The position numbers were made by a program, and so were the translations under genes. From NCBI RefSeq assembly GCF_017592395.1, contig NZ_JAGFOU010000005.1, positions 1-64,000 of the forward strand: a stretch of DNA of 64,000 nt. Direction: 5' to 3'. This DNA comes from Actinomyces bowdenii (GTDB lineage Bacteria > Actinomycetota > Actinomycetes > Actinomycetales > Actinomycetaceae). A model generated the notes under the pieces. That model did not search any database. It worked only from the letters and a program-made list of their open reading frames with translations, and was not told the origin of the DNA. Shown one piece after another: positions 1-64,000 of the stretch; within the stretch, counting starts at the first letter, position 1; each line of letters starts with the position of its first letter.

Positions 1-14
1 AGACCAGCCCCCTG

Positions 15-335
15 ATGTCACTCCTAGTACCAGCAGTTCTGTTCTTCCTGGCGGTCGCCGTCCTCGGCCTGCTTCCCATTCCTCTACCTAAGCCCATGTA
101 TCCAGAGTGGCAGATGGAGAAGCGCCGTCGACTCGCCAACCAGACCGCATCAGAAAAAGTCGATGAGTATCCCGACACAACACCGAGCATCCTCGCCCTC
201 AAAAACTATCAATCCACGCCACCGCAGAACACCGACCACTCATCCTCCTACACCCTCCCCATACCCGACGACGAGCCACCACCCCGCTCACATCACAACC
301 ACGACAGCGCACCACACCCCAGCACGCCAACATGA
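15..335 (+). CDS. Small single-pass membrane protein, unknown function
   Basis: The reading frame encodes 106 residues. Residues 2-24 form a hydrophobic stretch fit for a membrane anchor, followed by a basic patch (EKRRR) and a long polar tail rich in Pro, Ser, His and Thr. The ATG overlaps a TGA in another frame (TGATG at 13-17), which would fit translational coupling to a gene left of the window. The frame is also open to the window edge, so the protein could be longer at its N-terminus. I do not recognise a family. It lies upstream of two co-directional small genes in what may be the tail of a type VII secretion locus, but nothing in this protein proves that. Confidence 0.5.
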   Translation: MSLLVPAVLFFLAVAVLGLLPIPLPKPMYPEWQMEKRRRLANQTASEKVDEYPDTTPSILALKNYQSTPPQNTDHSSSYTLPIPDDEPPPRSHHNHDSAPHPSTPT

Positions 336-480
336 TAATATTGGATGTTAGGCCACCGGAAGACAATAGGCCGATACCTGCGAGGACCCCACCGACCGGT
401 AAGCGCTAGTCACATCACACCCGGGGCGCAAGGTCACACGGCCCAATAGCATGGACCCGGACAGAGGAGCAAGGAGAACC

Positions 481-954
481 ATGGGAGACACGATCAATAT
501 CCAGCTCGCCCCCGGATGGCGCACGATCACCCCGGAGGAGCTGCCCCCCAATATTCTCAACATCGGCGGGGAAGCCGTAAGATACATTGCTGCCGCCGTA
601 CCCAGCACACCGTCCTACGCGCCCAACCTTGTCGCCGTGCGCACCACCCTAGGCCCAGACGATAACCCCGAGGAGGTCCTCATAGCCTCCGCCAGGGTGA
701 TGGCCGATTCCATTCCCGGCATGCGCATGCTCGACGAACTCGCCGTTGCCGGTCCCCCCGAGGGCAGGCGTCTGCGCAGCGGGATCTACATCCTGGACGA
801 CATCTCCCTGACCATCCTCCAGATCGCCTGGCTCGATCGCACCGACGAGGGCACCCACCTGTGGACGGCCACATTCACCTGCGCCACACAGGAGTTCGGC
901 GCCCTGTCCGAGCATTTCGTCCACATGAGCAACACCCTGGAGGTGGCCGCATGA
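481..954 (+). CDS. Hypothetical protein, possible type VII secretion accessory
   Basis: This gene encodes 157 residues. The ATG at 481 is preceded by AAGGAG at 471-476, so it is preferred over the in-frame ATG at 451. There is no signal peptide or membrane segment, so the product is probably cytoplasmic. The opening (QLAPGWRTITPEEL) and the mixed alpha/beta composition recall small LpqN/DUF1795-like proteins encoded near actinobacterial ESX loci, but the resemblance is weak and I assign no function. Its stop overlaps the next start by four bases (ATGA at 951-954), so the two proteins are probably made together. Confidence 0.6.
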   Translation: MGDTINIQLAPGWRTITPEELPPNILNIGGEAVRYIAAAVPSTPSYAPNLVAVRTTLGPDDNPEEVLIASARVMADSIPGMRMLDELAVAGPPEGRRLRSGIYILDDISLTILQIAWLDRTDEGTHLWTATFTCATQEFGALSEHFVHMSNTLEVAA

Positions 955-1721
955 GCTCCTTCGACACCAGTCGCGGCATCATCATCCTCGAACCGGACCA
1001 GTGGGACGTCCTCCAGCGCATGCTCACCGGCCCCCTGACCCAGCGCGCCAACTACGCCGAGGGCGCCCTCGCGGGACTGGAGGATCTCGGCGTCATCGAC
1101 CCCTACGGGCCCACGCCCGCAGCACGCGGCATCCTCGCCGGCCTCATGAACTCCGACGCCCGCTACCTGCTGCGCCGACTCGCCCCCAACGACCCCCTGC
1201 CAGTGCGCGACCTCGCCATCGCACTATCCTCCCCCACTTGCACCATCGCACGCCACGACGCCGACGGCGTCCACATCTACGCCTGCGACGACATCGAGGT
1301 CCCCCACATCGCCCTGGCCAACGACCACCTCTACCCCCGCCCCATGATAGGCGACGGCCCCGATGCGGTCTACGGCACCCTCGCCGCCGCCGTGCGGCAG
1401 GGAGACATCGACGCCGCCGTGACCACGATGCGCACCATGGGAGAGTACGGACCACCAGGATCCACCTTCACCAACGACGCGGAGACCGGGCAATGGTCCA
1501 TCGTCCTACGCTCTCGCCAGGACAGGGAGGGAGACGGCTACACCACCACAGGGCAGGCCATGACCCTCGGTACCCGCAACGCCCTCTACCAGATCCTCGA
1601 GGAGCCGGGAGGCGCCACCGACCCGCACGGCCCCTCCTCGACGCAATATCCCCTCGAACCCCTCCTGGCCACCGACGTATGGACAACCATCACGCCCTGG
1701 CTATGGGCCACCCCTTCCTGA
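951..1721 (+). CDS. Hypothetical protein, possibly EspG-like
   Basis: This gene encodes 256 residues. The start at 951 is chosen because ATGA overlaps the stop of the preceding gene; the frame is open further upstream. The protein is soluble, with no signal peptide. Its N-terminus (LEPDQWDVLQRMLTGPLT) and overall size resemble ESX-associated EspG-type chaperones, and two small genes of similar character precede it. That is an impression from architecture only, because I see no diagnostic motif. The gene ends before a strong hairpin shared with the convergent lactose operon. Confidence 0.55.
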   Translation: MSSFDTSRGIIILEPDQWDVLQRMLTGPLTQRANYAEGALAGLEDLGVIDPYGPTPAARGILAGLMNSDARYLLRRLAPNDPLPVRDLAIALSSPTCTIARHDADGVHIYACDDIEVPHIALANDHLYPRPMIGDGPDAVYGTLAAAVRQGDIDAAVTTMRTMGEYGPPGSTFTNDAETGQWSIVLRSRQDREGDGYTTTGQAMTLGTRNALYQILEEPGGATDPHGPSSTQYPLEPLLATDVWTTITPWLWATPS

Positions 1722-1843
1722 GGGCCACACCCCCATCAACGCCCAGGACCGGGGCGGAACCCACCGCCGGACACCACTCACACCAAGGCCTCACCCACCG
1801 CCGCAGTTGCGGAGCCGGCTCAAGGGCCCGGGCTTCGAGCGTT

Positions 1844-1896
1844 GCGCGGGTGTGGTGGCGGCGTCATCGCGCATGACACTGCCACCACACCCGCGC
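1844..1896. terminator. Bidirectional hairpin between convergent genes
   Basis: Perfect 16-bp arms at 1844-1859 (GCGCGGGTGTGGTGGC) and 1881-1896 enclose a 21-nt loop that itself contains GTCAT...ATGAC. It lies between the + strand gene ending at 1721 and the - strand permease ending at 1938. There is no T-run, so termination activity is inferred from position and stem strength. Confidence 0.6.
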
Positions 1897-1937
1897 ACCG
1901 CTCCCGTGGCCTCAGCCCATCGGGCCGGCTCACCGCC

Positions 1938-6441
<4,504 letters not shown>

Positions 6442-6461
6442 TCACCGCGGTTCGCGCCGTG

Positions 6462-6477
6462 ATGTTGACCTCAACAT
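6462..6477. promoter_or_regulatory. LacI-family operator O1
   Basis: ATGTTGACCTCAACAT is a perfect 7-bp inverted repeat with a 2-bp centre, the form expected for a LacI/GalR regulator. It lies between the divergent lacZ and lacI-type genes, on the lacZ side. Confidence 0.7.
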
Positions 6478-6527
6478 AACGACACCCTCTCGGCTTCACA
6501 AGGCTTTCTCATCAGATAATCCGGTTT

Positions 6528-6543
6528 ATGTTAACGTCATCAC
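6528..6543. promoter_or_regulatory. LacI-family operator O2 (imperfect)
   Basis: ATGTTAACGTCATCAC matches O1 at 12 of 16 positions and is centred 66 bp away. A GATAAT -10-like element at 6515-6520 precedes it on the + strand. The site would therefore cover the start of the regulator transcript, consistent with autoregulation. Its ATG (6528) is in frame with the regulator but has no ribosome site. Confidence 0.55.
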
Positions 6544-6587
6544 AAGCCTTCGCCGAGCCTTCCGCGGGTCCTGGTAGCCTTCCCGGC

Positions 6588-7643
6588 ATGGGAACGGGAG
6601 GGGAGGCGCGGCGCGGGGGCGCGCGAGGGCCGGCGGCGGGCGCCCCGTCCCTGGCCGACGTCGCCCGACTGGCGGGCGTGTCCTCCCAAACGGTCTCCCG
6701 GGTCTCCAGCGGGGCCCCCAATGTGCGCCAGGCCACCCGCCGGAGGGTCCTGCAGGCCATGGACCAGCTGGGCTACTCCCCCAACCGGGCGGCACAGGCG
6801 CTGCGCCGGGGCTCCTCCCGGACGATCGGGGTGCTCACCCAGCAGATCCAGCGCACCGGCGAGGCCCTGACGACGGCAGGGGTGCTGGAGGCGGCGACCG
6901 AGGCCGGGTACGCCGTCAACCTCGCCCAGGTGGCCCGCCCCGAGTCCGAGGACCTGCGCCAGGCCTCGGTCCGGCTGGCCCATCAGGACATCGATGGGCT
7001 CGTCGTCGTCCAGGCGGGCACTGCCGGGCCGGAGCGGTTCTCGCTGCCCCCGGGCATGCCGGTGGCCGTATCCGACTCCGCCCTGGTGGGCCACTACCCC
7101 TCAGCCTCGGCCGACCAGGTCCAGGGCGTGCGCGACGCCGTCGACCACCTCCTGGACCTGGGGCACCGCACGATCCATCACGTCACCGGGCCCCCCGGCT
7201 CGCAGTCGGCGCTCATCCGCCGGGCCACCTGGGCCCGGCGCCTCCAGGAGGCCGGCATCGCGGCCCCCGAACCGGTGCCGGGCGACTGGGATCCGGCCGC
7301 CGGCTACCGGGCGGGCCTTCGCCTGGCCCGCGATCCCGAGGTCACCGCAGTGCTCTGCGCCAACGACGAGATCGCCTTGGGCCTCATCCGCGCCCTGCAC
7401 GAGCAGGGCCGGCGCGTGCCCGAGGAGGTCTCCGTCGTCGGCTTCGACGGCCTGGCCCTGGGTGAGTTCAGCTTCCCCCCGCTGACCACCGTGCGCCTGG
7501 ACTTCCGCCGGCACGGCCGCGCGATGGTGGAGCTCATCCTGGAGCAGGTGGCCGCAGGAGGGCCGCAGGGCGCCAGGAGCATGGTGATCCCCACCGAGAT
7601 GATCATCCGGGCCAGCACCGCTGCCCCGCCCCACCCCGGCTGA
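6588..7643 (+). CDS. LacI-family transcriptional regulator of the lactose operon
   Basis: The start at 6588 gives 351 residues; an in-frame ATG at 6528 lies inside the O2 operator and is less likely. After a Gly/Arg-rich tail of about 20 residues comes the LacI helix-turn-helix (PSLADVARLAGVSSQTVSRV) and hinge (RAAQALRRGSSRTIGVL). A periplasmic-binding-like sensor domain follows, with the usual CANDEIALGLIRALHEQGRRVPEEVSVVGFDG signature. It is divergent from lacZ and presumably binds the two palindromes between them, releasing them when galactosides are present. The effector is inferred from context, not from pocket residues. Confidence 0.88.
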   Translation: MGTGGEARRGGARGPAAGAPSLADVARLAGVSSQTVSRVSSGAPNVRQATRRRVLQAMDQLGYSPNRAAQALRRGSSRTIGVLTQQIQRTGEALTTAGVLEAATEAGYAVNLAQVARPESEDLRQASVRLAHQDIDGLVVVQAGTAGPERFSLPPGMPVAVSDSALVGHYPSASADQVQGVRDAVDHLLDLGHRTIHHVTGPPGSQSALIRRATWARRLQEAGIAAPEPVPGDWDPAAGYRAGLRLARDPEVTAVLCANDEIALGLIRALHEQGRRVPEEVSVVGFDGLALGEFSFPPLTTVRLDFRRHGRAMVELILEQVAAGGPQGARSMVIPTEMIIRASTAAPPHPG

Positions 7644-7683
7644 GCCGGTGCGCCGGGCGGGGCACGTGGCGGGGTCGGACGAT

Positions 7684-7760
7684 TCCCGCTGGGTGAGCCG
7701 CATTCCGCCCGCTCATACCCGGTCGCATCACCGGGCGGAATACGGATGACCCAGCAGGGA
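7684..7760. repeat. Long imperfect hairpin between convergent genes
   Basis: Arms 7684-7711 and 7732-7760 pair over about 28 bases with few mismatches around a 20-nt loop. The core words are GCTGGGT and ATTCCGCCCG. The hairpin probably serves as a terminator for both the regulator ending at 7643 and the - strand gene ending at 7766. A related sequence occurs at 38049-38140, so this may be a dispersed element. Confidence 0.6.
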
Positions 7761-7765
7761 GAGGC

Positions 7766-8566
7766 TCAGCGCCCCTGCTCCGGCAGCAGGATCGAGCAGC
7801 CCAGGGCGAAGGGGAAGCCGGGCTTGAGCAGGCACTGGACGGCGGGCTGGGCCAGCTCCACCACCCGGTCCGCGTCCAGGCCCTCCTGCCCGTCCTCGCC
7901 GAAGTCCGCCACCAGGTCGGAGTAGGGCACCCGCAGCTCCAAAAGGGACATGCCATCGGAGTGCGCGGCGGTCCTCCAGACCCCGCTGTCCATCTCCAGG
8001 AGCGTGCCCAGGTGGAAGCTCATGACGCCGGCATCATCGACGTCGGCGGGGATGGACAGCAGGTGGTGCGGCTCGGGATCCCGCGGTGCGCGCAGGGTGA
8101 AGATGAGGATGCCGCCGTCGCGGGCGGCCCGCAGCATGAGCCGGCCGATGTGGATGCTGAAGCCGATGAGGTCGAAGTCCCCCTCCATGGCCTCCTCGAA
8201 GCCCAGGGGCTCATCGAGCACGACCGGGGCGCCCTCACCGGGATCGTTGATGGCCCGGCGGCCCTGCGGAGTGGCCGCCCTGAGCAGGAGCACGCGGCCG
8301 CCCTCGGCCAGAGTCCCGGTCTCCACGTGCTCGCCCCACCCCTGGGGCACCTCGGTGGGTCCGGGCTCGGTCTCCACCAGGCCCATGCCCAGGACGGTGG
8401 CCAGATCGGTGCCGTCGCCGGGGCGGTGCCAGGTGATGGTGGCGTCGTCGTGCCAGATGGGCACCACCCCGTTGAAGGGGATGCCGAAACGCACGTGCTC
8501 CCGCTCATCGACGCGGCGCCCCGGGTCGGCGTGCCTGCCCGTGGGTCCCGCCAGGTACTCGCTCAT
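7766..8566 (-). CDS. Hypothetical cytoplasmic protein
   Basis: The product has 266 residues and no signal peptide or membrane segment. It is acidic, with alternating short strands and loops (EHVRFGIPFNGVVPIWHDDATITWHRPG near the N-terminus, PFALGCSILLPEQGR at the end). I do not recognise a family. It is transcribed alone: convergent with the LacI-type gene on one side and divergent from the Fes-like esterase on the other. It reads as an intact, well-used coding frame with the local base composition. Confidence 0.6.
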   Translation of the reverse strand: MSEYLAGPTGRHADPGRRVDEREHVRFGIPFNGVVPIWHDDATITWHRPGDGTDLATVLGMGLVETEPGPTEVPQGWGEHVETGTLAEGGRVLLLRAATPQGRRAINDPGEGAPVVLDEPLGFEEAMEGDFDLIGFSIHIGRLMLRAARDGGILIFTLRAPRDPEPHHLLSIPADVDDAGVMSFHLGTLLEMDSGVWRTAAHSDGMSLLELRVPYSDLVADFGEDGQEGLDADRVVELAQPAVQCLLKPGFPFALGCSILLPEQGR

Positions 8567-8863
8567 GGTTCCAGATTAGTCACCACGACCGGCCCGGCCG
8601 GGCACCCCGGGCGGCCCCGGCCCACCGGGGATCAGTCCCGCCCCGGGGCCCGCAGGGGGCGGGCCAGGGCGATGGAGGTGCGGAGGACCCGCAGGATGCT
8701 GCGGCGCTGATGCCGTGAGGTTTCCATCCCGCCACCGTAGGGCCGGGCGGGGGCGCCGGGAACGGGTAGCCCTCCCCGCCCCTGCCCACGGGCGCCCGCA
8801 GCGGCCATGGGCGCAGGCATCGCCAAGGGGCCCGGGCGCTCCGGAGGGGAGTGCCCCGCCGGG
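8567..8863. other. Intergenic region between divergent genes, nothing assigned
   Basis: With the iron box this gap covers about 320 bases. It is very GC-rich and contains several short GC inverted repeats (for example around 8600-8660). A 31-codon - strand frame at 8632-8727 has only a weak ribosome site and is not called. Confidence 0.4.
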
Positions 8864-8882
8864 AATGGTGAGGCTAACCTGA
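8864..8882. promoter_or_regulatory. DtxR/IdeR-type iron box overlapping a -10 element
   Basis: AATGGTGAGGCTAACCTGA read on the - strand matches the DtxR/IdeR consensus (TTAGGTTAGSCTAACCTAA type) at 14 of 19 positions. It contains TAACCT at 8875-8880, a TANNNT -10 element 7 bases before the ATG at 8888. Iron-bound repressor would therefore block the promoter. Confidence 0.6.
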
Positions 8883-8887
8883 GCGAC

Positions 8888-10219
8888 ATGGTCCCGCTGC
8901 TTGATCACGCCCTGACGGAACGACGGCGCGCCGCCACCCCTCCCCAGGCGGCGCGGCCCTGGCCCCTGCCCCGGGCCCGCTCCTCGCGGCTGACCGCCCT
9001 GGAGGAGTCGCTCACTCGCGCCGCTCCCGGCGAGCGCGACCGGATCCTCGACCGCTTCGAGGCCGAGGTCATGGCCGCAGGCACGCCCCTGGTGGAGGAG
9101 GGCTCCCGGGAGGGAGCCCGCATCGTGTCCTTCCTGCGGCGCGGGCCGGCCCCCCGGGGCGTCTACCTGGAGGCCAACCGGATCACCGACCCCACCGATC
9201 CGGGGGAGGCGCGCATGCTCCCGCTGGGCGGCAGCGACCTGTGTGCGCTGAGCCTGGAGATGCCGAGCACATGGATCGCCTCCTACCGCTTCGTCGTGCC
9301 CGGGAGCCCGCCACCGGCGGCGAGCCCGCACGAGGGGGTGAGGCTGGGGGACTACCGGGCCTTCCTGGCCCATGCCGAGCAGGATCCGCACTGCCGCGAG
9401 CGCCTGCCCGCCGGTGCGGGCGCACGGGGGCCGGCGGCCCATGGCGTGCTGGCCCTGGAGGAGGCGCCCGGGGTGCCGCACCGGGTCACGGCCGCCTGGC
9501 GGCGCCGGGATGCGGTCCTGACGGCCCCGGCCTCGGGTCGGGAGCTGGACCTGGTGGTGCTCACCCACCCGGGGGCGGGGGCCGGCAGCCCCCTCGTCAT
9601 CTGCCTGGACGGGGAGGCCTGGCTGGGTGACGCGCTGCTGGTCGAGGCGCTGGCCGCCGCCGTGGAGGAGGGGCGCATGGCCCCGCCGAGGCTCGCCCTG
9701 CTGTGCGCCGCCGAAGGCGCGCAGCGCCAGATCGACTGGGCCTGCGAGCCGGCGGAGTCCAGGGCGCTGCTGGAGGCGGTGCTGGCGCTGGCCGGGCCGG
9801 GGCCCGGCCATGGGACGGGCGGGAGCCGCCCCCCGGTGGTCGTCGCCGGTCAGAGCCTGGGCGGCCTGTTCGCCATGCTGTGCGCGGTGCGCCACGGGGA
9901 TCTGGTCGACGCGGTGGTGGCGCAGTCGGCCTCCCTGTGGTGGCCGCGGAGCGAGCCGGTGGATCCGGGGGCCGGGCGGTGGTTCGAGGAGGTGGGCCGG
10001 CGGGGCGACTCGGCACCGGTGGTGCTCCAGGGCGGCCGGCTGGAGTGGAACCTCGTGGGGGCGCTGCTGCATGCCCGCAGCCTGCTCGACGCCGTCGGGG
10101 CACTGGTGCCCGCACCGCACGACCTGGTCACCGGTGGGCACGACATGGCCTGGTGGCGGCGCGCCCTCCCGGGTGCGATCGAGCAGGCGGTGGGCGCCGC
10201 GGGGCGGGCCCGGCGCTGA
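8888..10219 (+). CDS. Enterochelin esterase-like hydrolase (Fes family)
   Basis: The start at 8888 gives 443 residues; the frame is open upstream, but the iron box and -10 element directly before this ATG suggest a leaderless transcript starting here. The N-terminal half is a Fes-like beta-rich domain. The C-terminal half is an alpha/beta hydrolase of the esterase D type with the nucleophile serine in VVVAGQSLGGLFAML and a likely catalytic histidine in VTGGHDMAWWR. Such enzymes cleave ferric siderophore esters or lactones in the cytoplasm to release iron. The iron box supports an iron-related role. No siderophore transport or synthesis genes lie in this window. Confidence 0.8.
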   Translation: MVPLLDHALTERRRAATPPQAARPWPLPRARSSRLTALEESLTRAAPGERDRILDRFEAEVMAAGTPLVEEGSREGARIVSFLRRGPAPRGVYLEANRITDPTDPGEARMLPLGGSDLCALSLEMPSTWIASYRFVVPGSPPPAASPHEGVRLGDYRAFLAHAEQDPHCRERLPAGAGARGPAAHGVLALEEAPGVPHRVTAAWRRRDAVLTAPASGRELDLVVLTHPGAGAGSPLVICLDGEAWLGDALLVEALAAAVEEGRMAPPRLALLCAAEGAQRQIDWACEPAESRALLEAVLALAGPGPGHGTGGSRPPVVVAGQSLGGLFAMLCAVRHGDLVDAVVAQSASLWWPRSEPVDPGAGRWFEEVGRRGDSAPVVLQGGRLEWNLVGALLHARSLLDAVGALVPAPHDLVTGGHDMAWWRRALPGAIEQAVGAAGRARR

Positions 10220-10253
10220 GGGGCGGGGGCCGCCGCTGAGGGCCCGGGGCGGC

Positions 10254-11264
<1,011 letters not shown>

Positions 11265-11451
11265 CTAGCGACGAGGCTGCAGCGGAGGCGCAACGAGGCT
11301 GGGCGCGGCGGCGCCGCCGGGCGAGCACCCCGCGCGCGCCAGGGGATGACGGGGCTGCGACCTGCACGGCCTCGGTGTTCACTGAGCGTTCACTGAGCAC
11401 CCCGCGCGCAAGGGGATGGCGCAGGGAGGCGTGGGCGGGGACACTGCCGTC

Positions 11452-12120
11452 ATGAGCCCCGAGACGCCCACTCCCCCACGACTCACCGATGAGCCCGCCC
11501 TTCTCCTGGCCGGCCTCGTCGACGACGCCGAGCACCTGGCGGGGCGGGCCGCCTCCGGGCGCGCCGTCGTCGGCCTCACCGGGGCTCCCGGGGCGGGCAA
11601 GTCCACCCTGGCCGCCGAGCTGGAGGCGCTGCTGGCAGGGCGGGGGCTGCTGGCGGGCAGCGTCCCCATGGATGGCTTCCACCTGTCCAATGCGGTGCTC
11701 GACGCCCTGGGGCGCCGTGGCCGCAAGGGCGCGCCGGACACCTTCGACGTCGCGGGCTACCTGGCCGTCCTGGACCGCGTGCGCGCCGGCGCCGAGGTCC
11801 TGGCCCCCGTCTACCGGCGCGACCTGCATGAGCCGGTGGCCGCCGGCACCCTGGTGAGCGGGCCGGGCATCGTGGTCACCGAGGGCAACTACCTGGCCCT
11901 GGAGGCGCAGGGGTGGGGGCCGGTGCGCGAGCGCATCGATGTGCTCATCCACCTGGAGGTCGACGAGGCGGAGCTGTCCCGGCGCCTGGTGGCCCGCCAC
12001 CAGGCCTTCGGGCGGGACCGGGCCCAGGCCGGCCACTGGGTGCGCAGCGTCGACCTGCCCAATGCCCGGCTGGTCTCGGCCAGCGCTCACCGCTGCGACC
12101 AGGTGTGGCGGCTGGGGTGA
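11452..12120 (+). CDS. P-loop nucleoside/fructose-type kinase (uridine kinase-like)
   Basis: The start at 11452 gives 222 residues; an in-frame ATG at 11416 is possible but directly abuts a GGGG run. The Walker A motif GAPGAGKST is followed by the substrate-binding SVPMDGFHLSNAVLDALGRRGRKGAPDTFDVAGY region. VVTEGNYLALE and a C-terminal RR..ARHQAFGRDRAQAGHWV complete the architecture of actinobacterial 'nucleoside/nucleotide kinase family' proteins related to uridine kinase and pantothenate kinase. The product is cytoplasmic. The substrate is not evident from motifs and the gene has no operon partner. Confidence 0.8.
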   Translation: MSPETPTPPRLTDEPALLLAGLVDDAEHLAGRAASGRAVVGLTGAPGAGKSTLAAELEALLAGRGLLAGSVPMDGFHLSNAVLDALGRRGRKGAPDTFDVAGYLAVLDRVRAGAEVLAPVYRRDLHEPVAAGTLVSGPGIVVTEGNYLALEAQGWGPVRERIDVLIHLEVDEAELSRRLVARHQAFGRDRAQAGHWVRSVDLPNARLVSASAHRCDQVWRLG

Positions 12121-12682
12121 CCCGCCTGCGCCGGCCCGCGCGCCACCACCGGTGCGCAGGGATGGGTGCGCTCCCCTGGGGGCTGTGGACGGGGAGGGTG
12201 GGGCTTGCGGTGGGGTGCGGATGGTCTGGCTCGCCTTGGTCATCAGGGGCTGGTGCTCAGAGGGCCGGCGCTCATCGGGGTCCCCTCTCCGGCGCGCAAG
12301 GGGCTGGCCGCCTGCGACGCCGACGACCGGCCCATCGTGCCGTCCTCCTCCGGCATGCATGGGGCTGGTGACTGGCCAAGGCGGTGGTGGGACGGGTTCG
12401 ATGGGACCTCACTTCGCGACAAAGGCGTCACTTCGCGACATGGACGGTACCTGCAGGTGTCGTCCATGTCGCGAAGTGACGCGCTTTTCGCGAAACGACG
12501 CCCAATCTGCGGCCCGTCGCGCAGCTCCTCGTGCAGGCGCCGCAGCCGGCCACCACCTCGAGGCCATCCAGCGCACCAAAGCCATCCAGCCCAGAACCCC
12601 GACCCACGCCCCGGACCACCCCGAGCCAGGAAGGGGCGCCAGAACCTCGCCCGCCCCGGTCGCGCCTCCCGGGGAAGCGCAC
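12121..12682. other. Intergenic region holding a palindromic element
   Basis: This gap of 562 bases lies between convergent genes (kinase ending 12120, gntP ending 12683). I see no credible coding frame. It contains the 58-bp palindrome at 12425-12482, flanked by partial copies of its arm: CACTTCGCGACA also occurs at about 12409-12420, and a TTTTCGCGAAACGACG variant follows from about 12484. Confidence 0.5.
12425..12482. repeat. 58-bp near-perfect palindrome
   Basis: Arms 12425-12446 and 12461-12482 are perfectly complementary over 22 bases. The centre contains the palindrome ACCTGCAGGT (12449-12458), so only two base pairs of the whole 58-bp element fail to match. The arm carries TCACTTCGCGACATGGAC, and a direct partial copy of the arm lies about 18 bases to the left. 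Position between convergent genes allows a terminator role. The size and the flanking partial copies also fit a dispersed palindromic element. Confidence 0.75.
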
Positions 12683-14131
12683 CTAGACGACGAGGTTGAG
12701 GAGCAGGACCGCGGCCAGGGCGACCACCGAGACGAGGCACTCCATGAGCGACCAGGTCTTGAAGGTCTGGCCGACGGTCATGCCGAAGTACTCCTTGACC
12801 ATCCAGAAGCCCGCATCATTGACATGGGAGAGGAAGACCGATCCGGCGCCGATGGACAGCACCAGCAGGGCGGCCTCGGGCGCCGTCAGACCTGTGGCCA
12901 GTGGCGCCATGATGCCCGCAGCGGTGATGGTGGCCACAGTGGCCGAGCCGGTGGCCAGGCGCACAGCAACCGCCACGAGCCAGCCGGCCAGGAGCGGCGA
13001 GAGCCCGGCGCCCTGGATGGCCTCGGCCATGACCTCGGCAACCCCGGAGTCCACCAGGGTCTGCTTGAAGCCGCCGCCGGCCCCGACGATGAGGAGGATC
13101 CCGGCGATCGGTCCCAGCGCCGACCCCACCCGGGAGCTGATCTCCTGCGCCCCCTGCCCCATGCGGGCGCCCAGGACCAGCAGGCTCAGGAGTGTGGTGA
13201 GCAGGAGCGCGACCACCGGAGTGCCCGCGAAGGCGGCGGCCCTGTAGAGGATCGAGCCGGTGGATCGGGGCATGATCGTCTCCACCAGGGTGCGCAGGAG
13301 CATGAGGATCACCGGCAGCAGGACGATGGAGATCGCCACGGCGAAGGAGGGCCGGCTCCCCCGGTCCCGCGGCGCGTCCTGCTCCCCCGGATCGTCCCGG
13401 TCCCCCAGGATGCCGCTGGCCTGGATGGGCACCCAGGCGGCCATGAGGCGGGCAGCCACGGGACCGGAGATGATGACCGTGGGAATGGCCACGATGAGCC
13501 CCAGGCCCAGGGTCAGCCCCAGGTTGGCGCCGATGGCGTCGATCGCGATGAGGGGGCCGGGGTGCGGGGGCACGAGCCCGTGGAGGGCGGACAGGCCCGC
13601 CAGTGCCGGGATCCCCACGAGGATGACGGGCAGGCGGGAGCGGCGGGCCACGAGCATGACGATGGGGATGAGCAGGACGACTCCGACCTCGAAGAACAGC
13701 GGGATCCCCACGACGAAGGCCACCAGGGCCATGGCCCAGGGCAGGAGCGGGACGCTGGTGCGGGCCAGGACCGTGTCCACGATGGTGTCAGCGCCCCCGG
13801 ACTCGATGAGGAAGGCCCCGATGATGGCCCCCAGGGCGATGAGGACGCCGACGCCGCCGATCGTGGAGCCCAGGCCCTGGGTGAAGGGGGTGAGGGCGTC
13901 CACCAGTGGGATGCCCGCGATCACCGCCATGGCGAAGGAGCCCAGGGTCAGGGCGAGGAAGGGGTGCAGCTTGACCCGCACGATGAGCACGACGATCGCC
14001 GCCACCCCGATGAGGGCGGCGATGACGAGCTGGGCGGGTGAGGAGGAGTGGGTGACGGCGTCGGCCTCCAGGGGTGCTCGGACCAGGGGGGAGCCGACGG
14101 CGCAGACGGGGGCCAGGGGAGGCGGTGTCAT
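12683..14131 (-). CDS. gntP: GntP-family gluconate:H+ permease
   Basis: The product has 482 residues with about 12-14 hydrophobic segments. The family is recognisable from LSALHGLVPPHPGPLIAIDAIGANLGLTLGLG near the middle and from GAGSVFLSHVNDAGFWMVKEYFGM near the C-terminus. The start is taken as the ATG whose ATGA overlaps the gluconokinase stop; an internal start would remove the first 25 or so polar residues. It is the last gene of the porter-gntK-gntP unit and imports gluconate across the cytoplasmic membrane for phosphorylation by GntK. Confidence 0.92.
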   Translation of the reverse strand: MTPPPLAPVCAVGSPLVRAPLEADAVTHSSSPAQLVIAALIGVAAIVVLIVRVKLHPFLALTLGSFAMAVIAGIPLVDALTPFTQGLGSTIGGVGVLIALGAIIGAFLIESGGADTIVDTVLARTSVPLLPWAMALVAFVVGIPLFFEVGVVLLIPIVMLVARRSRLPVILVGIPALAGLSALHGLVPPHPGPLIAIDAIGANLGLTLGLGLIVAIPTVIISGPVAARLMAAWVPIQASGILGDRDDPGEQDAPRDRGSRPSFAVAISIVLLPVILMLLRTLVETIMPRSTGSILYRAAAFAGTPVVALLLTTLLSLLVLGARMGQGAQEISSRVGSALGPIAGILLIVGAGGGFKQTLVDSGVAEVMAEAIQGAGLSPLLAGWLVAVAVRLATGSATVATITAAGIMAPLATGLTAPEAALLVLSIGAGSVFLSHVNDAGFWMVKEYFGMTVGQTFKTWSLMECLVSVVALAAVLLLNLVV

Positions 14132-14688
14132 GAGCTGGTCCTCCCATCGGCCTGAAGCGCCTCGAGGATGGCGGCCAGGGTGAGCTCGGGGGTCTGATGG
14201 GACTCCACGACAATGCCGTCCTCATCCGCCTCCAGGGGCTCGAGCGTGGCGAGCTGGGAGGGCAGGAGGCTGGGCGGCATGAAGTGGCCGGTGCGCTGCT
14301 CCATGCGCTCCTCCAGCTGGGCCTGCGGGACGCGGAGGTGGATGAAGCGCACCCGGCCCTCAGCCGCGGAGAGCAGGTCGCGGTAGGAGCGCTTGAGGGC
14401 GGAGCAGGTGACGATGGTGGAGGCCCCCTCGCCTGCGCGCCGGGTCATCCACTCCCGCAGGGAGGCGAGCCAGGGCCACCGGTCCTCATCGGTCAGCGGC
14501 GCCCCGGAGGCCATCTTCTCGACATTGGCGGCGGGGTGGAAGTCGTCGGCCTCGGCCACGGGCCACCCCAGCTCCCGGGACAGGCTCGCGGCCGCCGTCG
14601 TCTTGCCGCAGCCCGAGACCCCCATGATCACCAGGTGAGTCACCTGCCCCGGGCGGGCGCCGTCCCTCGGCTCCTGCATGCCGCTCAT
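14128..14688 (-). CDS. gntK: Gluconokinase
   Basis: The product has 186 residues, typical for GntK. It has a Walker A motif GVSGCGKTT, the substrate region EADDFHPAANVEKMASGAPLTDEDRWPWL, and the lid/arginine region SALKRSYRDLLS. It phosphorylates gluconate with ATP to 6-phosphogluconate for the pentose phosphate or Entner-Doudoroff route. The gene overlaps its upstream and downstream neighbours by four bases each (ATGA), so the three products are almost certainly co-translated. Confidence 0.95.
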   Translation of the reverse strand: MSGMQEPRDGARPGQVTHLVIMGVSGCGKTTAAASLSRELGWPVAEADDFHPAANVEKMASGAPLTDEDRWPWLASLREWMTRRAGEGASTIVTCSALKRSYRDLLSAAEGRVRFIHLRVPQAQLEERMEQRTGHFMPPSLLPSQLATLEPLEADEDGIVVESHQTPELTLAAILEALQADGRTSS

Positions 14689-16163
14689 CTGCTCAGATCC
14701 TCCATGTCCTCCAGCTCCTTTCCCTTGGTCTCAGGCACCGTGCGCAGCACGAAGAGGAAGGACAGCAGCGCGCAGACGGCGTAGAAGCCGTAGGCGAAGG
14801 TCAGGCCGATGTCGGAGAAGATGGGGAAGGTGGTGGAGATGAAGAAGTTCGCCACCCACTGCGCGGCCGCCGCCACGGCCAGCGCTCCGGCGCGGATGCG
14901 GTTGGGGAACATCTCCCCCAGCAGCACCCACACCAGCGGTCCCCAGGTGGCGCCGAAGGCGACGACGAACAGGTTGGCCGCCACCAGCGCGATGGGCGCC
15001 CAGGGCGCTCCCAGGGTGACCTCGCCACCGGCGCTGATCTGGGCGAAGGAGAAGGCCAGGGCCATGAGCCCCAGGGAGGCGGTCATGACCACGGAGCCGA
15101 CCAGGAGCATGGGGCGGCGCCCCACGCGGTCCACCAGCAGGATCGCCACGATGGTGACCACGATGTTGGTCACCGAGGTGATGACGGTGATGGTCAGGGC
15201 ATCGGACTCCTGGAAGCCGATCGTGCGCCACAGTGTGGTGGAGTAGTAGAAGATGACGTTGATGCCCACGAACTGCTGGAAGACCGACAGGGCGATGCCC
15301 ACCCACACGATGGGCTTGAGCCCCATGGCCGGGCCGCGCAGATCGGACAGCGACTCGCGCTTCTCGGAGTCGATGGTGGAGCGGATCTCCTCGATCTTGA
15401 GGTTGACGTTGACGATGCCGGTGAAGTCGTAGAGCACCTGGGAGGCCTTGTCGTAGTCGCCGCGGGCCACCAGGAAGCGGGGGGACTCGGGCAGCCGGAA
15501 GGCGAACAGGCCGTAGAGGAGGGCGGGGATGGCCTCGGCCATGAACATCCACCGCCAGGCGCTCATCCCCCACCACAGGGTGCCGGCGGCGCCCCCGGCG
15601 AAGCCGGCGAACATGGCGTCCGCCAGGAGGGCGGAGAAGATGCCGACGACGATCGCCAGCTGCTGGAGGGAGCCCAGGCGGCCGCGCACCGAGGCCGGGG
15701 AGACCTCCGCGATGTAGGCCGGGGCGATGACCGAGGCGGCCCCGACTCCCAGGCCCCCGATGACGCGCCAGACGATGAAGTCGGCCACACCCCAGGCCAG
15801 GCCCGAGCCCAGAGCGGAGAGGATGAAGAGCACGGCGGCGATGAGCATGACGGGCACGCGGCCCATGCGGTTGGCCACCGGTCCGGCGAACCAGGCGCCC
15901 AGGGCGCAGCCGATGAGTGCGGAGGAGACGGAGAAGCCCTTGAGGGCGGAGCTCAGGGTGAACTCGCCGGCCAGGGCGTCGACGGCGCCGTTGATGACGG
16001 CGGTGTCGAAGCCGAAGAGGAAGCCCCCCAGCGCCGCAGCGATGCAGATGCCGATGACGCGGGCATTGAGGCGGCTGACCGTTGAGGCGGCGTCGGGGTG
16101 ATCGCCGCTCTCAGTGTGCTCGGTGTGCTTAGTGCTGTCGGTGGGGCGGGTGGTATCTGACAT
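14685..16163 (-). CDS. MFS sugar porter (SP family)
   Basis: The start at 16163 gives 492 residues; AGGACG precedes it with suitable spacing, whereas the longer frame has no such site. Twelve membrane segments are expected. Sugar-porter signatures are present: GGFLFGFDTAVINGA in segment 1, GRLGSLQQLAIVVGI, PESPRFLVARGDYDKA after segment 6, QQFVGINVIFYYSTTLW in segment 7, and PETKGKELEDME near the end. It is the first gene of an operon with gluconokinase and gluconate permease, so it imports a sugar (hexose, pentose or polyol) related to that pathway. The exact substrate cannot be read. Confidence 0.9.
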   Translation of the reverse strand: MSDTTRPTDSTKHTEHTESGDHPDAASTVSRLNARVIGICIAAALGGFLFGFDTAVINGAVDALAGEFTLSSALKGFSVSSALIGCALGAWFAGPVANRMGRVPVMLIAAVLFILSALGSGLAWGVADFIVWRVIGGLGVGAASVIAPAYIAEVSPASVRGRLGSLQQLAIVVGIFSALLADAMFAGFAGGAAGTLWWGMSAWRWMFMAEAIPALLYGLFAFRLPESPRFLVARGDYDKASQVLYDFTGIVNVNLKIEEIRSTIDSEKRESLSDLRGPAMGLKPIVWVGIALSVFQQFVGINVIFYYSTTLWRTIGFQESDALTITVITSVTNIVVTIVAILLVDRVGRRPMLLVGSVVMTASLGLMALAFSFAQISAGGEVTLGAPWAPIALVAANLFVVAFGATWGPLVWVLLGEMFPNRIRAGALAVAAAAQWVANFFISTTFPIFSDIGLTFAYGFYAVCALLSFLFVLRTVPETKGKELEDMEDLSR

Positions 16164-16355
16164 GTGGTCGTCCTGACGTCGGCGCCAGTGCCGTGGAGCG
16201 GTGGTTGGCCCGCGCGATCCTCTGCGCGGAGATTCCCCAGGATACGGGAATGAGTCCCACAACACACCGAATTGACCGGGTGGGCTGGCGCATCAGGACG
16301 GCTGGCGATCCACTCGGCCTCGGCAGGATCTGTGGCGCACTCGGGGTGCGATCGG

Positions 16356-16361
16356 TAGAAT
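16356..16361 (+). promoter_or_regulatory. -10 element of the DASS transporter gene
   Basis: TAGAAT matches the sigma-70-type -10 consensus at five of six positions. It would start a transcript near 16368 with a leader of about 30 bases carrying GAGGAG. No good -35 is visible. Confidence 0.35.
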
Positions 16362-16399
16362 CGTGCGACTTATCGCTCTCGCACGAGGAGGTGCACGCC

Positions 16400-17989
16400 A
16401 TGAGTCTGCCCGTCACCCACGAGTCGAGCTCCCATGCTCGCGCCGACTCCGAGACCCCTCCCACTGCCTCAGCCCTGCGCCGTCAGCGCATCGGCATCGT
16501 CCTCGGGCCGGTGCTGGCGGCGCTGGCCTACGCCCTCTTCCCCGCCGACGCCGTCGATCAGGTCAACAGCGCTGCCGCGGCGGCCGGCAACGAGGCGGCC
16601 TACACCGACGCCGGCCTGCGGGCGGTGGCTGCCGCCGCCGTCCTGCTCGGGGTGTGGTGGATGACGGAGGCGATCCCCCTGGCCGCCACCGCACTGCTGC
16701 CCCTGGTGATCTTCCCCGCCCTGCAGGTGGCGGACTTCAAGGAGGTGGCCGCCCCCTACGCCTCGGACACGATCTTCCTGTTCATGGGCGGCTTCATGCT
16801 GGCCCTGGCCATGCAGAAGTGGAACCTCCACCGGCGCGTGGCCCTGTGGGTGGTGCTGCGGGTGGGGACCAGGCCGCGCGCCCTGGTCCTGGGGTTCATG
16901 ACGGCGACGGGATTCCTGTCCATGTGGGTGTCGAACACGGCCACGGCGGTGGTCATGCTGCCCATCGGCATCTCGGTGCTGGGCCTGGTCTCCTCCCTGG
17001 TAGGAGGGCCGGACAGGATGCGGCGCCTGTCGACCGGCCTCATGCTCGGCATCGCCTACGCGGCCTCGATCGGCTCGGTGGGCACGATCATCGGCACCCC
17101 GCCCAACGCCCTCATGGTGGCCTATCTCTCCGAGACGCATGGGATCGAGATCGGCTTCGGCCGGTGGATGCTGGTGGGGGTCCCCCTGGCCATGGTCCTC
17201 ATGCTCGTGGCCTGGTGGCTGCTGGTCCACGTGCTCTTCCGGCCCGAGGTCGAGGACATCCCCGGCGGCCGGGAGGTCATCGCGGGGGCGTGGCGCGAGC
17301 TGGGCCCCATGAGCAGGGGGGAGATGAGGGTCGCGGTCGTCTTCGTGGTGACGGCGGCATCCTGGGTCTTCATCCCGCTCATCCTCAATCGGACGGGCTC
17401 CTCCCTGACCATCTCCGATGCGCTCATCGCGATGTGCTCGGCCACCGCCCTGTTCCTGCTGCCCGGTGACCGCTCGCGGGGGACCCGGCTCCTGGACTGG
17501 GCGACGGCCAAGGAGCTGCCCTGGGATGTGCTGCTGCTCTTCGGCGGCGGGCTGTCGCTGTCGGCGATGTTCTCCCGCCTGGGACTGTCGATCTGGATCG
17601 GCGAGCAGGCCAAGGGCCTGGGGGCGCTGCCGATCGTGCTCCTGGTGGCGGCCGTGGCGCTGCTGGTGATCCTGCTGACCGAGCTGACGTCGAACACGGC
17701 GACGGCGGCGGCCTTCCTGCCGATCATGGGCGGGGTGGCCATCGGCGTCGGCCTGACCGAGCAGGCTCCCGCCAACATCATGCTGCTGGTGGTGCCGGTG
17801 GCCCTGTCGGCAACCTTCGCCTTCATGCTCCCGGTGGCCACGCCGCCCAATGCGGTGGCCTACGGGTCGGGCTACATCCAGATCGGCGACATGGTCCGGG
17901 CCGGCATCTGGCTCAACCTGGCGGGGGCGGTGCTGGTGACGCTGGCCGTCGTCGGCCTCATGGTCCCGGTCTTCGGCCTGAGCCTGTGA
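16400..17989 (+). CDS. SLC13/DASS-family divalent anion:Na+ symporter
   Basis: The ATG at 16400 has GAGGAG at 16385-16390 and gives 529 residues. The protein has about 11-12 membrane segments. DASS hallmarks are the first SNT motif in FLSMWVSNTATAVVMLPIGISV with the downstream GTIIGTPPNALMVAYL, and the second SNT in ELTSNTATAAAFLPI with TPPNAVAYGSGYI. The family imports dicarboxylates such as succinate or malate, citrate, or sulfate with sodium. The two SNT motifs are as in the dicarboxylate carriers (VcINDY type), so a dicarboxylate is the better guess. It is monocistronic. Confidence 0.88.
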   Translation: MSLPVTHESSSHARADSETPPTASALRRQRIGIVLGPVLAALAYALFPADAVDQVNSAAAAAGNEAAYTDAGLRAVAAAAVLLGVWWMTEAIPLAATALLPLVIFPALQVADFKEVAAPYASDTIFLFMGGFMLALAMQKWNLHRRVALWVVLRVGTRPRALVLGFMTATGFLSMWVSNTATAVVMLPIGISVLGLVSSLVGGPDRMRRLSTGLMLGIAYAASIGSVGTIIGTPPNALMVAYLSETHGIEIGFGRWMLVGVPLAMVLMLVAWWLLVHVLFRPEVEDIPGGREVIAGAWRELGPMSRGEMRVAVVFVVTAASWVFIPLILNRTGSSLTISDALIAMCSATALFLLPGDRSRGTRLLDWATAKELPWDVLLLFGGGLSLSAMFSRLGLSIWIGEQAKGLGALPIVLLVAAVALLVILLTELTSNTATAAAFLPIMGGVAIGVGLTEQAPANIMLLVVPVALSATFAFMLPVATPPNAVAYGSGYIQIGDMVRAGIWLNLAGAVLVTLAVVGLMVPVFGLSL

Positions 17990-17994
17990 GCTGC

Positions 17995-18032
17995 GGGGCG
18001 CCTTCAGCGCCTGTCCAGCGCTGGGGCGCCCC
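17995..18032. terminator. Bidirectional hairpin between convergent genes
   Basis: GGGGCGCC...AGCGC at 17995-18010 pairs with GCGCT...GGCGCCCC at 18018-18032, with a 7-nt loop and a small internal bulge. It sits just after the DASS gene and before the - strand gene ending at 18074. Confidence 0.6.
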
Positions 18033-18073
18033 GACCGCGGTCAGGACCGCCTGCACGCCCCTGGCCGCCACGC

Positions 18074-19231
18074 TCACCCCAGCTCGGCGAGCACCTCGCG
18101 GGAGCGCTCCAGGGAGATGCCCGTCCCCGCGAGTGCCGGGACGACCTCGGGAACGGAGAGGGTGCCGTCGGTGCACTCGAAGACGACGCCGCGGTAGCCG
18201 TCACCGCCCTCGGCCAGGATCCACCGGGCCCAGGTGCCGGTTCGCGCCAGGTCCAGCACGCCGCGCAGATCCTCCACCCCAAGAGGCTGGTCGGAGCGCG
18301 GCCCTGCGCCTTCAGGCTCGGACAGGCGCACGACTGCGCCCGCCTCCGCCGACTCCACGGTCGCCTCATACCACCGCAGGCCGCAGGCTGCCTCAGCCAG
18401 ATCGGCCAGGGGCACCTCGGACATGTCGTCTCCAGCCATCATGCGGGTGATGAGCACGCAGTTCCCGTCGTAGTCGCGCTGCTGCTCCAGGACGACGCCG
18501 GCCGGCAGACTCGCAGGCGCGGCGAGCAGCCAGACAGCCGGGTCGAGGAGGCCGCCGCCGTCGGGATCAGGATGACGCAGGGCCAGGGTCTCGCCGGTCA
18601 ACGCGGCCGAGTTGGTGCCACTGTCGAGCGCCTCGCTGGCCACTGACATGCAGGCGGCCAGGACATCGTGATCCGTGGCACTGGCGATCTCGGCGGTGAT
18701 CCCCGTGTCCTGGCTGCGCCGGCGGCTGCGCAGCTCGACCCGCACCCGGAGGGGGACGGTGTCCGAGCCGGGCGGTACCAGGAGGCCGTCCACCGCCTCA
18801 TGGAGCCCGACGACGAAGGCCGCCATCTGGGTGGGCGTGACGGTCTCATCGAGATCACCGGTGACCTGGAGGCTCGCCTGGACCGATGCGCTCGACCAGC
18901 CGGAGCGGTTGTCCTCGGAGATATCGACGCCTGCCCACCCGTGCTCGGTGTTGAAGCGGGTGACGGCGGCGCGCAGCTCGGCCAGCCCGGGCGCCGGGGT
19001 GGGTGGGGGCGGTGGCGGGCAGGGGCAGGGGCGGTTCGCGTTGTAGTACGACAGGGCGCCACCGCCGGCGAGGACCGCACCGATGACGCCCAGGGCTCCC
19101 AGGATCACGGTGCGGCGTCGCATCCGATGCCGCCATCGGGGCCCAGGGGCGGCGTCAGCGCCGGCGCCGTCATCCGAGGCTCCGCCGGGGGCAGAGGCAG
19201 GTGGCGCCGCAGTGTCATCGGTGGAGGACAT
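18074..19231 (-). CDS. Membrane-anchored extracytoplasmic protein, unknown
   Basis: The product has 385 residues. An N-terminal cytoplasmic stretch of about 38 residues ends in basic RWRHRMRRR and is followed by one hydrophobic segment (TVILGALGVIGAVLAGGGAL). A proline-rich spacer (PCPCPPPPPPTPAP) leads into a 300-residue domain outside the membrane. That domain starts LAELRAAVTRFNTEHGWAGVDI and has repeated strand-turn patterns. I recognise no family. The gene is flanked by hairpins and transcribed alone; the layout suggests a surface or cell-wall-facing protein. Confidence 0.6.
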   Translation of the reverse strand: MSSTDDTAAPPASAPGGASDDGAGADAAPGPRWRHRMRRRTVILGALGVIGAVLAGGGALSYYNANRPCPCPPPPPPTPAPGLAELRAAVTRFNTEHGWAGVDISEDNRSGWSSASVQASLQVTGDLDETVTPTQMAAFVVGLHEAVDGLLVPPGSDTVPLRVRVELRSRRRSQDTGITAEIASATDHDVLAACMSVASEALDSGTNSAALTGETLALRHPDPDGGGLLDPAVWLLAAPASLPAGVVLEQQRDYDGNCVLITRMMAGDDMSEVPLADLAEAACGLRWYEATVESAEAGAVVRLSEPEGAGPRSDQPLGVEDLRGVLDLARTGTWARWILAEGGDGYRGVVFECTDGTLSVPEVVPALAGTGISLERSREVLAELG

Positions 19232-19498
19232 GCGGCCAGGGTATACGGCAGGGCCCGCCCACCTCGGCTCCTATCACGCACGGTCACCGCCTGACCTGGG
19301 TGCGCTTTCAGGGCTCCCCTGCGCTGCCAGGAAGGCAGGCGCTCCCGACAAGGCTTGCGTTGTCGACAAGGCGTGCGTATGATGATCTTTGCCCAGGGCA
19401 GTAGCCTTGCGAAGTGGACCCGGCAGCCTTCCGGACGGTGGGCGAGCCGGGTTTCGCGCTGGATGGGGGAACCTCAGTTCACCACTGATCTCACACCG

Positions 19499-20005
19499 TC
19501 ACGCACTGAGTTCGACGACCTCGACTTCGATACCGCTTAACCGCTCCCTCCAGTCCCCACCCCTGTTCCAGCACCAGCTGATGCCGTCAGCAAGCCACAG
19601 CAACGGCTCCTCATGGTCGCGAAGATGGTCGTACGTTCCCTCCCAACCATGGCCGAGCACTTGCTGAAGGACCTGCCGATCAGCCTTCACCACGGAGTCG
19701 CTCCGATCCAGGACTAGGCGCCGGCATGTCATCATCTCAATGAGCGCCTTACGAGCTTCTGGACGCTCATTGGTGAAGTGAATCGACCGCTGCCCCTTGC
19801 GCATCTGCTGCTTGAGTTTTGCTCTTGCATTCGCGACATCCGCAGCCCTGACGGCAACCGCGGTCATCGAGTAGCCCTCAACCTCGGACTCGTCAACAAG
19901 CACATGGAAGGGACGAGAAATCCCCCATCCTCCCACCTCTATACAACTCTCTTCCGAGCCTTCGACACCGCCCTGTTTGACAGCCACTCCATTCCTGTCA
20001 CTCAC
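19499..20005 (-). CDS. DUF3800-like hypothetical protein
   Basis: The product has 168 residues. The start is a GTG whose GTGA overlaps the nrdE stop (20002-20005); a later start would cut into the conserved part. [20 protein letters not shown] resembles the first strand and acidic residues of DUF3800 proteins (RNase H-like fold), followed by [24 protein letters not shown]. The protein is short for that family. Base composition is visibly less GC-rich than the neighbouring genes, as is the 270-base region after it, which hints at transfer. The role is unknown. Confidence 0.55.
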
Positions 20006-22158
20006 AGCATGCAGCTCACGCAGCCCTCGACCTCGGTGCCCACCAGGGCGGCCTGGCGCAGGCGGATGTAGTAGAGGGTCTTGATGCCCTTGCGCCAGGC
20101 GTAGATCTGGGCGCGGTTGACATCGCGCGTGGTGGCGGTGTCCGGGAAGAACAGGGTGAGGCTCAGCCCCTGGTCCACGTGCTGGGTGGCCGCGGCGTAG
20201 GTGTCGATGATCTTCTCGGGGCCGATCTCGTAAGCATCCTGGTAGAACTCCAGGTTGTCGTTGGTCATGTAGGGCGCCGGGTAGTAGACCCGCCCGATCT
20301 TGCCCTCCTTGCGGATCTCCACCTTGGCCACGATCGGGTGGATGGAGGAGGTGGAGTTGTTGATGTAGGAGATCGAGCCGGTGGGGGGCACCGCCTGGAG
20401 GTTGCGGTTGTACAGGCCCCCCTTCTTCACCTTCTCGGCGAGCTCCGCCCAGTCCTGGCGGGTGGGAACCTTGACCGAGGACTTCTCCAACAACTCGCGC
20501 ACGCGCTCGGTCACGGGCACGAAGTCCTGCGTCGTGTACTTCTCGAAGAACTCCCCGCTGGCATAGGTGGAGTCCTCAAAGCCCACGAAGCTCTCCCCGC
20601 GCTCCACCGCCATCTCGTTCGACGCCGTCAGGGCCGCGTAGAGCACGCAGGCGAAGTAGACGTTGGTGAAGTCCAGGCCCTCCTCGGAGCCGTAGTGGAT
20701 GCGCTCGCGCGCCAGGAAGCCGTGGAGGTTCATCTGCCCCAGCCCGATCGCGTGGGACTCGTGGTTGCCCCGGTCGATGGAGGGCACGCTGGGCAGGTGG
20801 GTCTGGTCGCTGACCGCCGTCAGGCCGCGCACCGCGGTGCGGATGGTGCGGGCGAAGTCCGGGGAGTCCATCGTCTTGGCGATGTTGAGCGAGCCCAGGT
20901 TGCAGGAGATGTCCTTGCCCACGTGGGCGAAGGTGAGGTCCTCGTTGAGCGTGCTGGCCTCGGAGACCTGGAGGATCTCCGAGCACAGGTTGGACATGAC
21001 GATCTTGCCCTTGATCGGGTTGGCCCGGTTGACCGTGTCCTCGAACATCACATACGGGTAGCCGGACTCGAACTGGATCTCGGCCAGGGTCTGGAAGAAG
21101 GTGCGGGCGTTGATCTTCTTCTTCTTGATGCGCCCGTCGTCCACCATCTCCCGGTACTTCTCGGTGACGTTGACCTCGGAGAAGGGCATGCCGTAGACGC
21201 GCTCGACGTCGTAGGGGCTGAAGAGGTACATGTCCTCGTTGTTGCGGGCCAGCTCGAAGGTGATATCCGGGATGACCACGCCCAGGGACAGGGTCTTGAT
21301 GCGGATCTTCTCATCGGCGTTCTCGCGCTTGGTGTCCAGGAAGCGCATGATGTCGGGGTGGTGGGCGTGCAGGTACACCGCGCCGGCGCCCTGGCGGGCC
21401 CCCAGCTGGTTGGCGTAGGAAAAGGAGTCCTCCAGCAGCTTCATCACCGGGATGACACCGCTGGACTGGTTCTCGATGCGCTTGATGGGCGCACCCATCT
21501 CGCGCAGGTTGCTCAGCAGCAGGGCCACTCCCCCACCGCGCTTGGACAGCTGGAGGGCGGAGTTGATGCCCCGGGCGATGGACTCCATGTTGTCCTCGAT
21601 GCGCACCAGGAAGCAGGAGACCGGCTCCCCGCGCTGCGCCTTGCCCTCGTTGAGGAAGGTGGGGGTGGCCGGCTGGAAGCGGCCGGTCATCATCTCCTCG
21701 ATGAGGTCCAGGGCCAGCTGCTCATCGCCGTCGGCCAGGGTCAGGGCCACCATGGTGACCCGGTCCTCGAAGCGCTCCAGGTAGCGCTTGCCGTCGAAGG
21801 TCTTGAGCGTGTAGGAGGTGTAGTACTTGAAGGCGCCCAGGAAGGTCTCGAAGCGGAACTTGTGGGCGTAGGCCGCCTTGAAGGCGCTCTTGACGAAGGC
21901 CGGGGAGTACTTGTCCAGGACGTGGCCCTCGTAGTAGCCCTCGGTGACCAGGTACTCGAGCTTCTCCTCCAGATCGTGGAAGAAGACGGTGTTCTGGTTG
22001 ACGTGCTGGAGGAAGTACTGGCGGGCGGCCTCCCGGTCGGCATCGAACTGGATGAGCCCGTTCGCGTCGTAGAGGTTGAGCTTCGCGTTGAGCGCGTGGT
22101 AGTCCAGCTCCGGGGAGGACACGGTCTCAGAGCCGGTGTCCGTCAGCGTTTCTGCCAA
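20002..22158 (-). CDS. nrdE: Class Ib ribonucleoside-diphosphate reductase, alpha subunit
   Basis: The product has 718 residues, the NrdE length. The start is read as TTG at 22158, inside the nrdI 3' end and preceded by GGAAGA; a GTG 12 codons later is the alternative. The active-site region has [17 protein letters not shown], the loop NLCSEIL holds the second redox cysteine, and the radical chain tyrosines lie near YYIRLRQA. The C-terminal tail ends EGCVSCML, whose cysteine pair receives electrons from NrdH. It forms the reductase with NrdF, encoded at 10254-11228. Confidence 0.96.
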
Positions 22159-22553
22159 AAGTCTTCCAATCCTTGCTTGACGCGCGCGACGTCGGTGGGA
22201 GTGCCCAGAAGCTCGTAGCGGTACAGCAGCGGCACGCCGAGCTTGCTGGCGATGATGTCACCGGCCAGGCCGTAGGCCTCGCCGAAGTTGGTGTTGCCCG
22301 AGGCGATGACGCCGCGGCACAGCGACCGGTTGTGGGGGTCGTTGAGGAAGGCGATGACCTGCTTGGGCACCGCGCCCCTGATCGCCCCACCGCCGTAGGT
22401 GGGCACCACGAGGACGTAGTCCTCATCCACCCTCAGGGGCGCCTCGGTGCGGCGCAGCGGGATGCGCACCGCCGGCAGGCCGAGCCGGCCGACGAACCGG
22501 TGGGTGTTCTCCGAGGTGGAGGAGAAGTAGACCAGCAGGCCCCTGCCGCTCAC
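22143..22553 (-). CDS. nrdI: NrdI flavodoxin-like protein
   Basis: The product has 136 residues. The flavin-binding loop [15 protein letters not shown] is at residues 7-21, followed by VVPTYGGG and [22 protein letters not shown], all typical of NrdI. The flavoprotein supplies the oxidant used to assemble the dimanganese-tyrosyl cofactor of NrdF. It overlaps nrdE by 16 bases and follows nrdH by 12 bases, so nrdH-nrdI-nrdE form one operon. Confidence 0.95.
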
Positions 22554-22565
22554 GGAGCGCCTGCG

Positions 22566-22811
22566 TCAGACGGCGACGGCCTCAAGGGCGGTGGCCAGGG
22601 CCTTGATCTTGTCCGGGCGGAAGCCGGACCAGTGATCGCCGCCGGCCATGATCACGGGCGCCTGGGCGTAGCCGAGGGTCTTGACCTGCTCCAGGGCCTC
22701 GGCGTCCAGGGAGATGTCCACGACCTCGTAGGACAGGCCGGCCTTGTCCAGCGCACGGTAGGTCGCAGAGCACTGGACGCAGTTGGGCTTGCTGTAGACG
22801 GTGATCGCCAT
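22566..22811 (-). CDS. nrdH: Glutaredoxin-like NrdH redoxin
   Basis: The start at 22811 has GGGAGAGG upstream and gives 81 residues, the NrdH size. The redox motif is CVQC at residues 11-14 in YSKPNCVQCSATYRAL, with the C-terminal WSGFRPDKI characteristic of NrdH. It reduces the NrdE tail cysteines, using thioredoxin reductase as electron source. It is the first gene of the nrdHIE operon. Candidate NrdR boxes lie 120-167 bases upstream. Confidence 0.95.
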   Translation of the reverse strand: MAITVYSKPNCVQCSATYRALDKAGLSYEVVDISLDAEALEQVKTLGYAQAPVIMAGGDHWSGFRPDKIKALATALEAVAV

Positions 22812-22930
22812 GGTGGCCTCTCCCTCGGGTTCCGGTGGAGACCCCAGCGCCTCGCTCCCGTCGGGCGATGGCACCGGTGTAACCACACGCTTGTCATTCG
22901 CGGAGGGCCATGGTGGCCCCGCGAGACAAG

Positions 22931-22978
22931 ACACTACCCCTAGGGGTCCATCGGGTCCACCACCCCAACATGCTGTGT
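22931..22978. promoter_or_regulatory. Candidate pair of NrdR boxes
   Basis: ACACTACCCCTAGGGG (22931-22946) and CCCCAACATGCTGTGT (22963-22978) each resemble the 16-bp NrdR box (ACACTATATATAGTGT type): the first mainly in its left half, the second in its right half. Their centres are 32 bp apart, about three helical turns, which is the spacing typical of NrdR box pairs. Confidence 0.45.
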
Positions 22979-22990
22979 CTAGTGCTGACC

Positions 22991-23200
22991 TGTGCACAAC
23001 ATCCTCCCGCCTGTGGACAGCTCCGGGACCGCCTGTGGAGGGGCCGTGGACAGCCCCTCCGCGCGCTGCGGCCCCCACCCGGGGGACCTGTGCGCCGATC
23101 CGCGGAACCATGGTCCTGCACGGGTGGGACACGAACAGGCCCCCGCGACCACAGCCCCGCCTCCCCGCTCCATCCACCGACGCCCTCGATCTGGGGACAA
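22991..23200. promoter_or_regulatory. Cluster of DnaA-box-like sequences
   Basis: TGTGCACAA (22991-22999), TGTGGACAG (23012-23020) and TGGGGACAA (23192-23200) each differ by one base from TGTGGACAA, the complement of the actinobacterial-type DnaA box TTGTCCACA. CGTGGACAG (23045-23053) differs by two. All are in the same orientation, upstream of nrdHIE. Confidence 0.35.
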
Positions 23201-23512
23201 GCCGCTCAATCTCGTTTGCATCACAGCCCGCCGTCCGCGTGTCGCCGCCGCCTCGCAGGCCGCCCGGGAGGCGGCACCGCCCCGCCGAACCCGCTCGGGC
23301 AGATTATTGATACGGAAACTATCACGTCCGGGAGGGCGATTCCCAGGAAGGACTTTCGCCCGACATAACAGGAGAATCAGGGATCCCGCATGCCGCCTTC
23401 AGAACGTCTTTACAGTTTTTCCTCATGCTCTTCATAGAAAAGTCCCTTAGATTCGCCCCGCTAGTTCCCGTCACACCAACGGTTCCCCCCACCCGACCGT
23501 AGGAGCCCCAAT

Positions 23513-24193
23513 ATGTCCCTGTCCTCCTTACTCACACCCCTGAGCCACATCGCCGCCGACCTGGTGGCCCTGACCGTCCTGGTCGGCGTGCTCTACGCGC
23601 GCCGCCACCGCCGCAAGGACCTCGTGGCCGCCTATATCGGCGTCAACATCGGCGTCCTGGCCGTCACCCTCCTGCTGTCCACAGCAGATATCGGCGCCGG
23701 CCTGGGGCTGGGCCTGTTCGGCGTGCTGTCCATCATCCGACTGCGCTCCACCCAGTTGAGCCAGCACGAGGTCGCCTACTTCTTCGCCGCCCTGGCCCTG
23801 GGCCTGCTCGGCGGCATCCAGAGCGCCCCGCTCCCCATCGATGCGGCCCTCATGGCCCTGGTCGTGGCCTCCCTGTGGATCGGCGACCACCCCGCCCTCA
23901 TGCGCCGCCACCGCCACCAGGTCATCCTCCTGGACCGCGCCATCAGCGACGAGACCGCACTGACCGCCCACCTGGAGCGCACCCTGGGCGCCCGCGTGCG
24001 CTACCTGGAGATCGAGAAGCTCGACCTGGTCAACGACACCACCCAGGTCGACGTGCGCTTCCAACTCCCGCGCCAGCAGCGCCGCCCCTCCTCCGAGCCC
24101 GACCCCCAGCCCTGGCCCGACCAGCATCCGCCCCATCCCACCTCCTGGCCCCAGCAGGGCCACGCCCCGTGGCCCCAGCCGCAGGCGGCCTGA
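23513..24193 (+). CDS. DUF4956 membrane protein, copy 1
   Basis: The product has 226 residues. AGGAG at 23501-23505 supports the ATG. About four membrane segments occupy residues 8-130 (AAYIGVNIGVLAVTLLL, TADIGAGLGLGLFGVLSIIRLRS, YFFAALALGLLGGI, LMALVVASLWIG), followed by a soluble domain ending in DTTQVDVRFQLP. This is the DUF4956 architecture. These proteins are encoded next to VTC-type polyphosphate polymerase domains, as here, and probably act with them at the membrane; the biochemical role is not established. A second copy lies at 25525, with 146 bases of identical DNA. Confidence 0.85.
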   Translation: MSLSSLLTPLSHIAADLVALTVLVGVLYARRHRRKDLVAAYIGVNIGVLAVTLLLSTADIGAGLGLGLFGVLSIIRLRSTQLSQHEVAYFFAALALGLLGGIQSAPLPIDAALMALVVASLWIGDHPALMRRHRHQVILLDRAISDETALTAHLERTLGARVRYLEIEKLDLVNDTTQVDVRFQLPRQQRRPSSEPDPQPWPDQHPPHPTSWPQQGHAPWPQPQAA

Positions 24194-24247
24194 GCGAATC
24201 GGGCCGGCAGTGGCCGATGACAGCCCTGACAGACCATAGGAGCCCTC

Positions 24248-25084
24248 ATGCCCCGGCACACCCTCAGGCTGCGCACCCAGGGGATGGCGACGATCAGCCT
24301 CGATCAGCTCAACACCGACGCAGACCTGCTCACCCGCATCGACCGCAAGTACCTCATCCCCCTGCCCGACGCCCAGGCGCTCATCAGCACCCTGGCCCCG
24401 CACGGCAGGGTCCTCCAGATCGGCCGGCTCCAGGCCTTCTCCTACGCCTCCACCTACTTCGACACCCCTGACCTGTCCACCTACATGCTCTCGGCGCGCA
24501 AGCGCCGGCGCAGCTTCAAAGTCCGCACCCGCACCTACCTGGACTCCGACCTGTGCTTCCTGGAGGTCAAGACCCAGGGCTCGCGCGAGGCCACCGTCAA
24601 GACCCGCCTGCCCTACAGCTCCACAAACTGCGACCGCATCACCGATGACGGGCGCGCTTTCGTCACCGAGCGCCTGAGCGCCTCGAACATCCTCCCGCCG
24701 CCCCAGGCGGCGCAGGTCGCCCAGATGCTCACCCCGGTCATCCTGACCCACTACGACCGCATCACCATGCACCTGCCAGGTGACGGCGCGCGGGTGACGG
24801 TCGACGCCTACCTGACCTGGAGGGATATCGACGGGAGGGGCCCGGGTACCCGGGCCGCCTCGATCGGGGACCTCATCGTCGTCGAGACGAAGAACCCCGC
24901 CACACCCTCCCTGGCGGACCGGTTCCTGTGGTCCCAGGGGCATCGCCCAGCACGCATCTCCAAGTACGCCACCGGCATGGCCCTGCTCCACCCCGGGCTC
25001 CCCGCCAACAAGTGGCACCGCACCCTGACCCACGAGCTCGCGGACTCCCGCCCCAGCACCTACCAGGCCAGGCACGCCGCCTGA
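24248..25084 (+). CDS. VTC-domain polyphosphate polymerase-like protein, copy 1
   Basis: The product has 278 residues, with AGGAG before the ATG. The VTC (triphosphate tunnel) fold is visible: RIDRKYLIPL near the N-terminus, YASTYFDTPDLSTYM, the basic strand KRRRSFKVRTRTYLDSDLCFLEVKTQGSREATVKTR, then VDAYLTWR, IVVETKNP and ISKYATGMALLHPGLPANKWHR. The alternating Arg/Lys/Glu residues line the tunnel that binds the nucleotide and polyphosphate chain in yeast Vtc4. There is no SPX domain. Pairing with DUF4956 is the usual bacterial context. A second copy follows at 26205. Confidence 0.85.
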   Translation: MPRHTLRLRTQGMATISLDQLNTDADLLTRIDRKYLIPLPDAQALISTLAPHGRVLQIGRLQAFSYASTYFDTPDLSTYMLSARKRRRSFKVRTRTYLDSDLCFLEVKTQGSREATVKTRLPYSSTNCDRITDDGRAFVTERLSASNILPPPQAAQVAQMLTPVILTHYDRITMHLPGDGARVTVDAYLTWRDIDGRGPGTRAASIGDLIVVETKNPATPSLADRFLWSQGHRPARISKYATGMALLHPGLPANKWHRTLTHELADSRPSTYQARHAA

Positions 25085-25524
25085 GCCACCGCGAGGAGCA
25101 CCGGTCAGCGGGATCGGGGCGGAGCTCCCAGGCCCCGCTGCACATCTTCAGGCCCCCACCCAGCTGCCAGCCCTGGACATTCCCCATGATCTCGCCAGTC
25201 TCAGGGCTCAGGCCGAGTTGAAGATGTGCAGCAGGAGCGCCGCTGCACATCTTCAGCGCCGCTCGGCAGGATTCCTGCCGGACAAGCCGCGGAATCATGC
25301 GGATCCACCAATCGGTTGATTCCTGAAGATGTGCAACGCCCGCCCCGCCGGCCGGCGACTCCCGGTGATCCGTCTGACAGTCCCAGCCCGCGTCCCGCTT
25401 GAGCACCCACACCGGAGAAATCCATGCCTGGGGCTTTCCCCATTCACAGCCGGCTCATTGACTGCGCGTCTTGACTCCTTGGTGCCAGCCCGAAAGGGCC
25501 GCCCGACACACGAGGAGTCACTCC
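25085..25524. other. Intergenic region between the duplicated gene pairs
   Basis: This gap of 440 bases separates the first VTC gene from the second DUF4956 gene. Apart from the TGCACATCTTCA repeats and a GAGGAG ribosome site at 25512-25517, I see no gene. Confidence 0.5.
25139..25335. repeat. Four copies of a 12-mer forming hairpins
   Basis: TGCACATCTTCA occurs at 25139-25150 and 25244-25255, and its complement TGAAGATGTGCA at 25219-25230 and 25324-25335. The middle pair forms a 14-bp stem (25219-25232 with 25242-25255) around a 9-nt loop. The repeats fill the gap between the two DUF4956/VTC gene pairs. Confidence 0.75.
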
Positions 25525-26178
25525 ATGAGCACTCTCATGCACATCGCCGCCGACCTCATCGCCCTCGGCATCCTGATCGGCGTCCTCTATGCCCCTCGCC
25601 ACAGCCGCAAGGACCTCGTGGCCGCCTATATCGGCGTCAACATCGGCGTCCTGGCCGTCACCCTCCTGCTGTCCACAGCAGATATCGGCGCCGGCCTGGG
25701 GCTGGGCCTGTTCGGCGTGCTGTCCATCATCCGACTGCGCTCCACCCAGCTGGCCCAGCACGAGGTCGCCTACTTCTTCGCCGCCCTGGCCCTGGGCCTG
25801 CTCGGCGGCATCCAGACCGCCCCGATCCTGGGCGTGGGCGCTCTCATGGCCCTGGTCGTGGCCTCCCTGTGGATCGGCGACCACCCCGCCCTCATGCGCC
25901 GCCACCGCCACCAGGTCATCCTCCTGGACCGCGCCATCAGCGACGAGACCGCACTCATCGCCCACCTGGAGCGCACCCTGGGTGGCCAGGTCCGCTCCCT
26001 GGAGGTCCAGCGCCTCGACCTGGTCAACGACACCACCCAGGTCGACGTGCGCTTCCAACTGCCCCGCACCACCGCCACCACCGGTCTCAGTGCCGACGCC
26101 ACCGCCACCGGCCTGCCCTCCGCGGCCTCGCCGGCGGACAGCTGGGCCAGCGCCCGCCAGGCCGTCATCGCGGGTTGA
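25525..26178 (+). CDS. DUF4956 membrane protein, copy 2
   Basis: The start at 25525 (GAGGAG at 25512-25517) gives 217 residues. The membrane core is nearly identical to copy 1 (AAYIGVNIGVLAVTLLLSTADIGAG onward), while the N-terminus and the C-terminal tail after DVRFQLP differ. Bases 25604-25749 are identical to 23610-23755 in copy 1, and long further blocks match. It is followed after 26 bases by its own VTC-domain gene, so the unit duplicated was the gene pair. Confidence 0.85.
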   Translation: MSTLMHIAADLIALGILIGVLYAPRHSRKDLVAAYIGVNIGVLAVTLLLSTADIGAGLGLGLFGVLSIIRLRSTQLAQHEVAYFFAALALGLLGGIQTAPILGVGALMALVVASLWIGDHPALMRRHRHQVILLDRAISDETALIAHLERTLGGQVRSLEVQRLDLVNDTTQVDVRFQLPRTTATTGLSADATATGLPSAASPADSWASARQAVIAG

Positions 26179-26204
26179 GGCCCGCCGTCCCAGGAGGATC
26201 CCGC

Positions 26205-27122
26205 ATGACCCGCCCAGCCGCCCCCGCCATGCCCCCAGCACCGCCCGTCTCACCTCCCTCAGCACTGATCACGCAGCGCCTGCCCGCCATCAGCCTGGAA
26301 CAGCTGGAGGCAGCAGCGGGACTCCTGACCCGCGTGGACCGCAAGTACCTCGTCCCCCTGCCCGAGGCCCAGGGGCTCATCGATGCACTGACGGATCGGG
26401 CGCAGATCCTGCAGATCGAAGGCCGGCGCAGTCTCTCCTACGCCTCCACCTACTTCGACACCCCCGGCCTGGAGTCCTACATGCGCGCGGCGCGCAAGCG
26501 CCGGCACCGCTTCAAGGTCCGCACCCGCACCTACCTGGACTGCGACCTGTGCTTCCTGGAGGTCAAGACCCAGGGTTCGCGCGAGGCCACCGTCAAGACC
26601 CGCATCGCCTATCGCCCCGGAGACTCGGGCCGCATGACCGAGGAGGGGCGCGACTTCGTGGCCTCCTGCCTGAGCTCCCTGGGGATCGCCGACGCGCGGG
26701 CCGCCGAGCGCATCGCCGGGTCGCTCGCCCCCGTGCTCGCCACCACCTACCGGCGCTGCACCCTGCACCTGCCCGATGACGGGGCCCGCGCCACCATCGA
26801 CACCGACGTGACCTGGAGGCGCCTGAGCCGCACGGCCTGGCGGAGAGCGCCCGGGGCACCGGCCCCGGCCGCCGGGCCCGGCGCCCCAGTGGGGCTCCAG
26901 GGCTGCGCCGTCGTCGAGACGAAGAACCCGGCCCGCCCCTCATCAACCGACCGGCTGCTGTGGTCCGCCGGCCACCGGCCGGAGCGCCTCTCCAAGTACG
27001 CCACCGGAATGGCCCTGCTCCACCCCGGGCTCCCGGCCAACAGGTGGCACCGCCTCCTGGCCCGTGGTCCCGCCGATCCCACCGGGATCGTCAGGCCGAC
27101 CGGCCTGGCGACGGCGGCCTGA
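26205..27122 (+). CDS. VTC-domain polyphosphate polymerase-like protein, copy 2
   Basis: The ATG at 26205 has AGGAGG at 26192-26197 and gives 305 residues. The same tunnel-domain motifs as copy 1 are present (RVDRKYLVPL, YASTYFDTPGLESYM, KVRTRTYLDCDLCFLEVKTQGSREATVKTR, VVETKNP, LSKYATGMALLHPGLPANRWHR). It differs in an added Pro/Ala-rich N-terminus of about 25 residues and an insertion after TWRRLSRTAWRR. It sits 67 bases upstream of a PF14262 lipoprotein, completing the usual DUF4956-VTC-surface protein triad. Confidence 0.85.
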   Translation: MTRPAAPAMPPAPPVSPPSALITQRLPAISLEQLEAAAGLLTRVDRKYLVPLPEAQGLIDALTDRAQILQIEGRRSLSYASTYFDTPGLESYMRAARKRRHRFKVRTRTYLDCDLCFLEVKTQGSREATVKTRIAYRPGDSGRMTEEGRDFVASCLSSLGIADARAAERIAGSLAPVLATTYRRCTLHLPDDGARATIDTDVTWRRLSRTAWRRAPGAPAPAAGPGAPVGLQGCAVVETKNPARPSSTDRLLWSAGHRPERLSKYATGMALLHPGLPANRWHRLLARGPADPTGIVRPTGLATAA

Positions 27123-27189
27123 GGCCCTTCGCGCCCACCCGGACGCCCGTTCCGCACTGACCCACCGATACCACCACAAGGACAGAATC

Positions 27190-28974
27190 ATGATCACCCG
27201 CACTCTCCTTCACCGCCGCACCACCGGACCGATCGTCCTGCTGGCCGCCCTGAGCCTGGCCGCCCTGAGCCTGGCCGCCGGATGCTCCGCCTCCGGCACC
27301 GCTACCGACGCCCAGGCGGCATCGGCCGGCCAGTCCGGCTCGGCGTCGTCGGCCTCGCAGTCCTCGACGGCCTCAGAGTCCTCGGGCACGGCCTGGACCA
27401 CGATCTCCGAGGCCATCGCCTCCGCCTCCGCCGGCGCGACCACTGCCGACATCCTGGCCGCCAACGCGCAGGTCGAGCAGGCCTCCACCCCCCAGGACGA
27501 CGCCGGCACGGTGGATGCCTCCGGCGCCACCACCATCGCCCTGTCCGGCACGGCCGCCACCGTCCAGGGCGAAGGCGCCAGCGCGGAGGGCTCGATGGTG
27601 ACCATCACCGAGGCGGGGACCTATGTGGTCTCGGGACAGACCTCCAATGGCAGGATCGTGGTGGCGGCCCCGGGCGCCCAGGTGCGCATCGTCCTGGACG
27701 GCGCCTCGATCACCAGCAGTGATGGCCCGGCCATCGATATCCAGGACGCCGGGGAGGCGATCGTGGTCCTGGCCGAGGGCTCGACCAACGCGCTGGCCGA
27801 TGGCGCCGTCTACGCCGACACCTCCTCCGAGGCGCCGACCGCCGCCCTGTTCTCCTCCGACACCCTCACGCTCACCGGCACCGGCTCGCTGTCCGTGACC
27901 GGCTCGCACAGGGACGGCATCTCCTCGAAGAACGGCCTCATCATCACGGGCGGCACCACCATCGAGGTCACGGCCGCCGACGACGGCCTGCGCGGCAAGG
28001 ACTATGTGGCGATCAGCTCCGGGAGGCTGACCATCAATGCCGGTGGGGATGCGGTGAAGTCCAGTGAGGACACCGATGAGACCAAGGGCTTCGTGTCGCT
28101 GGGCGAGGCCTGGCTCACCCTGGTCTCCGGCGACGACGGCATCACGGCGGCCACCGATGTCACGGTGGCCGGCACGACCCTGGAGATCACCGCGGGAGGG
28201 GGCCAGGCCGCTGCGGTGCCGCAGGAGGATCCCGGGACGGGGGCGCAGTCCGGCGAGGAGTCCCAGGACGCCGCCCCTTCCCCCAAGGGGATCAGCGCGG
28301 GGGTGAGCTACACCCAGGACTCGGGCACGCTGACCCTCAACACCGCTGATGAGGGCCTCCAGGCCCCCTTCGTGACCATCAGCGGCGGCGAGCTGTCCGT
28401 GACCTCCGGAGATGACGGGATCAACGCCTCCAATGGCGACCACGTCATCGAGGGCCATGAGAGCGCCGACTCGGAGTCCGACGACGGATCGGTGCTGACG
28501 ATCTCGGGGGGCGCCGTCCAGGTGGGCTACGCCGCCTCGGACGGCATCGACTCCAATGGCTCGGCCCATGTCACCGGGGGCAGGGTGGTCATCGGGGGCT
28601 CGACGGGCTCCATGGACGGGGCGATCGACGCCAACGGGGCCACGACCCTTGTGGGCCTCACCGGGGCGCCCGCTGTCGCTGAAGGAGACACCATCACCCT
28701 CAGCGGGGCTTCGGAGTGGTCGCTGACCAGTGCGATCTCCGCCGCCGATATCACGGTCCTGGGCCTGGAGGAGGGCAGGGAGTACACGGTGTCCTCCACG
28801 TCCGGCGGCTCTGCTACCGCGACCGCCTCCGCCCTGTCCGCCGGGATGGGCGGGCCCATGGCTGGTGGCCAGGCCCCTGGTGGTGCGGGCGGTCCTGGTG
28901 GCCGGAGTGGCCAGGAGCCTGGCGGGCAGGCACCTGAGGGGCAGGGCGACCAGGGCTCATCCGCTCAGGGTTGA
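27190..28974 (+). CDS. Carbohydrate-binding (PF14262/Cthe_2159-like) lipoprotein
   Basis: The start at 27190 (AAGGACA upstream) gives 594 residues. A lipoprotein signal peptide ends in LSLAAGC, giving a lipidated cysteine at about residue 32. A Ser/Ala-rich linker follows. The main part, about residues 130-560, is a repetitive beta-helix with recurring units such as GDAVKSSEDTDET, GDDGITAATDVTVAGTTLEITAGGG, GDDGINASNGDHVIEG and SDGIDSNGSAHVTGGRVVIGG. This matches the PF14262 (formerly DUF4353) family, whose Clostridium thermocellum member binds acidic polysaccharides. The tail is Gly/Pro/Gln-rich. Such proteins are encoded beside VTC and DUF4956 genes in many Gram-positives, so it is probably their exported partner at the cell surface. 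Confidence 0.85.
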   Translation: MITRTLLHRRTTGPIVLLAALSLAALSLAAGCSASGTATDAQAASAGQSGSASSASQSSTASESSGTAWTTISEAIASASAGATTADILAANAQVEQASTPQDDAGTVDASGATTIALSGTAATVQGEGASAEGSMVTITEAGTYVVSGQTSNGRIVVAAPGAQVRIVLDGASITSSDGPAIDIQDAGEAIVVLAEGSTNALADGAVYADTSSEAPTAALFSSDTLTLTGTGSLSVTGSHRDGISSKNGLIITGGTTIEVTAADDGLRGKDYVAISSGRLTINAGGDAVKSSEDTDETKGFVSLGEAWLTLVSGDDGITAATDVTVAGTTLEITAGGGQAAAVPQEDPGTGAQSGEESQDAAPSPKGISAGVSYTQDSGTLTLNTADEGLQAPFVTISGGELSVTSGDDGINASNGDHVIEGHESADSESDDGSVLTISGGAVQVGYAASDGIDSNGSAHVTGGRVVIGGSTGSMDGAIDANGATTLVGLTGAPAVAEGDTITLSGASEWSLTSAISAADITVLGLEEGREYTVSSTSGGSATATASALSAGMGGPMAGGQAPGGAGGPGGRSGQEPGGQAPEGQGDQGSSAQG

Positions 28975-29072
28975 GGCCCCGGCGCGGGGCCGCTTGCCAG
29001 GGCCCGCAACGGGGGCGGGCGACTCCTGGACTGCCCTGCCCATCACGGGGTCGACCCCACCGCGCATCTCCG

Positions 29073-29122
29073 AGTACTGGGGGTGGGAGCCGCAAGATTC
29101 TGCGGCTCCCACCCCCAGTACT
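29073..29122. terminator. 22-bp perfect hairpin between convergent units
   Basis: Arms 29073-29094 and 29101-29122 are perfectly complementary over 22 bases, starting AGTACTGGGGGTGGGAGCC, with a 6-nt loop AGATTC. It separates the + strand lipoprotein gene from the - strand CRISPR transcript, so it can terminate both. Confidence 0.7.
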
Positions 29123-29123
29123 G

Positions 29124-29734
29124 TCATGTGGGCATCGCGGTTCCCGGAGGAACCGCAACCTGAGAGGGGCGGACCTGGGGCAGAGATTCATGCTGCTTCA
29201 ATGAAGTGCAGTTCCCGGAGGAACTGCAACCGGGTGGCTGTTTTGATCCCCGCCCCGGTCATGCAGCTTCAATGAAGTGCAGTTCCCGGAGGAACTGCAA
29301 CCGCGCAGCGGGCGGGGTTCCGCACCTGGGGGTACGGGCTTCAATGAAGTGCAGTTCCCGGAGGAACTGCAACGGCCTCCTTGTGCCCGAAGGCGCCGTT
29401 CTGGAGGTCGCTTCAATGAAGTGCAGTTCCCAGAGGAACTGCAACGACTATGCTCCGCCGTATCGGCGGGGATTCCGCACTCGCTTCAATGAAGTGCAGT
29501 TCCCGGAGGAACTGCAACCCACCTTTGGGATGACCGTACGCGAGACGCCCATGCTTCAATGAAGTGCAGTTCCCGGAGGAACTGCAACTTCACTATCCGC
29601 CCCGCTACTGCCCATAGCGCGGTGATGCTTCAATGAAGTGCAGTTCCCGGAGGAACTGCAACACCGCCCACTTTCGAGGGTTCCCTGGATGTCTTCCGGC
29701 TTCAATGAAGTGCAGTTCCCGGAGGAACTGCAAC
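29124..29734 (-). CRISPR. CRISPR array, 8 intact repeats and 7 spacers plus one degenerate repeat
   Basis: The 36-bp repeat, read on the + strand, begins GCTTCAATGAAGTG and ends GGAGGAACTGCAAC. Intact units start at 29195, 29266, 29338, 29410, 29483, 29553, 29627 and 29699; the unit at 29410 has one G-to-A change. Spacers are 34-38 bases. A degenerate unit at 29124-29159, one 35-base spacer away, keeps only the last 23 bases well. Read on the - strand the repeat ends ATTGAAGC, a typical type I crRNA handle, and contains the stem GCAGTTCC/GGAACTGC. Handle orientation, degenerate distal repeat and the cas genes at the other end all place the leader at about 29735-29868 and transcription leftward. 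Confidence 0.95.
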
Positions 29735-29868
29735 AGCACCCTCAGAATAGCCCGGCCTGCCGGGGATCCGAGGGGGTTCTGCGAGCGCTGCGGCCAGCAA
29801 GCCGGCCGGCGCCCTCCGCGTCGCTCAAGGCTAGCGCACGATGCCCGCAGTCTCAACGATTCCCGCCC

Positions 29869-29909
29869 GCGAGCGCTCCGCGGGGATCCCAGAGCACCGG
29901 AGCGCTCGC
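29869..29909 (-). terminator. Hairpin directly after cas2
   Basis: GCGAGCGCTCCG (29869-29880) pairs perfectly with 29898-29909 over 12 bases around a 17-nt loop. It abuts the cas2 stop and would end the cas transcript before the array leader. Confidence 0.55.
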
Positions 29910-29910
29910 A

Positions 29911-31662
<1,752 letters not shown>

Positions 31663-31718
31663 CCGCCACGGCAGTGGAGTCGGTCACGGCCCCCCTCATC
31701 GCACTGGTCAGGGCCGGT

Positions 31719-33584
31719 TCAGGTGAGCAGCCAGGCGGTGGCGTCGGCAGGCAGGACCGCGGGCTGGGCACCGGCGTCGATGGGGGCGCTGGACAGGATG
31801 ACCTCGCCCGCGGGCAGTTCCACCGGGGCCCCGAAGGCCGTCCAGCACTGCAGGCCGCCGCGGGCGAAGGCCAGGGCGTGCTCCGGGGCCTCCAGCCAGG
31901 TCAGGGGCGCATCGTTGGCCGCGCCCCACACCCGGCGGCGCAGCGCCAGCCCCCGGCGGTAGAGCTCCAGGGCGGAGCCGGCCTCCCCCTCCTGGGCCTG
32001 GGCGCTGAGAGTCCCCCAGGACGGGGGCTGGGGCAGGTGGGGCTCGGCGCCGTCCTCGGGGCCGAAGCCGCTGGAGGCCCCCGTGCGCGTCCAGGGCAGC
32101 GGCACCCGGCAGCCGTCGCGGCCCTTCTCCACCGCGCGCCTGCGCAGCGCGATGGGGTCCTGCAAGCGGTCCTCGGGGATGTCGGGGACCTCGGGCAGGC
32201 CCAGCTCATCCCCCTGGTAGATGTACATGGAGCCGGGCAGGGCCATGACCAGCAGGGCCCCGGCCAGGGCCCGGCGCCTGCCGGCGGCCGCATCCCCCAC
32301 GGGGGCCACGCCGTTGGCGACCACCCACTGGCGGGCCAGGGCCAGGCTCGCCCCCGCGGGCTCGTCCCCCTGCGCCGGGTCGTAGGGCCCGGGCTCCTCG
32401 GCGCCCCGGCCATCGGGGGAGGCACCGGCCTCCTGAGCGGCGCCCCGGCCCTCGTCCTGCCTGCCCGCGCCCCGCGGGTCGAAGCCGTAGCGGGAGGCCA
32501 CGCGGATGACGTCGTGGCAGCCCAGCACCCAGGTGGTCGAGCCGCAGCGCTCCAGGTCATCGAGCCCGGCCTCGACCGCCCACCGGTAGGAGGCGGGGGT
32601 GAAGTCGGCGTCCTGCATCTGGAAGTTGAAGGCCTGGCCCACACTGGCGGCATAGGCCGCGCGCCTCGAGGCCGCCACCCCCGCCTCGGCCACGGCGAAG
32701 CGGGGCGGGTCGTAGTCCTCCAGGATGCTGCGCCACTCGCGGTAGATCTCGTGGACCTCATCGCGGTCGAACAGGGGGTGGGATCCGTCCTCGGGCAGGG
32801 GCCACCAGGGCATCTGGGAGAAGGGCCGGTAGGGCTCGGACATGTCCTTGGCCATGCCCAGCGCCGCATCGACGCGGAAGCCGTCCACCCCGCGGTCCGC
32901 CCAGAAGCGCAGGGTGCCGCGGAAGTGCTCGCGCACCTGCGGGTGGCCCCAGTTGAGGTCGGGCTGCTGGACGGCGAAGATGTGGAGGTACCACTGGTAG
33001 GGGCGCCCGGTCCCTGGGCCGGTGAGGGCCCGCCCCTGGGCGTCGCGGTCCTCGATGCGCTCCCAGGCCGGGCCCCCGAAGATCGACCGCCAGTCGTTGG
33101 GCGGCTCGGCCCCGTCGGGGCCGGTGCCCGGCCGCACGTGGTAGAGGTCCCGCTCGGGCGCGTCGGGCCCGCCGGCCAGGGCGGCGCGGAACCACTCGTG
33201 GCGGTTGGAGGAGTGATTGGGGACGATATCGACCAGGACCCGGATGCCGGCGGCATGGAGGGCCCCGACCATCTCGTCGAAGTCCTCCAGGGTTCCGATC
33301 TCGGGTGCCACGTCCCGGTAGTCGTCGACGTCGTACCCCCCGTCCGCGAGCGCGGAGGGGTAGAAGGGCGAGAGCCACACGGCGTCCACCCCCAGCTCGC
33401 GCAGATAGGGCACGCGGGAGGTGATGCCCACCAGGTCCCCGATGCCGTTGCCGTCGGCGTCGGCGAAGGAGCGCGGGTAGATCTGGTAGACCACCGCGTC
33501 CTTCCACCACGGCCGCTGCTGTGCGGCGGGCGGGGCGGGGCGGTGGGGTCGGGAGGCCCGGGGCGGGGCGGGGCTGTCGGTCAC
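31719..33584 (-). CDS. GH13 alpha-glucosidase/alpha-amylase family enzyme
   Basis: The GTG at 33584 gives 621 residues and is chosen because it lies a short way before WWKDAVVYQIYPRSFADADGNGIGDLVG, the usual GH13 beginning. There is no good ribosome site, so a leaderless start is possible. The barrel motifs are VLVDIVPNHSS, the nucleophile aspartate in GVDGFRVDAALGM, the acid/base glutamate in RFAVAEAGV, and a variant CHD in place of the usual NHD (VLGCHDVIRVASRYG). There is no signal peptide, so the substrate is an imported maltose-, trehalose- or sucrose-like oligosaccharide. A charged insertion of about 35 residues follows the GCHD region. The gene abuts the CRISPR remnant. Confidence 0.88.
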   Translation of the reverse strand: MTDSPAPPRASRPHRPAPPAAQQRPWWKDAVVYQIYPRSFADADGNGIGDLVGITSRVPYLRELGVDAVWLSPFYPSALADGGYDVDDYRDVAPEIGTLEDFDEMVGALHAAGIRVLVDIVPNHSSNRHEWFRAALAGGPDAPERDLYHVRPGTGPDGAEPPNDWRSIFGGPAWERIEDRDAQGRALTGPGTGRPYQWYLHIFAVQQPDLNWGHPQVREHFRGTLRFWADRGVDGFRVDAALGMAKDMSEPYRPFSQMPWWPLPEDGSHPLFDRDEVHEIYREWRSILEDYDPPRFAVAEAGVAASRRAAYAASVGQAFNFQMQDADFTPASYRWAVEAGLDDLERCGSTTWVLGCHDVIRVASRYGFDPRGAGRQDEGRGAAQEAGASPDGRGAEEPGPYDPAQGDEPAGASLALARQWVVANGVAPVGDAAAGRRRALAGALLVMALPGSMYIYQGDELGLPEVPDIPEDRLQDPIALRRRAVEKGRDGCRVPLPWTRTGASSGFGPEDGAEPHLPQPPSWGTLSAQAQEGEAGSALELYRRGLALRRRVWGAANDAPLTWLEAPEHALAFARGGLQCWTAFGAPVELPAGEVILSSAPIDAGAQPAVLPADATAWLLT

Positions 33585-33619
33585 GGGAGGACTGTGCCAC
33601 AGGTCGGCCCCGCCGGGCC

Positions 33620-34804
33620 TCACGCGCCCGACGACGATCCTCCTGCAGATCCTCCTGCGCCCATCCATGCGGCTGCGGCGGCCGCCACCCGCTCGTTGTC
33701 GGCGGGCAGGCCCACGCTCACCCGCACGCCCTCGCCGGCGAAGGGACGCACCAGCAGGCCCGCCTGCGCGAAGTGCTCGGCCAGGGCGCCCGCCTCCCGT
33801 CCCGCCGGCAGCCACAGGAAGTTCCCCTGCGCCTGGGGCACCTGCCACCCCTGGTCGCGCAGGACCCCGGCCAGGCGGTCGCGCTCGACGGCGATGCCCC
33901 GGCAGCGCCGCGCGGTCTCGGCCAGGGCCGCCTCCCCCAGGGCGGCCAGGGCGGCGGCCTGGGCGGGCAGGCTGACGCCGAAGGGCGTGCACACCGAGCG
34001 CACGGCGCAGGCCAGGCCCGGCTCGGCGATGAGGCAGCCCACGCGCAGCCCGGCCAGGGCGTGGGCCTTGGAGAAGGTGCGCGCGATGACCAGGTTGGGG
34101 TGGGAGGCCAGCAGGGGCAGGGCCCGGCCGGCCCCGGGGTCGGTGACGAAGTCCAGGTAGGCCTCGTCGACGAGCACCACCACGTCCCGGGGCACGCCCT
34201 CCACCAGTGCGGCCAGGTCGGCGGCGCTGAGCACCGTGCCGGTGGGGTTGTTGGGGCTGCAGGCGATGACCATGCGGGTGCGGGGGGTGATCGCCGCCAG
34301 CATCGCGGGGATGTCGTGGCGGGCCCGGGGATCCAGGGGGACGCGGATGGCCCGTGCCCCGGCCACGGCCACGCAGATCGGGTAGGCCTCGAAGGAGCGC
34401 CAGGGCAGGACCACCTCATCGCCCGGCTCGCAGACCGTGTCCAGCAGGTGCTGGATGAGGGCGACCGAGCCATTGCCCACGACCACCTGGTCGGGGGTGA
34501 CCCCCCAGTGCTCCGCCAGGGCCGCCACCAGGCCCGCCCCGGTCATCTCCGGGTAGCGGTTGACCTCCCGGGCCGCCCCCGCGATGGCCTCGACCACCGC
34601 CTCCTGGGGCGGGTGGGGGAGCTCGTTGGAGGACAGCTTGACCGCCTGGGCGCCCCACGCCCGGGACCCGGGAACATAGGCGGGCAGGTCGGCGAGATCG
34701 GGGCGGATGCGCACCGTGGTCGTGGGGCGCGCCGGGCCCGCGGCGCGTTCCGGGCTCTCGGGGCCTGCCGGGCTCTCGGCGCGCCTGGCGCTGACGGTGC
34801 TCAT
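33620..34804 (-). CDS. Histidinol-phosphate/aromatic aminotransferase
   Basis: The start at 34804 gives 394 residues; an ATG three codons earlier is possible. This is a fold-type I aminotransferase of the HisC subgroup: KLSSNELPHPP near residue 57, VVGNGSVALIQHLLD, IACSPNNPTGTV, VDEAYLDF, and the PLP lysine in RTFSKAHALAGLRVGC. It transfers an amino group between glutamate and imidazoleacetol phosphate, or phenylpyruvate in the Pat variant. There are no other his genes nearby, so the aromatic (Pat) role is as likely as histidine synthesis. It is divergent from the holin-like gene. Confidence 0.85.
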   Translation of the reverse strand: MSTVSARRAESPAGPESPERAAGPARPTTTVRIRPDLADLPAYVPGSRAWGAQAVKLSSNELPHPPQEAVVEAIAGAAREVNRYPEMTGAGLVAALAEHWGVTPDQVVVGNGSVALIQHLLDTVCEPGDEVVLPWRSFEAYPICVAVAGARAIRVPLDPRARHDIPAMLAAITPRTRMVIACSPNNPTGTVLSAADLAALVEGVPRDVVVLVDEAYLDFVTDPGAGRALPLLASHPNLVIARTFSKAHALAGLRVGCLIAEPGLACAVRSVCTPFGVSLPAQAAALAALGEAALAETARRCRGIAVERDRLAGVLRDQGWQVPQAQGNFLWLPAGREAGALAEHFAQAGLLVRPFAGEGVRVSVGLPADNERVAAAAAAWMGAGGSAGGSSSGA

Positions 34805-34851
34805 AGCCCCCATCCTGGCACTGCGCAGCGCCGCCTGGAAGGATGCGCGGC

Positions 34852-35259
34852 ATGGAACTGATCGTGCGGACCCTCGGCAATGCGGCGGGCCTGTGGCTGG
34901 CCACCTCCCTGCTCGTGGGACTGAGCGTGCCCCAGGGCGTGTCCACTGCGGCGACGTGGATCAACCTCGTGGTGCTGGGCCTGGTGCTGGCGCTGGTCAA
35001 CTCGCTGATCAAGCCCGCGGCGCGCCTGGTTGCCCTGCCCCTGTACATCCTGACCTTCGGGCTGTTCGCCCTGGTGGTCAACGGCGCCATGCTGTCCCTG
35101 GCGGGGTGGCTGACGGACAACCTGGATGCCCTGGGGGCCGGCGGCCCGGTGCCCCTGGGCCTGGAGGTCTCCTCCTTCGGCGCCGCAGTGGCCGGATCCC
35201 TCATCGTCTCGGTGATCTCGGCACTCATCGTCGCGGTGCTGGGCCCCCGGGAGGAGTGA
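34852..35259 (+). CDS. PF04020 (YvlD-like, 'phage holin family 4') membrane protein
   Basis: The ATG at 34852 follows GGAAGG with good spacing and gives 135 residues. Four membrane segments are visible (NAAGLWLATSLLVGLSV, TWINLVVLGLVLALVNSLIKPAARL, LPLYILTFGLFALVVNGAMLSLAGWL, AAVAGSLIVSVISALIVAVLG). The NSLIKP...LPLYILTFGLF pattern is diagnostic of PF04020. Despite the family name there is no phage context here. The function is unknown. Confidence 0.88.
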   Translation: MELIVRTLGNAAGLWLATSLLVGLSVPQGVSTAATWINLVVLGLVLALVNSLIKPAARLVALPLYILTFGLFALVVNGAMLSLAGWLTDNLDALGAGGPVPLGLEVSSFGAAVAGSLIVSVISALIVAVLGPREE

Positions 35260-35322
35260 GCCCCGTGGCCGGCACCGCTTTGAGGAGCCCCTGCGGGTCC
35301 GCCCCACCTCCTCAGCCGGCCC

Positions 35323-37623
35323 CTAGCCCGCGCCCGGGGCGTGGCCGGGCAGCCTGGGGACCGTGCCCAGGAGCAGCGGAGGACCGCTTCCCGGACGGTG
35401 GGCCGGGCCGGCGGGGTCGTTCAGGTCCCGCTGGATGGCGAAGACCTGCTCGGTGGTCACCGCCCCCTCCTCCCCCGCCCCCGTGACGCGGTTGAAGGAC
35501 TCACTCCATGGTGCGATCTCGGGATAGGCCTCCTCGATCCCCTGGGTGGCCCGGGCGTAGACATCGGAGCCGTGAGGGTACTGCTCGATCCCCAGCTGGT
35601 GGGTGTCGATGAGGGCCACCTGGCGGTGGGGGCCGGTGGGAGTGGCCCGCCCCTCCAGGCCCGGCACGGCATCACCGGTGTTCTCCAAGTGCAGGACCTG
35701 GACGTCGTCGGGGATGTCGGCCTCCGCCGTGGGGCTTCCGGCGGTGAGCACGGAGGTGATGGTGTAGCGCTCCTTGATGGCGGGATCAGCGGCCAGGTTG
35801 GACACGGTGATCCCGCCCTGGGAGTGGCCGTAGAGGGCGACCTCCTGCCCGGACTGGATCCCCGCCTGGCGCATGGCGGTGACGACGGCGCTCTCCATGA
35901 CCGTGGGCACCCCGGCCACCGCCTCCAGGTTGGTCAGCAGGTCCTGGGGCTCATGGTCCCCACTGGTCCAGTCGGTGGTGCCCGGCACGTAGACCACCCA
36001 GGAGACCCGGCCATCGGCATGCTCAGTGCGCTGGATGGAGATGACGCCGGCCTCCTCGCCCTCATCCTGCATCCGGCTGCCGATGCTCTGGACGGACTGG
36101 CAGTGGCTGATGGTCTCGGAGATGGTGCGCGGGGCGGAGGAGGGCGTCATGGCTCCCAGGAGGCCGGGGGCCACGGGGGTGCCCAGACCGTAGGGGTCCT
36201 CGCGTGCGGGGGGAAGCCTGGTGCGGCCGCGGCCGTTGAGAGGCGTGACGCTCAGCCCCGCCTGGGAGCCGAAGATCCCGGCCCCGCTGCGGCCCGAGAG
36301 GCCGGCCAGGTGGAGGCAGGCCCGCTGCATGGGGGTGAGGCTGGCGGTGCTCACCGTGCGAGTGCCCACCTGCGTGGTCTCGGGCAGCTGCTGGCTCACC
36401 CAGGGGTCGATGCGCCGGGCCACCGAGTCCAGATAGGCCTGGATGGTCACCGCCTCCCGGCCGGTCCTGGCCCGGCTCAGCCAGCTGCTGAGCAGGATGA
36501 GGCGGGCGATGTCGTTCTTCACCCACTGAGCGGTGGCGGGGTCGTTGAGCAGCACGGTCAGGCTCTGCACCCCGGCCAGCATCATCTCGTTCTCTGAGAC
36601 GTTGTCGAGGATCCACTGGTAGAGATCGGTCCCCGGGGTCAGGGCGAGGCCGGCCCCGGCAACCGCGGGCCCCAGTGCCCGGTTGAGCAGCATGTTGTCG
36701 AAGGCCCGCATATCCACCGGCCCCATGGTGCCCGCTCCCGGTGTCGCCGAGCCCTCGGCCAGGCCGTAGAGCTCGGAGCAGGCGCTGAGGTCCGAGGCCA
36801 GGGCGCGCAGCGCCGAGGCGGTGTCCTGCAGTGATCCCGGCCCGCTGATGAGGCTGTTCAGCGCAGTGACCGCGGTGGATCTCCTCAGCTCGAAGGTGAT
36901 GGCCGGATCCCATTGGCCCGGCGCCCAGGAGCTGAGTGAGCCGGGCTCGGTGAAGGCGGGAAGGCCGTCGAGCGGTGAGGTGGGGGCGGGCACGGCCGGT
37001 GTGCAGCTGCGGACAGCCCCTATGGGGGCGGGCGCGGAGGCGTAGGGGTCCTGGCAGGCGGGGATGAGGCTGATCTGGGTGGAGGGCATGGGGTCGGGAG
37101 CCACCGGCGCGGGCCGGGCCTGGACCTCGCTGAGGGCCGCCTGGGCATGGGTGCGCGCATCATCGAGGGAGGCGGCCGCCAGGGTCAGGGAGCTGGCGGT
37201 GGCATCCAGATCGTCGGTGCTCACCGAGATGGTGCCGCCGCTGACGATGATCGCGGCGCCACTGCCCGCCCACGGGATGCTCCACTCGTGCCCGTGGGGG
37301 CTGTGGATCGGGTCCGGGAGGGGATCCACCGGTGGCGCTCCGGGCTGCGGAGCCGGCTCGGTGAGGCTTCCTGCGCCGGGGTCGGCATGGCTCGGAACGG
37401 GGGTCGGCACGGCGACGGGCTCCCCCGGGGCCGGGGTGCGCACTGGCGGCGGGCCGGGTGCCGGCGCTGGGCCGGGCTCCCCCGGGGCAGGGGCCGGCAG
37501 GGTGAGCATGGGAGTGGCGGCGCCCTGGAGCGACCCCGGGGAGACGCCGGTGCCGGAGCCTGCGGGGGCTCCCGGGCTGCCGGCCGTGGGCGCCGGCGGG
37601 GCGGAGGTCGCGCTATCAGCCAC
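35323..37623 (-). CDS. Large alpha/beta hydrolase-fold protein, candidate type VII effector
   Basis: The product has 766 residues. About 110 residues of Pro/Ala/Gly-rich sequence lead into HEWSIPWAGSGAAIIVSGGTISVSTDDLDATASSL, a helical WXG/LXG-like region with many Ala/Leu helices to about residue 430. A C-terminal lipase-like domain follows, with WVVYVPGTTDW, the nucleophile elbow EVALYGHSQGGITVSNL, VLTAGSPTAEADIP and a late TGDAVPGL/DTHQLG that could supply the acid and histidine. No classical signal peptide is present. The small WXG100-like gene overlaps it by 8 bases upstream. That layout (small WXG partner plus long helical protein with a C-terminal enzyme) matches type VII-secreted toxins or esterases, which is an inference. 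Confidence 0.65.
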   Translation of the reverse strand: MADSATSAPPAPTAGSPGAPAGSGTGVSPGSLQGAATPMLTLPAPAPGEPGPAPAPGPPPVRTPAPGEPVAVPTPVPSHADPGAGSLTEPAPQPGAPPVDPLPDPIHSPHGHEWSIPWAGSGAAIIVSGGTISVSTDDLDATASSLTLAAASLDDARTHAQAALSEVQARPAPVAPDPMPSTQISLIPACQDPYASAPAPIGAVRSCTPAVPAPTSPLDGLPAFTEPGSLSSWAPGQWDPAITFELRRSTAVTALNSLISGPGSLQDTASALRALASDLSACSELYGLAEGSATPGAGTMGPVDMRAFDNMLLNRALGPAVAGAGLALTPGTDLYQWILDNVSENEMMLAGVQSLTVLLNDPATAQWVKNDIARLILLSSWLSRARTGREAVTIQAYLDSVARRIDPWVSQQLPETTQVGTRTVSTASLTPMQRACLHLAGLSGRSGAGIFGSQAGLSVTPLNGRGRTRLPPAREDPYGLGTPVAPGLLGAMTPSSAPRTISETISHCQSVQSIGSRMQDEGEEAGVISIQRTEHADGRVSWVVYVPGTTDWTSGDHEPQDLLTNLEAVAGVPTVMESAVVTAMRQAGIQSGQEVALYGHSQGGITVSNLAADPAIKERYTITSVLTAGSPTAEADIPDDVQVLHLENTGDAVPGLEGRATPTGPHRQVALIDTHQLGIEQYPHGSDVYARATQGIEEAYPEIAPWSESFNRVTGAGEEGAVTTEQVFAIQRDLNDPAGPAHRPGSGPPLLLGTVPRLPGHAPGAG

Positions 37624-37849
37624 CGGTGCTCACCGCCCCGCACTGGGCGCTGGCGCCGTCGAGATCCTTGACGGCCAGCGCTGCGATGTCCAGGAGCCCC
37701 TGGATGCCGCTGAGGAGCAGGACCGCGCTGTCCAGGCTGGACTGGAAGGCGGTGGCGGCCCCGCCGCTCCAGGTGGGGGGCACAGTGGTGGGCATGAGGG
37801 CGACGGCGGTGTCGTAGTCGCCGTCGGCGAGCATCAGGTCAAGACTCAT
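37616..37849 (-). CDS. WXG100-like small protein
   Basis: The product has 77 residues, mostly helical, with a central PPTWSGGAATAF turn resembling the W-x-G turn of ESAT-6-like proteins and alanine/leucine-rich helices on both sides. It overlaps the start of the large hydrolase gene by 8 bases, so the two are co-translated and probably form a secreted pair or a chaperone/substrate pair. It is shorter than a typical 95-105-residue WXG100 protein, and no ESX ATPase gene lies nearby. Confidence 0.65.
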   Translation of the reverse strand: MSLDLMLADGDYDTAVALMPTTVPPTWSGGAATAFQSSLDSAVLLLSGIQGLLDIAALAVKDLDGASAQCGAVSTGG

Positions 37850-38156
37850 GGCACGACGCTAGGACCGCTGGAACCCGCCGCGCTCCGATCGGCTCCGGGG
37901 CTGTGGACGCAGCCTGCAGGAGCGCGGCATGTGGATCCCGACTCGCCGCACAGGCGCGAGGATCGCCGGAATCGCTGCCGCAGGGTGGGACTCGCCCGCC
38001 CCGCCGGCACCGCACCGGTGCCCCTCGTCGCTGGATCTCCCGTGTTCTGCTGGGTCACTCGCTGCTCGCCGGCTCATCAGGGGCCCACAGGCCCAGCGGG
38101 ATGCGAGTGACCCAGCGGGATGCGGATCACCCCGCAGGCAATGGGCCCACCCGGCC
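37850..38156. repeat. Intergenic region with a hairpin repeat
   Basis: GCTGGGTCACTCGC (38049-38062) pairs perfectly with 38103-38116 across a 40-nt loop. The words CCCAGCGGGATGCG are tandemly repeated at about 38092-38124. The core resembles the hairpin at 7684-7760. I see no gene in this gap. Confidence 0.55.
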
Positions 38157-39104
38157 CTACCGGGGCGCCCCACCCCGCTCCAGGCGCCCGCGCACGACTC
38201 GGGGCAGGCCCCTGCCGTAGAGGGTGCCCTCCCGGGCCTTGACGGCGGCGACCAGCACGAAGCTCAGGGAGATGAGCAGCGCCCAGCTGCCGAGCTTGCC
38301 GGCGTGCACCAGGTGCCACCCCTCGGCCTGGTCGGGGTAGCGCCACGCGCTGAGCCCGGTGGCCAGGTTCTCGGCCACCCACAGGAAGAAGCCGATGAGG
38401 ACGAAGGACAGGGCCGTGGGCATCCAGTAGCGATCGCCGCCCACCGTGAAGTGCACCGTGGAGCCCCACAGGGCCGCCACGAAGCCCAGGGCGATGGCCC
38501 AGCGAAGATCGGCGATGACATGGTGGGTGAAGAAGTTGATGTAGGCCATCACCGCCAGGATGCTCACCGGCCACCACCGGAATCCCCCCACATGAAGGTC
38601 GAAGCGCCGGAAGGCCTGGCAGATGTAGGAGCCGACCGAGGCGTACATGAAGCCGGAGAACAGCGGCACGCCGCCCAGGCGCACCACCCCCGCATCGGGG
38701 TAGGCCCAGGACCCGATGCGGACCTTGAACACCTCCAGGGCCAGGCCGATGAGGTGGAAGGCGCAGATGACCCCCAGCTCCCGCCAGGTCTCCAGCCTCA
38801 GGGCCACGAAGGCGATCTGGATGATCACCACGTAGATGAGCAGGGCGTCGTAGCGCTCCAGCGGCATCTCCACGGCGCCCCACACGAGCAGGGAGACCGC
38901 CAGGCCCGCGAAGATCGCGAGGGGGAAGGCGCAGCAGGCCAACTGGATGACCGCGAACTGCACGAGCCTGCGCCCGATCAGCTCGGCGCGGGTGAAGGGG
39001 AGTCGCACGGATGGGGGCACTGACGCAGTATGCGTTCCCTGCGTGCGCCCGCGCGCCACGACGGCCCGATCGCGGGCCCCGCCGCGGCGGGGAGCGGTCC
39101 CCAT
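38157..39104 (-). CDS. DUF817 family membrane protein
   Basis: The longest frame gives 315 residues; a GTG at 39020 (VPPSVRLPF) is an alternative start that removes a basic, low-complexity N-terminus. Eight or so hydrophobic segments are present. The conserved DUF817 core is clear: GLALEVFKVRIGSWAYPD, GVPLFSGFMYASVGSYICQAFRRFDL, INFFTHHVIADLRW, YWMPTALSFVLIGFFLWVAENLAT and WHLVHAGKLGSWALLI. The function of the family is not known. It is transcribed alone or with the downstream WXG pair. Confidence 0.85.
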   Translation of the reverse strand: MGTAPRRGGARDRAVVARGRTQGTHTASVPPSVRLPFTRAELIGRRLVQFAVIQLACCAFPLAIFAGLAVSLLVWGAVEMPLERYDALLIYVVIIQIAFVALRLETWRELGVICAFHLIGLALEVFKVRIGSWAYPDAGVVRLGGVPLFSGFMYASVGSYICQAFRRFDLHVGGFRWWPVSILAVMAYINFFTHHVIADLRWAIALGFVAALWGSTVHFTVGGDRYWMPTALSFVLIGFFLWVAENLATGLSAWRYPDQAEGWHLVHAGKLGSWALLISLSFVLVAAVKAREGTLYGRGLPRVVRGRLERGGAPR

Positions 39105-39237
39105 GGCCCTAGCCCCGGGCGGGTCCCCGTCGCGGCACTGCGCGCACGGGGACCGGGCTCCGTCGGGAGCAGTGGCCCCTCCCGACGGCGCCCGGCGGCA
39201 TCCGGGACCCGGCTGGCGCCCAGTGCTCTGGGCGCTG

Positions 39238-40743
39238 TCAGCCCCTCGCCTCCGCCTCGACCGCAGCAGGCTCGGCGCGCTCGCCGCGGGCGCTCATCAC
39301 CGCCCAGTAGCACAGCGCCCCCAGGGGCGCGGCGATGAACCAGGAGAAGGGCGCCAGCTCGCGGCACAGCTCGAAGGGCAGCAGCGCGATGCACAGCGCC
39401 ACGATCGCCGCGGGGATGAAGGCCACGACCGCATTCATGTTGAAGCCCCGCTGGTAGTAGTAGCGCCCGTCCTCCCTGGGGGAGTAGAGGTCGCGCAGGT
39501 CGACCCGGGAGCGCTTGTAGTAGAAGTAGTCGAGCACCAGGATCCCGAAGAACGGGCCCAGCAGGGCTCCCAGGGAGCCCAGGAAGTAGGTGATCGCCGT
39601 GGGGCTGCCGTAGAGGTTCCACGGGGTGACCACGATGGAGGCGATGACCGCGATGATGCCGCCCACCCGGAAGGAGATGTGCTTGGGGTGGACGTTGGAC
39701 AGGTCGAAGGCCGCCGAGACGAAGTTGGCCACGATGTTGACCCCGATGGTGGCCACGATGAACCCGATGCTCACCACGTAGAAGACCAGGTCGTTGTCGA
39801 TGCGCGCCAGCAGGTCGCCGGGGTCGTGGAAGGCCTCGCCGTAGACCTCGATGGCGGCCGCCGAGCACAGCACGGAGGTCATGGCGAAGGCGGTCCAGTT
39901 CAGGGGCAGGCCCAGGGCGTTGCCCAGGATCATGGATCGGGCGCTGGGCGCGTAGCGGGCGAAGTCGGAGAAGTTGAGCATGAGGGTCGCCAGGGTCCCC
40001 ACGGTCAGGCCCACAGTGACCAGGATCTGGTAGACCTGGTAGCCCAGCGGGGGCGTGGCGCCGTCGGCGTTGACCATCCAGTCGAACCTCCAGTCGGCCT
40101 GCCACAGCATCCACACGCCCAGGCCGATCATGATCACCCAGATGATGGGCCCGGCCAGGCCCTGGAAGTGGCGCACCGCATCCATGCCGCGCCACACGAT
40201 GAACAGCTGGATCGCCGACAGCGCCAGGAAGGCGAGCCACCCCGAGGCGCGCAGCCCCAGGATGGAGGCGTCCCAGTCCTGCACCGCGGGGATGATCCGC
40301 ATGAGCAGCAGCTCCAGGGAGATCGAGGCCAGGTAGGTCTGGATGCCGTACCAGGCGATGGCCACGATCCCGCGCACGACCGCGGGGAAGTTCGCCCCCC
40401 ACACGCCCCAGGTCACGCGGGAGATCACGGGGTAGGGGGCGCCGGTCTCATAGCCCATGAGCCCCGAGATGCAGCACGCCCCGAAGATGATGAGGGTGGC
40501 CACGAGCACGCCGATGACGATCGCCAGGGGCGTCATGCCCATGAGGGCGCCCGTTCCGATGAACAGGGCGGCGGCGAAGGTGTAGTTCGAGGCGTTGTGG
40601 GCGTCATTCATCCACAGCGAGAACAGGGAGTAGCTGTTCCACGTGCGGTCACCGGGCCTGGCCGGGGCCAGGTCGTCATTGAACAGTCGTCCGTCCGCGT
40701 CACCGCGGCTCAGTTCCTCGCGGTCGACTTCCACGGCTTTCAT
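39238..40743 (-). CDS. NCS1-family nucleobase/ureide permease 2
   Basis: The ATG at 40743 has GAGGAG upstream and gives 501 residues; an ATG five codons earlier lacks it. Twelve membrane segments are expected. NCS1 features include LFNDDLAPARPGDRTWNSYSLFSLWMNDAHNASNYTFAAALF, AWYGIQTYLASISL, YPVISRVTWGVWGANFPAVVRGIVA and YFLGSLGALLGPFFGILVLDYFYYKRSRV. The family carries allantoin, hydantoins, cytosine, uracil or purines with Na+ or H+. It closes the large catabolic cluster, 128 bases after gcl. Together with the permease at 49379 this gives the cluster two importers, perhaps for different ureides. Confidence 0.9.
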   Translation of the reverse strand: MKAVEVDREELSRGDADGRLFNDDLAPARPGDRTWNSYSLFSLWMNDAHNASNYTFAAALFIGTGALMGMTPLAIVIGVLVATLIIFGACCISGLMGYETGAPYPVISRVTWGVWGANFPAVVRGIVAIAWYGIQTYLASISLELLLMRIIPAVQDWDASILGLRASGWLAFLALSAIQLFIVWRGMDAVRHFQGLAGPIIWVIMIGLGVWMLWQADWRFDWMVNADGATPPLGYQVYQILVTVGLTVGTLATLMLNFSDFARYAPSARSMILGNALGLPLNWTAFAMTSVLCSAAAIEVYGEAFHDPGDLLARIDNDLVFYVVSIGFIVATIGVNIVANFVSAAFDLSNVHPKHISFRVGGIIAVIASIVVTPWNLYGSPTAITYFLGSLGALLGPFFGILVLDYFYYKRSRVDLRDLYSPREDGRYYYQRGFNMNAVVAFIPAAIVALCIALLPFELCRELAPFSWFIAAPLGALCYWAVMSARGERAEPAAVEAEARG

Positions 40744-40818
40744 CTGGGCTCTCCTCACGCCGTTGTAGGGGAATGCAGGTGGATGATCGGTTGGGTCTCT
40801 TCTTCAGGGTGCGAGTCC

Positions 40819-40853
40819 CCAGGGGCACCGCCGCGATCGCGATGCCCCTGGGA
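40819..40853. other. Hairpin between gcl and the second permease gene
   Basis: CCCAGGGGCA (40819-40828) pairs with TGCCCCTGGG (40844-40853) around a 15-nt loop. It could attenuate transcription or stabilise transcript ends between the two genes. It is not followed by a T-run. Confidence 0.45.
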
Positions 40854-40870
40854 TCTCCCGGCTTCCCGGG

Positions 40871-42658
40871 TCAGGCGGGGCCGGCTCCGCGCAGGCCCAC
40901 CGCCTGGGGGGCGTCGACCGCCGGGTCCTCGGCGATCTCCTCGAACTCGTTGACCGCGTCGATGGCGGTGCCCATGGAGATGTTGGTGACGCGCTCGAGG
41001 ATGGCCTCGACCACCACCGGCACGCGGTCGCGCAGCGCGGTCTCGCGCGCAGTGGCCAGGGCCCGGGCCAGCTCCTCGGGGGTGCGCACGCGGATGGCCC
41101 GGCAGCCCAGGGCCTCCACGACGCCGACGTGGTCCACCCCGTACCCCTCGGTGGCGGGGGCGTTGATGTTCTCGAAGGAGAGCTGGACCTGGTAGTCCAT
41201 GTCGAAGTTGCGCTGGGCCTGGCGGATCAGCCCCAGGTAGGCGTTGTTGACCACCACGTGCACGTAGGGGATCTGGAACTGGGCGGCCACGGCGAGCTCC
41301 TCGATGAGGAACTGGAAGTCGTAGTCCCCCGACAGCGCCACCACCGGGGTCTCGGGGTCGGCCACGGCCGCCCCGATGGCCGCCGGGACGGTCCAGCCCA
41401 GGGGGCCGGCCTGGCCCGCATTGACCCAGTGCCGGGGCCGGTAGACGTGCAGCATCTGGGCCGCGGCGATCTGGGACAGCCCGATCGTGGTGACGTACCG
41501 GGTCTCGGGGCCGAAGGCGCGGCACATCTCCTCGTAGACCCGCTGCGGCTTCATGGGCACGTTGTCGAAGTGGGTCTTGCGCAGCAGGGTGGACTTGCGC
41601 TCGTCGCACTCCTCCACCCAGGCCCCGTAGCGCTCCAGGGGGGCGCCGTAGCGCTCCTGGGCGGCCTCCAGCAGGGTGCGCAGGGCCGCGCCGGCATCGG
41701 AGACGGACCAGAAGTCGGGCGGGAAGACCCGGCCGATCTGGGTGGCCTCGATGTCGATGTGCACGAAGCGGCGGCCCTCGCGGTAGGTCTCGATCCTCCC
41801 GGTGTGCCGGGCGGCCCACCGGTTGCCCACCCCGATGACCAGGTCGGAGGCCAGGAAGGTGGCGTTGGCGTAGCGCTGGGAGGTCTGGATGCCGGCCATC
41901 CCCTGGGCCAGGCGGTGGTCGTCGGGGATGGAGCCCCAACCCATGAGGGTGGAGATGACCGGGATGCCGAGGTACTCGGCCAGGGCCACGAGGTCCTCGG
42001 AGGCGTCGGCGTTGATGATGCCTCCACCGGCGATGAGCACGGGGTGCTCGGCGCCGTCGAGCATGTCCAGGATGCGCTCGGCCTGGTGGCGGGACATGGT
42101 CGGGCAGGTGACCGGCAGCGGCTCGTAGGCGTCGATGTCGAAGTCGATCTCCGCCATCTGGACATCCAGGGGCAGGTCGATGAGGACGGGCCCGGGGCGG
42201 TCGGAGCGCATGAGCTGGAAGGCCTTGGCGAAGGTGCCGGGGATCTGCGCGGGCTCCAGGACGGTGACCGCCATCTTGGTCACCGGGGCCGCCACCGAGG
42301 CGATGTCGACGGCCTGGAACTCCTCCTTGTGGAGCATGGGGACGGTGGCCTGCCCGGTCAGGCACAGGATCGGGATGGAGTCGGCGCTGGCCGAGTACAG
42401 GCCGGTGACCATGTCCGTCCCGCCCGGTCCCGAGGTTCCGATGCACACGCCGATGTTGCCTGCGCGGGTCCTGGTGAAGCCCTCGGCCATGTGGGAGGCG
42501 GCCTCGACATGGCGGGCCAGGATGTGCCGGATGCCGCCGTGCTGCTTCATCGCCGAGTACAGGGGGTTGATCGCCGCCCCGGGCACGCCGAAGGCCTGAG
42601 TGGCCCCCTCCTTCTCCAGGATGAGGGCGATCGCGTCAACTGCTCGCATTCGTGCCAT
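40871..42658 (-). CDS. gcl: Glyoxylate carboligase (tartronate-semialdehyde synthase)
   Basis: The product has 595 residues, the Gcl length. It is a ThDP enzyme of the acetolactate synthase superfamily. The usual cofactor-activating glutamate is replaced by valine, V51 in [16 protein letters not shown], as in E. coli Gcl, which distinguishes it from acetolactate synthase. The GDYDFQF...N ThDP site lies near residue 450. It joins two glyoxylates into tartronate semialdehyde with loss of CO2. It ends a tight run with the semialdehyde reductase (6-base gap) and the isomerase-like gene. Confidence 0.93.
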
Positions 42659-42664
42659 GACTTC

Positions 42665-43621
42665 TCACTTCCGGTCGTTACGGTGGGTGCCGCTGAGCAG
42701 TTCTGTCACCCGGACCACCGCAGCGTGGTCCAGGTCGGCCAGCCCATTGGCGACAGCGGCATCGAGCGTCTGGGTGACCGTCTGGGAAACGGGCAGGACG
42801 CAGCCGAGCGAGTCGGCCAGGTCCTGGGCGATTCTCATGTCCTTGGCGTGGAGCCCTGCGGTGAAGGTCGGGGAGAAGTCCCGGGAGAGGATGGCGGGGG
42901 CCTTGAGCTCCATGATCCGCGAGCCCGCGAGGCCGCCGGACAGGGCCGACAGCGCCCTCCCGGCGTCCAGGCCGCTGGCCTCCAGCAGCAGGACCGCCTC
43001 CCCCAGGGCCACCAGGCCGGCGCCGACGATCATCTGGTTGGCGGCCTTGGCCACCTGCCCCGAGCCGGCCGGCCCCAGGTGCGTGATCGTGGTGCCCATG
43101 GCCTCCAGGAGGGGCCGGGCGCGCTCCAGGGCCTGCTCGGCGCCCCCCACCATGATGGTCAGGGTCCCGGCCTGCGCGCCCCTGACGCCGCCGGAGACCG
43201 GGGCGTCGAGGACCTCGATCCCCAGCTCCTGGCCCCGGTCGGCCAGCTCCCTGGCCTCCCGGGGGCTGGCGGTGGTCATGTCGATGAGCAGGGTGCCGGC
43301 GGGCACAGTCCGCGCCACGCCGCCCTCCTGCTCCATGACCTCGCGGACGACGCCGCCGTCGGGGAGCATGGTGATGACGACGTCGGCCCCCTGGAGGGTC
43401 TGGGCCAGGGTGGCGCAGGCCCGGCCCCCGGCCGCCGTGAAGCGCTCCAGGCGCCGGGCGTCGCGCGAGCCCCCGCGGACCCGGTGGCCGGCCTCCAGGA
43501 GCCGCAGGGCCATGGGCAGGCCCATGGCCCCCAGGCCGACGAATCCGACGGTCCGCGGAGGGGGGCCGGAGGGGCCCGCCTGCCCGCTGGGCCCGGCCAC
43601 GCCGCTATGCATCATCATCAT
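42665..43621 (-). CDS. 2-hydroxy-3-oxopropionate (tartronate semialdehyde) reductase-type dehydrogenase
   Basis: The product has 318 residues from the first of several adjacent ATGs; the true start may be a few codons in. It belongs to the beta-hydroxyacid dehydrogenase family: Rossmann motif VGFVGLGAMGLPMALRLLEAGH, substrate loop DAPVSGGVRGAQAGTLTIMVGG, and catalytic lysine in GSGQVAKAANQMIVG. It lies between gcl and the isomerase-like gene, so reduction of tartronate semialdehyde to D-glycerate (GlxR/GarR) is the likely reaction. An L-threonate dehydrogenase role (LtnD) is the alternative, because a DUF1537 kinase lies in the same cluster. Confidence 0.85.
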   Translation of the reverse strand: MMMMHSGVAGPSGQAGPSGPPPRTVGFVGLGAMGLPMALRLLEAGHRVRGGSRDARRLERFTAAGGRACATLAQTLQGADVVITMLPDGGVVREVMEQEGGVARTVPAGTLLIDMTTASPREARELADRGQELGIEVLDAPVSGGVRGAQAGTLTIMVGGAEQALERARPLLEAMGTTITHLGPAGSGQVAKAANQMIVGAGLVALGEAVLLLEASGLDAGRALSALSGGLAGSRIMELKAPAILSRDFSPTFTAGLHAKDMRIAQDLADSLGCVLPVSQTVTQTLDAAVANGLADLDHAAVVRVTELLSGTHRNDRK

Positions 43622-43633
43622 GCCCCCGGCCTG

Positions 43634-44554
43634 TCACAGGATGCGCCAGGCCTCGCGCAGGACGCGCTTGGCCTCGGCGATGATGACGGCGGCGCGCTGG
43701 TCGCCCAGCGGCTGGACCTCGAAGGCCACGACGCTGCGCTCGGGGGCGTCCTCGCGCAGGTAGCCGATGTCCAGCAGCCCGCGCAGGAAGTCCCGCACCT
43801 GCGGCACGTTGTTCTCGCCCTTGGGGTGCCCGAAGTGGGGGTGGAGGTCGCCGTAGGCGGGGTCCTGGGTGTCGCGGATGACGCAGTTGCCGATGTGGGC
43901 GTGGTTGATGAACTCCTCGGTGGCACTCAGCGCCTGGCGGATGGTCTCGCCCTGCATGGGCAGGTGGGACAGGTCCACCATGAGGCCGAAGTCCGGGATG
44001 GCCTTGCGCACCTCGTAGGCCAGCTCGCAGGCCAGCCGGTTGGTGCCGATGAGGGCCTTCTTGTCCGTGGAGTCGTCGAAGGTCTCCAGGGAGAGCACCA
44101 GGTCGCCCTTGGACTTGGCGTAGCGCCCCAGCTCGATGATGGAGTCGGCCAGCAGCTCCAGGGCCCGGTCGCGGTCCTGCGCGGGCGGCTTGGGTCCCGA
44201 CAGGAAGCCGAGCTTGCCCGCACCGACCTCGTAGGCCTGGTCGATGGCCGACTTCAGGGTCTCGACGGCCTTGCCGCGCTCCTGCTCATCGGTGGAGTTC
44301 AGGTCCAGCTTCCCCTTGAGGATGTAGGGCTGGGCCCCGAATCCCACGGTCATGCCGGAGCTGGCCAGCAGGGTCTTGACGGCGTCGCGCTCGGCCTGGT
44401 CGTTGACGCGGGTGATCTCGATCTCGTCGAAGAACTCGTCCTCGACGATCTCGGCCACTGATTCCGCGATCCTGCCTTCGCCGCTGAGGGCGAAGGGGTA
44501 GGCCATGAAGTGGACGATGCCGACCTTCATGTAATCGTGCAGAGATTCCTTCAC
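43634..44554 (-). CDS. Xylose-isomerase-like TIM barrel, hydroxypyruvate or 2-oxo-tetronate isomerase candidate
   Basis: The GTG at 44554 has AAGGAG 8 bases upstream and gives 306 residues; the ATG at 44530 does not have that spacing. The fold is a sugar phosphate isomerase/epimerase barrel with metal ligands visible in LSLETFDDST (Glu), MVDLSHLPMQG (Asp/His), NHAHIGNC (His) and VAFEVQPL (Glu). It is longer than classical Hyi (about 258 residues) and divergent in the N-terminus. Position directly before the GlxR-type gene and gcl suggests it interconverts tartronate semialdehyde and hydroxypyruvate. An OtnI-type role on 2-oxo-tetronate is possible. Confidence 0.75.
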   Translation of the reverse strand: MKESLHDYMKVGIVHFMAYPFALSGEGRIAESVAEIVEDEFFDEIEITRVNDQAERDAVKTLLASSGMTVGFGAQPYILKGKLDLNSTDEQERGKAVETLKSAIDQAYEVGAGKLGFLSGPKPPAQDRDRALELLADSIIELGRYAKSKGDLVLSLETFDDSTDKKALIGTNRLACELAYEVRKAIPDFGLMVDLSHLPMQGETIRQALSATEEFINHAHIGNCVIRDTQDPAYGDLHPHFGHPKGENNVPQVRDFLRGLLDIGYLREDAPERSVVAFEVQPLGDQRAAVIIAEAKRVLREAWRIL

Positions 44555-44632
44555 AGTTCCCGCTCCTTAATGGTCTGACTGGCCCTGGGGGCCAGGTGGT
44601 CTTCTCTCATCCGGTTGATCTCGGTGATCGGG

Positions 44633-45574
44633 TCAGCCGCGGCGGGCGCGGACCCGGCGCGCGGCCCCGGCGATATCGGCGGCCCGCAGGCCGAAGTGGT
44701 CGAAGAGCTCGTCCATGGTTCCCGACAGGCCGAAGACGTCCCGCGTGCCCACCCGCTCCAGGGGCGCGGGGTGCTGCTCGGCCAGGAGCTCGGCGACGGC
44801 CGAGCCCAGTCCGCCGATGATCGAGTGCTCCTCGATGGTCACCGCGCAGCCCGTGCGGCGCACCGACTCCAGGACGGCCTCGGCGTCCAGCGGCTTGACG
44901 GTGTGGAGGTGGAGGACCTCGGCGCTGATGCCCTCGGCCTCGAGCAGCTCGGCGGCGCCCAGGGCCTCGGAGGCCGTGCAGCCGGTGTTGAGGATGGTGA
45001 CATCGCCGCCCTCGCGCAGCGGGACCGCCCTGCCGATCTCGAAGGGCGTGTCCGAGCTGGTGACCACCGGCACCGGCAGCTTGCCCACGCGCAGGTAGAC
45101 CGGTCCGGGGTGGTCGTAGACGGCGTGGACGGCCTTGCGCATCTCCACCGCGTCGCAGGGGACGATGACGGTCATGCCCGGAAGGGCCCGCATGAGGGCG
45201 ACATCCTCCAGGGGCAGGTGGGTGGCGCCCTCCTGGGCGGCGGTGGTTCCCGCGTTGTGGCCCACGACGGTGACCTTGCGCTCGGAGTAGGCCACCGAGA
45301 CGCGCACCTGGTCGAAGCCCCGCCCGGTCAGGAAGTTGGCGTAGGCGTTGGCGAAGGGGACCTTGCCCTGGGCCGCCATTCCGGCGGCGGTGCCGATGAT
45401 GTCGCACTCGGCGATGCCGATGTTGAAGAAGCGGTCGGGGTGGGCCTCCTGGAAGCGGGCCGTGTAGTTCGGCTTGGCGCAATCCCCGTCCAGGACGAAG
45501 ACGTCGTCGTGCTCGCCCCCGATCTCCAGCAGTCCCTCGGCATAGCCGTCGCGGGGCTCTCTCTTCTCACTCAT
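44633..45574 (-). CDS. Transketolase, C-terminal subunit
   Basis: The product has 313 residues: the pyrimidine-binding domain with the catalytic glutamate in FFNIGIAECDIIGTAAGMA, then GHNAGTTAAQEGATHLPLEDVALMR, and the C-terminal transketolase domain to EHSIIGGLGSAVAELL. It is one half of a split transketolase. The start overlaps the stop of the N-terminal half by four bases (ATGA), so the halves are made together. In this cluster the pair could use hydroxypyruvate, a known irreversible ketol donor for transketolase, linking glyoxylate carbon to sugar phosphates. Confidence 0.9.
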   Translation of the reverse strand: MSEKREPRDGYAEGLLEIGGEHDDVFVLDGDCAKPNYTARFQEAHPDRFFNIGIAECDIIGTAAGMAAQGKVPFANAYANFLTGRGFDQVRVSVAYSERKVTVVGHNAGTTAAQEGATHLPLEDVALMRALPGMTVIVPCDAVEMRKAVHAVYDHPGPVYLRVGKLPVPVVTSSDTPFEIGRAVPLREGGDVTILNTGCTASEALGAAELLEAEGISAEVLHLHTVKPLDAEAVLESVRRTGCAVTIEEHSIIGGLGSAVAELLAEQHPAPLERVGTRDVFGLSGTMDELFDHFGLRAADIAGAARRVRARRG

Positions 45575-46395
45575 CGCAGCTCCTCCAGCGCAGTCTCGAG
45601 CTCCTCGGGGGTGGGTGCGAGCCCGTGGAACTTCGCGGTGTTCTCCATGAAGGACACTCCCTTGCCCTTGATGGTGTGGGAGATGATCACAGTGGGCCTG
45701 CCCTTGGTGGCCCTGGCCTCCTCAAGGGCCTCGTCCACCTGGCGCATGTCGTGCCCATCGACCTCGATGACGTGCCAGCCGAAGGCGCGCCACTTGGCGG
45801 GCACGTCGCCCAGGGACTTGACGCTGTCGACGGTGCCGTCGAGCTGGATGCCGTTGGCATCGACGATGGCGCAGACCTGGTCCAGGCTGTAGGCGGCCGC
45901 GGTCATCGCGGCCTCCCAGACCTGCCCCTCCTGGATCTCCCCGTCGCCGAGCATGACGTAGTAGCGGGAGTCCCGGCCGTCGTGCCTGGCGGCCAGGGCG
46001 GCGCCGTTGGCCAGCGACAGCCCCTGGCCCAGGGAGCCCGAGGAGGAGTCGACCCCGGGCAGATGGGTGTTCGAGGGGTGGCCCTGGAGCCTGGTGTGCA
46101 TCTCCCGGAAGGTCATGAGCTCCTCGCGGGGGAAGTACCCGCGGGCGGACATCGCGGTGTAGTAGGCGGGGGTGCAGTGGCCCTTGGACAGGAAGAACAT
46201 GTCGCGCTCGGGCCACATGGGCTCCTCGGGGCGGATGTTCAAGTGCCGGAAGTAGAGGACGACAAGCGCATCAATCGCGGAGAGCGACCCTCCGGGGTGC
46301 CCACTGCCCGCCTTGTTCGTCATGCGGACGATATCGCGCCGGCACTGACGCGCAATATCCTCCAGCTCCTGTAGCTGTGCATCGTTCATCATCAT
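45571..46395 (-). CDS. Transketolase, N-terminal subunit
   Basis: Three adjacent ATGs (46395, 46392, 46389) follow GAGGAG; the first gives 274 residues, and the true start may be the second. The ThDP domain is complete: NKAGSGHPGGSLSAIDALVVLYF, SKGHCTPAYY, SSSGSLGQGLSLANGAALAARH and the cofactor motif MLGDGEIQEGQVWEAAMTAAAYSLDQVCAIVDANGIQLDG. It pairs with the overlapping C-terminal subunit gene. Split transketolases of this type occur in dedicated catabolic clusters, separate from the housekeeping enzyme. Confidence 0.9.
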   Translation of the reverse strand: MMMNDAQLQELEDIARQCRRDIVRMTNKAGSGHPGGSLSAIDALVVLYFRHLNIRPEEPMWPERDMFFLSKGHCTPAYYTAMSARGYFPREELMTFREMHTRLQGHPSNTHLPGVDSSSGSLGQGLSLANGAALAARHDGRDSRYYVMLGDGEIQEGQVWEAAMTAAAYSLDQVCAIVDANGIQLDGTVDSVKSLGDVPAKWRAFGWHVIEVDGHDMRQVDEALEEARATKGRPTVIISHTIKGKGVSFMENTAKFHGLAPTPEELETALEELR

Positions 46396-46466
46396 CGTCT
46401 CCTCGTCGGTGCGGGGGCCTGGGAGTCGCCCGGGCGGCTCCCAGGCCCCCGACGTCATCTCATCGC

Positions 46467-46880
46467 TCAGACCTCGCGGAAGGAGATCTCCTGGGCCCCC
46501 TCCCACAGGAACTTCTCGCCGAGCTCGTGGAGGTGCTCATTGCCCTCGACGATCGTGGCGAAGTGATTCCCGGCGAGCTGGCCCGCCTTGGAGGCGAAGT
46601 TGACGTAGCCGTAGCCGATGAGCAGCTCGGTCTCCGAGACGCCGCCGGGGTAGATGACGATCTCGCCGGGGTGCGGGTAGCAGGTGCCGTTCTCGGGCTC
46701 CAGCTCCAGGTCGAGGTCGCCGAAGGGGATCCAGCCGGCCTGCCCCGACCAGCGCACGTGGATGATCCGCGAGTCCAGCGGGAGCAGCTTCTCGCGGAAG
46801 GCCGCGATCGTGCGGGGGGCGGCCTCCTCCTCGTAGCGGGCCTTGAAGGTGAATCCTCCGGCCTTGATCTCAAGCATCAT
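46467..46880 (-). CDS. DUF3830 family protein
   Basis: The product has 137 residues and is soluble. Recognisable DUF3830 stretches are EEEAAPRTIAAFREKLLPLDSRIIHVRWSGQAGWIPFGDLDLELEPENGTCYPHPGEIVIYPGG and ETELLIGYGYVNFASKAGQLAGNHFATIVEG. The family is predicted to have a cyclophilin-like barrel and occurs beside ureide- and amide-degrading genes, as here (carbamoyltransferase upstream, transketolase downstream). No reaction is established. Given the steps missing from this cluster, it is a candidate enzyme or binding protein for a ureido intermediate. Confidence 0.85.
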   Translation of the reverse strand: MMLEIKAGGFTFKARYEEEAAPRTIAAFREKLLPLDSRIIHVRWSGQAGWIPFGDLDLELEPENGTCYPHPGEIVIYPGGVSETELLIGYGYVNFASKAGQLAGNHFATIVEGNEHLHELGEKFLWEGAQEISFREV

Positions 46881-46931
46881 TGCAGGTCTCTCTTTCTCAA
46901 CGGTTGGTGTTCAGGTGGTGACGATTCGGGC

Positions 46932-47927
46932 TCACAGGCCCAGGATCGCGGTGATCAAAGCCATGCGGATGGACACGGACTGCAGGATCGCCCGGAAGTA
47001 CAGCTGGTGCGGGCTGTCGTCGATGCGCAGGTCCATCTCGCCGGCGCGGCGGGGCAGGGTGTGGGTGACGTAGATCTGGTGGCCCTTGTCCGCCTCCTCG
47101 GTAAGGGTGTCGTAGCGCACCAGGTAGCGGTCCATGAGCGTCTTGAACTCATCGGCCTTGGCGCCGGCGGGAGCCGAGCACCCGGGCAGGTAGATGAGGT
47201 CCTGGCTGCGCACGAAGTCGTTGAAGGCGTCCTGCTCGAAGTCGAACTGCTCGGACAGGTCGCAGTTGAAGTCGCTGCGGATGCGCTTGGTGACCTCCTC
47301 GGGTGTGCGCCGGTCGGAGTCGGAGCAGATGGTGACCTTGGCGCCCAGGCGGGCCAGGCCGTAGGCCATGGAGTGGCCGGTGCGGGCCTCGACCATGTCG
47401 GGGGAGACGACCGCGACGTTGAGGCCCTCGATCCTCCCGAAGCGCCGCCACATGGTGTAGAGGTCGAGCAGGGCCTGGGTGGGGTGCTCCCAGTGGCCCC
47501 AGCCGCCGTTGATGATGGGGCAGGTCGCGGCCTCGGCGCCGCGGCGGGCCTCCTCCTCGTCGTAGTGGCGCAGGACGATGAGGTTGGCGTACTGGGACAC
47601 GCAGCGCATGGTGTCCTCCATGGACTCCTCCTTGGCCACCGAGGAGGTGACCTTGGGGTTGGCCTCGACGATCGTGTTGCCGCCCAGGCGCTCCATCGCG
47701 GTCTGGAAGCTCATGCGGGTGCGGGTCGAGGGCTGGAAGAACAGCAGCGCGAGCATGTTGCCGCCCAGCAGGTCGATCTTGGAGCGGTTGTACAGCTCCA
47801 GGTTCTTGGCCAGCTCGAAGAGGCTGTAGAGCTGGTCATCGGTCATGTCATTGATCGAGATGAAGCTCTTGCCGACGTGGTCGACGGCCTCGACCAGGCC
47901 CTTCATCGAGCGCATGTACTGGGACAT
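46932..47927 (-). CDS. Aspartate/ornithine carbamoyltransferase family protein, probably catabolic
   Basis: The product has 331 residues. The carbamoyl-phosphate motif STRTR is at residues 67-71, followed by SSVAKEESMEDT (80s-loop lysine), HPTQALLDLYTM at 148-159 and the second-domain YVTHTLPRRAGEMDLRIDDSPHQLYFRA. This is closest in pattern to aspartate carbamoyltransferase, but the protein is not in a pyr operon: it lies between allantoinase and DUF3830 with a carbamate kinase nearby. I therefore infer the reverse, phosphorolytic direction, making carbamoyl phosphate from a ureido compound, as oxamate or putrescine carbamoyltransferases do. The acceptor is unknown. A biosynthetic PyrB cannot be excluded by motif alone. 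Confidence 0.85.
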   Translation of the reverse strand: MSQYMRSMKGLVEAVDHVGKSFISINDMTDDQLYSLFELAKNLELYNRSKIDLLGGNMLALLFFQPSTRTRMSFQTAMERLGGNTIVEANPKVTSSVAKEESMEDTMRCVSQYANLIVLRHYDEEEARRGAEAATCPIINGGWGHWEHPTQALLDLYTMWRRFGRIEGLNVAVVSPDMVEARTGHSMAYGLARLGAKVTICSDSDRRTPEEVTKRIRSDFNCDLSEQFDFEQDAFNDFVRSQDLIYLPGCSAPAGAKADEFKTLMDRYLVRYDTLTEEADKGHQIYVTHTLPRRAGEMDLRIDDSPHQLYFRAILQSVSIRMALITAILGL

Positions 47928-47995
47928 GAGTATCTCCTCACTGTGATAGCGGATAAGTGCGTGTCAGGGGGTGTCCATGGGGATCGGGGTGCGGA

Positions 47996-49342
47996 TCAGC
48001 CGCGCTCGATGATCCGTCCCCGCTTGGAGTCGCGGTCCACGGTGGCGCCTCGCAGGATCGTGCGCCGGACGACGCCGGAGAGGGTGCGCCCGTGGTACGG
48101 CGAGATCTTGTTCTTGTGCTCCAGCGCCTCGACGTCGACCTCGAAGGCGGCCTGGGGGTCGAGGATGGCCAGATCGGCGTCATTGCCCACGGCGATGGAC
48201 CCCTTGCGCGGGATGCCGAAGGTGGCCGAGGGCCCGGAGGCGAACCAGCGGGCGATGTCCTCCAGGGTGATGCCGAACTCCTGGCCTGCGGTCCACACGG
48301 CCGGCAGGCCCAGCTGCACGGAGGCGACGCCTCCCCAGGCCCTCCCGAAGTCCCCGGTGTCGCGGCACTTGAGGTCCACGGTGCATGGGGAGTGGTCGGA
48401 GGCGATGTGGTCGATGGTCCCGTCCTTCAGGCCCGCCCACAGCTCCCGGCGGTTGGCCTCCTCGCGCACCGGTGGGGCGCACTTGTACTCGGTGGCGCCG
48501 TCGGGCACGCTCTCGGCGGCGAAGGTGAGGTAGTGGGGGCAGGTCTCCACCGTGATCCTCACGCCCTCCTCCTTGGCCTTGCGGATCATCGGCAGGGCCT
48601 GGGCGGAGGACAGGTGGAGGATATGCACCCTGGCACCGGTGCGGCGGGCGGCCCCGATGACCCTGTCGATGGCCTTGTCCTCCGCCTCGCGGGGCCGTGA
48701 GGCCAGGTAGCCGGCGTAGGGCCGGCCGAGATCCTGGGGCGCGGCGGCCAGGACCGCGGGGTCCTCGGCGTGGACGATGAGGACGGCGCCCAGGCGGGCG
48801 ATCTCCTCCAGGGCCTCCTCGATCTCGTCGTACCCCAGGCATCCGTACTCATCGATCCCCGAGTGGGCCGTGAAGCACTTGAAGCCGAAGACGCCCCGCC
48901 CCCACAGTGGCTCGATCTGGTCGAGGTTGCCGGGCACCGCCCCGCCCCACAGGCCCACGTCCACGGAGAGCCGGCCCTCGGCGGCCCGCAGCTTCTCCTC
49001 CAGGGCCTGGATCGTGGTGGTGGGCGGCGAGGAGTTGAGCGGCATGTCGATGATGGTGGTGATGCCGCCGGCCAGCGCGGCGCGGGTGGCGCTCTCGTAG
49101 CCCTCCCAGGGGGTGCGGCCGGGCTCGTTGACGTGGACGTGGGAGTCCACCAGCCCGGGCATGAGCACCTGGTCGTCGGGGACGCTGATCTCCTCGGCGG
49201 CGTCGACGGCGGCGTCGTGGTCCTCGATGGCGGTGATGGTCTGGCCATCGATGACCACGCAGGCGGGCCGGGTGCCCTCGGGCAGGACGGCGCGCCGGGC
49301 CCTGATCACCAGGTCGTGGATGGGCTTGTTCGGGTCAGTCAT
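47996..49342 (-). CDS. allB: Allantoinase
   Basis: The product has 448 residues. It is an amidohydrolase with metal ligands H68/H70 in LVDSHVHVNEPGRTPWEGYESATRAA, the carbamylated lysine K155 in FGFKCFTAHSGID, H191 (LIVHAEDP), H243 (ILHLSSA) and D316 (ASDHSPC). The stretches IDMPLNSSPPTTT and KNKISPYHGRTLSGVV are typical of AllB rather than dihydropyrimidinase or dihydroorotase. It opens the hydantoin ring of allantoin to allantoate in the cytoplasm. It sits between an NCS1 permease and a carbamoyltransferase. No allantoate amidohydrolase is in the window. Confidence 0.9.
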   Translation of the reverse strand: MTDPNKPIHDLVIRARRAVLPEGTRPACVVIDGQTITAIEDHDAAVDAAEEISVPDDQVLMPGLVDSHVHVNEPGRTPWEGYESATRAALAGGITTIIDMPLNSSPPTTTIQALEEKLRAAEGRLSVDVGLWGGAVPGNLDQIEPLWGRGVFGFKCFTAHSGIDEYGCLGYDEIEEALEEIARLGAVLIVHAEDPAVLAAAPQDLGRPYAGYLASRPREAEDKAIDRVIGAARRTGARVHILHLSSAQALPMIRKAKEEGVRITVETCPHYLTFAAESVPDGATEYKCAPPVREEANRRELWAGLKDGTIDHIASDHSPCTVDLKCRDTGDFGRAWGGVASVQLGLPAVWTAGQEFGITLEDIARWFASGPSATFGIPRKGSIAVGNDADLAILDPQAAFEVDVEALEHKNKISPYHGRTLSGVVRRTILRGATVDRDSKRGRIIERG

Positions 49343-49378
49343 GATCGGGTCTCCTGAAGTCGTCTTGGTCGGTGGTGG

Positions 49379-50890
49379 TCATCGGGCCACGGAGTCGCGG
49401 TCGGCGTCGAGATCCAGGGCCTCGGCCTGCCGGACCGCGCGGATGACGTAGGGGTCGTCGCGGGAGATGGCCAGGTGGAGCCCGAAGCCCAGGGCCGCCC
49501 CGATGAACCAGGAGAACGGGCTGAGGAAGCGGCAGATCTCGGTGGGGACCACGGCCACGATGATCGAGGGGATCGAGGCCAGGACGAAGGCCCACACGGC
49601 GCGCATGTTCCAGCCGTTGCCGAAGGCGTGCAGGCCATTGGCCCGGAACAGCTCGGAGACCTGGACCTTCTCGCGGCGCAGGTAGTAGTAGTCGGCGATG
49701 ATGATGCCGAACAGGGGGCCCAGCACGGCGCCCAGGGCGGCGAGGAACACATTGATGATCACCGGGTTGTTGAACAGGTTCCACGGGGTGATGACCAGGG
49801 CGATGCAGGCGGAGATGAAGCCGCCGCGCACGAAGTTGATCTTGGAGGGCCAGGCGTTGGCCAGGTCATAGGCGGGGGACACGAAGTTCGCCACCACGTT
49901 GATGCCCAGCGTGGCCACGGTGAAGGTGACGGCGCCCAGGATGATGGCCACGGGGTGGTCGATACGGGCCACCAGGTCGATGGGGTCGAAGATGTACTCG
50001 CCGTAGATCTGCAGGGATCCGGCCGTCACCAGGACCGAGACCACGGAGAAGGCGATGAAGTTGACGGGCAGGCCCCACAGGTTGGCCATCCACACGGCCT
50101 TGCGCGTGGGTGAGAAGCGGGAGAAGTCGCAGAAGTTGAGCAGGAGGGTGGAGAAGTAGGCCACGGTCAGCGATACCGCGGCCAGGACGGCGTGCAGGGT
50201 GCCCCACTCGGCCGGCTCGGTGGCCAGGTTGAGGGAGATGTGCCAGTCGGCGAGCATGAGGATGTAGACGGTCAGGATGAACATGACCACCCACACCGCC
50301 GGCCCGGCCCAGTCCTGGAACTTGCGGATGGTCTCCATGCCGTTGCGCAGGAGCAGCAGCTGGAGGGCCCACATGAACAGGAAGGCGGCCCAGCCCAGGA
50401 GGCTCTCACCCAGGAAGCGGGCCTGGCCGAACTCGAGGATATGCGGCCAGATGCCGGCGACCAGGACGATGACGGCCTTGGAGGCCAGCCATGTCTGGAT
50501 CCCGTACCAGCAGATGGCCACGAAGCCCCGCAGCAGGGCCGGGAGGTTGGATCCGACTGTCCCGAAGGTGATGCGCGCCAGGACGGGGTAGCACAGCCCC
50601 GTCTTCTGGCCCGCGAATCCCACGAGGTTCATGAGGAAGAAGACGACGATGATTCCGATCGTCAGGGAGGTGAACACATAGGCCGCGCCCAGGCCCAGGG
50701 CGAAGAGCCCGGCGGCGAATGTGTACCCGCCAATGGAGTGGATGTCCGACATCCACATGGCGAACAGGGAGAAGAATCCCCAGTCGCGGCTCTTGGCGGG
50801 GGCCAGATCGTCATTGATCAGGTGGGGGTCGATATCCGCCGGCTCCACCGGCACGCCTTCGCGGGTTGAAGGCGCTGCGCTACTTTCCAC
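49379..50890 (-). CDS. NCS1-family permease 1, probable allantoin importer
   Basis: The GTG at 50890 follows AGGACA with good spacing and gives 503 residues. Twelve membrane segments are expected. The NCS1 pattern is clear: LINDDLAPAKSRDWGFFSLFAMWMSDIHSIGGYTFAAGLFALGL, YPVLARITFGTVGSNLPALLRGFVAICWYGIQTWLASKA, LNFCDFSRFSPTRKAVWMANLWGLPVN and FLAALGAVLGPLFGIIIADYYYLRREKVQV. It lies directly upstream of the allantoinase gene, so allantoin or a related hydantoin is the likely substrate. It shares about the same architecture as the permease at 39238. Confidence 0.9.
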   Translation of the reverse strand: MESSAAPSTREGVPVEPADIDPHLINDDLAPAKSRDWGFFSLFAMWMSDIHSIGGYTFAAGLFALGLGAAYVFTSLTIGIIVVFFLMNLVGFAGQKTGLCYPVLARITFGTVGSNLPALLRGFVAICWYGIQTWLASKAVIVLVAGIWPHILEFGQARFLGESLLGWAAFLFMWALQLLLLRNGMETIRKFQDWAGPAVWVVMFILTVYILMLADWHISLNLATEPAEWGTLHAVLAAVSLTVAYFSTLLLNFCDFSRFSPTRKAVWMANLWGLPVNFIAFSVVSVLVTAGSLQIYGEYIFDPIDLVARIDHPVAIILGAVTFTVATLGINVVANFVSPAYDLANAWPSKINFVRGGFISACIALVITPWNLFNNPVIINVFLAALGAVLGPLFGIIIADYYYLRREKVQVSELFRANGLHAFGNGWNMRAVWAFVLASIPSIIVAVVPTEICRFLSPFSWFIGAALGFGLHLAISRDDPYVIRAVRQAEALDLDADRDSVAR

Positions 50891-50953
50891 GGCAGTGTCC
50901 TTTCAGTGTTCTCTTGGCCCGGCGGGCACCCTTGTCCGCCCGGGGAGGGGGTA

Positions 50954-51895
50954 TCAGTTGGTGATGCAGGTCCCGGCCCTGCCGGCGACGGCGTCCTGGA
51001 GGGACTCGAGGGAGGTGATGATGGCGCGCTCGCCACCGGCCTCCAGGAAGTTGAGGGCGGCCTCGATCTTGGGGGCCATGGAGCCCTTCCCGAAGTGCCC
51101 CTCCTCCAGGTAGGAGCGGGCCTCCTGCGCGGTGATCGTGCTCAGCGCCCTCTGCTCGGGGGTGCCGAAGTCGAGGTAGACCTGCTCCACGGCGGTGCAG
51201 ATGACCAGGTCGGGCACGCCGAGCCTGGAGGCCAGGAGGGCGGAGGCCAGGTCCTTGTCGATAACGGCCTCGACCCCGTTGAGCCGGCCGTCCTCGCGGC
51301 TGACGGGGATGCCGCCACCGCCCGCGGCCACCACGATGCAGCCGGAGTCGACCAGGGAGCGGATGACCTCGCACTCGACGATCTCCACGGGCGCCGGGGA
51401 GGGCACGACCCGGCGCCAGCCGCGGCCGGAGTCCTCGCGCACGGACCAGCCGTCCTTCTCCTCGTGCTCGCGGGCCTCCTCCTGGCTCATGAAGGAGCCC
51501 ACCGGCTTGGAGGGGGCGGCGAAGGCCGGGTCATCGGGATCGACGACGCTCTGGGTGACCACCGCGACGACCTCGCGCTCGATGCCCTGCTGGGCCAGGC
51601 ATCCGCACAGGCTGCGGCTGAAGAGGTAGCCGGTGGCGCCCTGGGTGTCCGCGCCCAGGACGTCCAGGGGCAGCGGGGGCAGCTCATCGAGGGCCAGCTC
51701 GGCCCGGCGCAGCAGGAAGCCGACCTGCGGGCCGTTGCCATGGGTGACCACGGGGGTGCGGCCCGCGGCGATGAGTGCGGTGATGTGCTCGGCGGACTCG
51801 CGGACGGCCTCGGCCTGGCTCGCGACCGACACCTCCCCGGGGTCCTTGATGAGGGCGTTGCCGCCGACGGCGATGACGAGTGCCCTGCTGCTCAT
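50954..51895 (-). CDS. arcC: Carbamate kinase
   Basis: The product has 313 residues. The amino-acid-kinase fold begins ALVIAVGGNALIKDPGE, with VVTHGNGPQVGFLL, VVAVVTQSVVDPDDPAF, VVAAGGGGIPVSRE, VIDKDLASALLA and GSMAPKIEAALNFLEAGGERAIITSL, all carbamate kinase signatures. GAGAGGAAG precedes the ATG. It transfers the phosphate of carbamoyl phosphate to ADP, yielding ATP, NH3 and CO2. There is no arginine deiminase here. With the carbamoyltransferase of the same cluster it points to energy recovery from ureido groups. Confidence 0.93.
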   Translation of the reverse strand: MSSRALVIAVGGNALIKDPGEVSVASQAEAVRESAEHITALIAAGRTPVVTHGNGPQVGFLLRRAELALDELPPLPLDVLGADTQGATGYLFSRSLCGCLAQQGIEREVVAVVTQSVVDPDDPAFAAPSKPVGSFMSQEEAREHEEKDGWSVREDSGRGWRRVVPSPAPVEIVECEVIRSLVDSGCIVVAAGGGGIPVSREDGRLNGVEAVIDKDLASALLASRLGVPDLVICTAVEQVYLDFGTPEQRALSTITAQEARSYLEEGHFGKGSMAPKIEAALNFLEAGGERAIITSLESLQDAVAGRAGTCITN

Positions 51896-51919
51896 GGGGT
51901 GCTTCCTCTCCTGCTCGGT

Positions 51920-52657
51920 TCAGTTCTCGGCCGGCATCCGCGATGACAGCGGCCAGCCATCGATCCGCTTGGGTCGCGGGGGTGCGTAGGTGCGGGACTT
52001 CGAGGTCCTCAGGCCCAGGGCGACGAGGGACTCGGCGAGCTTGACGGCGCAGGCCACGCCCTCCACGACGGGCACCCCCAGGTCCCGGCTCAGCTCGGCG
52101 TTGAGCCCGGCCATGCCGCCGCAGCCCAGGACGATGACCTCGGCGCGGTCCTGGGCCACGGCCTCCTCGGCCTGGCGGGCGACGGCCCGCGCGGCGCGCT
52201 CGGCGTCCTCCAGCTCCAGGACGCCCAGGCCTGTGGAGCGCACGGAGGCGCAGTGCTCCCGCAGGCCGAATGACAGCAGCCGGTCCTCGATGAGGGGCAC
52301 GGCCCGGTCCAGGGTGGTCACCACTGAGAAGCGGTAGCCCAGGAGCATGGCCATATGCGCTGCGGCCTCGGTGATATCGACGACGGGGACCTCGAGGAGC
52401 TCCATGAGCCCCTCCTTGCCGTGCTCGCCGAACCCGGCCAGGATCACGGCGTCGGCCTCGCCCTCATAGGCGGTGACGGCGTCCATGACGGCGACGGCGG
52501 CGAGATGGGACTCGAAGTTCCCCTCAACCGAGTCCGCCCCGATAGCCGGGGTGAGCTCGATGATCTCGGTGCCCTCGCCGGCCACGGCGCGAGCGGCCTC
52601 GCCGATGCTGCGGGTCATGGATCGGGTGGTGTTGACGTTGACTGCGAGGATCTTCAT
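51920..52657 (-). CDS. Asp/Glu/hydantoin racemase family protein lacking the first catalytic cysteine
   Basis: The ATG at 52657 (GGAG upstream) begins the family sequence MKILAVNVNTTRSMTRSI and gives 245 residues; the longer frame is unrelated. The second cysteine is present, C179 in VIVLGCGGMAGL. The first, normally in an ACF-type loop, is replaced by glycine at about residue 75 (AVILAGFGEHGKEG). Two-cysteine racemases need both, so this is perhaps a one-cysteine enzyme such as the decarboxylases of the superfamily, or a divergent allantoin-linked member (DCG1-like). It heads the promoter-proximal end of the ureide operon, just after an operator. Confidence 0.8.
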   Translation of the reverse strand: MKILAVNVNTTRSMTRSIGEAARAVAGEGTEIIELTPAIGADSVEGNFESHLAAVAVMDAVTAYEGEADAVILAGFGEHGKEGLMELLEVPVVDITEAAAHMAMLLGYRFSVVTTLDRAVPLIEDRLLSFGLREHCASVRSTGLGVLELEDAERAARAVARQAEEAVAQDRAEVIVLGCGGMAGLNAELSRDLGVPVVEGVACAVKLAESLVALGLRTSKSRTYAPPRPKRIDGWPLSSRMPAEN

Positions 52658-52751
52658 TGCTCCGCGCTCTCCGGTTTGCTGTGCCTGCGTCTGTGCGGGG
52701 GGGGTGGGACGGGAGGGCGCCACCATGCGCACTCCACTCATATCTCTGAGG

Positions 52752-52770
52752 TCAGTCCTCTGAGGTGTTG
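52752..52770. promoter_or_regulatory. GntR-type operator, copy 2
   Basis: TCAGTCCTCTGAGGTGTTG matches the perfect palindrome at 54980-54998 at 14 of 19 positions, including the entire centre CCTCTGAGGT. It lies immediately downstream of the promoter at 52777-52805, so a bound regulator would block transcription into the racemase-arcC-permease-allB operon. Confidence 0.65.
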
Positions 52771-52776
52771 ATGTCA

Positions 52777-52805
52777 ATTAGATCACTGCTCGGCCGTCTT
52801 GGCAA
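52777..52805 (-). promoter_or_regulatory. Sigma-70-type promoter of the ureide operon
   Basis: On the - strand, TTGCCA (52800-52805) and TCTAAT (52777-52782) are separated by exactly 17 bases, each matching its consensus at five of six positions. Transcription would start near 52770, at the edge of the operator. Confidence 0.6.
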
Positions 52806-52881
52806 GCCCCGTGGAACCGAGAGAAGTGGTGCTCGACAGTGAGTGCAACCACCTCATACATCATCTAAGACAAGCAAAGAG

Positions 52882-52913
52882 CAGGAGGAGGGCGCCCGTG
52901 GGCGCCCTCCTCC
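52882..52913 (-). terminator. Rho-independent-like terminator
   Basis: AGGAGGAGGGCGCCC (52882-52896) pairs perfectly with 52899-52913 over 15 bases with a 2-nt loop. On the - strand it is followed by CTCTTTGCTTGTCTT. It ends the transcript of the small membrane protein gene and separates it from the ureide operon promoter. Confidence 0.75.
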
Positions 52914-52964
52914 TGGTGGTGACCGTCAGCAGGTGGCGATAACGGACACCAAACGTGTTGTGAA

Positions 52965-53240
52965 TCACATGCCAGCGCGGCGCAGCTCCCGGAAGGCGGT
53001 GCCCACGCACACGACGACGGAGACCATCGCGGTGGCGACCACGACGGGCATGGCGTTGGCGATGGCGGCGAAGATGGTGAACATGCCCAGGATCGCGAGG
53101 ATGGCGAGCACGGTGGTCACCACGGTGATGTCGGCGTGACCGGTGGTGGAGGCCTGCCGCTCCTCACGGGCCTTCTCCACCGCGGGGGTGCGAACCGCCT
53201 CGACGACGGGAGTGCTGATGGGTGCGACCAGAGTCGACAT
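52965..53240 (-). CDS. Small two-segment membrane protein, unknown
   Basis: The product has 91 residues, with AGGAGC before the ATG. About 38 polar residues precede two hydrophobic segments (ITVVTTVLAILAILGMFTIFAAIA and AMPVVVATAMVSVVVCVGTAF), and the protein ends in basic RELRRAGM. I do not recognise a family. It stands alone between a terminator and the DUF1537 gene, inside the catabolic cluster but perhaps not part of it. Confidence 0.65.
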   Translation of the reverse strand: MSTLVAPISTPVVEAVRTPAVEKAREERQASTTGHADITVVTTVLAILAILGMFTIFAAIANAMPVVVATAMVSVVVCVGTAFRELRRAGM

Positions 53241-53489
53241 GAATGCTCCTGCTTCTTCTTCTCATCTCATGCGGCAGGAGCACCGCTCTGCGGCCGCGCC
53301 CCTGCACGGCCTTGTGCGCCTCTCGTGGAGGCCTGCGGGGAGCCTATATCACCTCAGAGCACTGAGCAGCGTCAGATTCATCACGAGCCCTTCGGGCTGC
53401 GGGACCCGCGAACGGCAGCAGCCAGGCGGCAGTGGTTCAGCACCGCGCACGGCGCCGCCCGCCACGGGCCCCAGCGGCCGGGCGCCGGG

Positions 53490-54956
53490 TCAGTCCCGGC
53501 CGAGCAGGACCCCGACCACCGCCGTCAGTGCCGCCTCATCCCCGACATTGCCCGGGAAGACGACGTAGGGGACGCCGCGCGCCGGGCCGTCGCAGGCCGC
53601 CCACAACGAGACGATGCCCGGCAGCATGGGGCCCACGCAGTGGGCGCGCCTGATGCCCAGACCGCGGGAGGCGACGTCGGAGGAGGTGATCCCGCCCTTG
53701 GCCAGGACGAAGCGGGGGCGGATGCGCTCCAGGATGCCCGCGACCGCCTCCACCACCGCCGCGGAGACCCTGCGGGACAGCTCCAGGGACTCCTCGGCGT
53801 CGGCGCCCGTGACCAGGGTCCTGGAGGTGCGCACGATGACGGTGCCCTCCTCCAGGCGCTCCACGGCCCGGGAGATGAGGGACTCCAGGTGGGCGGTCCT
53901 GGTCGCCTCCTCGAGGACCTTGGGGACCTCCACCTCCAGCACCGGGGCCCCCACCGCGCCGATGAGGTGCTCGAGCTGCCTGGTGGTCAGCGCCACGTGG
54001 GAGCCGACGACGACCAGGCCGCCGGCGGCGGTGCGCAGGGCCGGCTCGGCGCCCCGATCCGCCGCGGCCGGGGGCCGGCGCACCGCCTCGACCTCCTCAC
54101 TGGTCAGAGGCGGGTGGAGCTCCTGACCCAGGCGGGCCCGCATGAAGGGTGGGCCGACCCGGTAGACGAAGGTGCGCCCCCGGGCCTCCGCGGCGATCAG
54201 CGCCCGCGACAGGGCCAGCAGGTCCTGCTCGCAGGCGATGTCGGGGGCGATGACCTGCCGGTCGTGCGCCGAGGCCAGGGCCTGGGCCAGGGCCTCGGGG
54301 CGGGTGCGGACCTCGGTGAGATCCGGGGTGAGCACCTGGGAGGCGCTCACCGCCCCGGCCGTCTTCTCCTCGACCCATTGGGCCAGGCCCGAGGCGCTGT
54401 AGCCGAAGGTGGCATCGCGGGCGAACTCGGTGAGCCCGCTGGGCAGGAGGTCCTCGCCCACGCGCGTGTAGTGGACGCCGCCCACCGTGACCCGGCCCGC
54501 CTCGGGGAAGGCCGGCACCAGGACGATGCCGTCGACCGGCCGCCCCTCCTCCTCCAGGAGGTCGGCGATGAGCTGGGGCTCGAGCGGGAAGTGCCCCCGC
54601 AGGGTGGAGTCGGAGCGGCTGACGAAGGCCAGGCGCCTGCCGGCCCGCCGGCCCGCGGCGCCGGCGGCGCCCACGACCTCGCGGGTCACGCGCCCGGCCT
54701 CCTGCGGTGACAGGGAGCGCGAGTTGGTCATGACGTAGACCGCCGGGGCGCCCGTGCCCAGGGCCCAGGCGAGATCGTCCTGGGTCCAGGAGGTCAGGAC
54801 CGGGAGCCCCGAGACGGACTGGGTGCCCGTGGGGTCGTCGTCGAGCACGACGAAGAACGGGTCGATGCCCGCGGCTGCGGCCGCATCCCTGACATCGGAG
54901 GGCGTCAGACCGGGCGCGGGCGGGTAGGGCGCCACGATGTCACTGAGGGTGGCCAC
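53490..54956 (-). CDS. DUF1537 four-carbon acid sugar kinase family protein
   Basis: The GTG at 54956 has AAGGAG six bases upstream and gives 488 residues; the ATGs at 54974/54971 lack a site. The N-terminal domain has FFVVLDDDPTGTQSVSGLPVLTSW and FVSRSDSTLRGHFPLE, the substrate-binding signatures of OtnK/DtnK/LtnK kinases. The C-terminal nucleotide domain has RFVLAKGGITSSDVASRGLGIRRA and GIVSLWAACDGPARGVPYVVFPGNVGDE. Known members phosphorylate 3- or 2-oxotetronates and threonate or erythronate. Here no glycerate kinase is present, so phosphorylation of glycerate or a related acid is a possible alternative. It lies 117 bases after the GntR gene, behind a perfect operator palindrome. Confidence 0.88.
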   Translation of the reverse strand: MATLSDIVAPYPPAPGLTPSDVRDAAAAAGIDPFFVVLDDDPTGTQSVSGLPVLTSWTQDDLAWALGTGAPAVYVMTNSRSLSPQEAGRVTREVVGAAGAAGRRAGRRLAFVSRSDSTLRGHFPLEPQLIADLLEEEGRPVDGIVLVPAFPEAGRVTVGGVHYTRVGEDLLPSGLTEFARDATFGYSASGLAQWVEEKTAGAVSASQVLTPDLTEVRTRPEALAQALASAHDRQVIAPDIACEQDLLALSRALIAAEARGRTFVYRVGPPFMRARLGQELHPPLTSEEVEAVRRPPAAADRGAEPALRTAAGGLVVVGSHVALTTRQLEHLIGAVGAPVLEVEVPKVLEEATRTAHLESLISRAVERLEEGTVIVRTSRTLVTGADAEESLELSRRVSAAVVEAVAGILERIRPRFVLAKGGITSSDVASRGLGIRRAHCVGPMLPGIVSLWAACDGPARGVPYVVFPGNVGDEAALTAVVGVLLGRD

Positions 54957-54979
54957 GCTGCTCTCCTTCATCATTGAAG

Positions 54980-54998
54980 TTAGACCTCTGAGGTCTAA
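54980..54998. promoter_or_regulatory. GntR-type operator, copy 1 (perfect palindrome)
   Basis: TTAGACCTCTGAGGTCTAA has 9-bp perfect arms around one central base. It lies upstream of the DUF1537 gene, just after a - strand TAAGAT -10-like element at 55000-55005. It is 76 bases from the GntR coding region, whose product is the likely binder. Confidence 0.75.
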
Positions 54999-55073
54999 GA
55001 TCTTAGCATGATCGAGCGCCCCCGGGCGCCCGGGGCGGTCCTGTCAGCGACCCTCAGCGACCCTCAGTGGCTC

Positions 55074-55796
55074 TCAGAGGTTCTCGGAGAGCTCCCCGCC
55101 GCGGCGCTCCCTGGCGGTGAGGATGTCCCGCCGTGTCTGCGCCATGTGCTCGTGCATGAGGCCGGCGGCCCGCTCGGCATCCTGCGCCTCGACCGCCTCC
55201 AGGATCTGGCGGTGATGGGAGATCACCGTGGCCCGCACCTCCTCGGACTCCGAGGCCCTGAACCTGGTCCCCAGAAGCGCGTCGCGGAAGGGGTGCATCG
55301 TCGAGGCGACGAACTGGTTCCCGGTGGCCGCCAGAATGGCGTCATGGAAGGCGTGGTCCAGGCCGATGAGCGCCTGGATGTCATCGGCCTTGGCGGCGAT
55401 CCGGTACTCCTCCACGCAGCGGCGCATCTCGATGAGGTCCTCCTCGGAGCGCTGGGCGGCGGCCAGTCGGACAGCACCGACCTCCAGCATCTCCTCCACT
55501 CCGAGCAGGTCGAGCTCCACCTCCTGCACGCGCCCCTCGTGGGCGGCCACGTACAGCAGGTAGCGCAGCTCGCGCCACCGGAATCGGGGGAGCAGGAAGG
55601 TCCCCCGCCCGTGCACGACGTTGAGGACCCCGCCCATGGACAGGTTCCTCACCGCCTCCCTCATGGTGGGTCGCGAGACCCGCAGGAAGCGGGCCAGCTC
55701 GGCCTCGGCGGGCAGTGGCTCCTCCTCCACGAAGGTCCTGTCGACGACGGCGTCCAGGACGCCCTCAACGGCGCGCTCCACCAGGTCGTTGGCCAT
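55074..55796 (-). CDS. GntR-family (FadR/FCD) transcriptional regulator
   Basis: The ATG at 55796 is chosen because AAGGAG stands six bases upstream; it gives 240 residues. The N-terminal winged helix reads LPAEAELARFLRVSRPTMREAVRNLSMGGVLNVVHGRGTFLLP. The C-terminal FCD domain has the metal/effector residues in GLDHAFHDAILAATGN and SHHRQILEAVEAQDAERAAGLMHEHM. It is the first gene of the minus-strand cluster and presumably binds the palindromes at 54980-54998 and 52752-52770. The inducer is likely a ureide or a hydroxy-acid intermediate, which is inference. Confidence 0.9.
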   Translation of the reverse strand: MANDLVERAVEGVLDAVVDRTFVEEEPLPAEAELARFLRVSRPTMREAVRNLSMGGVLNVVHGRGTFLLPRFRWRELRYLLYVAAHEGRVQEVELDLLGVEEMLEVGAVRLAAAQRSEEDLIEMRRCVEEYRIAAKADDIQALIGLDHAFHDAILAATGNQFVASTMHPFRDALLGTRFRASESEEVRATVISHHRQILEAVEAQDAERAAGLMHEHMAQTRRDILTARERRGGELSENL

Positions 55797-55893
55797 CAGG
55801 GTCTCCTTGATCATAAATCCGTTGCCGGTGCCGATAGCACCGCATTCATCATGAACAGCCCTTCACCGCGCGCGACGGCTTCAGGATCGGCGC

Positions 55894-55927
55894 CCCACAG
55901 GAGTCAGCACTCACGCGATCCTGTGGG
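55894..55927 (-). terminator. Hairpin after the MFS gene
   Basis: CCCACAGGA (55894-55902) pairs with TCCTGTGGG (55919-55927). It lies between the end of the - strand MFS gene and the GntR gene and may end the former's transcript. No T-run follows. Confidence 0.4.
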
Positions 55928-56003
55928 AGGCGGGCCCTCAGCAGGCTGACGAGAGGGACGGGCGGTGTCCCAAACATGTCAATGCTACTGCCGTCACATG
56001 GGT

Positions 56004-57371
56004 CTACCGCTCGAAACGCCTGGTCACAGAATGAGCACCGCCTGCACGGCGCGCCGCCAGGAGCCTTGTGCCGCCCACCGCCGGGACCAGCCCCCGCCGA
56101 GGACGCATGCGGCGCCAGTACCACAGGGCCACCGCCCAGACCATGACCACCAGCGCCCCCTGCACCCCTCGGGACCAGCCCATAGGCGGCAGCACCAGGA
56201 CGGCCGCAGCGGCGGCGAGGCACTCGGAGGTGTTGAACAGCACGTCGTAGATGGCGAAGGCACGGCCCCGGTAGGCGTCAGCGGTATCGGCCTGGACGAT
56301 GGTGTCCACCGCGATCTTGGCTCCCTGCACCCCCAGGCCGAAGATGAGGAGCCCGGCCATCACCCACTGCCGGTCATGGGTGGCCACCAGGATCATCTGC
56401 CCCACGGTGCCCCCCAGGAGGCAGAGGATCACCCAGGCCTGCGGCGCCACCCACTCGTGCGCCACCGGCGTGAGCACCACCGCCAGCGCGTGACCCGCGA
56501 TCATCGCGCCCATGAGGGCGCCGAAGACCGCCAGTCCCGCATCGGCGTCCTGCGGAATGGCCAGGAGGTTGCGGGCCATGAGGATGAGGGTGATGAGCTG
56601 CATGCCGTAGACGAAGCGGTGAAGGGACATGGTGGTCAGGGCCAGGGCCGGGGTGCCGCGCCGGCGCAGGTGCGCCAGCGCCCGGGCCAGGTCAGTCGCG
56701 GTGGCGGCGAGCACCGCGCCCACTGCGGGCCCGGGTCCGGGCAGGCGGGAGGGTCCCAGCTGGTCAGGGCCCAGGCGCGTGACGATGGCGGCCGCCCCGC
56801 AGTACAGGAGCGCCGCGGCCAGGAGACTGGCGGCGTCCTGCGCGCTGCCGGCGGGCAGGAGGAGTCGCAGGAGCAGGCCGATGGCGGCTCCCACGGCGGT
56901 GGCCGCGCCACCCAGGGTGGGCACGATGGAGTTGGCCACCAGGAGGCGCTCACGGTCGATGACCTGGGGCAGGCCCGCGGACAGGACCGACAGCAGGAAG
57001 CGGCTCATGCCCAGGGCGACCAGGACCAGGGGGTAGAGGGCCGGCCCGGCCCCGGCGGCGCGCAGGACCACCACGATGAGCAGCACGAGGCCGCCGCGCA
57101 GCAGGTTGGCGCGCAGGAGGGTCTGGCGCCGCCGCCACCGGTCGATGAGGGGACCGGTGAAGGGGCCCACCAGGCTGAAGGGGAGCAGCATGACCACCAG
57201 CGCCATGGCGACCCCGCCCACGCCGGTCATGTGCTGGGGCTGGAAGAAGAACAGCGAGGCCAGGCCCGCCTGCAGCATGCCGTCACCGCTCTGGGAGGCC
57301 AGCCGCACGGCCAGCAGGGTGCGGAAGGCCGGGACGGCTGCCAGGCCGCGCAGGTCCTCGATCAGGCGCAT
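56004..57371 (-). CDS. MFS transporter, exporter-like
   Basis: The ATG at 57371 begins MRLIEDLRGLAAVPAFRTLLAVRLASQSGDGMLQAGLASLFFF and gives 455 residues; the longer frame has a low-complexity extension. About 12 membrane segments are present with PFSLVGPFTGPLIDRWRRRQTLLRANLLRGG, the loop 2-3 motif of drug-exporter-like MFS proteins. The substrate is unknown. It is transcribed after serA on the same strand with a 64-base gap, and may or may not share its transcript. Confidence 0.82.
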   Translation of the reverse strand: MRLIEDLRGLAAVPAFRTLLAVRLASQSGDGMLQAGLASLFFFQPQHMTGVGGVAMALVVMLLPFSLVGPFTGPLIDRWRRRQTLLRANLLRGGLVLLIVVVLRAAGAGPALYPLVLVALGMSRFLLSVLSAGLPQVIDRERLLVANSIVPTLGGAATAVGAAIGLLLRLLLPAGSAQDAASLLAAALLYCGAAAIVTRLGPDQLGPSRLPGPGPAVGAVLAATATDLARALAHLRRRGTPALALTTMSLHRFVYGMQLITLILMARNLLAIPQDADAGLAVFGALMGAMIAGHALAVVLTPVAHEWVAPQAWVILCLLGGTVGQMILVATHDRQWVMAGLLIFGLGVQGAKIAVDTIVQADTADAYRGRAFAIYDVLFNTSECLAAAAAVLVLPPMGWSRGVQGALVVMVWAVALWYWRRMRPRRGLVPAVGGTRLLAARRAGGAHSVTRRFER

Positions 57372-57435
57372 GCCCCCATGGTCGCCGGCCCCGCCCACGC
57401 CGGTCCAGCCCGCTGCGCCGGGAGGGGCGGCGGGC

Positions 57436-58620
57436 TCAGATCCCCCGGGCGGAGAGCACCCCGTCGATGGCCCGCAGCTCATCGAGCACCTCGGGCAGGA
57501 TCTCGCCCTCGACGTCGACCAGGGTCACCGCCAGCTCGCCACGGGACTTGTTGAGCAGGTTGGCGATGTTCTGGCCGTGCTGGGCCACGATGGTGGAGAC
57601 CTGGCCCACCATGTTGGGCACGTTGCGGTTGACGATGACCAATCGGCGGGTGCCCTCCTGCCGGGCCATGACCGCCTCGGGGAAGTTCACGGAGTTGTGC
57701 ACCTGCCCGTCCTCCAGGAACCCGCGCAGGGAGTCCACCGCCATGATCGCGCAGTTGCGCTCGGCCTCCTTGGTGGAGGCGCCCAGGTGGGGCAGGGAGA
57801 TGCACTTGGGGTGCTTGTGGACGGCGGTGGAGGGGAAGTCGCAGACGTATCCGCGCAGGGAGCCCTCGTCCAGGGCGGCCACGACGGCGTCGGTGTCCAC
57901 GATCTCGGCCCGGGCGAAGTTGAGCAGCACGGCGGTGTCCTTCATCAGGGCGATCCGCTGGGTGCTCACCAGCCCGCGGGTGGCGGGGATGAGGGGCACG
58001 TGGACGGTGAGGATGTCGGCGCGGGAGAAGACCTCCTCGATGGAGGAGGCCCGCTCCACCTCGGCACTCATGTGCCAGGCGTGCTCCACGGAGATCCCCG
58101 GGTCGAAGCCGACGACGTTGAGCCCCAGGCCCAGGGCGGCGTTGGCCACCTGCACCCCGATGGCGCCCAGGCCGATGACGCCCAGGGTGCGCCCCGGCAG
58201 CTCGAAGCCGACGAACTGCTTCTTGCCGGCCTCGACCGCTTTGGCGATCTCGGCGTCGTCGCCCGGAAGCTCGTGGGCGAAGCGGGCGGCGGGGATGAGG
58301 TTGCGCGAGGCGATGAACAGGCCCGCCAGCACCAGCTCCTTGACGGCGTTGGCGTTGGCTCCCGGGGTGTTGAACACGGGGATGCCGCGGTGGGTGAGCT
58401 CCTCGACCGGGATGTTGTTGGTCCCGGCGCCGGCGCGGGCGACGGCCAGCACCGAGTCGCCGATCGGGGTGCCGTGGAGCTTGGCCGAGCGCACCAGGAG
58501 GGCATCGGGCCCCTCAACCGATCCCCCCACCTCGTAGAGCTCGTCGGGCAGGCGGGACAGGCCCTTGCCGGAGATGGCGTTGAGGGTGCGGATGCGGAAC
58601 TTCTGCGGGGTCTCGCTCAT
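57436..58620 (-). CDS. serA: D-3-phosphoglycerate dehydrogenase
   Basis: The product has 394 residues, the shorter SerA form. The substrate domain starts KFRIRTLNAISGKGLSRLP. The NAD site is LGVIGLGAIGVQVANAALGLGLNVVGFDP, and the catalytic Arg/Glu/His triad is in VARAGAGTNNIP, CDFPSTA and LPHLGASTKEAE. A C-terminal ACT domain (RRLVIVNRNVPNMVGQVSTIVAQHGQNI) probably senses serine. It catalyses the first step of serine synthesis. It follows serC after 2 bases, so the two form one operon. Confidence 0.94.
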   Translation of the reverse strand: MSETPQKFRIRTLNAISGKGLSRLPDELYEVGGSVEGPDALLVRSAKLHGTPIGDSVLAVARAGAGTNNIPVEELTHRGIPVFNTPGANANAVKELVLAGLFIASRNLIPAARFAHELPGDDAEIAKAVEAGKKQFVGFELPGRTLGVIGLGAIGVQVANAALGLGLNVVGFDPGISVEHAWHMSAEVERASSIEEVFSRADILTVHVPLIPATRGLVSTQRIALMKDTAVLLNFARAEIVDTDAVVAALDEGSLRGYVCDFPSTAVHKHPKCISLPHLGASTKEAERNCAIMAVDSLRGFLEDGQVHNSVNFPEAVMARQEGTRRLVIVNRNVPNMVGQVSTIVAQHGQNIANLLNKSRGELAVTLVDVEGEILPEVLDELRAIDGVLSARGI

Positions 58621-58622
58621 GA

Positions 58623-59702
58623 TCAGGCCCTGGTCCTCTCGAAGTCGGTCATGTAGTCGATGAGGGCTCGCACGCCCTCGATGGGCATGGCGTTGTAGAT
58701 GGAGGCCCGCATGCCGCCCACGGAGCGGTGCCCCTTGAGATTGGTCAGGCCGGCGTCCTGGGCCCCGGCGAGGAACTCGGCGTCCAGGGCTGGGTCGGCC
58801 AGGGTGAAGGGGATGTTCATCCAGGACCGCGAGCGCTCCTCGACGGGGTTGGTGTAGAGGTCGGAGTCGTCGATGGCGCTGTACAGGAGGCCGGCCTTGG
58901 CGAGATTGCGCTCGCCCATGGCGGCCAGGCCGCCGCCGTCCTCGATCCAGTGGGCGATGAGGCCCAGCAGGTAGATGGCGAAGGTGGGCGGGGTGTTGAG
59001 CATGGAGTCCGCGGCGGCCATCCGGGTGTAGTCCAGCACACCGGGGGTGGTGGGGCGGGCGCGGCCCAGGAGGTCCTCGCGCACGATGACGACGGCCAGG
59101 CCGGAGGGCCCCATGTTCTTCTGGGCGCCGGCGTAGATGAGGCCGAAGCGGCTCACGTCCAGGGGCCGGGACAGGATCGTGGAGGAGAAGTCGGCGACGA
59201 GGGGGGCCTCGACGTCGGGGATCCCGGGGAACTCCACCCCGCCGATGGTCTCGTTGGGGGTGTAGTGCAGGTAGCGCGCGGAGGCGGGGACCTCGTAGGA
59301 GCCGGGGGCGGGGGTGGTGGTGTAGGAGGAGGCGGACTCGTCTGCGGCCACGACGACGTCGAGCCCCTGGTTGCGCGCCTCCTTGATGGCCTTGGCGGAC
59401 CACTGGCCGGTGTTGAGGTAGGCGGCCGTGTCCCCCTCGGCGGTGAGGTTCATGGGGATGGCGGCGAACTGGGCGGAGGCCCCTCCCTGGAGGAAGAGCA
59501 CCCGGTAGCCCTCGGGGATGCCCATGATGCGGCGCAGGGCCGCCTCGGCGTCGGCGGCGCAGGCCACGAAGTCCTTCCCGCGGTGGGAGACCTCCAGGAC
59601 GGACATGCCCGAGCCCGCCCAGTCGGTGAGCTCGGCGGAGGCACGCTCCAGGACGGGCAGGGGCAGCTGGGCGGGACCGGCGGAGAAGTTGTAGACGCGC
59701 AC
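58623..59702 (-). CDS. serC: Phosphoserine aminotransferase
   Basis: The GTG at 59702 begins VRVYNFSAGPAQLPLPVLERA, the standard SerC N-terminus, and gives 359 residues; the longer frame adds unrelated sequence. Other marks are VLEVSHRGKDF, YRVLFLQGGASAQFAAIPMNL, VADFSSTILSRPLDVSRFGLIYAGAQKNMGPSGLA (PLP lysine in AQKN) and GGMRASIYNAMPIEGVRALIDYM. It converts 3-phosphohydroxypyruvate to phosphoserine with glutamate. It is translated just ahead of serA. Confidence 0.94.
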   Translation of the reverse strand: MRVYNFSAGPAQLPLPVLERASAELTDWAGSGMSVLEVSHRGKDFVACAADAEAALRRIMGIPEGYRVLFLQGGASAQFAAIPMNLTAEGDTAAYLNTGQWSAKAIKEARNQGLDVVVAADESASSYTTTPAPGSYEVPASARYLHYTPNETIGGVEFPGIPDVEAPLVADFSSTILSRPLDVSRFGLIYAGAQKNMGPSGLAVVIVREDLLGRARPTTPGVLDYTRMAAADSMLNTPPTFAIYLLGLIAHWIEDGGGLAAMGERNLAKAGLLYSAIDDSDLYTNPVEERSRSWMNIPFTLADPALDAEFLAGAQDAGLTNLKGHRSVGGMRASIYNAMPIEGVRALIDYMTDFERTRA

Positions 59703-59864
59703 CCCGCCATCTTCGCCGCCCCGGCGCGGTGCGGCAATTCGGTCCCACCTGGTGAGGCGCCCAGGGCTGCGGTGCCGCACCGCGACCGCACTGGGGCCGA
59801 GCCGTGGAGGCCGGGGCCGTGATGAGAATGTGACCCGGGCAGCCCCGAATCGCTAGGCTGCCAT

Positions 59865-61454
59865 GTGTCAGTAGACCCGACCGAAGCGGGCCCCATGAAA
59901 TCACGGAACGACGGCACCCCCGCCGCGGGATCCCAGGATTCCGGGGACTCCACCAGTTCCAGCGCCTCCAGCCCCCGTCAGGGCGACCCGCAGGCCCCGG
60001 GCGCCCGTGCGCATCAGGGCCGGCGCGGCCCGTGGACCGGGCCGCGTATCGTCGTGGCCATCATGACCATCACCGCCGTCATCTGCTTCGCCGCGGGCCT
60101 GCGCGCCTGCCTGCCCCGGGAGTCGTGGATCGAGGTGGGCGCGGGGCCCTCACCCGCCTCCAACCCGCTCAAGGGGATGATGCCCTTCGCCCCGGCCGAT
60201 CCCGCTGAGGCGCCGCAGCTGGCGGAGTCCGCACCGCCCCACACGATGGAGTGGGTCTACATCCCGCTCAACGAGGTGGTCACCGGCCCCGGCGCCTATG
60301 ACTGGCGGGCCGTGGAGGACCGGCTGGAGGCCATCTCCTCACGGGGCCACCAGACGGTGCTGCGCTTCTACGTCGACTACCCCGGGCGCCCCAGCGCCCT
60401 GCCCGACTACCTCGCCGACAACGGCACGGTGCGCACGCGCTCCTACACGGTCAACGGCAATGACGGCGCCTCGGTCTCACCGGACTACAACGACCCGGAC
60501 ATGATGGAGATGCTCACCTCCTTCATCAGCGCCTTCGGCCAGGAGTACGACGGCGACCCCCGCCTGGGCTTCATCACCCAGGGCCTGGTGGGCTTCTGGG
60601 GCGAGGGGCACACCTGGCCGATGAACGGGACGCGCTCGCCCGCCAACCCCTCGGGCGAGGACTGGATGGCCACCGAGGCGAATCAGGAGGCCCTCGTGGC
60701 GGCCTGGGACGAGGCCTTCGACACCACCCCCACCCTGACGCGCTACCCGACCCCGGCCTCGGCCGAGCACGCGGTGGGCTACCACGACGACTCCTTCGGC
60801 TACGCGACCCTGGACAATGCGGACTGGCACTTCATGTCGCTGATGAAGCGGGCCGGTGCCACCGCGGTGTGGCAGACCCAGCCCATCGGCGGGGAGGTCT
60901 ACCCCGAGATCCAGGACTGCGTTCTGCTCACCCCCTCCGACTGCCCGCAGGCCGCGCGGGACATGAGCAGTGGGCGCAACTACGACGTCCCCGGATCGAT
61001 CCGGGCCACGCACGCCAGCTGGCTGATCAACAACTGGGCCTTCACCGCCCCGCTGGACTCCGCCCAGCGCGACAGGGTGCTGGAGGCCAGCAGTGCCACA
61101 GGCTACGAGCTGGCCGTCACGCGCTGGCGGATGGATGGGGAGCGGGTCGAGGTCGAGCTGACCAATCACGGGGTGGCGCCCTTCTACTACGACTGGGACC
61201 TGGAGGTCATCGCCCTCGATGACGCCGGCCAGGAGGTGGGTCGCAGCACCCTGGACGGCGATCTGCGCGCGGTGCTGCCCGGCACGGAGGTGGCCTTCTC
61301 CGGGGAGGTGTCGGGCCCGGGCGCCACCACCGTGCTGCTGCGGGCGGTCAATCCCATGGAGGGCGGGGCCCCGCTGCGCTTCGCCAGCGCCGGGCAGGAC
61401 ACCACCTGGGAGGGCTATCTGACCCTGGGGACTGCCGGGCCCCAGGAGGATTAG
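59865..61454 (+). CDS. Membrane-anchored DUF4874/DUF4832 protein, glycosidase-like
   Basis: The frame opens with GTG at 59865, 6 bases after TAGGCT (59854-59859), which would suit a leaderless transcript; ATG at 59895 is the alternative. From GTG the product has 529 residues. A Ser/Gly/Pro-rich cytoplasmic start of about 58 residues precedes one membrane segment (IVVAIMTITAVICFAAGL). The external part has NPLKGMMPFAP (DUF4874) followed by TVLRFYVDYPG, GFITQGLVGFWGEGHTWP and the DUF4832 C-terminal beta domain. The fold is predicted to be a barrel glycoside hydrolase, but the reaction is not known. Confidence 0.78.
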   Translation: MSVDPTEAGPMKSRNDGTPAAGSQDSGDSTSSSASSPRQGDPQAPGARAHQGRRGPWTGPRIVVAIMTITAVICFAAGLRACLPRESWIEVGAGPSPASNPLKGMMPFAPADPAEAPQLAESAPPHTMEWVYIPLNEVVTGPGAYDWRAVEDRLEAISSRGHQTVLRFYVDYPGRPSALPDYLADNGTVRTRSYTVNGNDGASVSPDYNDPDMMEMLTSFISAFGQEYDGDPRLGFITQGLVGFWGEGHTWPMNGTRSPANPSGEDWMATEANQEALVAAWDEAFDTTPTLTRYPTPASAEHAVGYHDDSFGYATLDNADWHFMSLMKRAGATAVWQTQPIGGEVYPEIQDCVLLTPSDCPQAARDMSSGRNYDVPGSIRATHASWLINNWAFTAPLDSAQRDRVLEASSATGYELAVTRWRMDGERVEVELTNHGVAPFYYDWDLEVIALDDAGQEVGRSTLDGDLRAVLPGTEVAFSGEVSGPGATTVLLRAVNPMEGGAPLRFASAGQDTTWEGYLTLGTAGPQED

Positions 61455-61462
61455 GCCCCCTC

Positions 61463-61523
61463 CTCGGGGAGGCCGTCAGCGCCGTCGGTGCGGGCGGGGC
61501 CGGCGGAGGCGCGCCTCCCCGAG
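61463..61523. terminator. Hairpin between convergent genes
   Basis: CTCGGGGAGGC (61463-61473) pairs with GCCTCCCCGAG (61513-61523) over 11 bases around a 39-nt GC-rich loop, between the DUF4832 gene and the - strand GH36 gene. Confidence 0.5.
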
Positions 61524-61583
61524 ACGGCCGGCGCCCCACCCGCCCCTCGACACCGGAGCCTCAGGGCCCCACCGGCCGCACCC

Positions 61584-63092
61584 TCACAGCGGATAAGGGG
61601 AGGCGCCGCCCTCGATGGCCCGGGTCAGGTCGACGATGCGCCCGCCCAGCCGGAAGCGGTAGCGCCCCAGGATCTCCAGCTCCTCCGGCTCTCGGGCCAG
61701 CCACTGGCGGACCGCGTCCCGCTCCTGCTCATCGAGCCAGGCGCTGCGGTCGGACAGGCAGCGGTACCGGCTGGCCTCGGCCACGTCGCGCAGCCACTGC
61801 ATCTGGGTGTCGTCCAGCAGGTTGCGGCGGTGCCGGAAGAAGACGACGTCGGGGTCCACGCCGATGACCTCGCCGAGCCACAGGCGGTTGATGCCCGCGT
61901 GCAGGGCGTTGCGGGCCTTGGCGTCGGACAGGTCGTCGGTGGCGTAGTTCTCCCACATGGGGGCCACGTCGGGTCCCACGCGCACGGCGTCGAGGATGCC
62001 CAGGGAGGGCATGAGCGGGGCGCCTGAGCCCAGGAGGAAGGCCTCGTCGCCGGCGGCCTCGCGCACGAGGCGCAGGCCCGCGCGGTAGGCCTCCTCCCGG
62101 TCGGCCTGCTCGTGGCGCACCCCGGGGATGGCAGCGGCGTTGATGAAGTCGAGCTTGAGGTAGGTGAAGCCCCAGTCCTCAACGATGCGCTCGATGGTCC
62201 GGCGCACATGGTCCTGAGCCGCGGGGTGGGTCAGATCCAGGGCGTGGTAGTCGCTGCCCCAGTTGGAGCCGGCCACGGCCGGGCGCCCATCGGCCTCGTG
62301 GACGAAGGCCTCGGGATGCTCGGCCAGCAGCCGCGAGCCGGGCAGGGCGATGAAGGGCGCCACCCACAGGCCCGGGCGCATGCCGGCCCGGCGGATGCGC
62401 TGGGCGGCATGCGCCATGCCGCGGCTGAAGCGGTCGTTGGCCCGCCAGTCCCCGACGGCGGCCTGCCAGCCGTCATCGATCTGCAGGGTCTCGAAGCCCA
62501 GGGCGGCGACCTGCGGGATCTCCTCATCGAGGGCCTCCTGGGAGATGCCCTCGTAGTAGGAGTACCAGGAGCACCACACGCTCTGCGCTTGGATCGGCCT
62601 GCGTCCCAGGCTCCGGGCGAGCTCGCGGGCGTAGGCGCGCAGGACGGTGGCGGCCGGGCCCGCCAGGATGACCCACTGGGCGGGCCGGCCGGTCTCGGTG
62701 AGGGCCTCCAGGGCCGCCCGGTCCACGCGCAGCCGCGGCGTGCCCCCCGTCAGGCAGCCCACGAGGAGGGCGCCGGCCTCGTCCTCCACCACCGCCAGCC
62801 AGGAGGAGTGGTGCCGCACCGGGTCGTCCCAGGCGTCGTCGTCGGCAGTGCGACGGCGCCGGTCGTTCTCGATCCGCATCGGCGCCTCGTCCAGGCACCG
62901 CCAGCCCGAGGGCGACCAGGAGTTCTGGCCGGTGCGGTAGACCTCGCCGTCACGCATGTCGTGAAGGACGCTGAGGTGCGCGGCCTCGACCCGCACCTGC
63001 GGCACCGCTGCGGAGCCGGCCTCAGGACAGGTCACGACGCCGTCGGTGGCCAGGGCGATGCTCCGGCCACCGAGCTCGATCCGGTGAATCAC
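61584..63092 (-). CDS. GH36 alpha-galactosidase-type enzyme
   Basis: The GTG at 63092 (GGAGAG seven bases upstream) begins VIHRIELGGRSIALATDG and gives 502 residues; the much longer frame is not supported. An N-terminal beta domain is followed by the barrel: VWCSWYSYYEGISQEAL, LGFETLQIDDGWQ, the nucleophile aspartate in WGFTYLKLDFINAAA, SGAPLMPSLGILDAVRVGPDVAPMW with the acid/base aspartate, and NRLWLGEVIGVDPDVVFFR. This matches the short GH36 (GalA-like) alpha-galactosidases. The product is cytoplasmic. It follows an oxidoreductase gene on the same strand, 136 bases away. Confidence 0.85.
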   Translation of the reverse strand: MIHRIELGGRSIALATDGVVTCPEAGSAAVPQVRVEAAHLSVLHDMRDGEVYRTGQNSWSPSGWRCLDEAPMRIENDRRRRTADDDAWDDPVRHHSSWLAVVEDEAGALLVGCLTGGTPRLRVDRAALEALTETGRPAQWVILAGPAATVLRAYARELARSLGRRPIQAQSVWCSWYSYYEGISQEALDEEIPQVAALGFETLQIDDGWQAAVGDWRANDRFSRGMAHAAQRIRRAGMRPGLWVAPFIALPGSRLLAEHPEAFVHEADGRPAVAGSNWGSDYHALDLTHPAAQDHVRRTIERIVEDWGFTYLKLDFINAAAIPGVRHEQADREEAYRAGLRLVREAAGDEAFLLGSGAPLMPSLGILDAVRVGPDVAPMWENYATDDLSDAKARNALHAGINRLWLGEVIGVDPDVVFFRHRRNLLDDTQMQWLRDVAEASRYRCLSDRSAWLDEQERDAVRQWLAREPEELEILGRYRFRLGGRIVDLTRAIEGGASPYPL

Positions 63093-63228
63093 GGGTGCTC
63101 TCCATTCCCTCCGCCTCAGGCGGGCCTGCCCGCCCCTGCCCCCACCCTCCCACAAGGCTCCCACCCGGGCCGCGCCGGCGGGCCGGGTCGACTGGTCGGG
63201 CGTGGGGACGGGCCGCCGCACGGGCCGC

Positions 63229-64000
63229 TCAGGCCTCCACCTGCCCCCGGGCGAAGTAGGCGGCCAGGCCCGGATCGAGCTCGGGCACGTCCCGGGGCAG
63301 GGAGCCGGAGCGCAGCGAGGCGGTGGCCAGGGCCCCGGCCGCAACCGCCTCGCGGGCCGCCACGGGCGAGGTCTCAGTGGCCCCGCCCTCGCGCGCGAAG
63401 CGCAGGAACTCATCCATGGTCCGCCGGTCAGCGCCCTCATGCCCGGCCCCCTCCTCGATGATGGGGTACTCGGCGCTGCCGCGCTCGGCGTACCCGGTGC
63501 GCCGCGTCCACACGCGCACCACCCCGCCATCGCCGTCGCCGAGGTTCTCGGCCCGCCCGCGCGTGCCGATGACCGTGTAGCTGCGCCAGTAGTCCGGGGT
63601 GAAGTGGCACTGCTGGTAGGAGGCCATCACCCCGTTGCGCATCCGCATCATGACCATGGACAGGTCCTCGACGTCGATGACGGGGTTGAGGCCGGTGACC
63701 TCATCGGCGGGCCAGTGGTTGTGGCTGAGCCAGTCCCTCATCATCATGCCCGCACTCGTCCCGGGCTCGCGGCGGGGCCGGGAGGCGTAGACCATGAGAT
63801 CGCCCATCCCCACCACGCGGGCGGTGGCCGAGCCGGCGATCCAGTGCATGACGTCGATGTCGTGGGCGGCCTTCTGGAGCAGCAGGCCCGTGACCCGGGA
63901 GCGCTCGGCGTGCCAGTCCCGGAAGTAGTAGTCCCCGCCGTTACCCACGAAGTGCCGGCACCAGATGGCCTTGACCTCGCCGATCTCGCCGCGGTCGACC
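63229..64000 (-). CDS. Gfo/Idh/MocA-family oxidoreductase, partial at window edge
   Basis: About 256 C-terminal residues are present; the frame is open through position 64000, so the N-terminal NAD-binding domain lies outside. Visible are the C-terminal domain with LLQKAAHDIDVMHWIAG (the conserved K...HD..H motif region) and MVMMRMRNGVMASYQQCHFTPDYWRSYTVIGTRGRAENLGDGDG. Such enzymes oxidise or reduce sugars and inositols with NAD(P). The adjacent alpha-galactosidase gene suggests a role with galactosides or related sugars. The substrate is not determinable. Confidence 0.85.
   Translation of the reverse strand, partial: VDRGEIGEVKAIWCRHFVGNGGDYYFRDWHAERSRVTGLLLQKAAHDIDVMHWIAGSATARVVGMGDLMVYASRPRREPGTSAGMMMRDWLSHNHWPADEVTGLNPVIDVEDLSMVMMRMRNGVMASYQQCHFTPDYWRSYTVIGTRGRAENLGDGDGGVVRVWTRRTGYAERGSAEYPIIEEGAGHEGADRRTMDEFLRFAREGGATETSPVAAREAVAAGALATASLRSGSLPRDVPELDPGLAAYFARGQVEA

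Follow-up and report, generated by a model that had tools for sequence, protein, structure and literature searches.

The ureidoglycine carbamoyltransferase (UGTCase) of the heat-loving bacterium Rubrobacter xylanophilus phosphorolyses allantoate in vitro (Barba et al. 2013, PMC4016543). According to the available text of that paper, the gene between those for allantoinase and UGTCase (Rxyl_2846) was labelled 'Unknown', an asparaginase (Rxyl_2849) was proposed for the ureidoglycine step, and ureidoglycine can break down spontaneously. In the anaerobic route of Escherichia coli (AllB-AllC-AllE-AllD and AllFGH-AllK), as given in the available parts of PMC11326118, allantoate is hydrolysed and carbamoyl phosphate is formed later from oxalurate. 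Pseudomonas aeruginosa carries an allantoin-inducible glyoxylate-to-pyruvate pathway (PA1498-PA1502), whose terms in the accessible text of PMC12694930 include carboligase and hydroxypyruvate isomerase, with no mention of transketolase there. The hydroxypyruvate-driven transketolase reaction is regarded, in the available text of PMC7661550, as a tool for biocatalysis.

Organization and conservation of the Actinomyces locus

The window (the whole 64,000-nucleotide stretch of Actinomyces bowdenii DNA analysed here) contains a locus that is, on balance, probably a UGTCase-type cluster for allantoin catabolism in Actinomyces. An earlier sequence-only reading of this DNA had listed 14 genes, all on one strand. 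All 14 were found, throughout on the minus strand, inside positions 39238-55814, with the following features.

39238..40758, minus strand: NCS1 permease b, candidate allantoin/ureide importer (PF02133, 294.9 bits)
40871..42658, minus strand: glyoxylate carboligase, GCL (TIGR01504, 1025 bits, cut-off 711)
42665..43621, minus strand: tartronate-semialdehyde reductase-type dehydrogenase (TIGR01505, 293 bits, below the 341 cut-off)
43634..44554, minus strand: xylose-isomerase-like TIM barrel forming a separate family (PF01261, 59.7 bits)
44633..45574, minus strand: split transketolase C subunit, Pyr and TKC domains (best PDB match 6yaj, 299 bits)
45571..46506, minus strand: split transketolase N subunit, ThDP-binding (PF00456, 196 bits)
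46467..46880, minus strand: DUF3830 protein (PF12903, 104.9 bits, cut-off 26)
46932..47927, minus strand: predicted UGTCase orthologue
47996..49342, minus strand: allantoinase AllB (TIGR03178, 563 bits, cut-off 358; PDB matches 3hm7 and 3e74)
49379..50890, minus strand: NCS1 permease a (PF02133, 301.8 bits)
50954..51895, minus strand: carbamate kinase (TIGR00746, 379 bits, cut-off 358)
51920..52777, minus strand: Asp/Glu/hydantoin racemase family protein, candidate allantoin racemase (PF01177, 168.9 bits)
52752..52767, minus strand: operator-like site CACCTCAGAGGACTGA, lying where the racemase ORF begins
52965..53240, minus strand: small ORF of 91 aa with a hydrophobic stretch
53350..53365, plus strand: operator-like site, copy 2, an exact match in opposite orientation
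53490..54974, minus strand: DUF1537, four-carbon acid sugar kinase family (PF07005/PF17042)
55074..55814, minus strand: GntR/FCD regulator, candidate cluster regulator (PF07729/PF00392)

From the permease at 39238 through the racemase ORF, neighbouring ORFs are spaced by -40 to +112 nt. Between 38900 and 56500 nothing notable was seen among the listed 20 of at least 60 direct repeat families and 25 of 449 inverted pairs. Conservation was surveyed at 16 loci of relatives, each of at most 20 kb, using tblastn matches with at least 40% query coverage. GCL, DUF3830, the carbamoyltransferase and allantoinase are present at all 16 loci, the transketolase pair at 12, and carbamate kinase and the GntR regulator at 10 each; carbamate kinase is absent from the other 6, a count made at the loci only. 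The recurrence of the core set is not due to chance. The DUF1537 kinase, found at only 3 of the 16 loci, was rejected as a core member and is accessory.

Permease b scores 274 bits against the allantoin permease model NF008476, below its cut-off of 620, and the racemase-family protein matches no NCBIfam family at E 0.001. The first operator-like site overlaps the first codons of the racemase as called, and the true start of this gene may lie further inside the ORF. The 14-mer core of the site was found again in 7 of the 12 transketolase-type loci of relatives, and the small ORF in 8 of the 12 by tblastn.

The carbamoyltransferase is related to UGTCase

By sequence comparison, the carbamoyltransferase of the window is an orthologue of R. 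xylanophilus UGTCase. Locus L168 was taken as the R. xylanophilus UGTCase locus because residue numbering and gene order agree. Its UGTCase has 339 residues and is encoded alongside uricase, allantoinase and carbamate kinase. At the published numbering it carries S74, T75, R76, T77, S102, K106 and H155, and further Q158, R189, S258, K261, T298 and L299. It thus agrees with 13 of 14 residues tabulated in a published review, position 126 being L and not R; in that review italicised residues are suggested only, and UGTCase was without a solved structure at that time. The window protein is 62% identical to the L168 enzyme and shares its H(T/S)LP motif; of the 13 published residues matched by L168 it retains 12. 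K261 is replaced by Ala in all 17 Actinomycetaceae rows (A254 in the window protein), while STRT, HPTQ, HTLP and GCS are invariant across 17 aligned rows.

The aspartate-binding RxQ motif of aspartate carbamoyltransferase (ATCase; R229/Q231) is absent from the window protein and replaced by GCS, which speaks against an ATCase identity. In a tree of 52 chosen rows the window protein and the L168 enzyme form one clade (support 98/93), and the UGTCase clade is set apart from 13 ATCase-type rows (100/100). A separate carbamoyltransferase encoded in the A. bowdenii genome (G000:C30) adjoins a dihydroorotase-like match. The label 'pseudo-ATCase group 2' (Table 1, PMC4016543) was dropped, as the review and L168 show HTLP and GCS for the assayed enzyme. 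The group labels in the accessible version of that table look inconsistent.

The sequence-only reading had proposed that ureido groups are released by phosphorolysis instead of hydrolysis, and had named canonical allantoate and ureidoglycolate genes elsewhere in the genome, induced with the cluster, as evidence against it. In a search of the A. bowdenii genome, TIGR01879 (AllC type), allantoicase and ureidoglycolate lyase were all unmatched. Phosphorolysis is well supported because the orthologous enzyme is active in vitro and these hydrolytic-route genes were not matched; we consider it highly probable that the cluster would phosphorolyse allantoate and recover ATP through carbamate kinase. 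This half of the proposal is probably right, yet it is already published. The claim that no such pathway had been described was mistaken here, as the available text of Barba et al. (2013, PMC4016543) includes allantoinase, carbamate kinase and, downstream, a glyoxylate-to-glycerate unit.

The distribution of hydrolytic genes was surveyed in 149 genomes, including that of A. bowdenii. UGTCase occurs in 17 of them, all with AllB above cut-off. TIGR01879 above cut-off or allantoicase is found in none of these 17, compared to 21 of the 23 AllB genomes without UGTCase (Fisher p 2e-9, uncorrected for kinship, which confounds the contrast). The UGTCase genomes of this sample all belong to one family, and the exclusion patterns therefore represent few evolutionary events. 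Two genomes with allantoinase and without UGTCase (G094 and G112) nevertheless also lack AllC-type and allantoicase matches above cut-off. A missing hydrolase match therefore does not force phosphorolysis.

A split transketolase and a candidate outlet for glyoxylate

The split transketolase and its unusual barrel partner appear to be new parts of the pathway, and the pair is confined to UGTCase genomes in our sample (13 of 17). The ThDP (N) and Pyr/TKC (C) chains are separate and the catalytic Glu and His residues are kept, as in the split-gene type: equivalents of H26, H66, H100 and H261 are present in the N subunit, and those of R358, E411, H461 and H473 are kept in the C subunit. The true start of the N half is probably the ATG near 46395. 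D469 is replaced by Glu in 12 of 12 sequences and R520 by Lys in 11 of 12, so that the substrates may be unusual. The genome additionally encodes a full-length transketolase. Orthologues of the cluster enzyme (at least 74% identity; next 44%) occur in 13 of the 149 genomes, and these are 13 of the 17 UGTCase genomes. All 13 also have allB and the carbamoyltransferase, which bears out the co-conservation of transketolase with allB on which the sequence-only reading had staked its transketolase route.

The barrel is found at the same 12 of 16 loci of relatives as the split transketolase. Residues E157, D194, H197, H220 and E279 are invariant in 14 rows, and the protein is a candidate tartronate semialdehyde/hydroxypyruvate isomerase. 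Its assignment to recognisable hydroxypyruvate isomerase (Hyi) was rejected, as TIGR03234 gives only 18.9 bits against a cut-off of 353. In the window the transketolase and barrel genes have DUF3830 on one flank and the carboligase side on the other, an arrangement shared by 10 of the 12 clusters of relatives; at L044 and L045 they lie between the carbamoyltransferase and DUF3830. A hydroxypyruvate isomerase homologue of 245-317 bits is present in the 4 UGTCase genomes without the transketolase and in 2 Rubrobacter-type genomes. The 13 transketolase genomes have no such homologue above 111 bits (6 have one of 101-110 bits outside the cluster), and none of the 19 genomes reaches the 353-bit cut-off. 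The restriction to UGTCase genomes and this alternation support, though they do not prove, an outlet by way of hydroxypyruvate and transketolase. The use of hydroxypyruvate as donor by the split enzyme is proposed tentatively, at close to even chances.

Alternatively, carbon may leave only by the classical glycerate outlet through carboligase, reductase and a glycerate kinase encoded elsewhere, the transketolase and barrel serving another substrate, for instance a sugar or sugar acid, under the shared regulator. Glycerate kinase is present in all 17 UGTCase genomes, and the transketolase outlet is therefore not required. The window retains the reductase-type gene, as do 6 of the 12 transketolase clusters of relatives; the D469 and R520 replacements hint at different substrates, and some clusters include the DUF1537 kinase. 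However, the reductase is absent from the other 6 clusters, the transketolase is restricted to UGTCase genomes (13 of 13 carriers among the 149), and the pair is flanked by DUF3830 and the carboligase side in 10 of 12 clusters and alternates with hydroxypyruvate isomerase. We regard a glycerate-only outlet as possible, on the unlikely side. A phosphoketolase outlet (2 glyoxylate to acetyl phosphate via xylulose 5-phosphate) was rejected: XFP is found in 53 of the 149 genomes and in none of the 17 with UGTCase.

DUF3830 alternates with ureidoglycine aminohydrolase beside UGTCase genes

DUF3830 is the most informative uncharacterised member of the cluster, a point missed by the sequence-only reading, which does list the gene. 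PF12903 was its sole profile match, and nothing in NCBIfam was hit at E 0.001. The protein has a weak sequence match in the PDB to 3kop, an uncharacterised protein (E 2e-4), and is named in no paper within the literature searched. At L168, DUF3830 occupies the place of Rxyl_2846. One asparaginase adjoins the cluster at L049.

A new observation is that DUF3830 adjoins UGTCase and is mutually exclusive with (S)-ureidoglycine aminohydrolase at the same loci. Among 85 UGTCase-family loci, 22 have DUF3830, 41 the aminohydrolase, none both and 22 neither; some of the last (L099, L105, L110 and L114) have 10 kb of flank on each side. In 19 of the 22 loci having both, no more than 100 nt separate DUF3830 from the UGTCase gene; for the aminohydrolase the distance is at most 300 nt in 32 of 41. 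All 11 aminohydrolases tested were above the NCBIfam cut-off. At loci L035-L050 (n=16, genomes partly overlapping), DUF3830 is found 16 times and the aminohydrolase never. GCL accompanies 20 of the 22 DUF3830 loci, compared to 1 of the 41 aminohydrolase loci. In the genome survey DUF3830 is present in all 17 UGTCase genomes, and the 5 other carriers among the 149 have a higher-scoring, canonical form. In a tree of 44 chosen rows the DUF3830 state needs two changes, although the AU test does not reject monophyly (p 0.215).

DUF3830 shows no homology to the cupin aminohydrolase (TIGR03214), and the proposed likeness is one of role only. It is fairly probable that DUF3830 acts on ureidoglycine or its product. 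A non-enzymatic function, either as a UGTCase helper (a subunit or a channelling partner protecting ureidoglycine) or as a regulator, would fit a small protein mostly encoded next to UGTCase, with no function reported in the literature searched and a presumed substrate that can decay by itself, as stated in the available text of PMC4016543. Such a role appears rather unlikely: DUF3830 swaps with a catalytic aminohydrolase beside the same gene, and many polar residues (H41, R43, E63, E73, E83, E85, K98 and N105) are invariant in 20 rows.

Proposed pathway

An NCS1 permease would import allantoin, racemisation perhaps following, and AllB would open it to allantoate. As extrapolated from the Rubrobacter orthologue assayed in vitro, the carbamoyltransferase would convert allantoate and Pi reversibly to ureidoglycine and carbamoyl phosphate. 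By family function, carbamate kinase would then transfer the phosphate to ADP, giving ATP and carbamate, which yields NH3 and CO2. It is very unlikely that the carbamoyltransferase has shifted its specificity to ureidoglycolate, oxalurate or a hydantoin product while an unrecognised enzyme hydrolyses allantoate: the K261 replacement and the example of G094 and G112, where unrecognised allantoate enzymes may exist, would allow it, but the 12 conserved positions, the identity to L168 and the same neighbours as in Rubrobacter (allantoinase, DUF3830 and carbamate kinase) argue against it.

Returning to phosphorolysis, DUF3830 would steer the unstable ureidoglycine to glyoxylate, serving as a non-homologous substitute for, or an alternative to, the cupin aminohydrolase. 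GCL would join 2 glyoxylate into tartronate semialdehyde and CO2. For the Actinomyces version of the cluster, an outlet by way of hydroxypyruvate may be provided by the barrel together with the split transketolase, the latter enzyme converting hydroxypyruvate and an aldose phosphate to a ketose phosphate and CO2. Through the pentose phosphate pathway, 3 glyoxylate would yield 1 triose and 3 CO2 in a redox-neutral manner (hand calculation). This outlet would run beside the reductase/glycerate kinase outlet, which consumes reductant. The full combination, with DUF3830 as a second, non-cupin ureidoglycine-processing family and the barrel and transketolase as a dedicated redox-neutral outlet from glyoxylate to sugar phosphates, is a doubtful proposition at present. 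If so, one operon would gain ATP by phosphorolysis and assimilate glyoxylate without reductant.

Comparison with known systems

UGTCase-family loci occur in Actinomycetota, Chloroflexota, Pseudomonadota, Synergistota and others, which extends a purine route assayed in one organism to many lineages. Of the 22 DUF3830 loci, 21 have an allantoinase-type gene and 15 a carbamate kinase; among the 41 loci with the aminohydrolase the counts are 29 and 28. For the window, L074, L080 and L092 the allantoinase was confirmed with TIGR03178. The DUF3830 family gains a concrete, cheaply testable predicted function, filling the gap at the 'Unknown' gene of 2013. If true, the transketolase outlet would represent a naturally occurring entry into pentose phosphates that is driven by hydroxypyruvate and releases CO2. 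Searches of the literature on UGTCase, allantoin use by Actinomyces, transketolase-linked glyoxylate routes and allantoate phosphorolysis gave no matching pathway among the matches listed, apart from the papers cited.

Dedicated two-gene transketolases with isomerase-type partners are found in the catabolic clusters for apiose (AptAB) and sulfoquinovose (SqwGH), where the substrates differ. The Actinomyces pair resembles them by description. The split transketolase of Carboxydothermus hydrogenoformans (PDB 6yaj) likewise has two chains and accepts hydroxypyruvate as donor in vitro; according to the available text of PMC7661550 it is the sole transketolase of that organism, whereas in Actinomyces the pair supplements another transketolase and is encoded within an allantoin cluster. 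As in P. aeruginosa (PMC12694930, available text), allantoin-derived glyoxylate would enter central metabolism. The E. coli route (PMC11326118, available text) also starts with allantoinase and harvests carbamoyl phosphate with carbamate kinase; unlike in E. coli, carbamoyl phosphate would come in Actinomyces from allantoate itself, and the product would be glyoxylate. The closest system remains that of R. xylanophilus, which, in the available text of PMC4016543, has in common allantoinase, an allantoate-phosphorolysing carbamoyltransferase, carbamate kinase and downstream glyoxylate genes. The Actinomyces cluster differs from it and from L168 by its NCS1 permeases and racemase; uricase and xanthine dehydrogenase are not among its genes. 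Finally, the place taken in the L168 cluster by a hydroxypyruvate isomerase homologue is occupied in Actinomyces by the split transketolase and special barrel.

Organisation of the cluster

The window covers positions 1 to 64,000 of a contig of 142,544 bases in a 3.10 Mb genome. All 14 genes named by the sequence-only reading of a ureide cluster were found, on the minus strand and between 39238 and 55814. The features discussed below are as follows.

Features of the cluster
43634-44554 (-), isomerase-like barrel
44633-45574 (-), split transketolase, C half
45571-46506 (-), split transketolase, N half
46467-46880 (-), DUF3830 protein
46932-47927 (-), carbamoyltransferase
52752-52767, exact copy of the 16-mer CACCTCAGAG(C/G)ACTGA, racemase start region
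53350-53365, exact copy of the 16-mer, above the small ORF
54980-54995, 3-mismatch copy of the 16-mer, immediately above the DUF1537 gene
55074-55814 (-), GntR/FCD regulator

Gaps from the racemase gene to the permease at 39238 range from -40 to +112 nt, and this tight packing makes a single transcription unit likely. With at most three mismatches, the 16-mer has five matches in the window, two of them outside the cluster, against 1.36 expected; five were reached by 2 of 100 shuffles, a test that is partly circular since the pattern was derived from the same region and its relatives. Its core 14-mer is present in 7 of 12 transketolase-type loci of relatives (L035, L036, L039-L043). The GntR/FCD regulator is the natural candidate for its binding.

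The small ORF above the racemase gene (52965-53240, 91 aa, with a hydrophobic stretch) is found in 8 of these 12 loci. The flanking genes encode a DUF817 protein (38157-39104) and, on the other side, an MFS transporter (56004-57482); an MFS match also adjoins the cluster in several relatives, and DUF817 in one.

Identity of the carbamoyltransferase

The closest solved relatives of the window carbamoyltransferase are aspartate carbamoyltransferases (ATCases), but GCS stands in place of the aspartate-binding RxQ motif. Working on Rubrobacter xylanophilus, Barba et al. 2013 (PMC4016543) showed that Rxyl_2847 splits allantoate by phosphorolysis, giving ureidoglycine plus carbamoyl phosphate; they called the enzyme UGTCase (ureidoglycine carbamoyltransferase). 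A phylum sample of 396 genomes yielded five further close relatives (521-526 bits), one of which, at locus L168, lies with uricase, allantoinase, DUF3830 and carbamate kinase genes in the published order. This 339-aa protein carries 13 of the 14 published UGTCase residues at their published numbers; residues and an H(T/S)LP motif are listed in a 2015 review (PMC4581275). By gene order and residue numbering, it is taken to be Rxyl_2847. Identity between this enzyme and the window protein is 62%; the window protein retains 12 of these 13 residues (K261 is Ala), and the two share one clade (support 98/93) that is separated at 100/100 from 13 ATCase-type rows.

The pseudo-ATCase group 1 motif in Table 1 of PMC4016543 is HPLA, AIA, which conflicts with both the L168 sequence and the review; the group labels look swapped or mistaken. 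The R126 given in the review is Leu in L168.

Phosphorolysis versus hydrolysis of allantoate

Allantoinase, carbamoyltransferase, TIGR01879 (AllC/carbamoylase-type) and allantoicase were searched in the same 149 genomes, own genome included. Allantoinase exceeded the cut-off in 40, and the carbamoyltransferase was present in 17, all within these 40 (E <= 1.1e-145; next best 4e-51). None of the 17 had a TIGR01879 match over cut-off or an allantoicase, whereas 21 of the 23 other allantoinase genomes did (18 TIGR01879, 3 allantoicase alone; Fisher p = 2e-9, with few independent events behind it as all 17 belong to one family). Ureidoglycolate lyase (PF04115) was found in 0/149. The two exceptions, G094 (locus L174) and G112 (locus L173), have reductase-type and carboligase genes at these loci, and L174 also glycerate kinase; no allantoate enzyme was found among four ORFs scanned there (three in L174, one in L173).

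The proposal that ureido groups are released by phosphorolysis instead of hydrolysis is thus probably correct, given the UGTCase orthology and the 0/17 count. Its claim to novelty falls, the reaction having been known since 2013.

Split transketolase, barrel and a possible carbon outlet

The two transketolase halves and the barrel (the module) follow the pathway. Orthologues of the N chain (at least 74% identity; next 44%) occur in 13 of the 149 genomes, each a UGTCase genome and thus an allantoinase genome, which bears out the expected co-conservation of transketolase with allantoinase. The module alternates with hydroxypyruvate isomerase in UGTCase genomes: homologues of 245-317 bits (cut-off 353) lie in the cluster in 4/4 UGTCase genomes without the module and in both Rubrobacter-type genomes searched, and none above 111 bits occurs in the 13 module genomes (six with 101-110 bits elsewhere, seven with none above 20). 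The barrel itself scores 18.9 bits against the hydroxypyruvate isomerase model and is not recognisable as that enzyme. It retains the E-D-H-E pattern typical of metal-dependent sugar isomerases of its fold; in the simplest reading, it would supply hydroxypyruvate to the split transketolase.

In TktA numbering, the split transketolase keeps R358, E411, H461 and H473, presumably functional residues, and does not keep S385. Glu replaces D469 in 12/12 sequences and Lys replaces R520 in 11/12, so the acceptor may be unusual. Among solved structures, the split transketolase of Carboxydothermus hydrogenoformans is closest to the C chain, the chain searched (299 bits); that enzyme has been assayed with hydroxypyruvate as donor (PMC7661550). 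An outlet through hydroxypyruvate and transketolase, as first suggested, is therefore plausible from the conservation of the module with the pathway. It is not exclusive, because glycerate kinase is present in 17/17 UGTCase genomes and a reductase-type gene in the window and in 6 of 12 relatives' transketolase clusters. The own genome has an additional full-length transketolase frame (contig position C12:107890).

One transketolase N match (genome G021, C1:2111083-2112015) contains an in-frame TGA, and one barrel (L042:5905-6824) aligns in two pieces; either sequencing errors or decay would account for these.

DUF3830 and the ureidoglycine aminohydrolase

A short DUF3830 protein (94-105 bits) is present in 17/17 UGTCase genomes; only five others of the 149 carry DUF3830, in a higher-scoring canonical form (194-227 bits). 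In L168 its gene sits between allantoinase and UGTCase. At a Chloroflexi locus, L074, which has UGTCase, a true allantoinase and carbamate kinase, the place of DUF3830 is taken by an (S)-ureidoglycine aminohydrolase (TIGR03214, 250 bits, cut-off 200). This aminohydrolase and the window DUF3830 were used as tblastn queries (E 1e-5, at least 40% of query) on 80 of 125 confirmed contig-scan matches and five Rubrobacter-type loci. Of these 85 loci, a few of which are near-copies or share a genome, 22 had DUF3830 only, 41 the aminohydrolase only, none both and 22 neither; several of the last are short contigs, but L099, L105, L110 and L114 have 10 kb of flank on both sides. Sixteen loci (L035-L050), partly from the same genomes and left out of this count, had DUF3830 in 16/16 and the aminohydrolase in 0/16. 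In 19/22 loci the DUF3830 gene is no more than 100 nt away from UGTCase, and the aminohydrolase is within 300 nt of it in 32/41 and within 3 kb in 37/41; all 11 aminohydrolases tested passed the NCBIfam cut-off. Glyoxylate carboligase accompanies 20/22 DUF3830 loci versus 1/41 aminohydrolase loci. From this mutual exclusion, the proximity to UGTCase and the carboligase company, we predict that DUF3830 handles ureidoglycine, leading to glyoxylate. The aminohydrolase form is predicted to lead elsewhere, perhaps to oxalurate.

Five of the 41 aminohydrolase loci (L070, L074, L076, L080, L081; Chloroflexota/Spirochaetota) also contain a gene resembling ketol-acid reductoisomerase and, besides UGTCase, a carbamoyltransferase of the ornithine type; ureidoglycolate or oxalurate may there give a further yield of carbamoyl phosphate. 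Loci L084-L134 form a sister UGTCase clade with an HSLP motif (Sutterella, Neisseria, Cardiobacterium, Pseudomonas, Synergistota), often with aminohydrolase, allantoinase-type and carbamate kinase genes alongside; several marine gammaproteobacterial loci have carbamate kinase, but the flanks fetched for them contain no aminohydrolase and no DUF3830. In the L059/L062 pair, a record labelled 'Actinomyces sp. ph3' and one of Trueperella pyogenes have nearly identical UGTCases, so one label may be wrong.

On the UGTCase tree (44 chosen rows), the DUF3830 state requires two changes, in Rubrobacter and in an Actinomycetaceae-centred clade. A single DUF3830 clade appears in 0/200 bootstrap trees, yet is not rejected on these rows (AU p 0.215). 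Invariant DUF3830 residues (20 rows) include H41, R43, W44, E63, E73, E83, E85, K98 and N105. DUF3830 is named in none of the 5.39 million papers searched, and the 2013 table (PMC4016543) enters the gene between allantoinase and UGTCase as 'Unknown'; beside that published system, DUF3830 is the real opening offered by this cluster.
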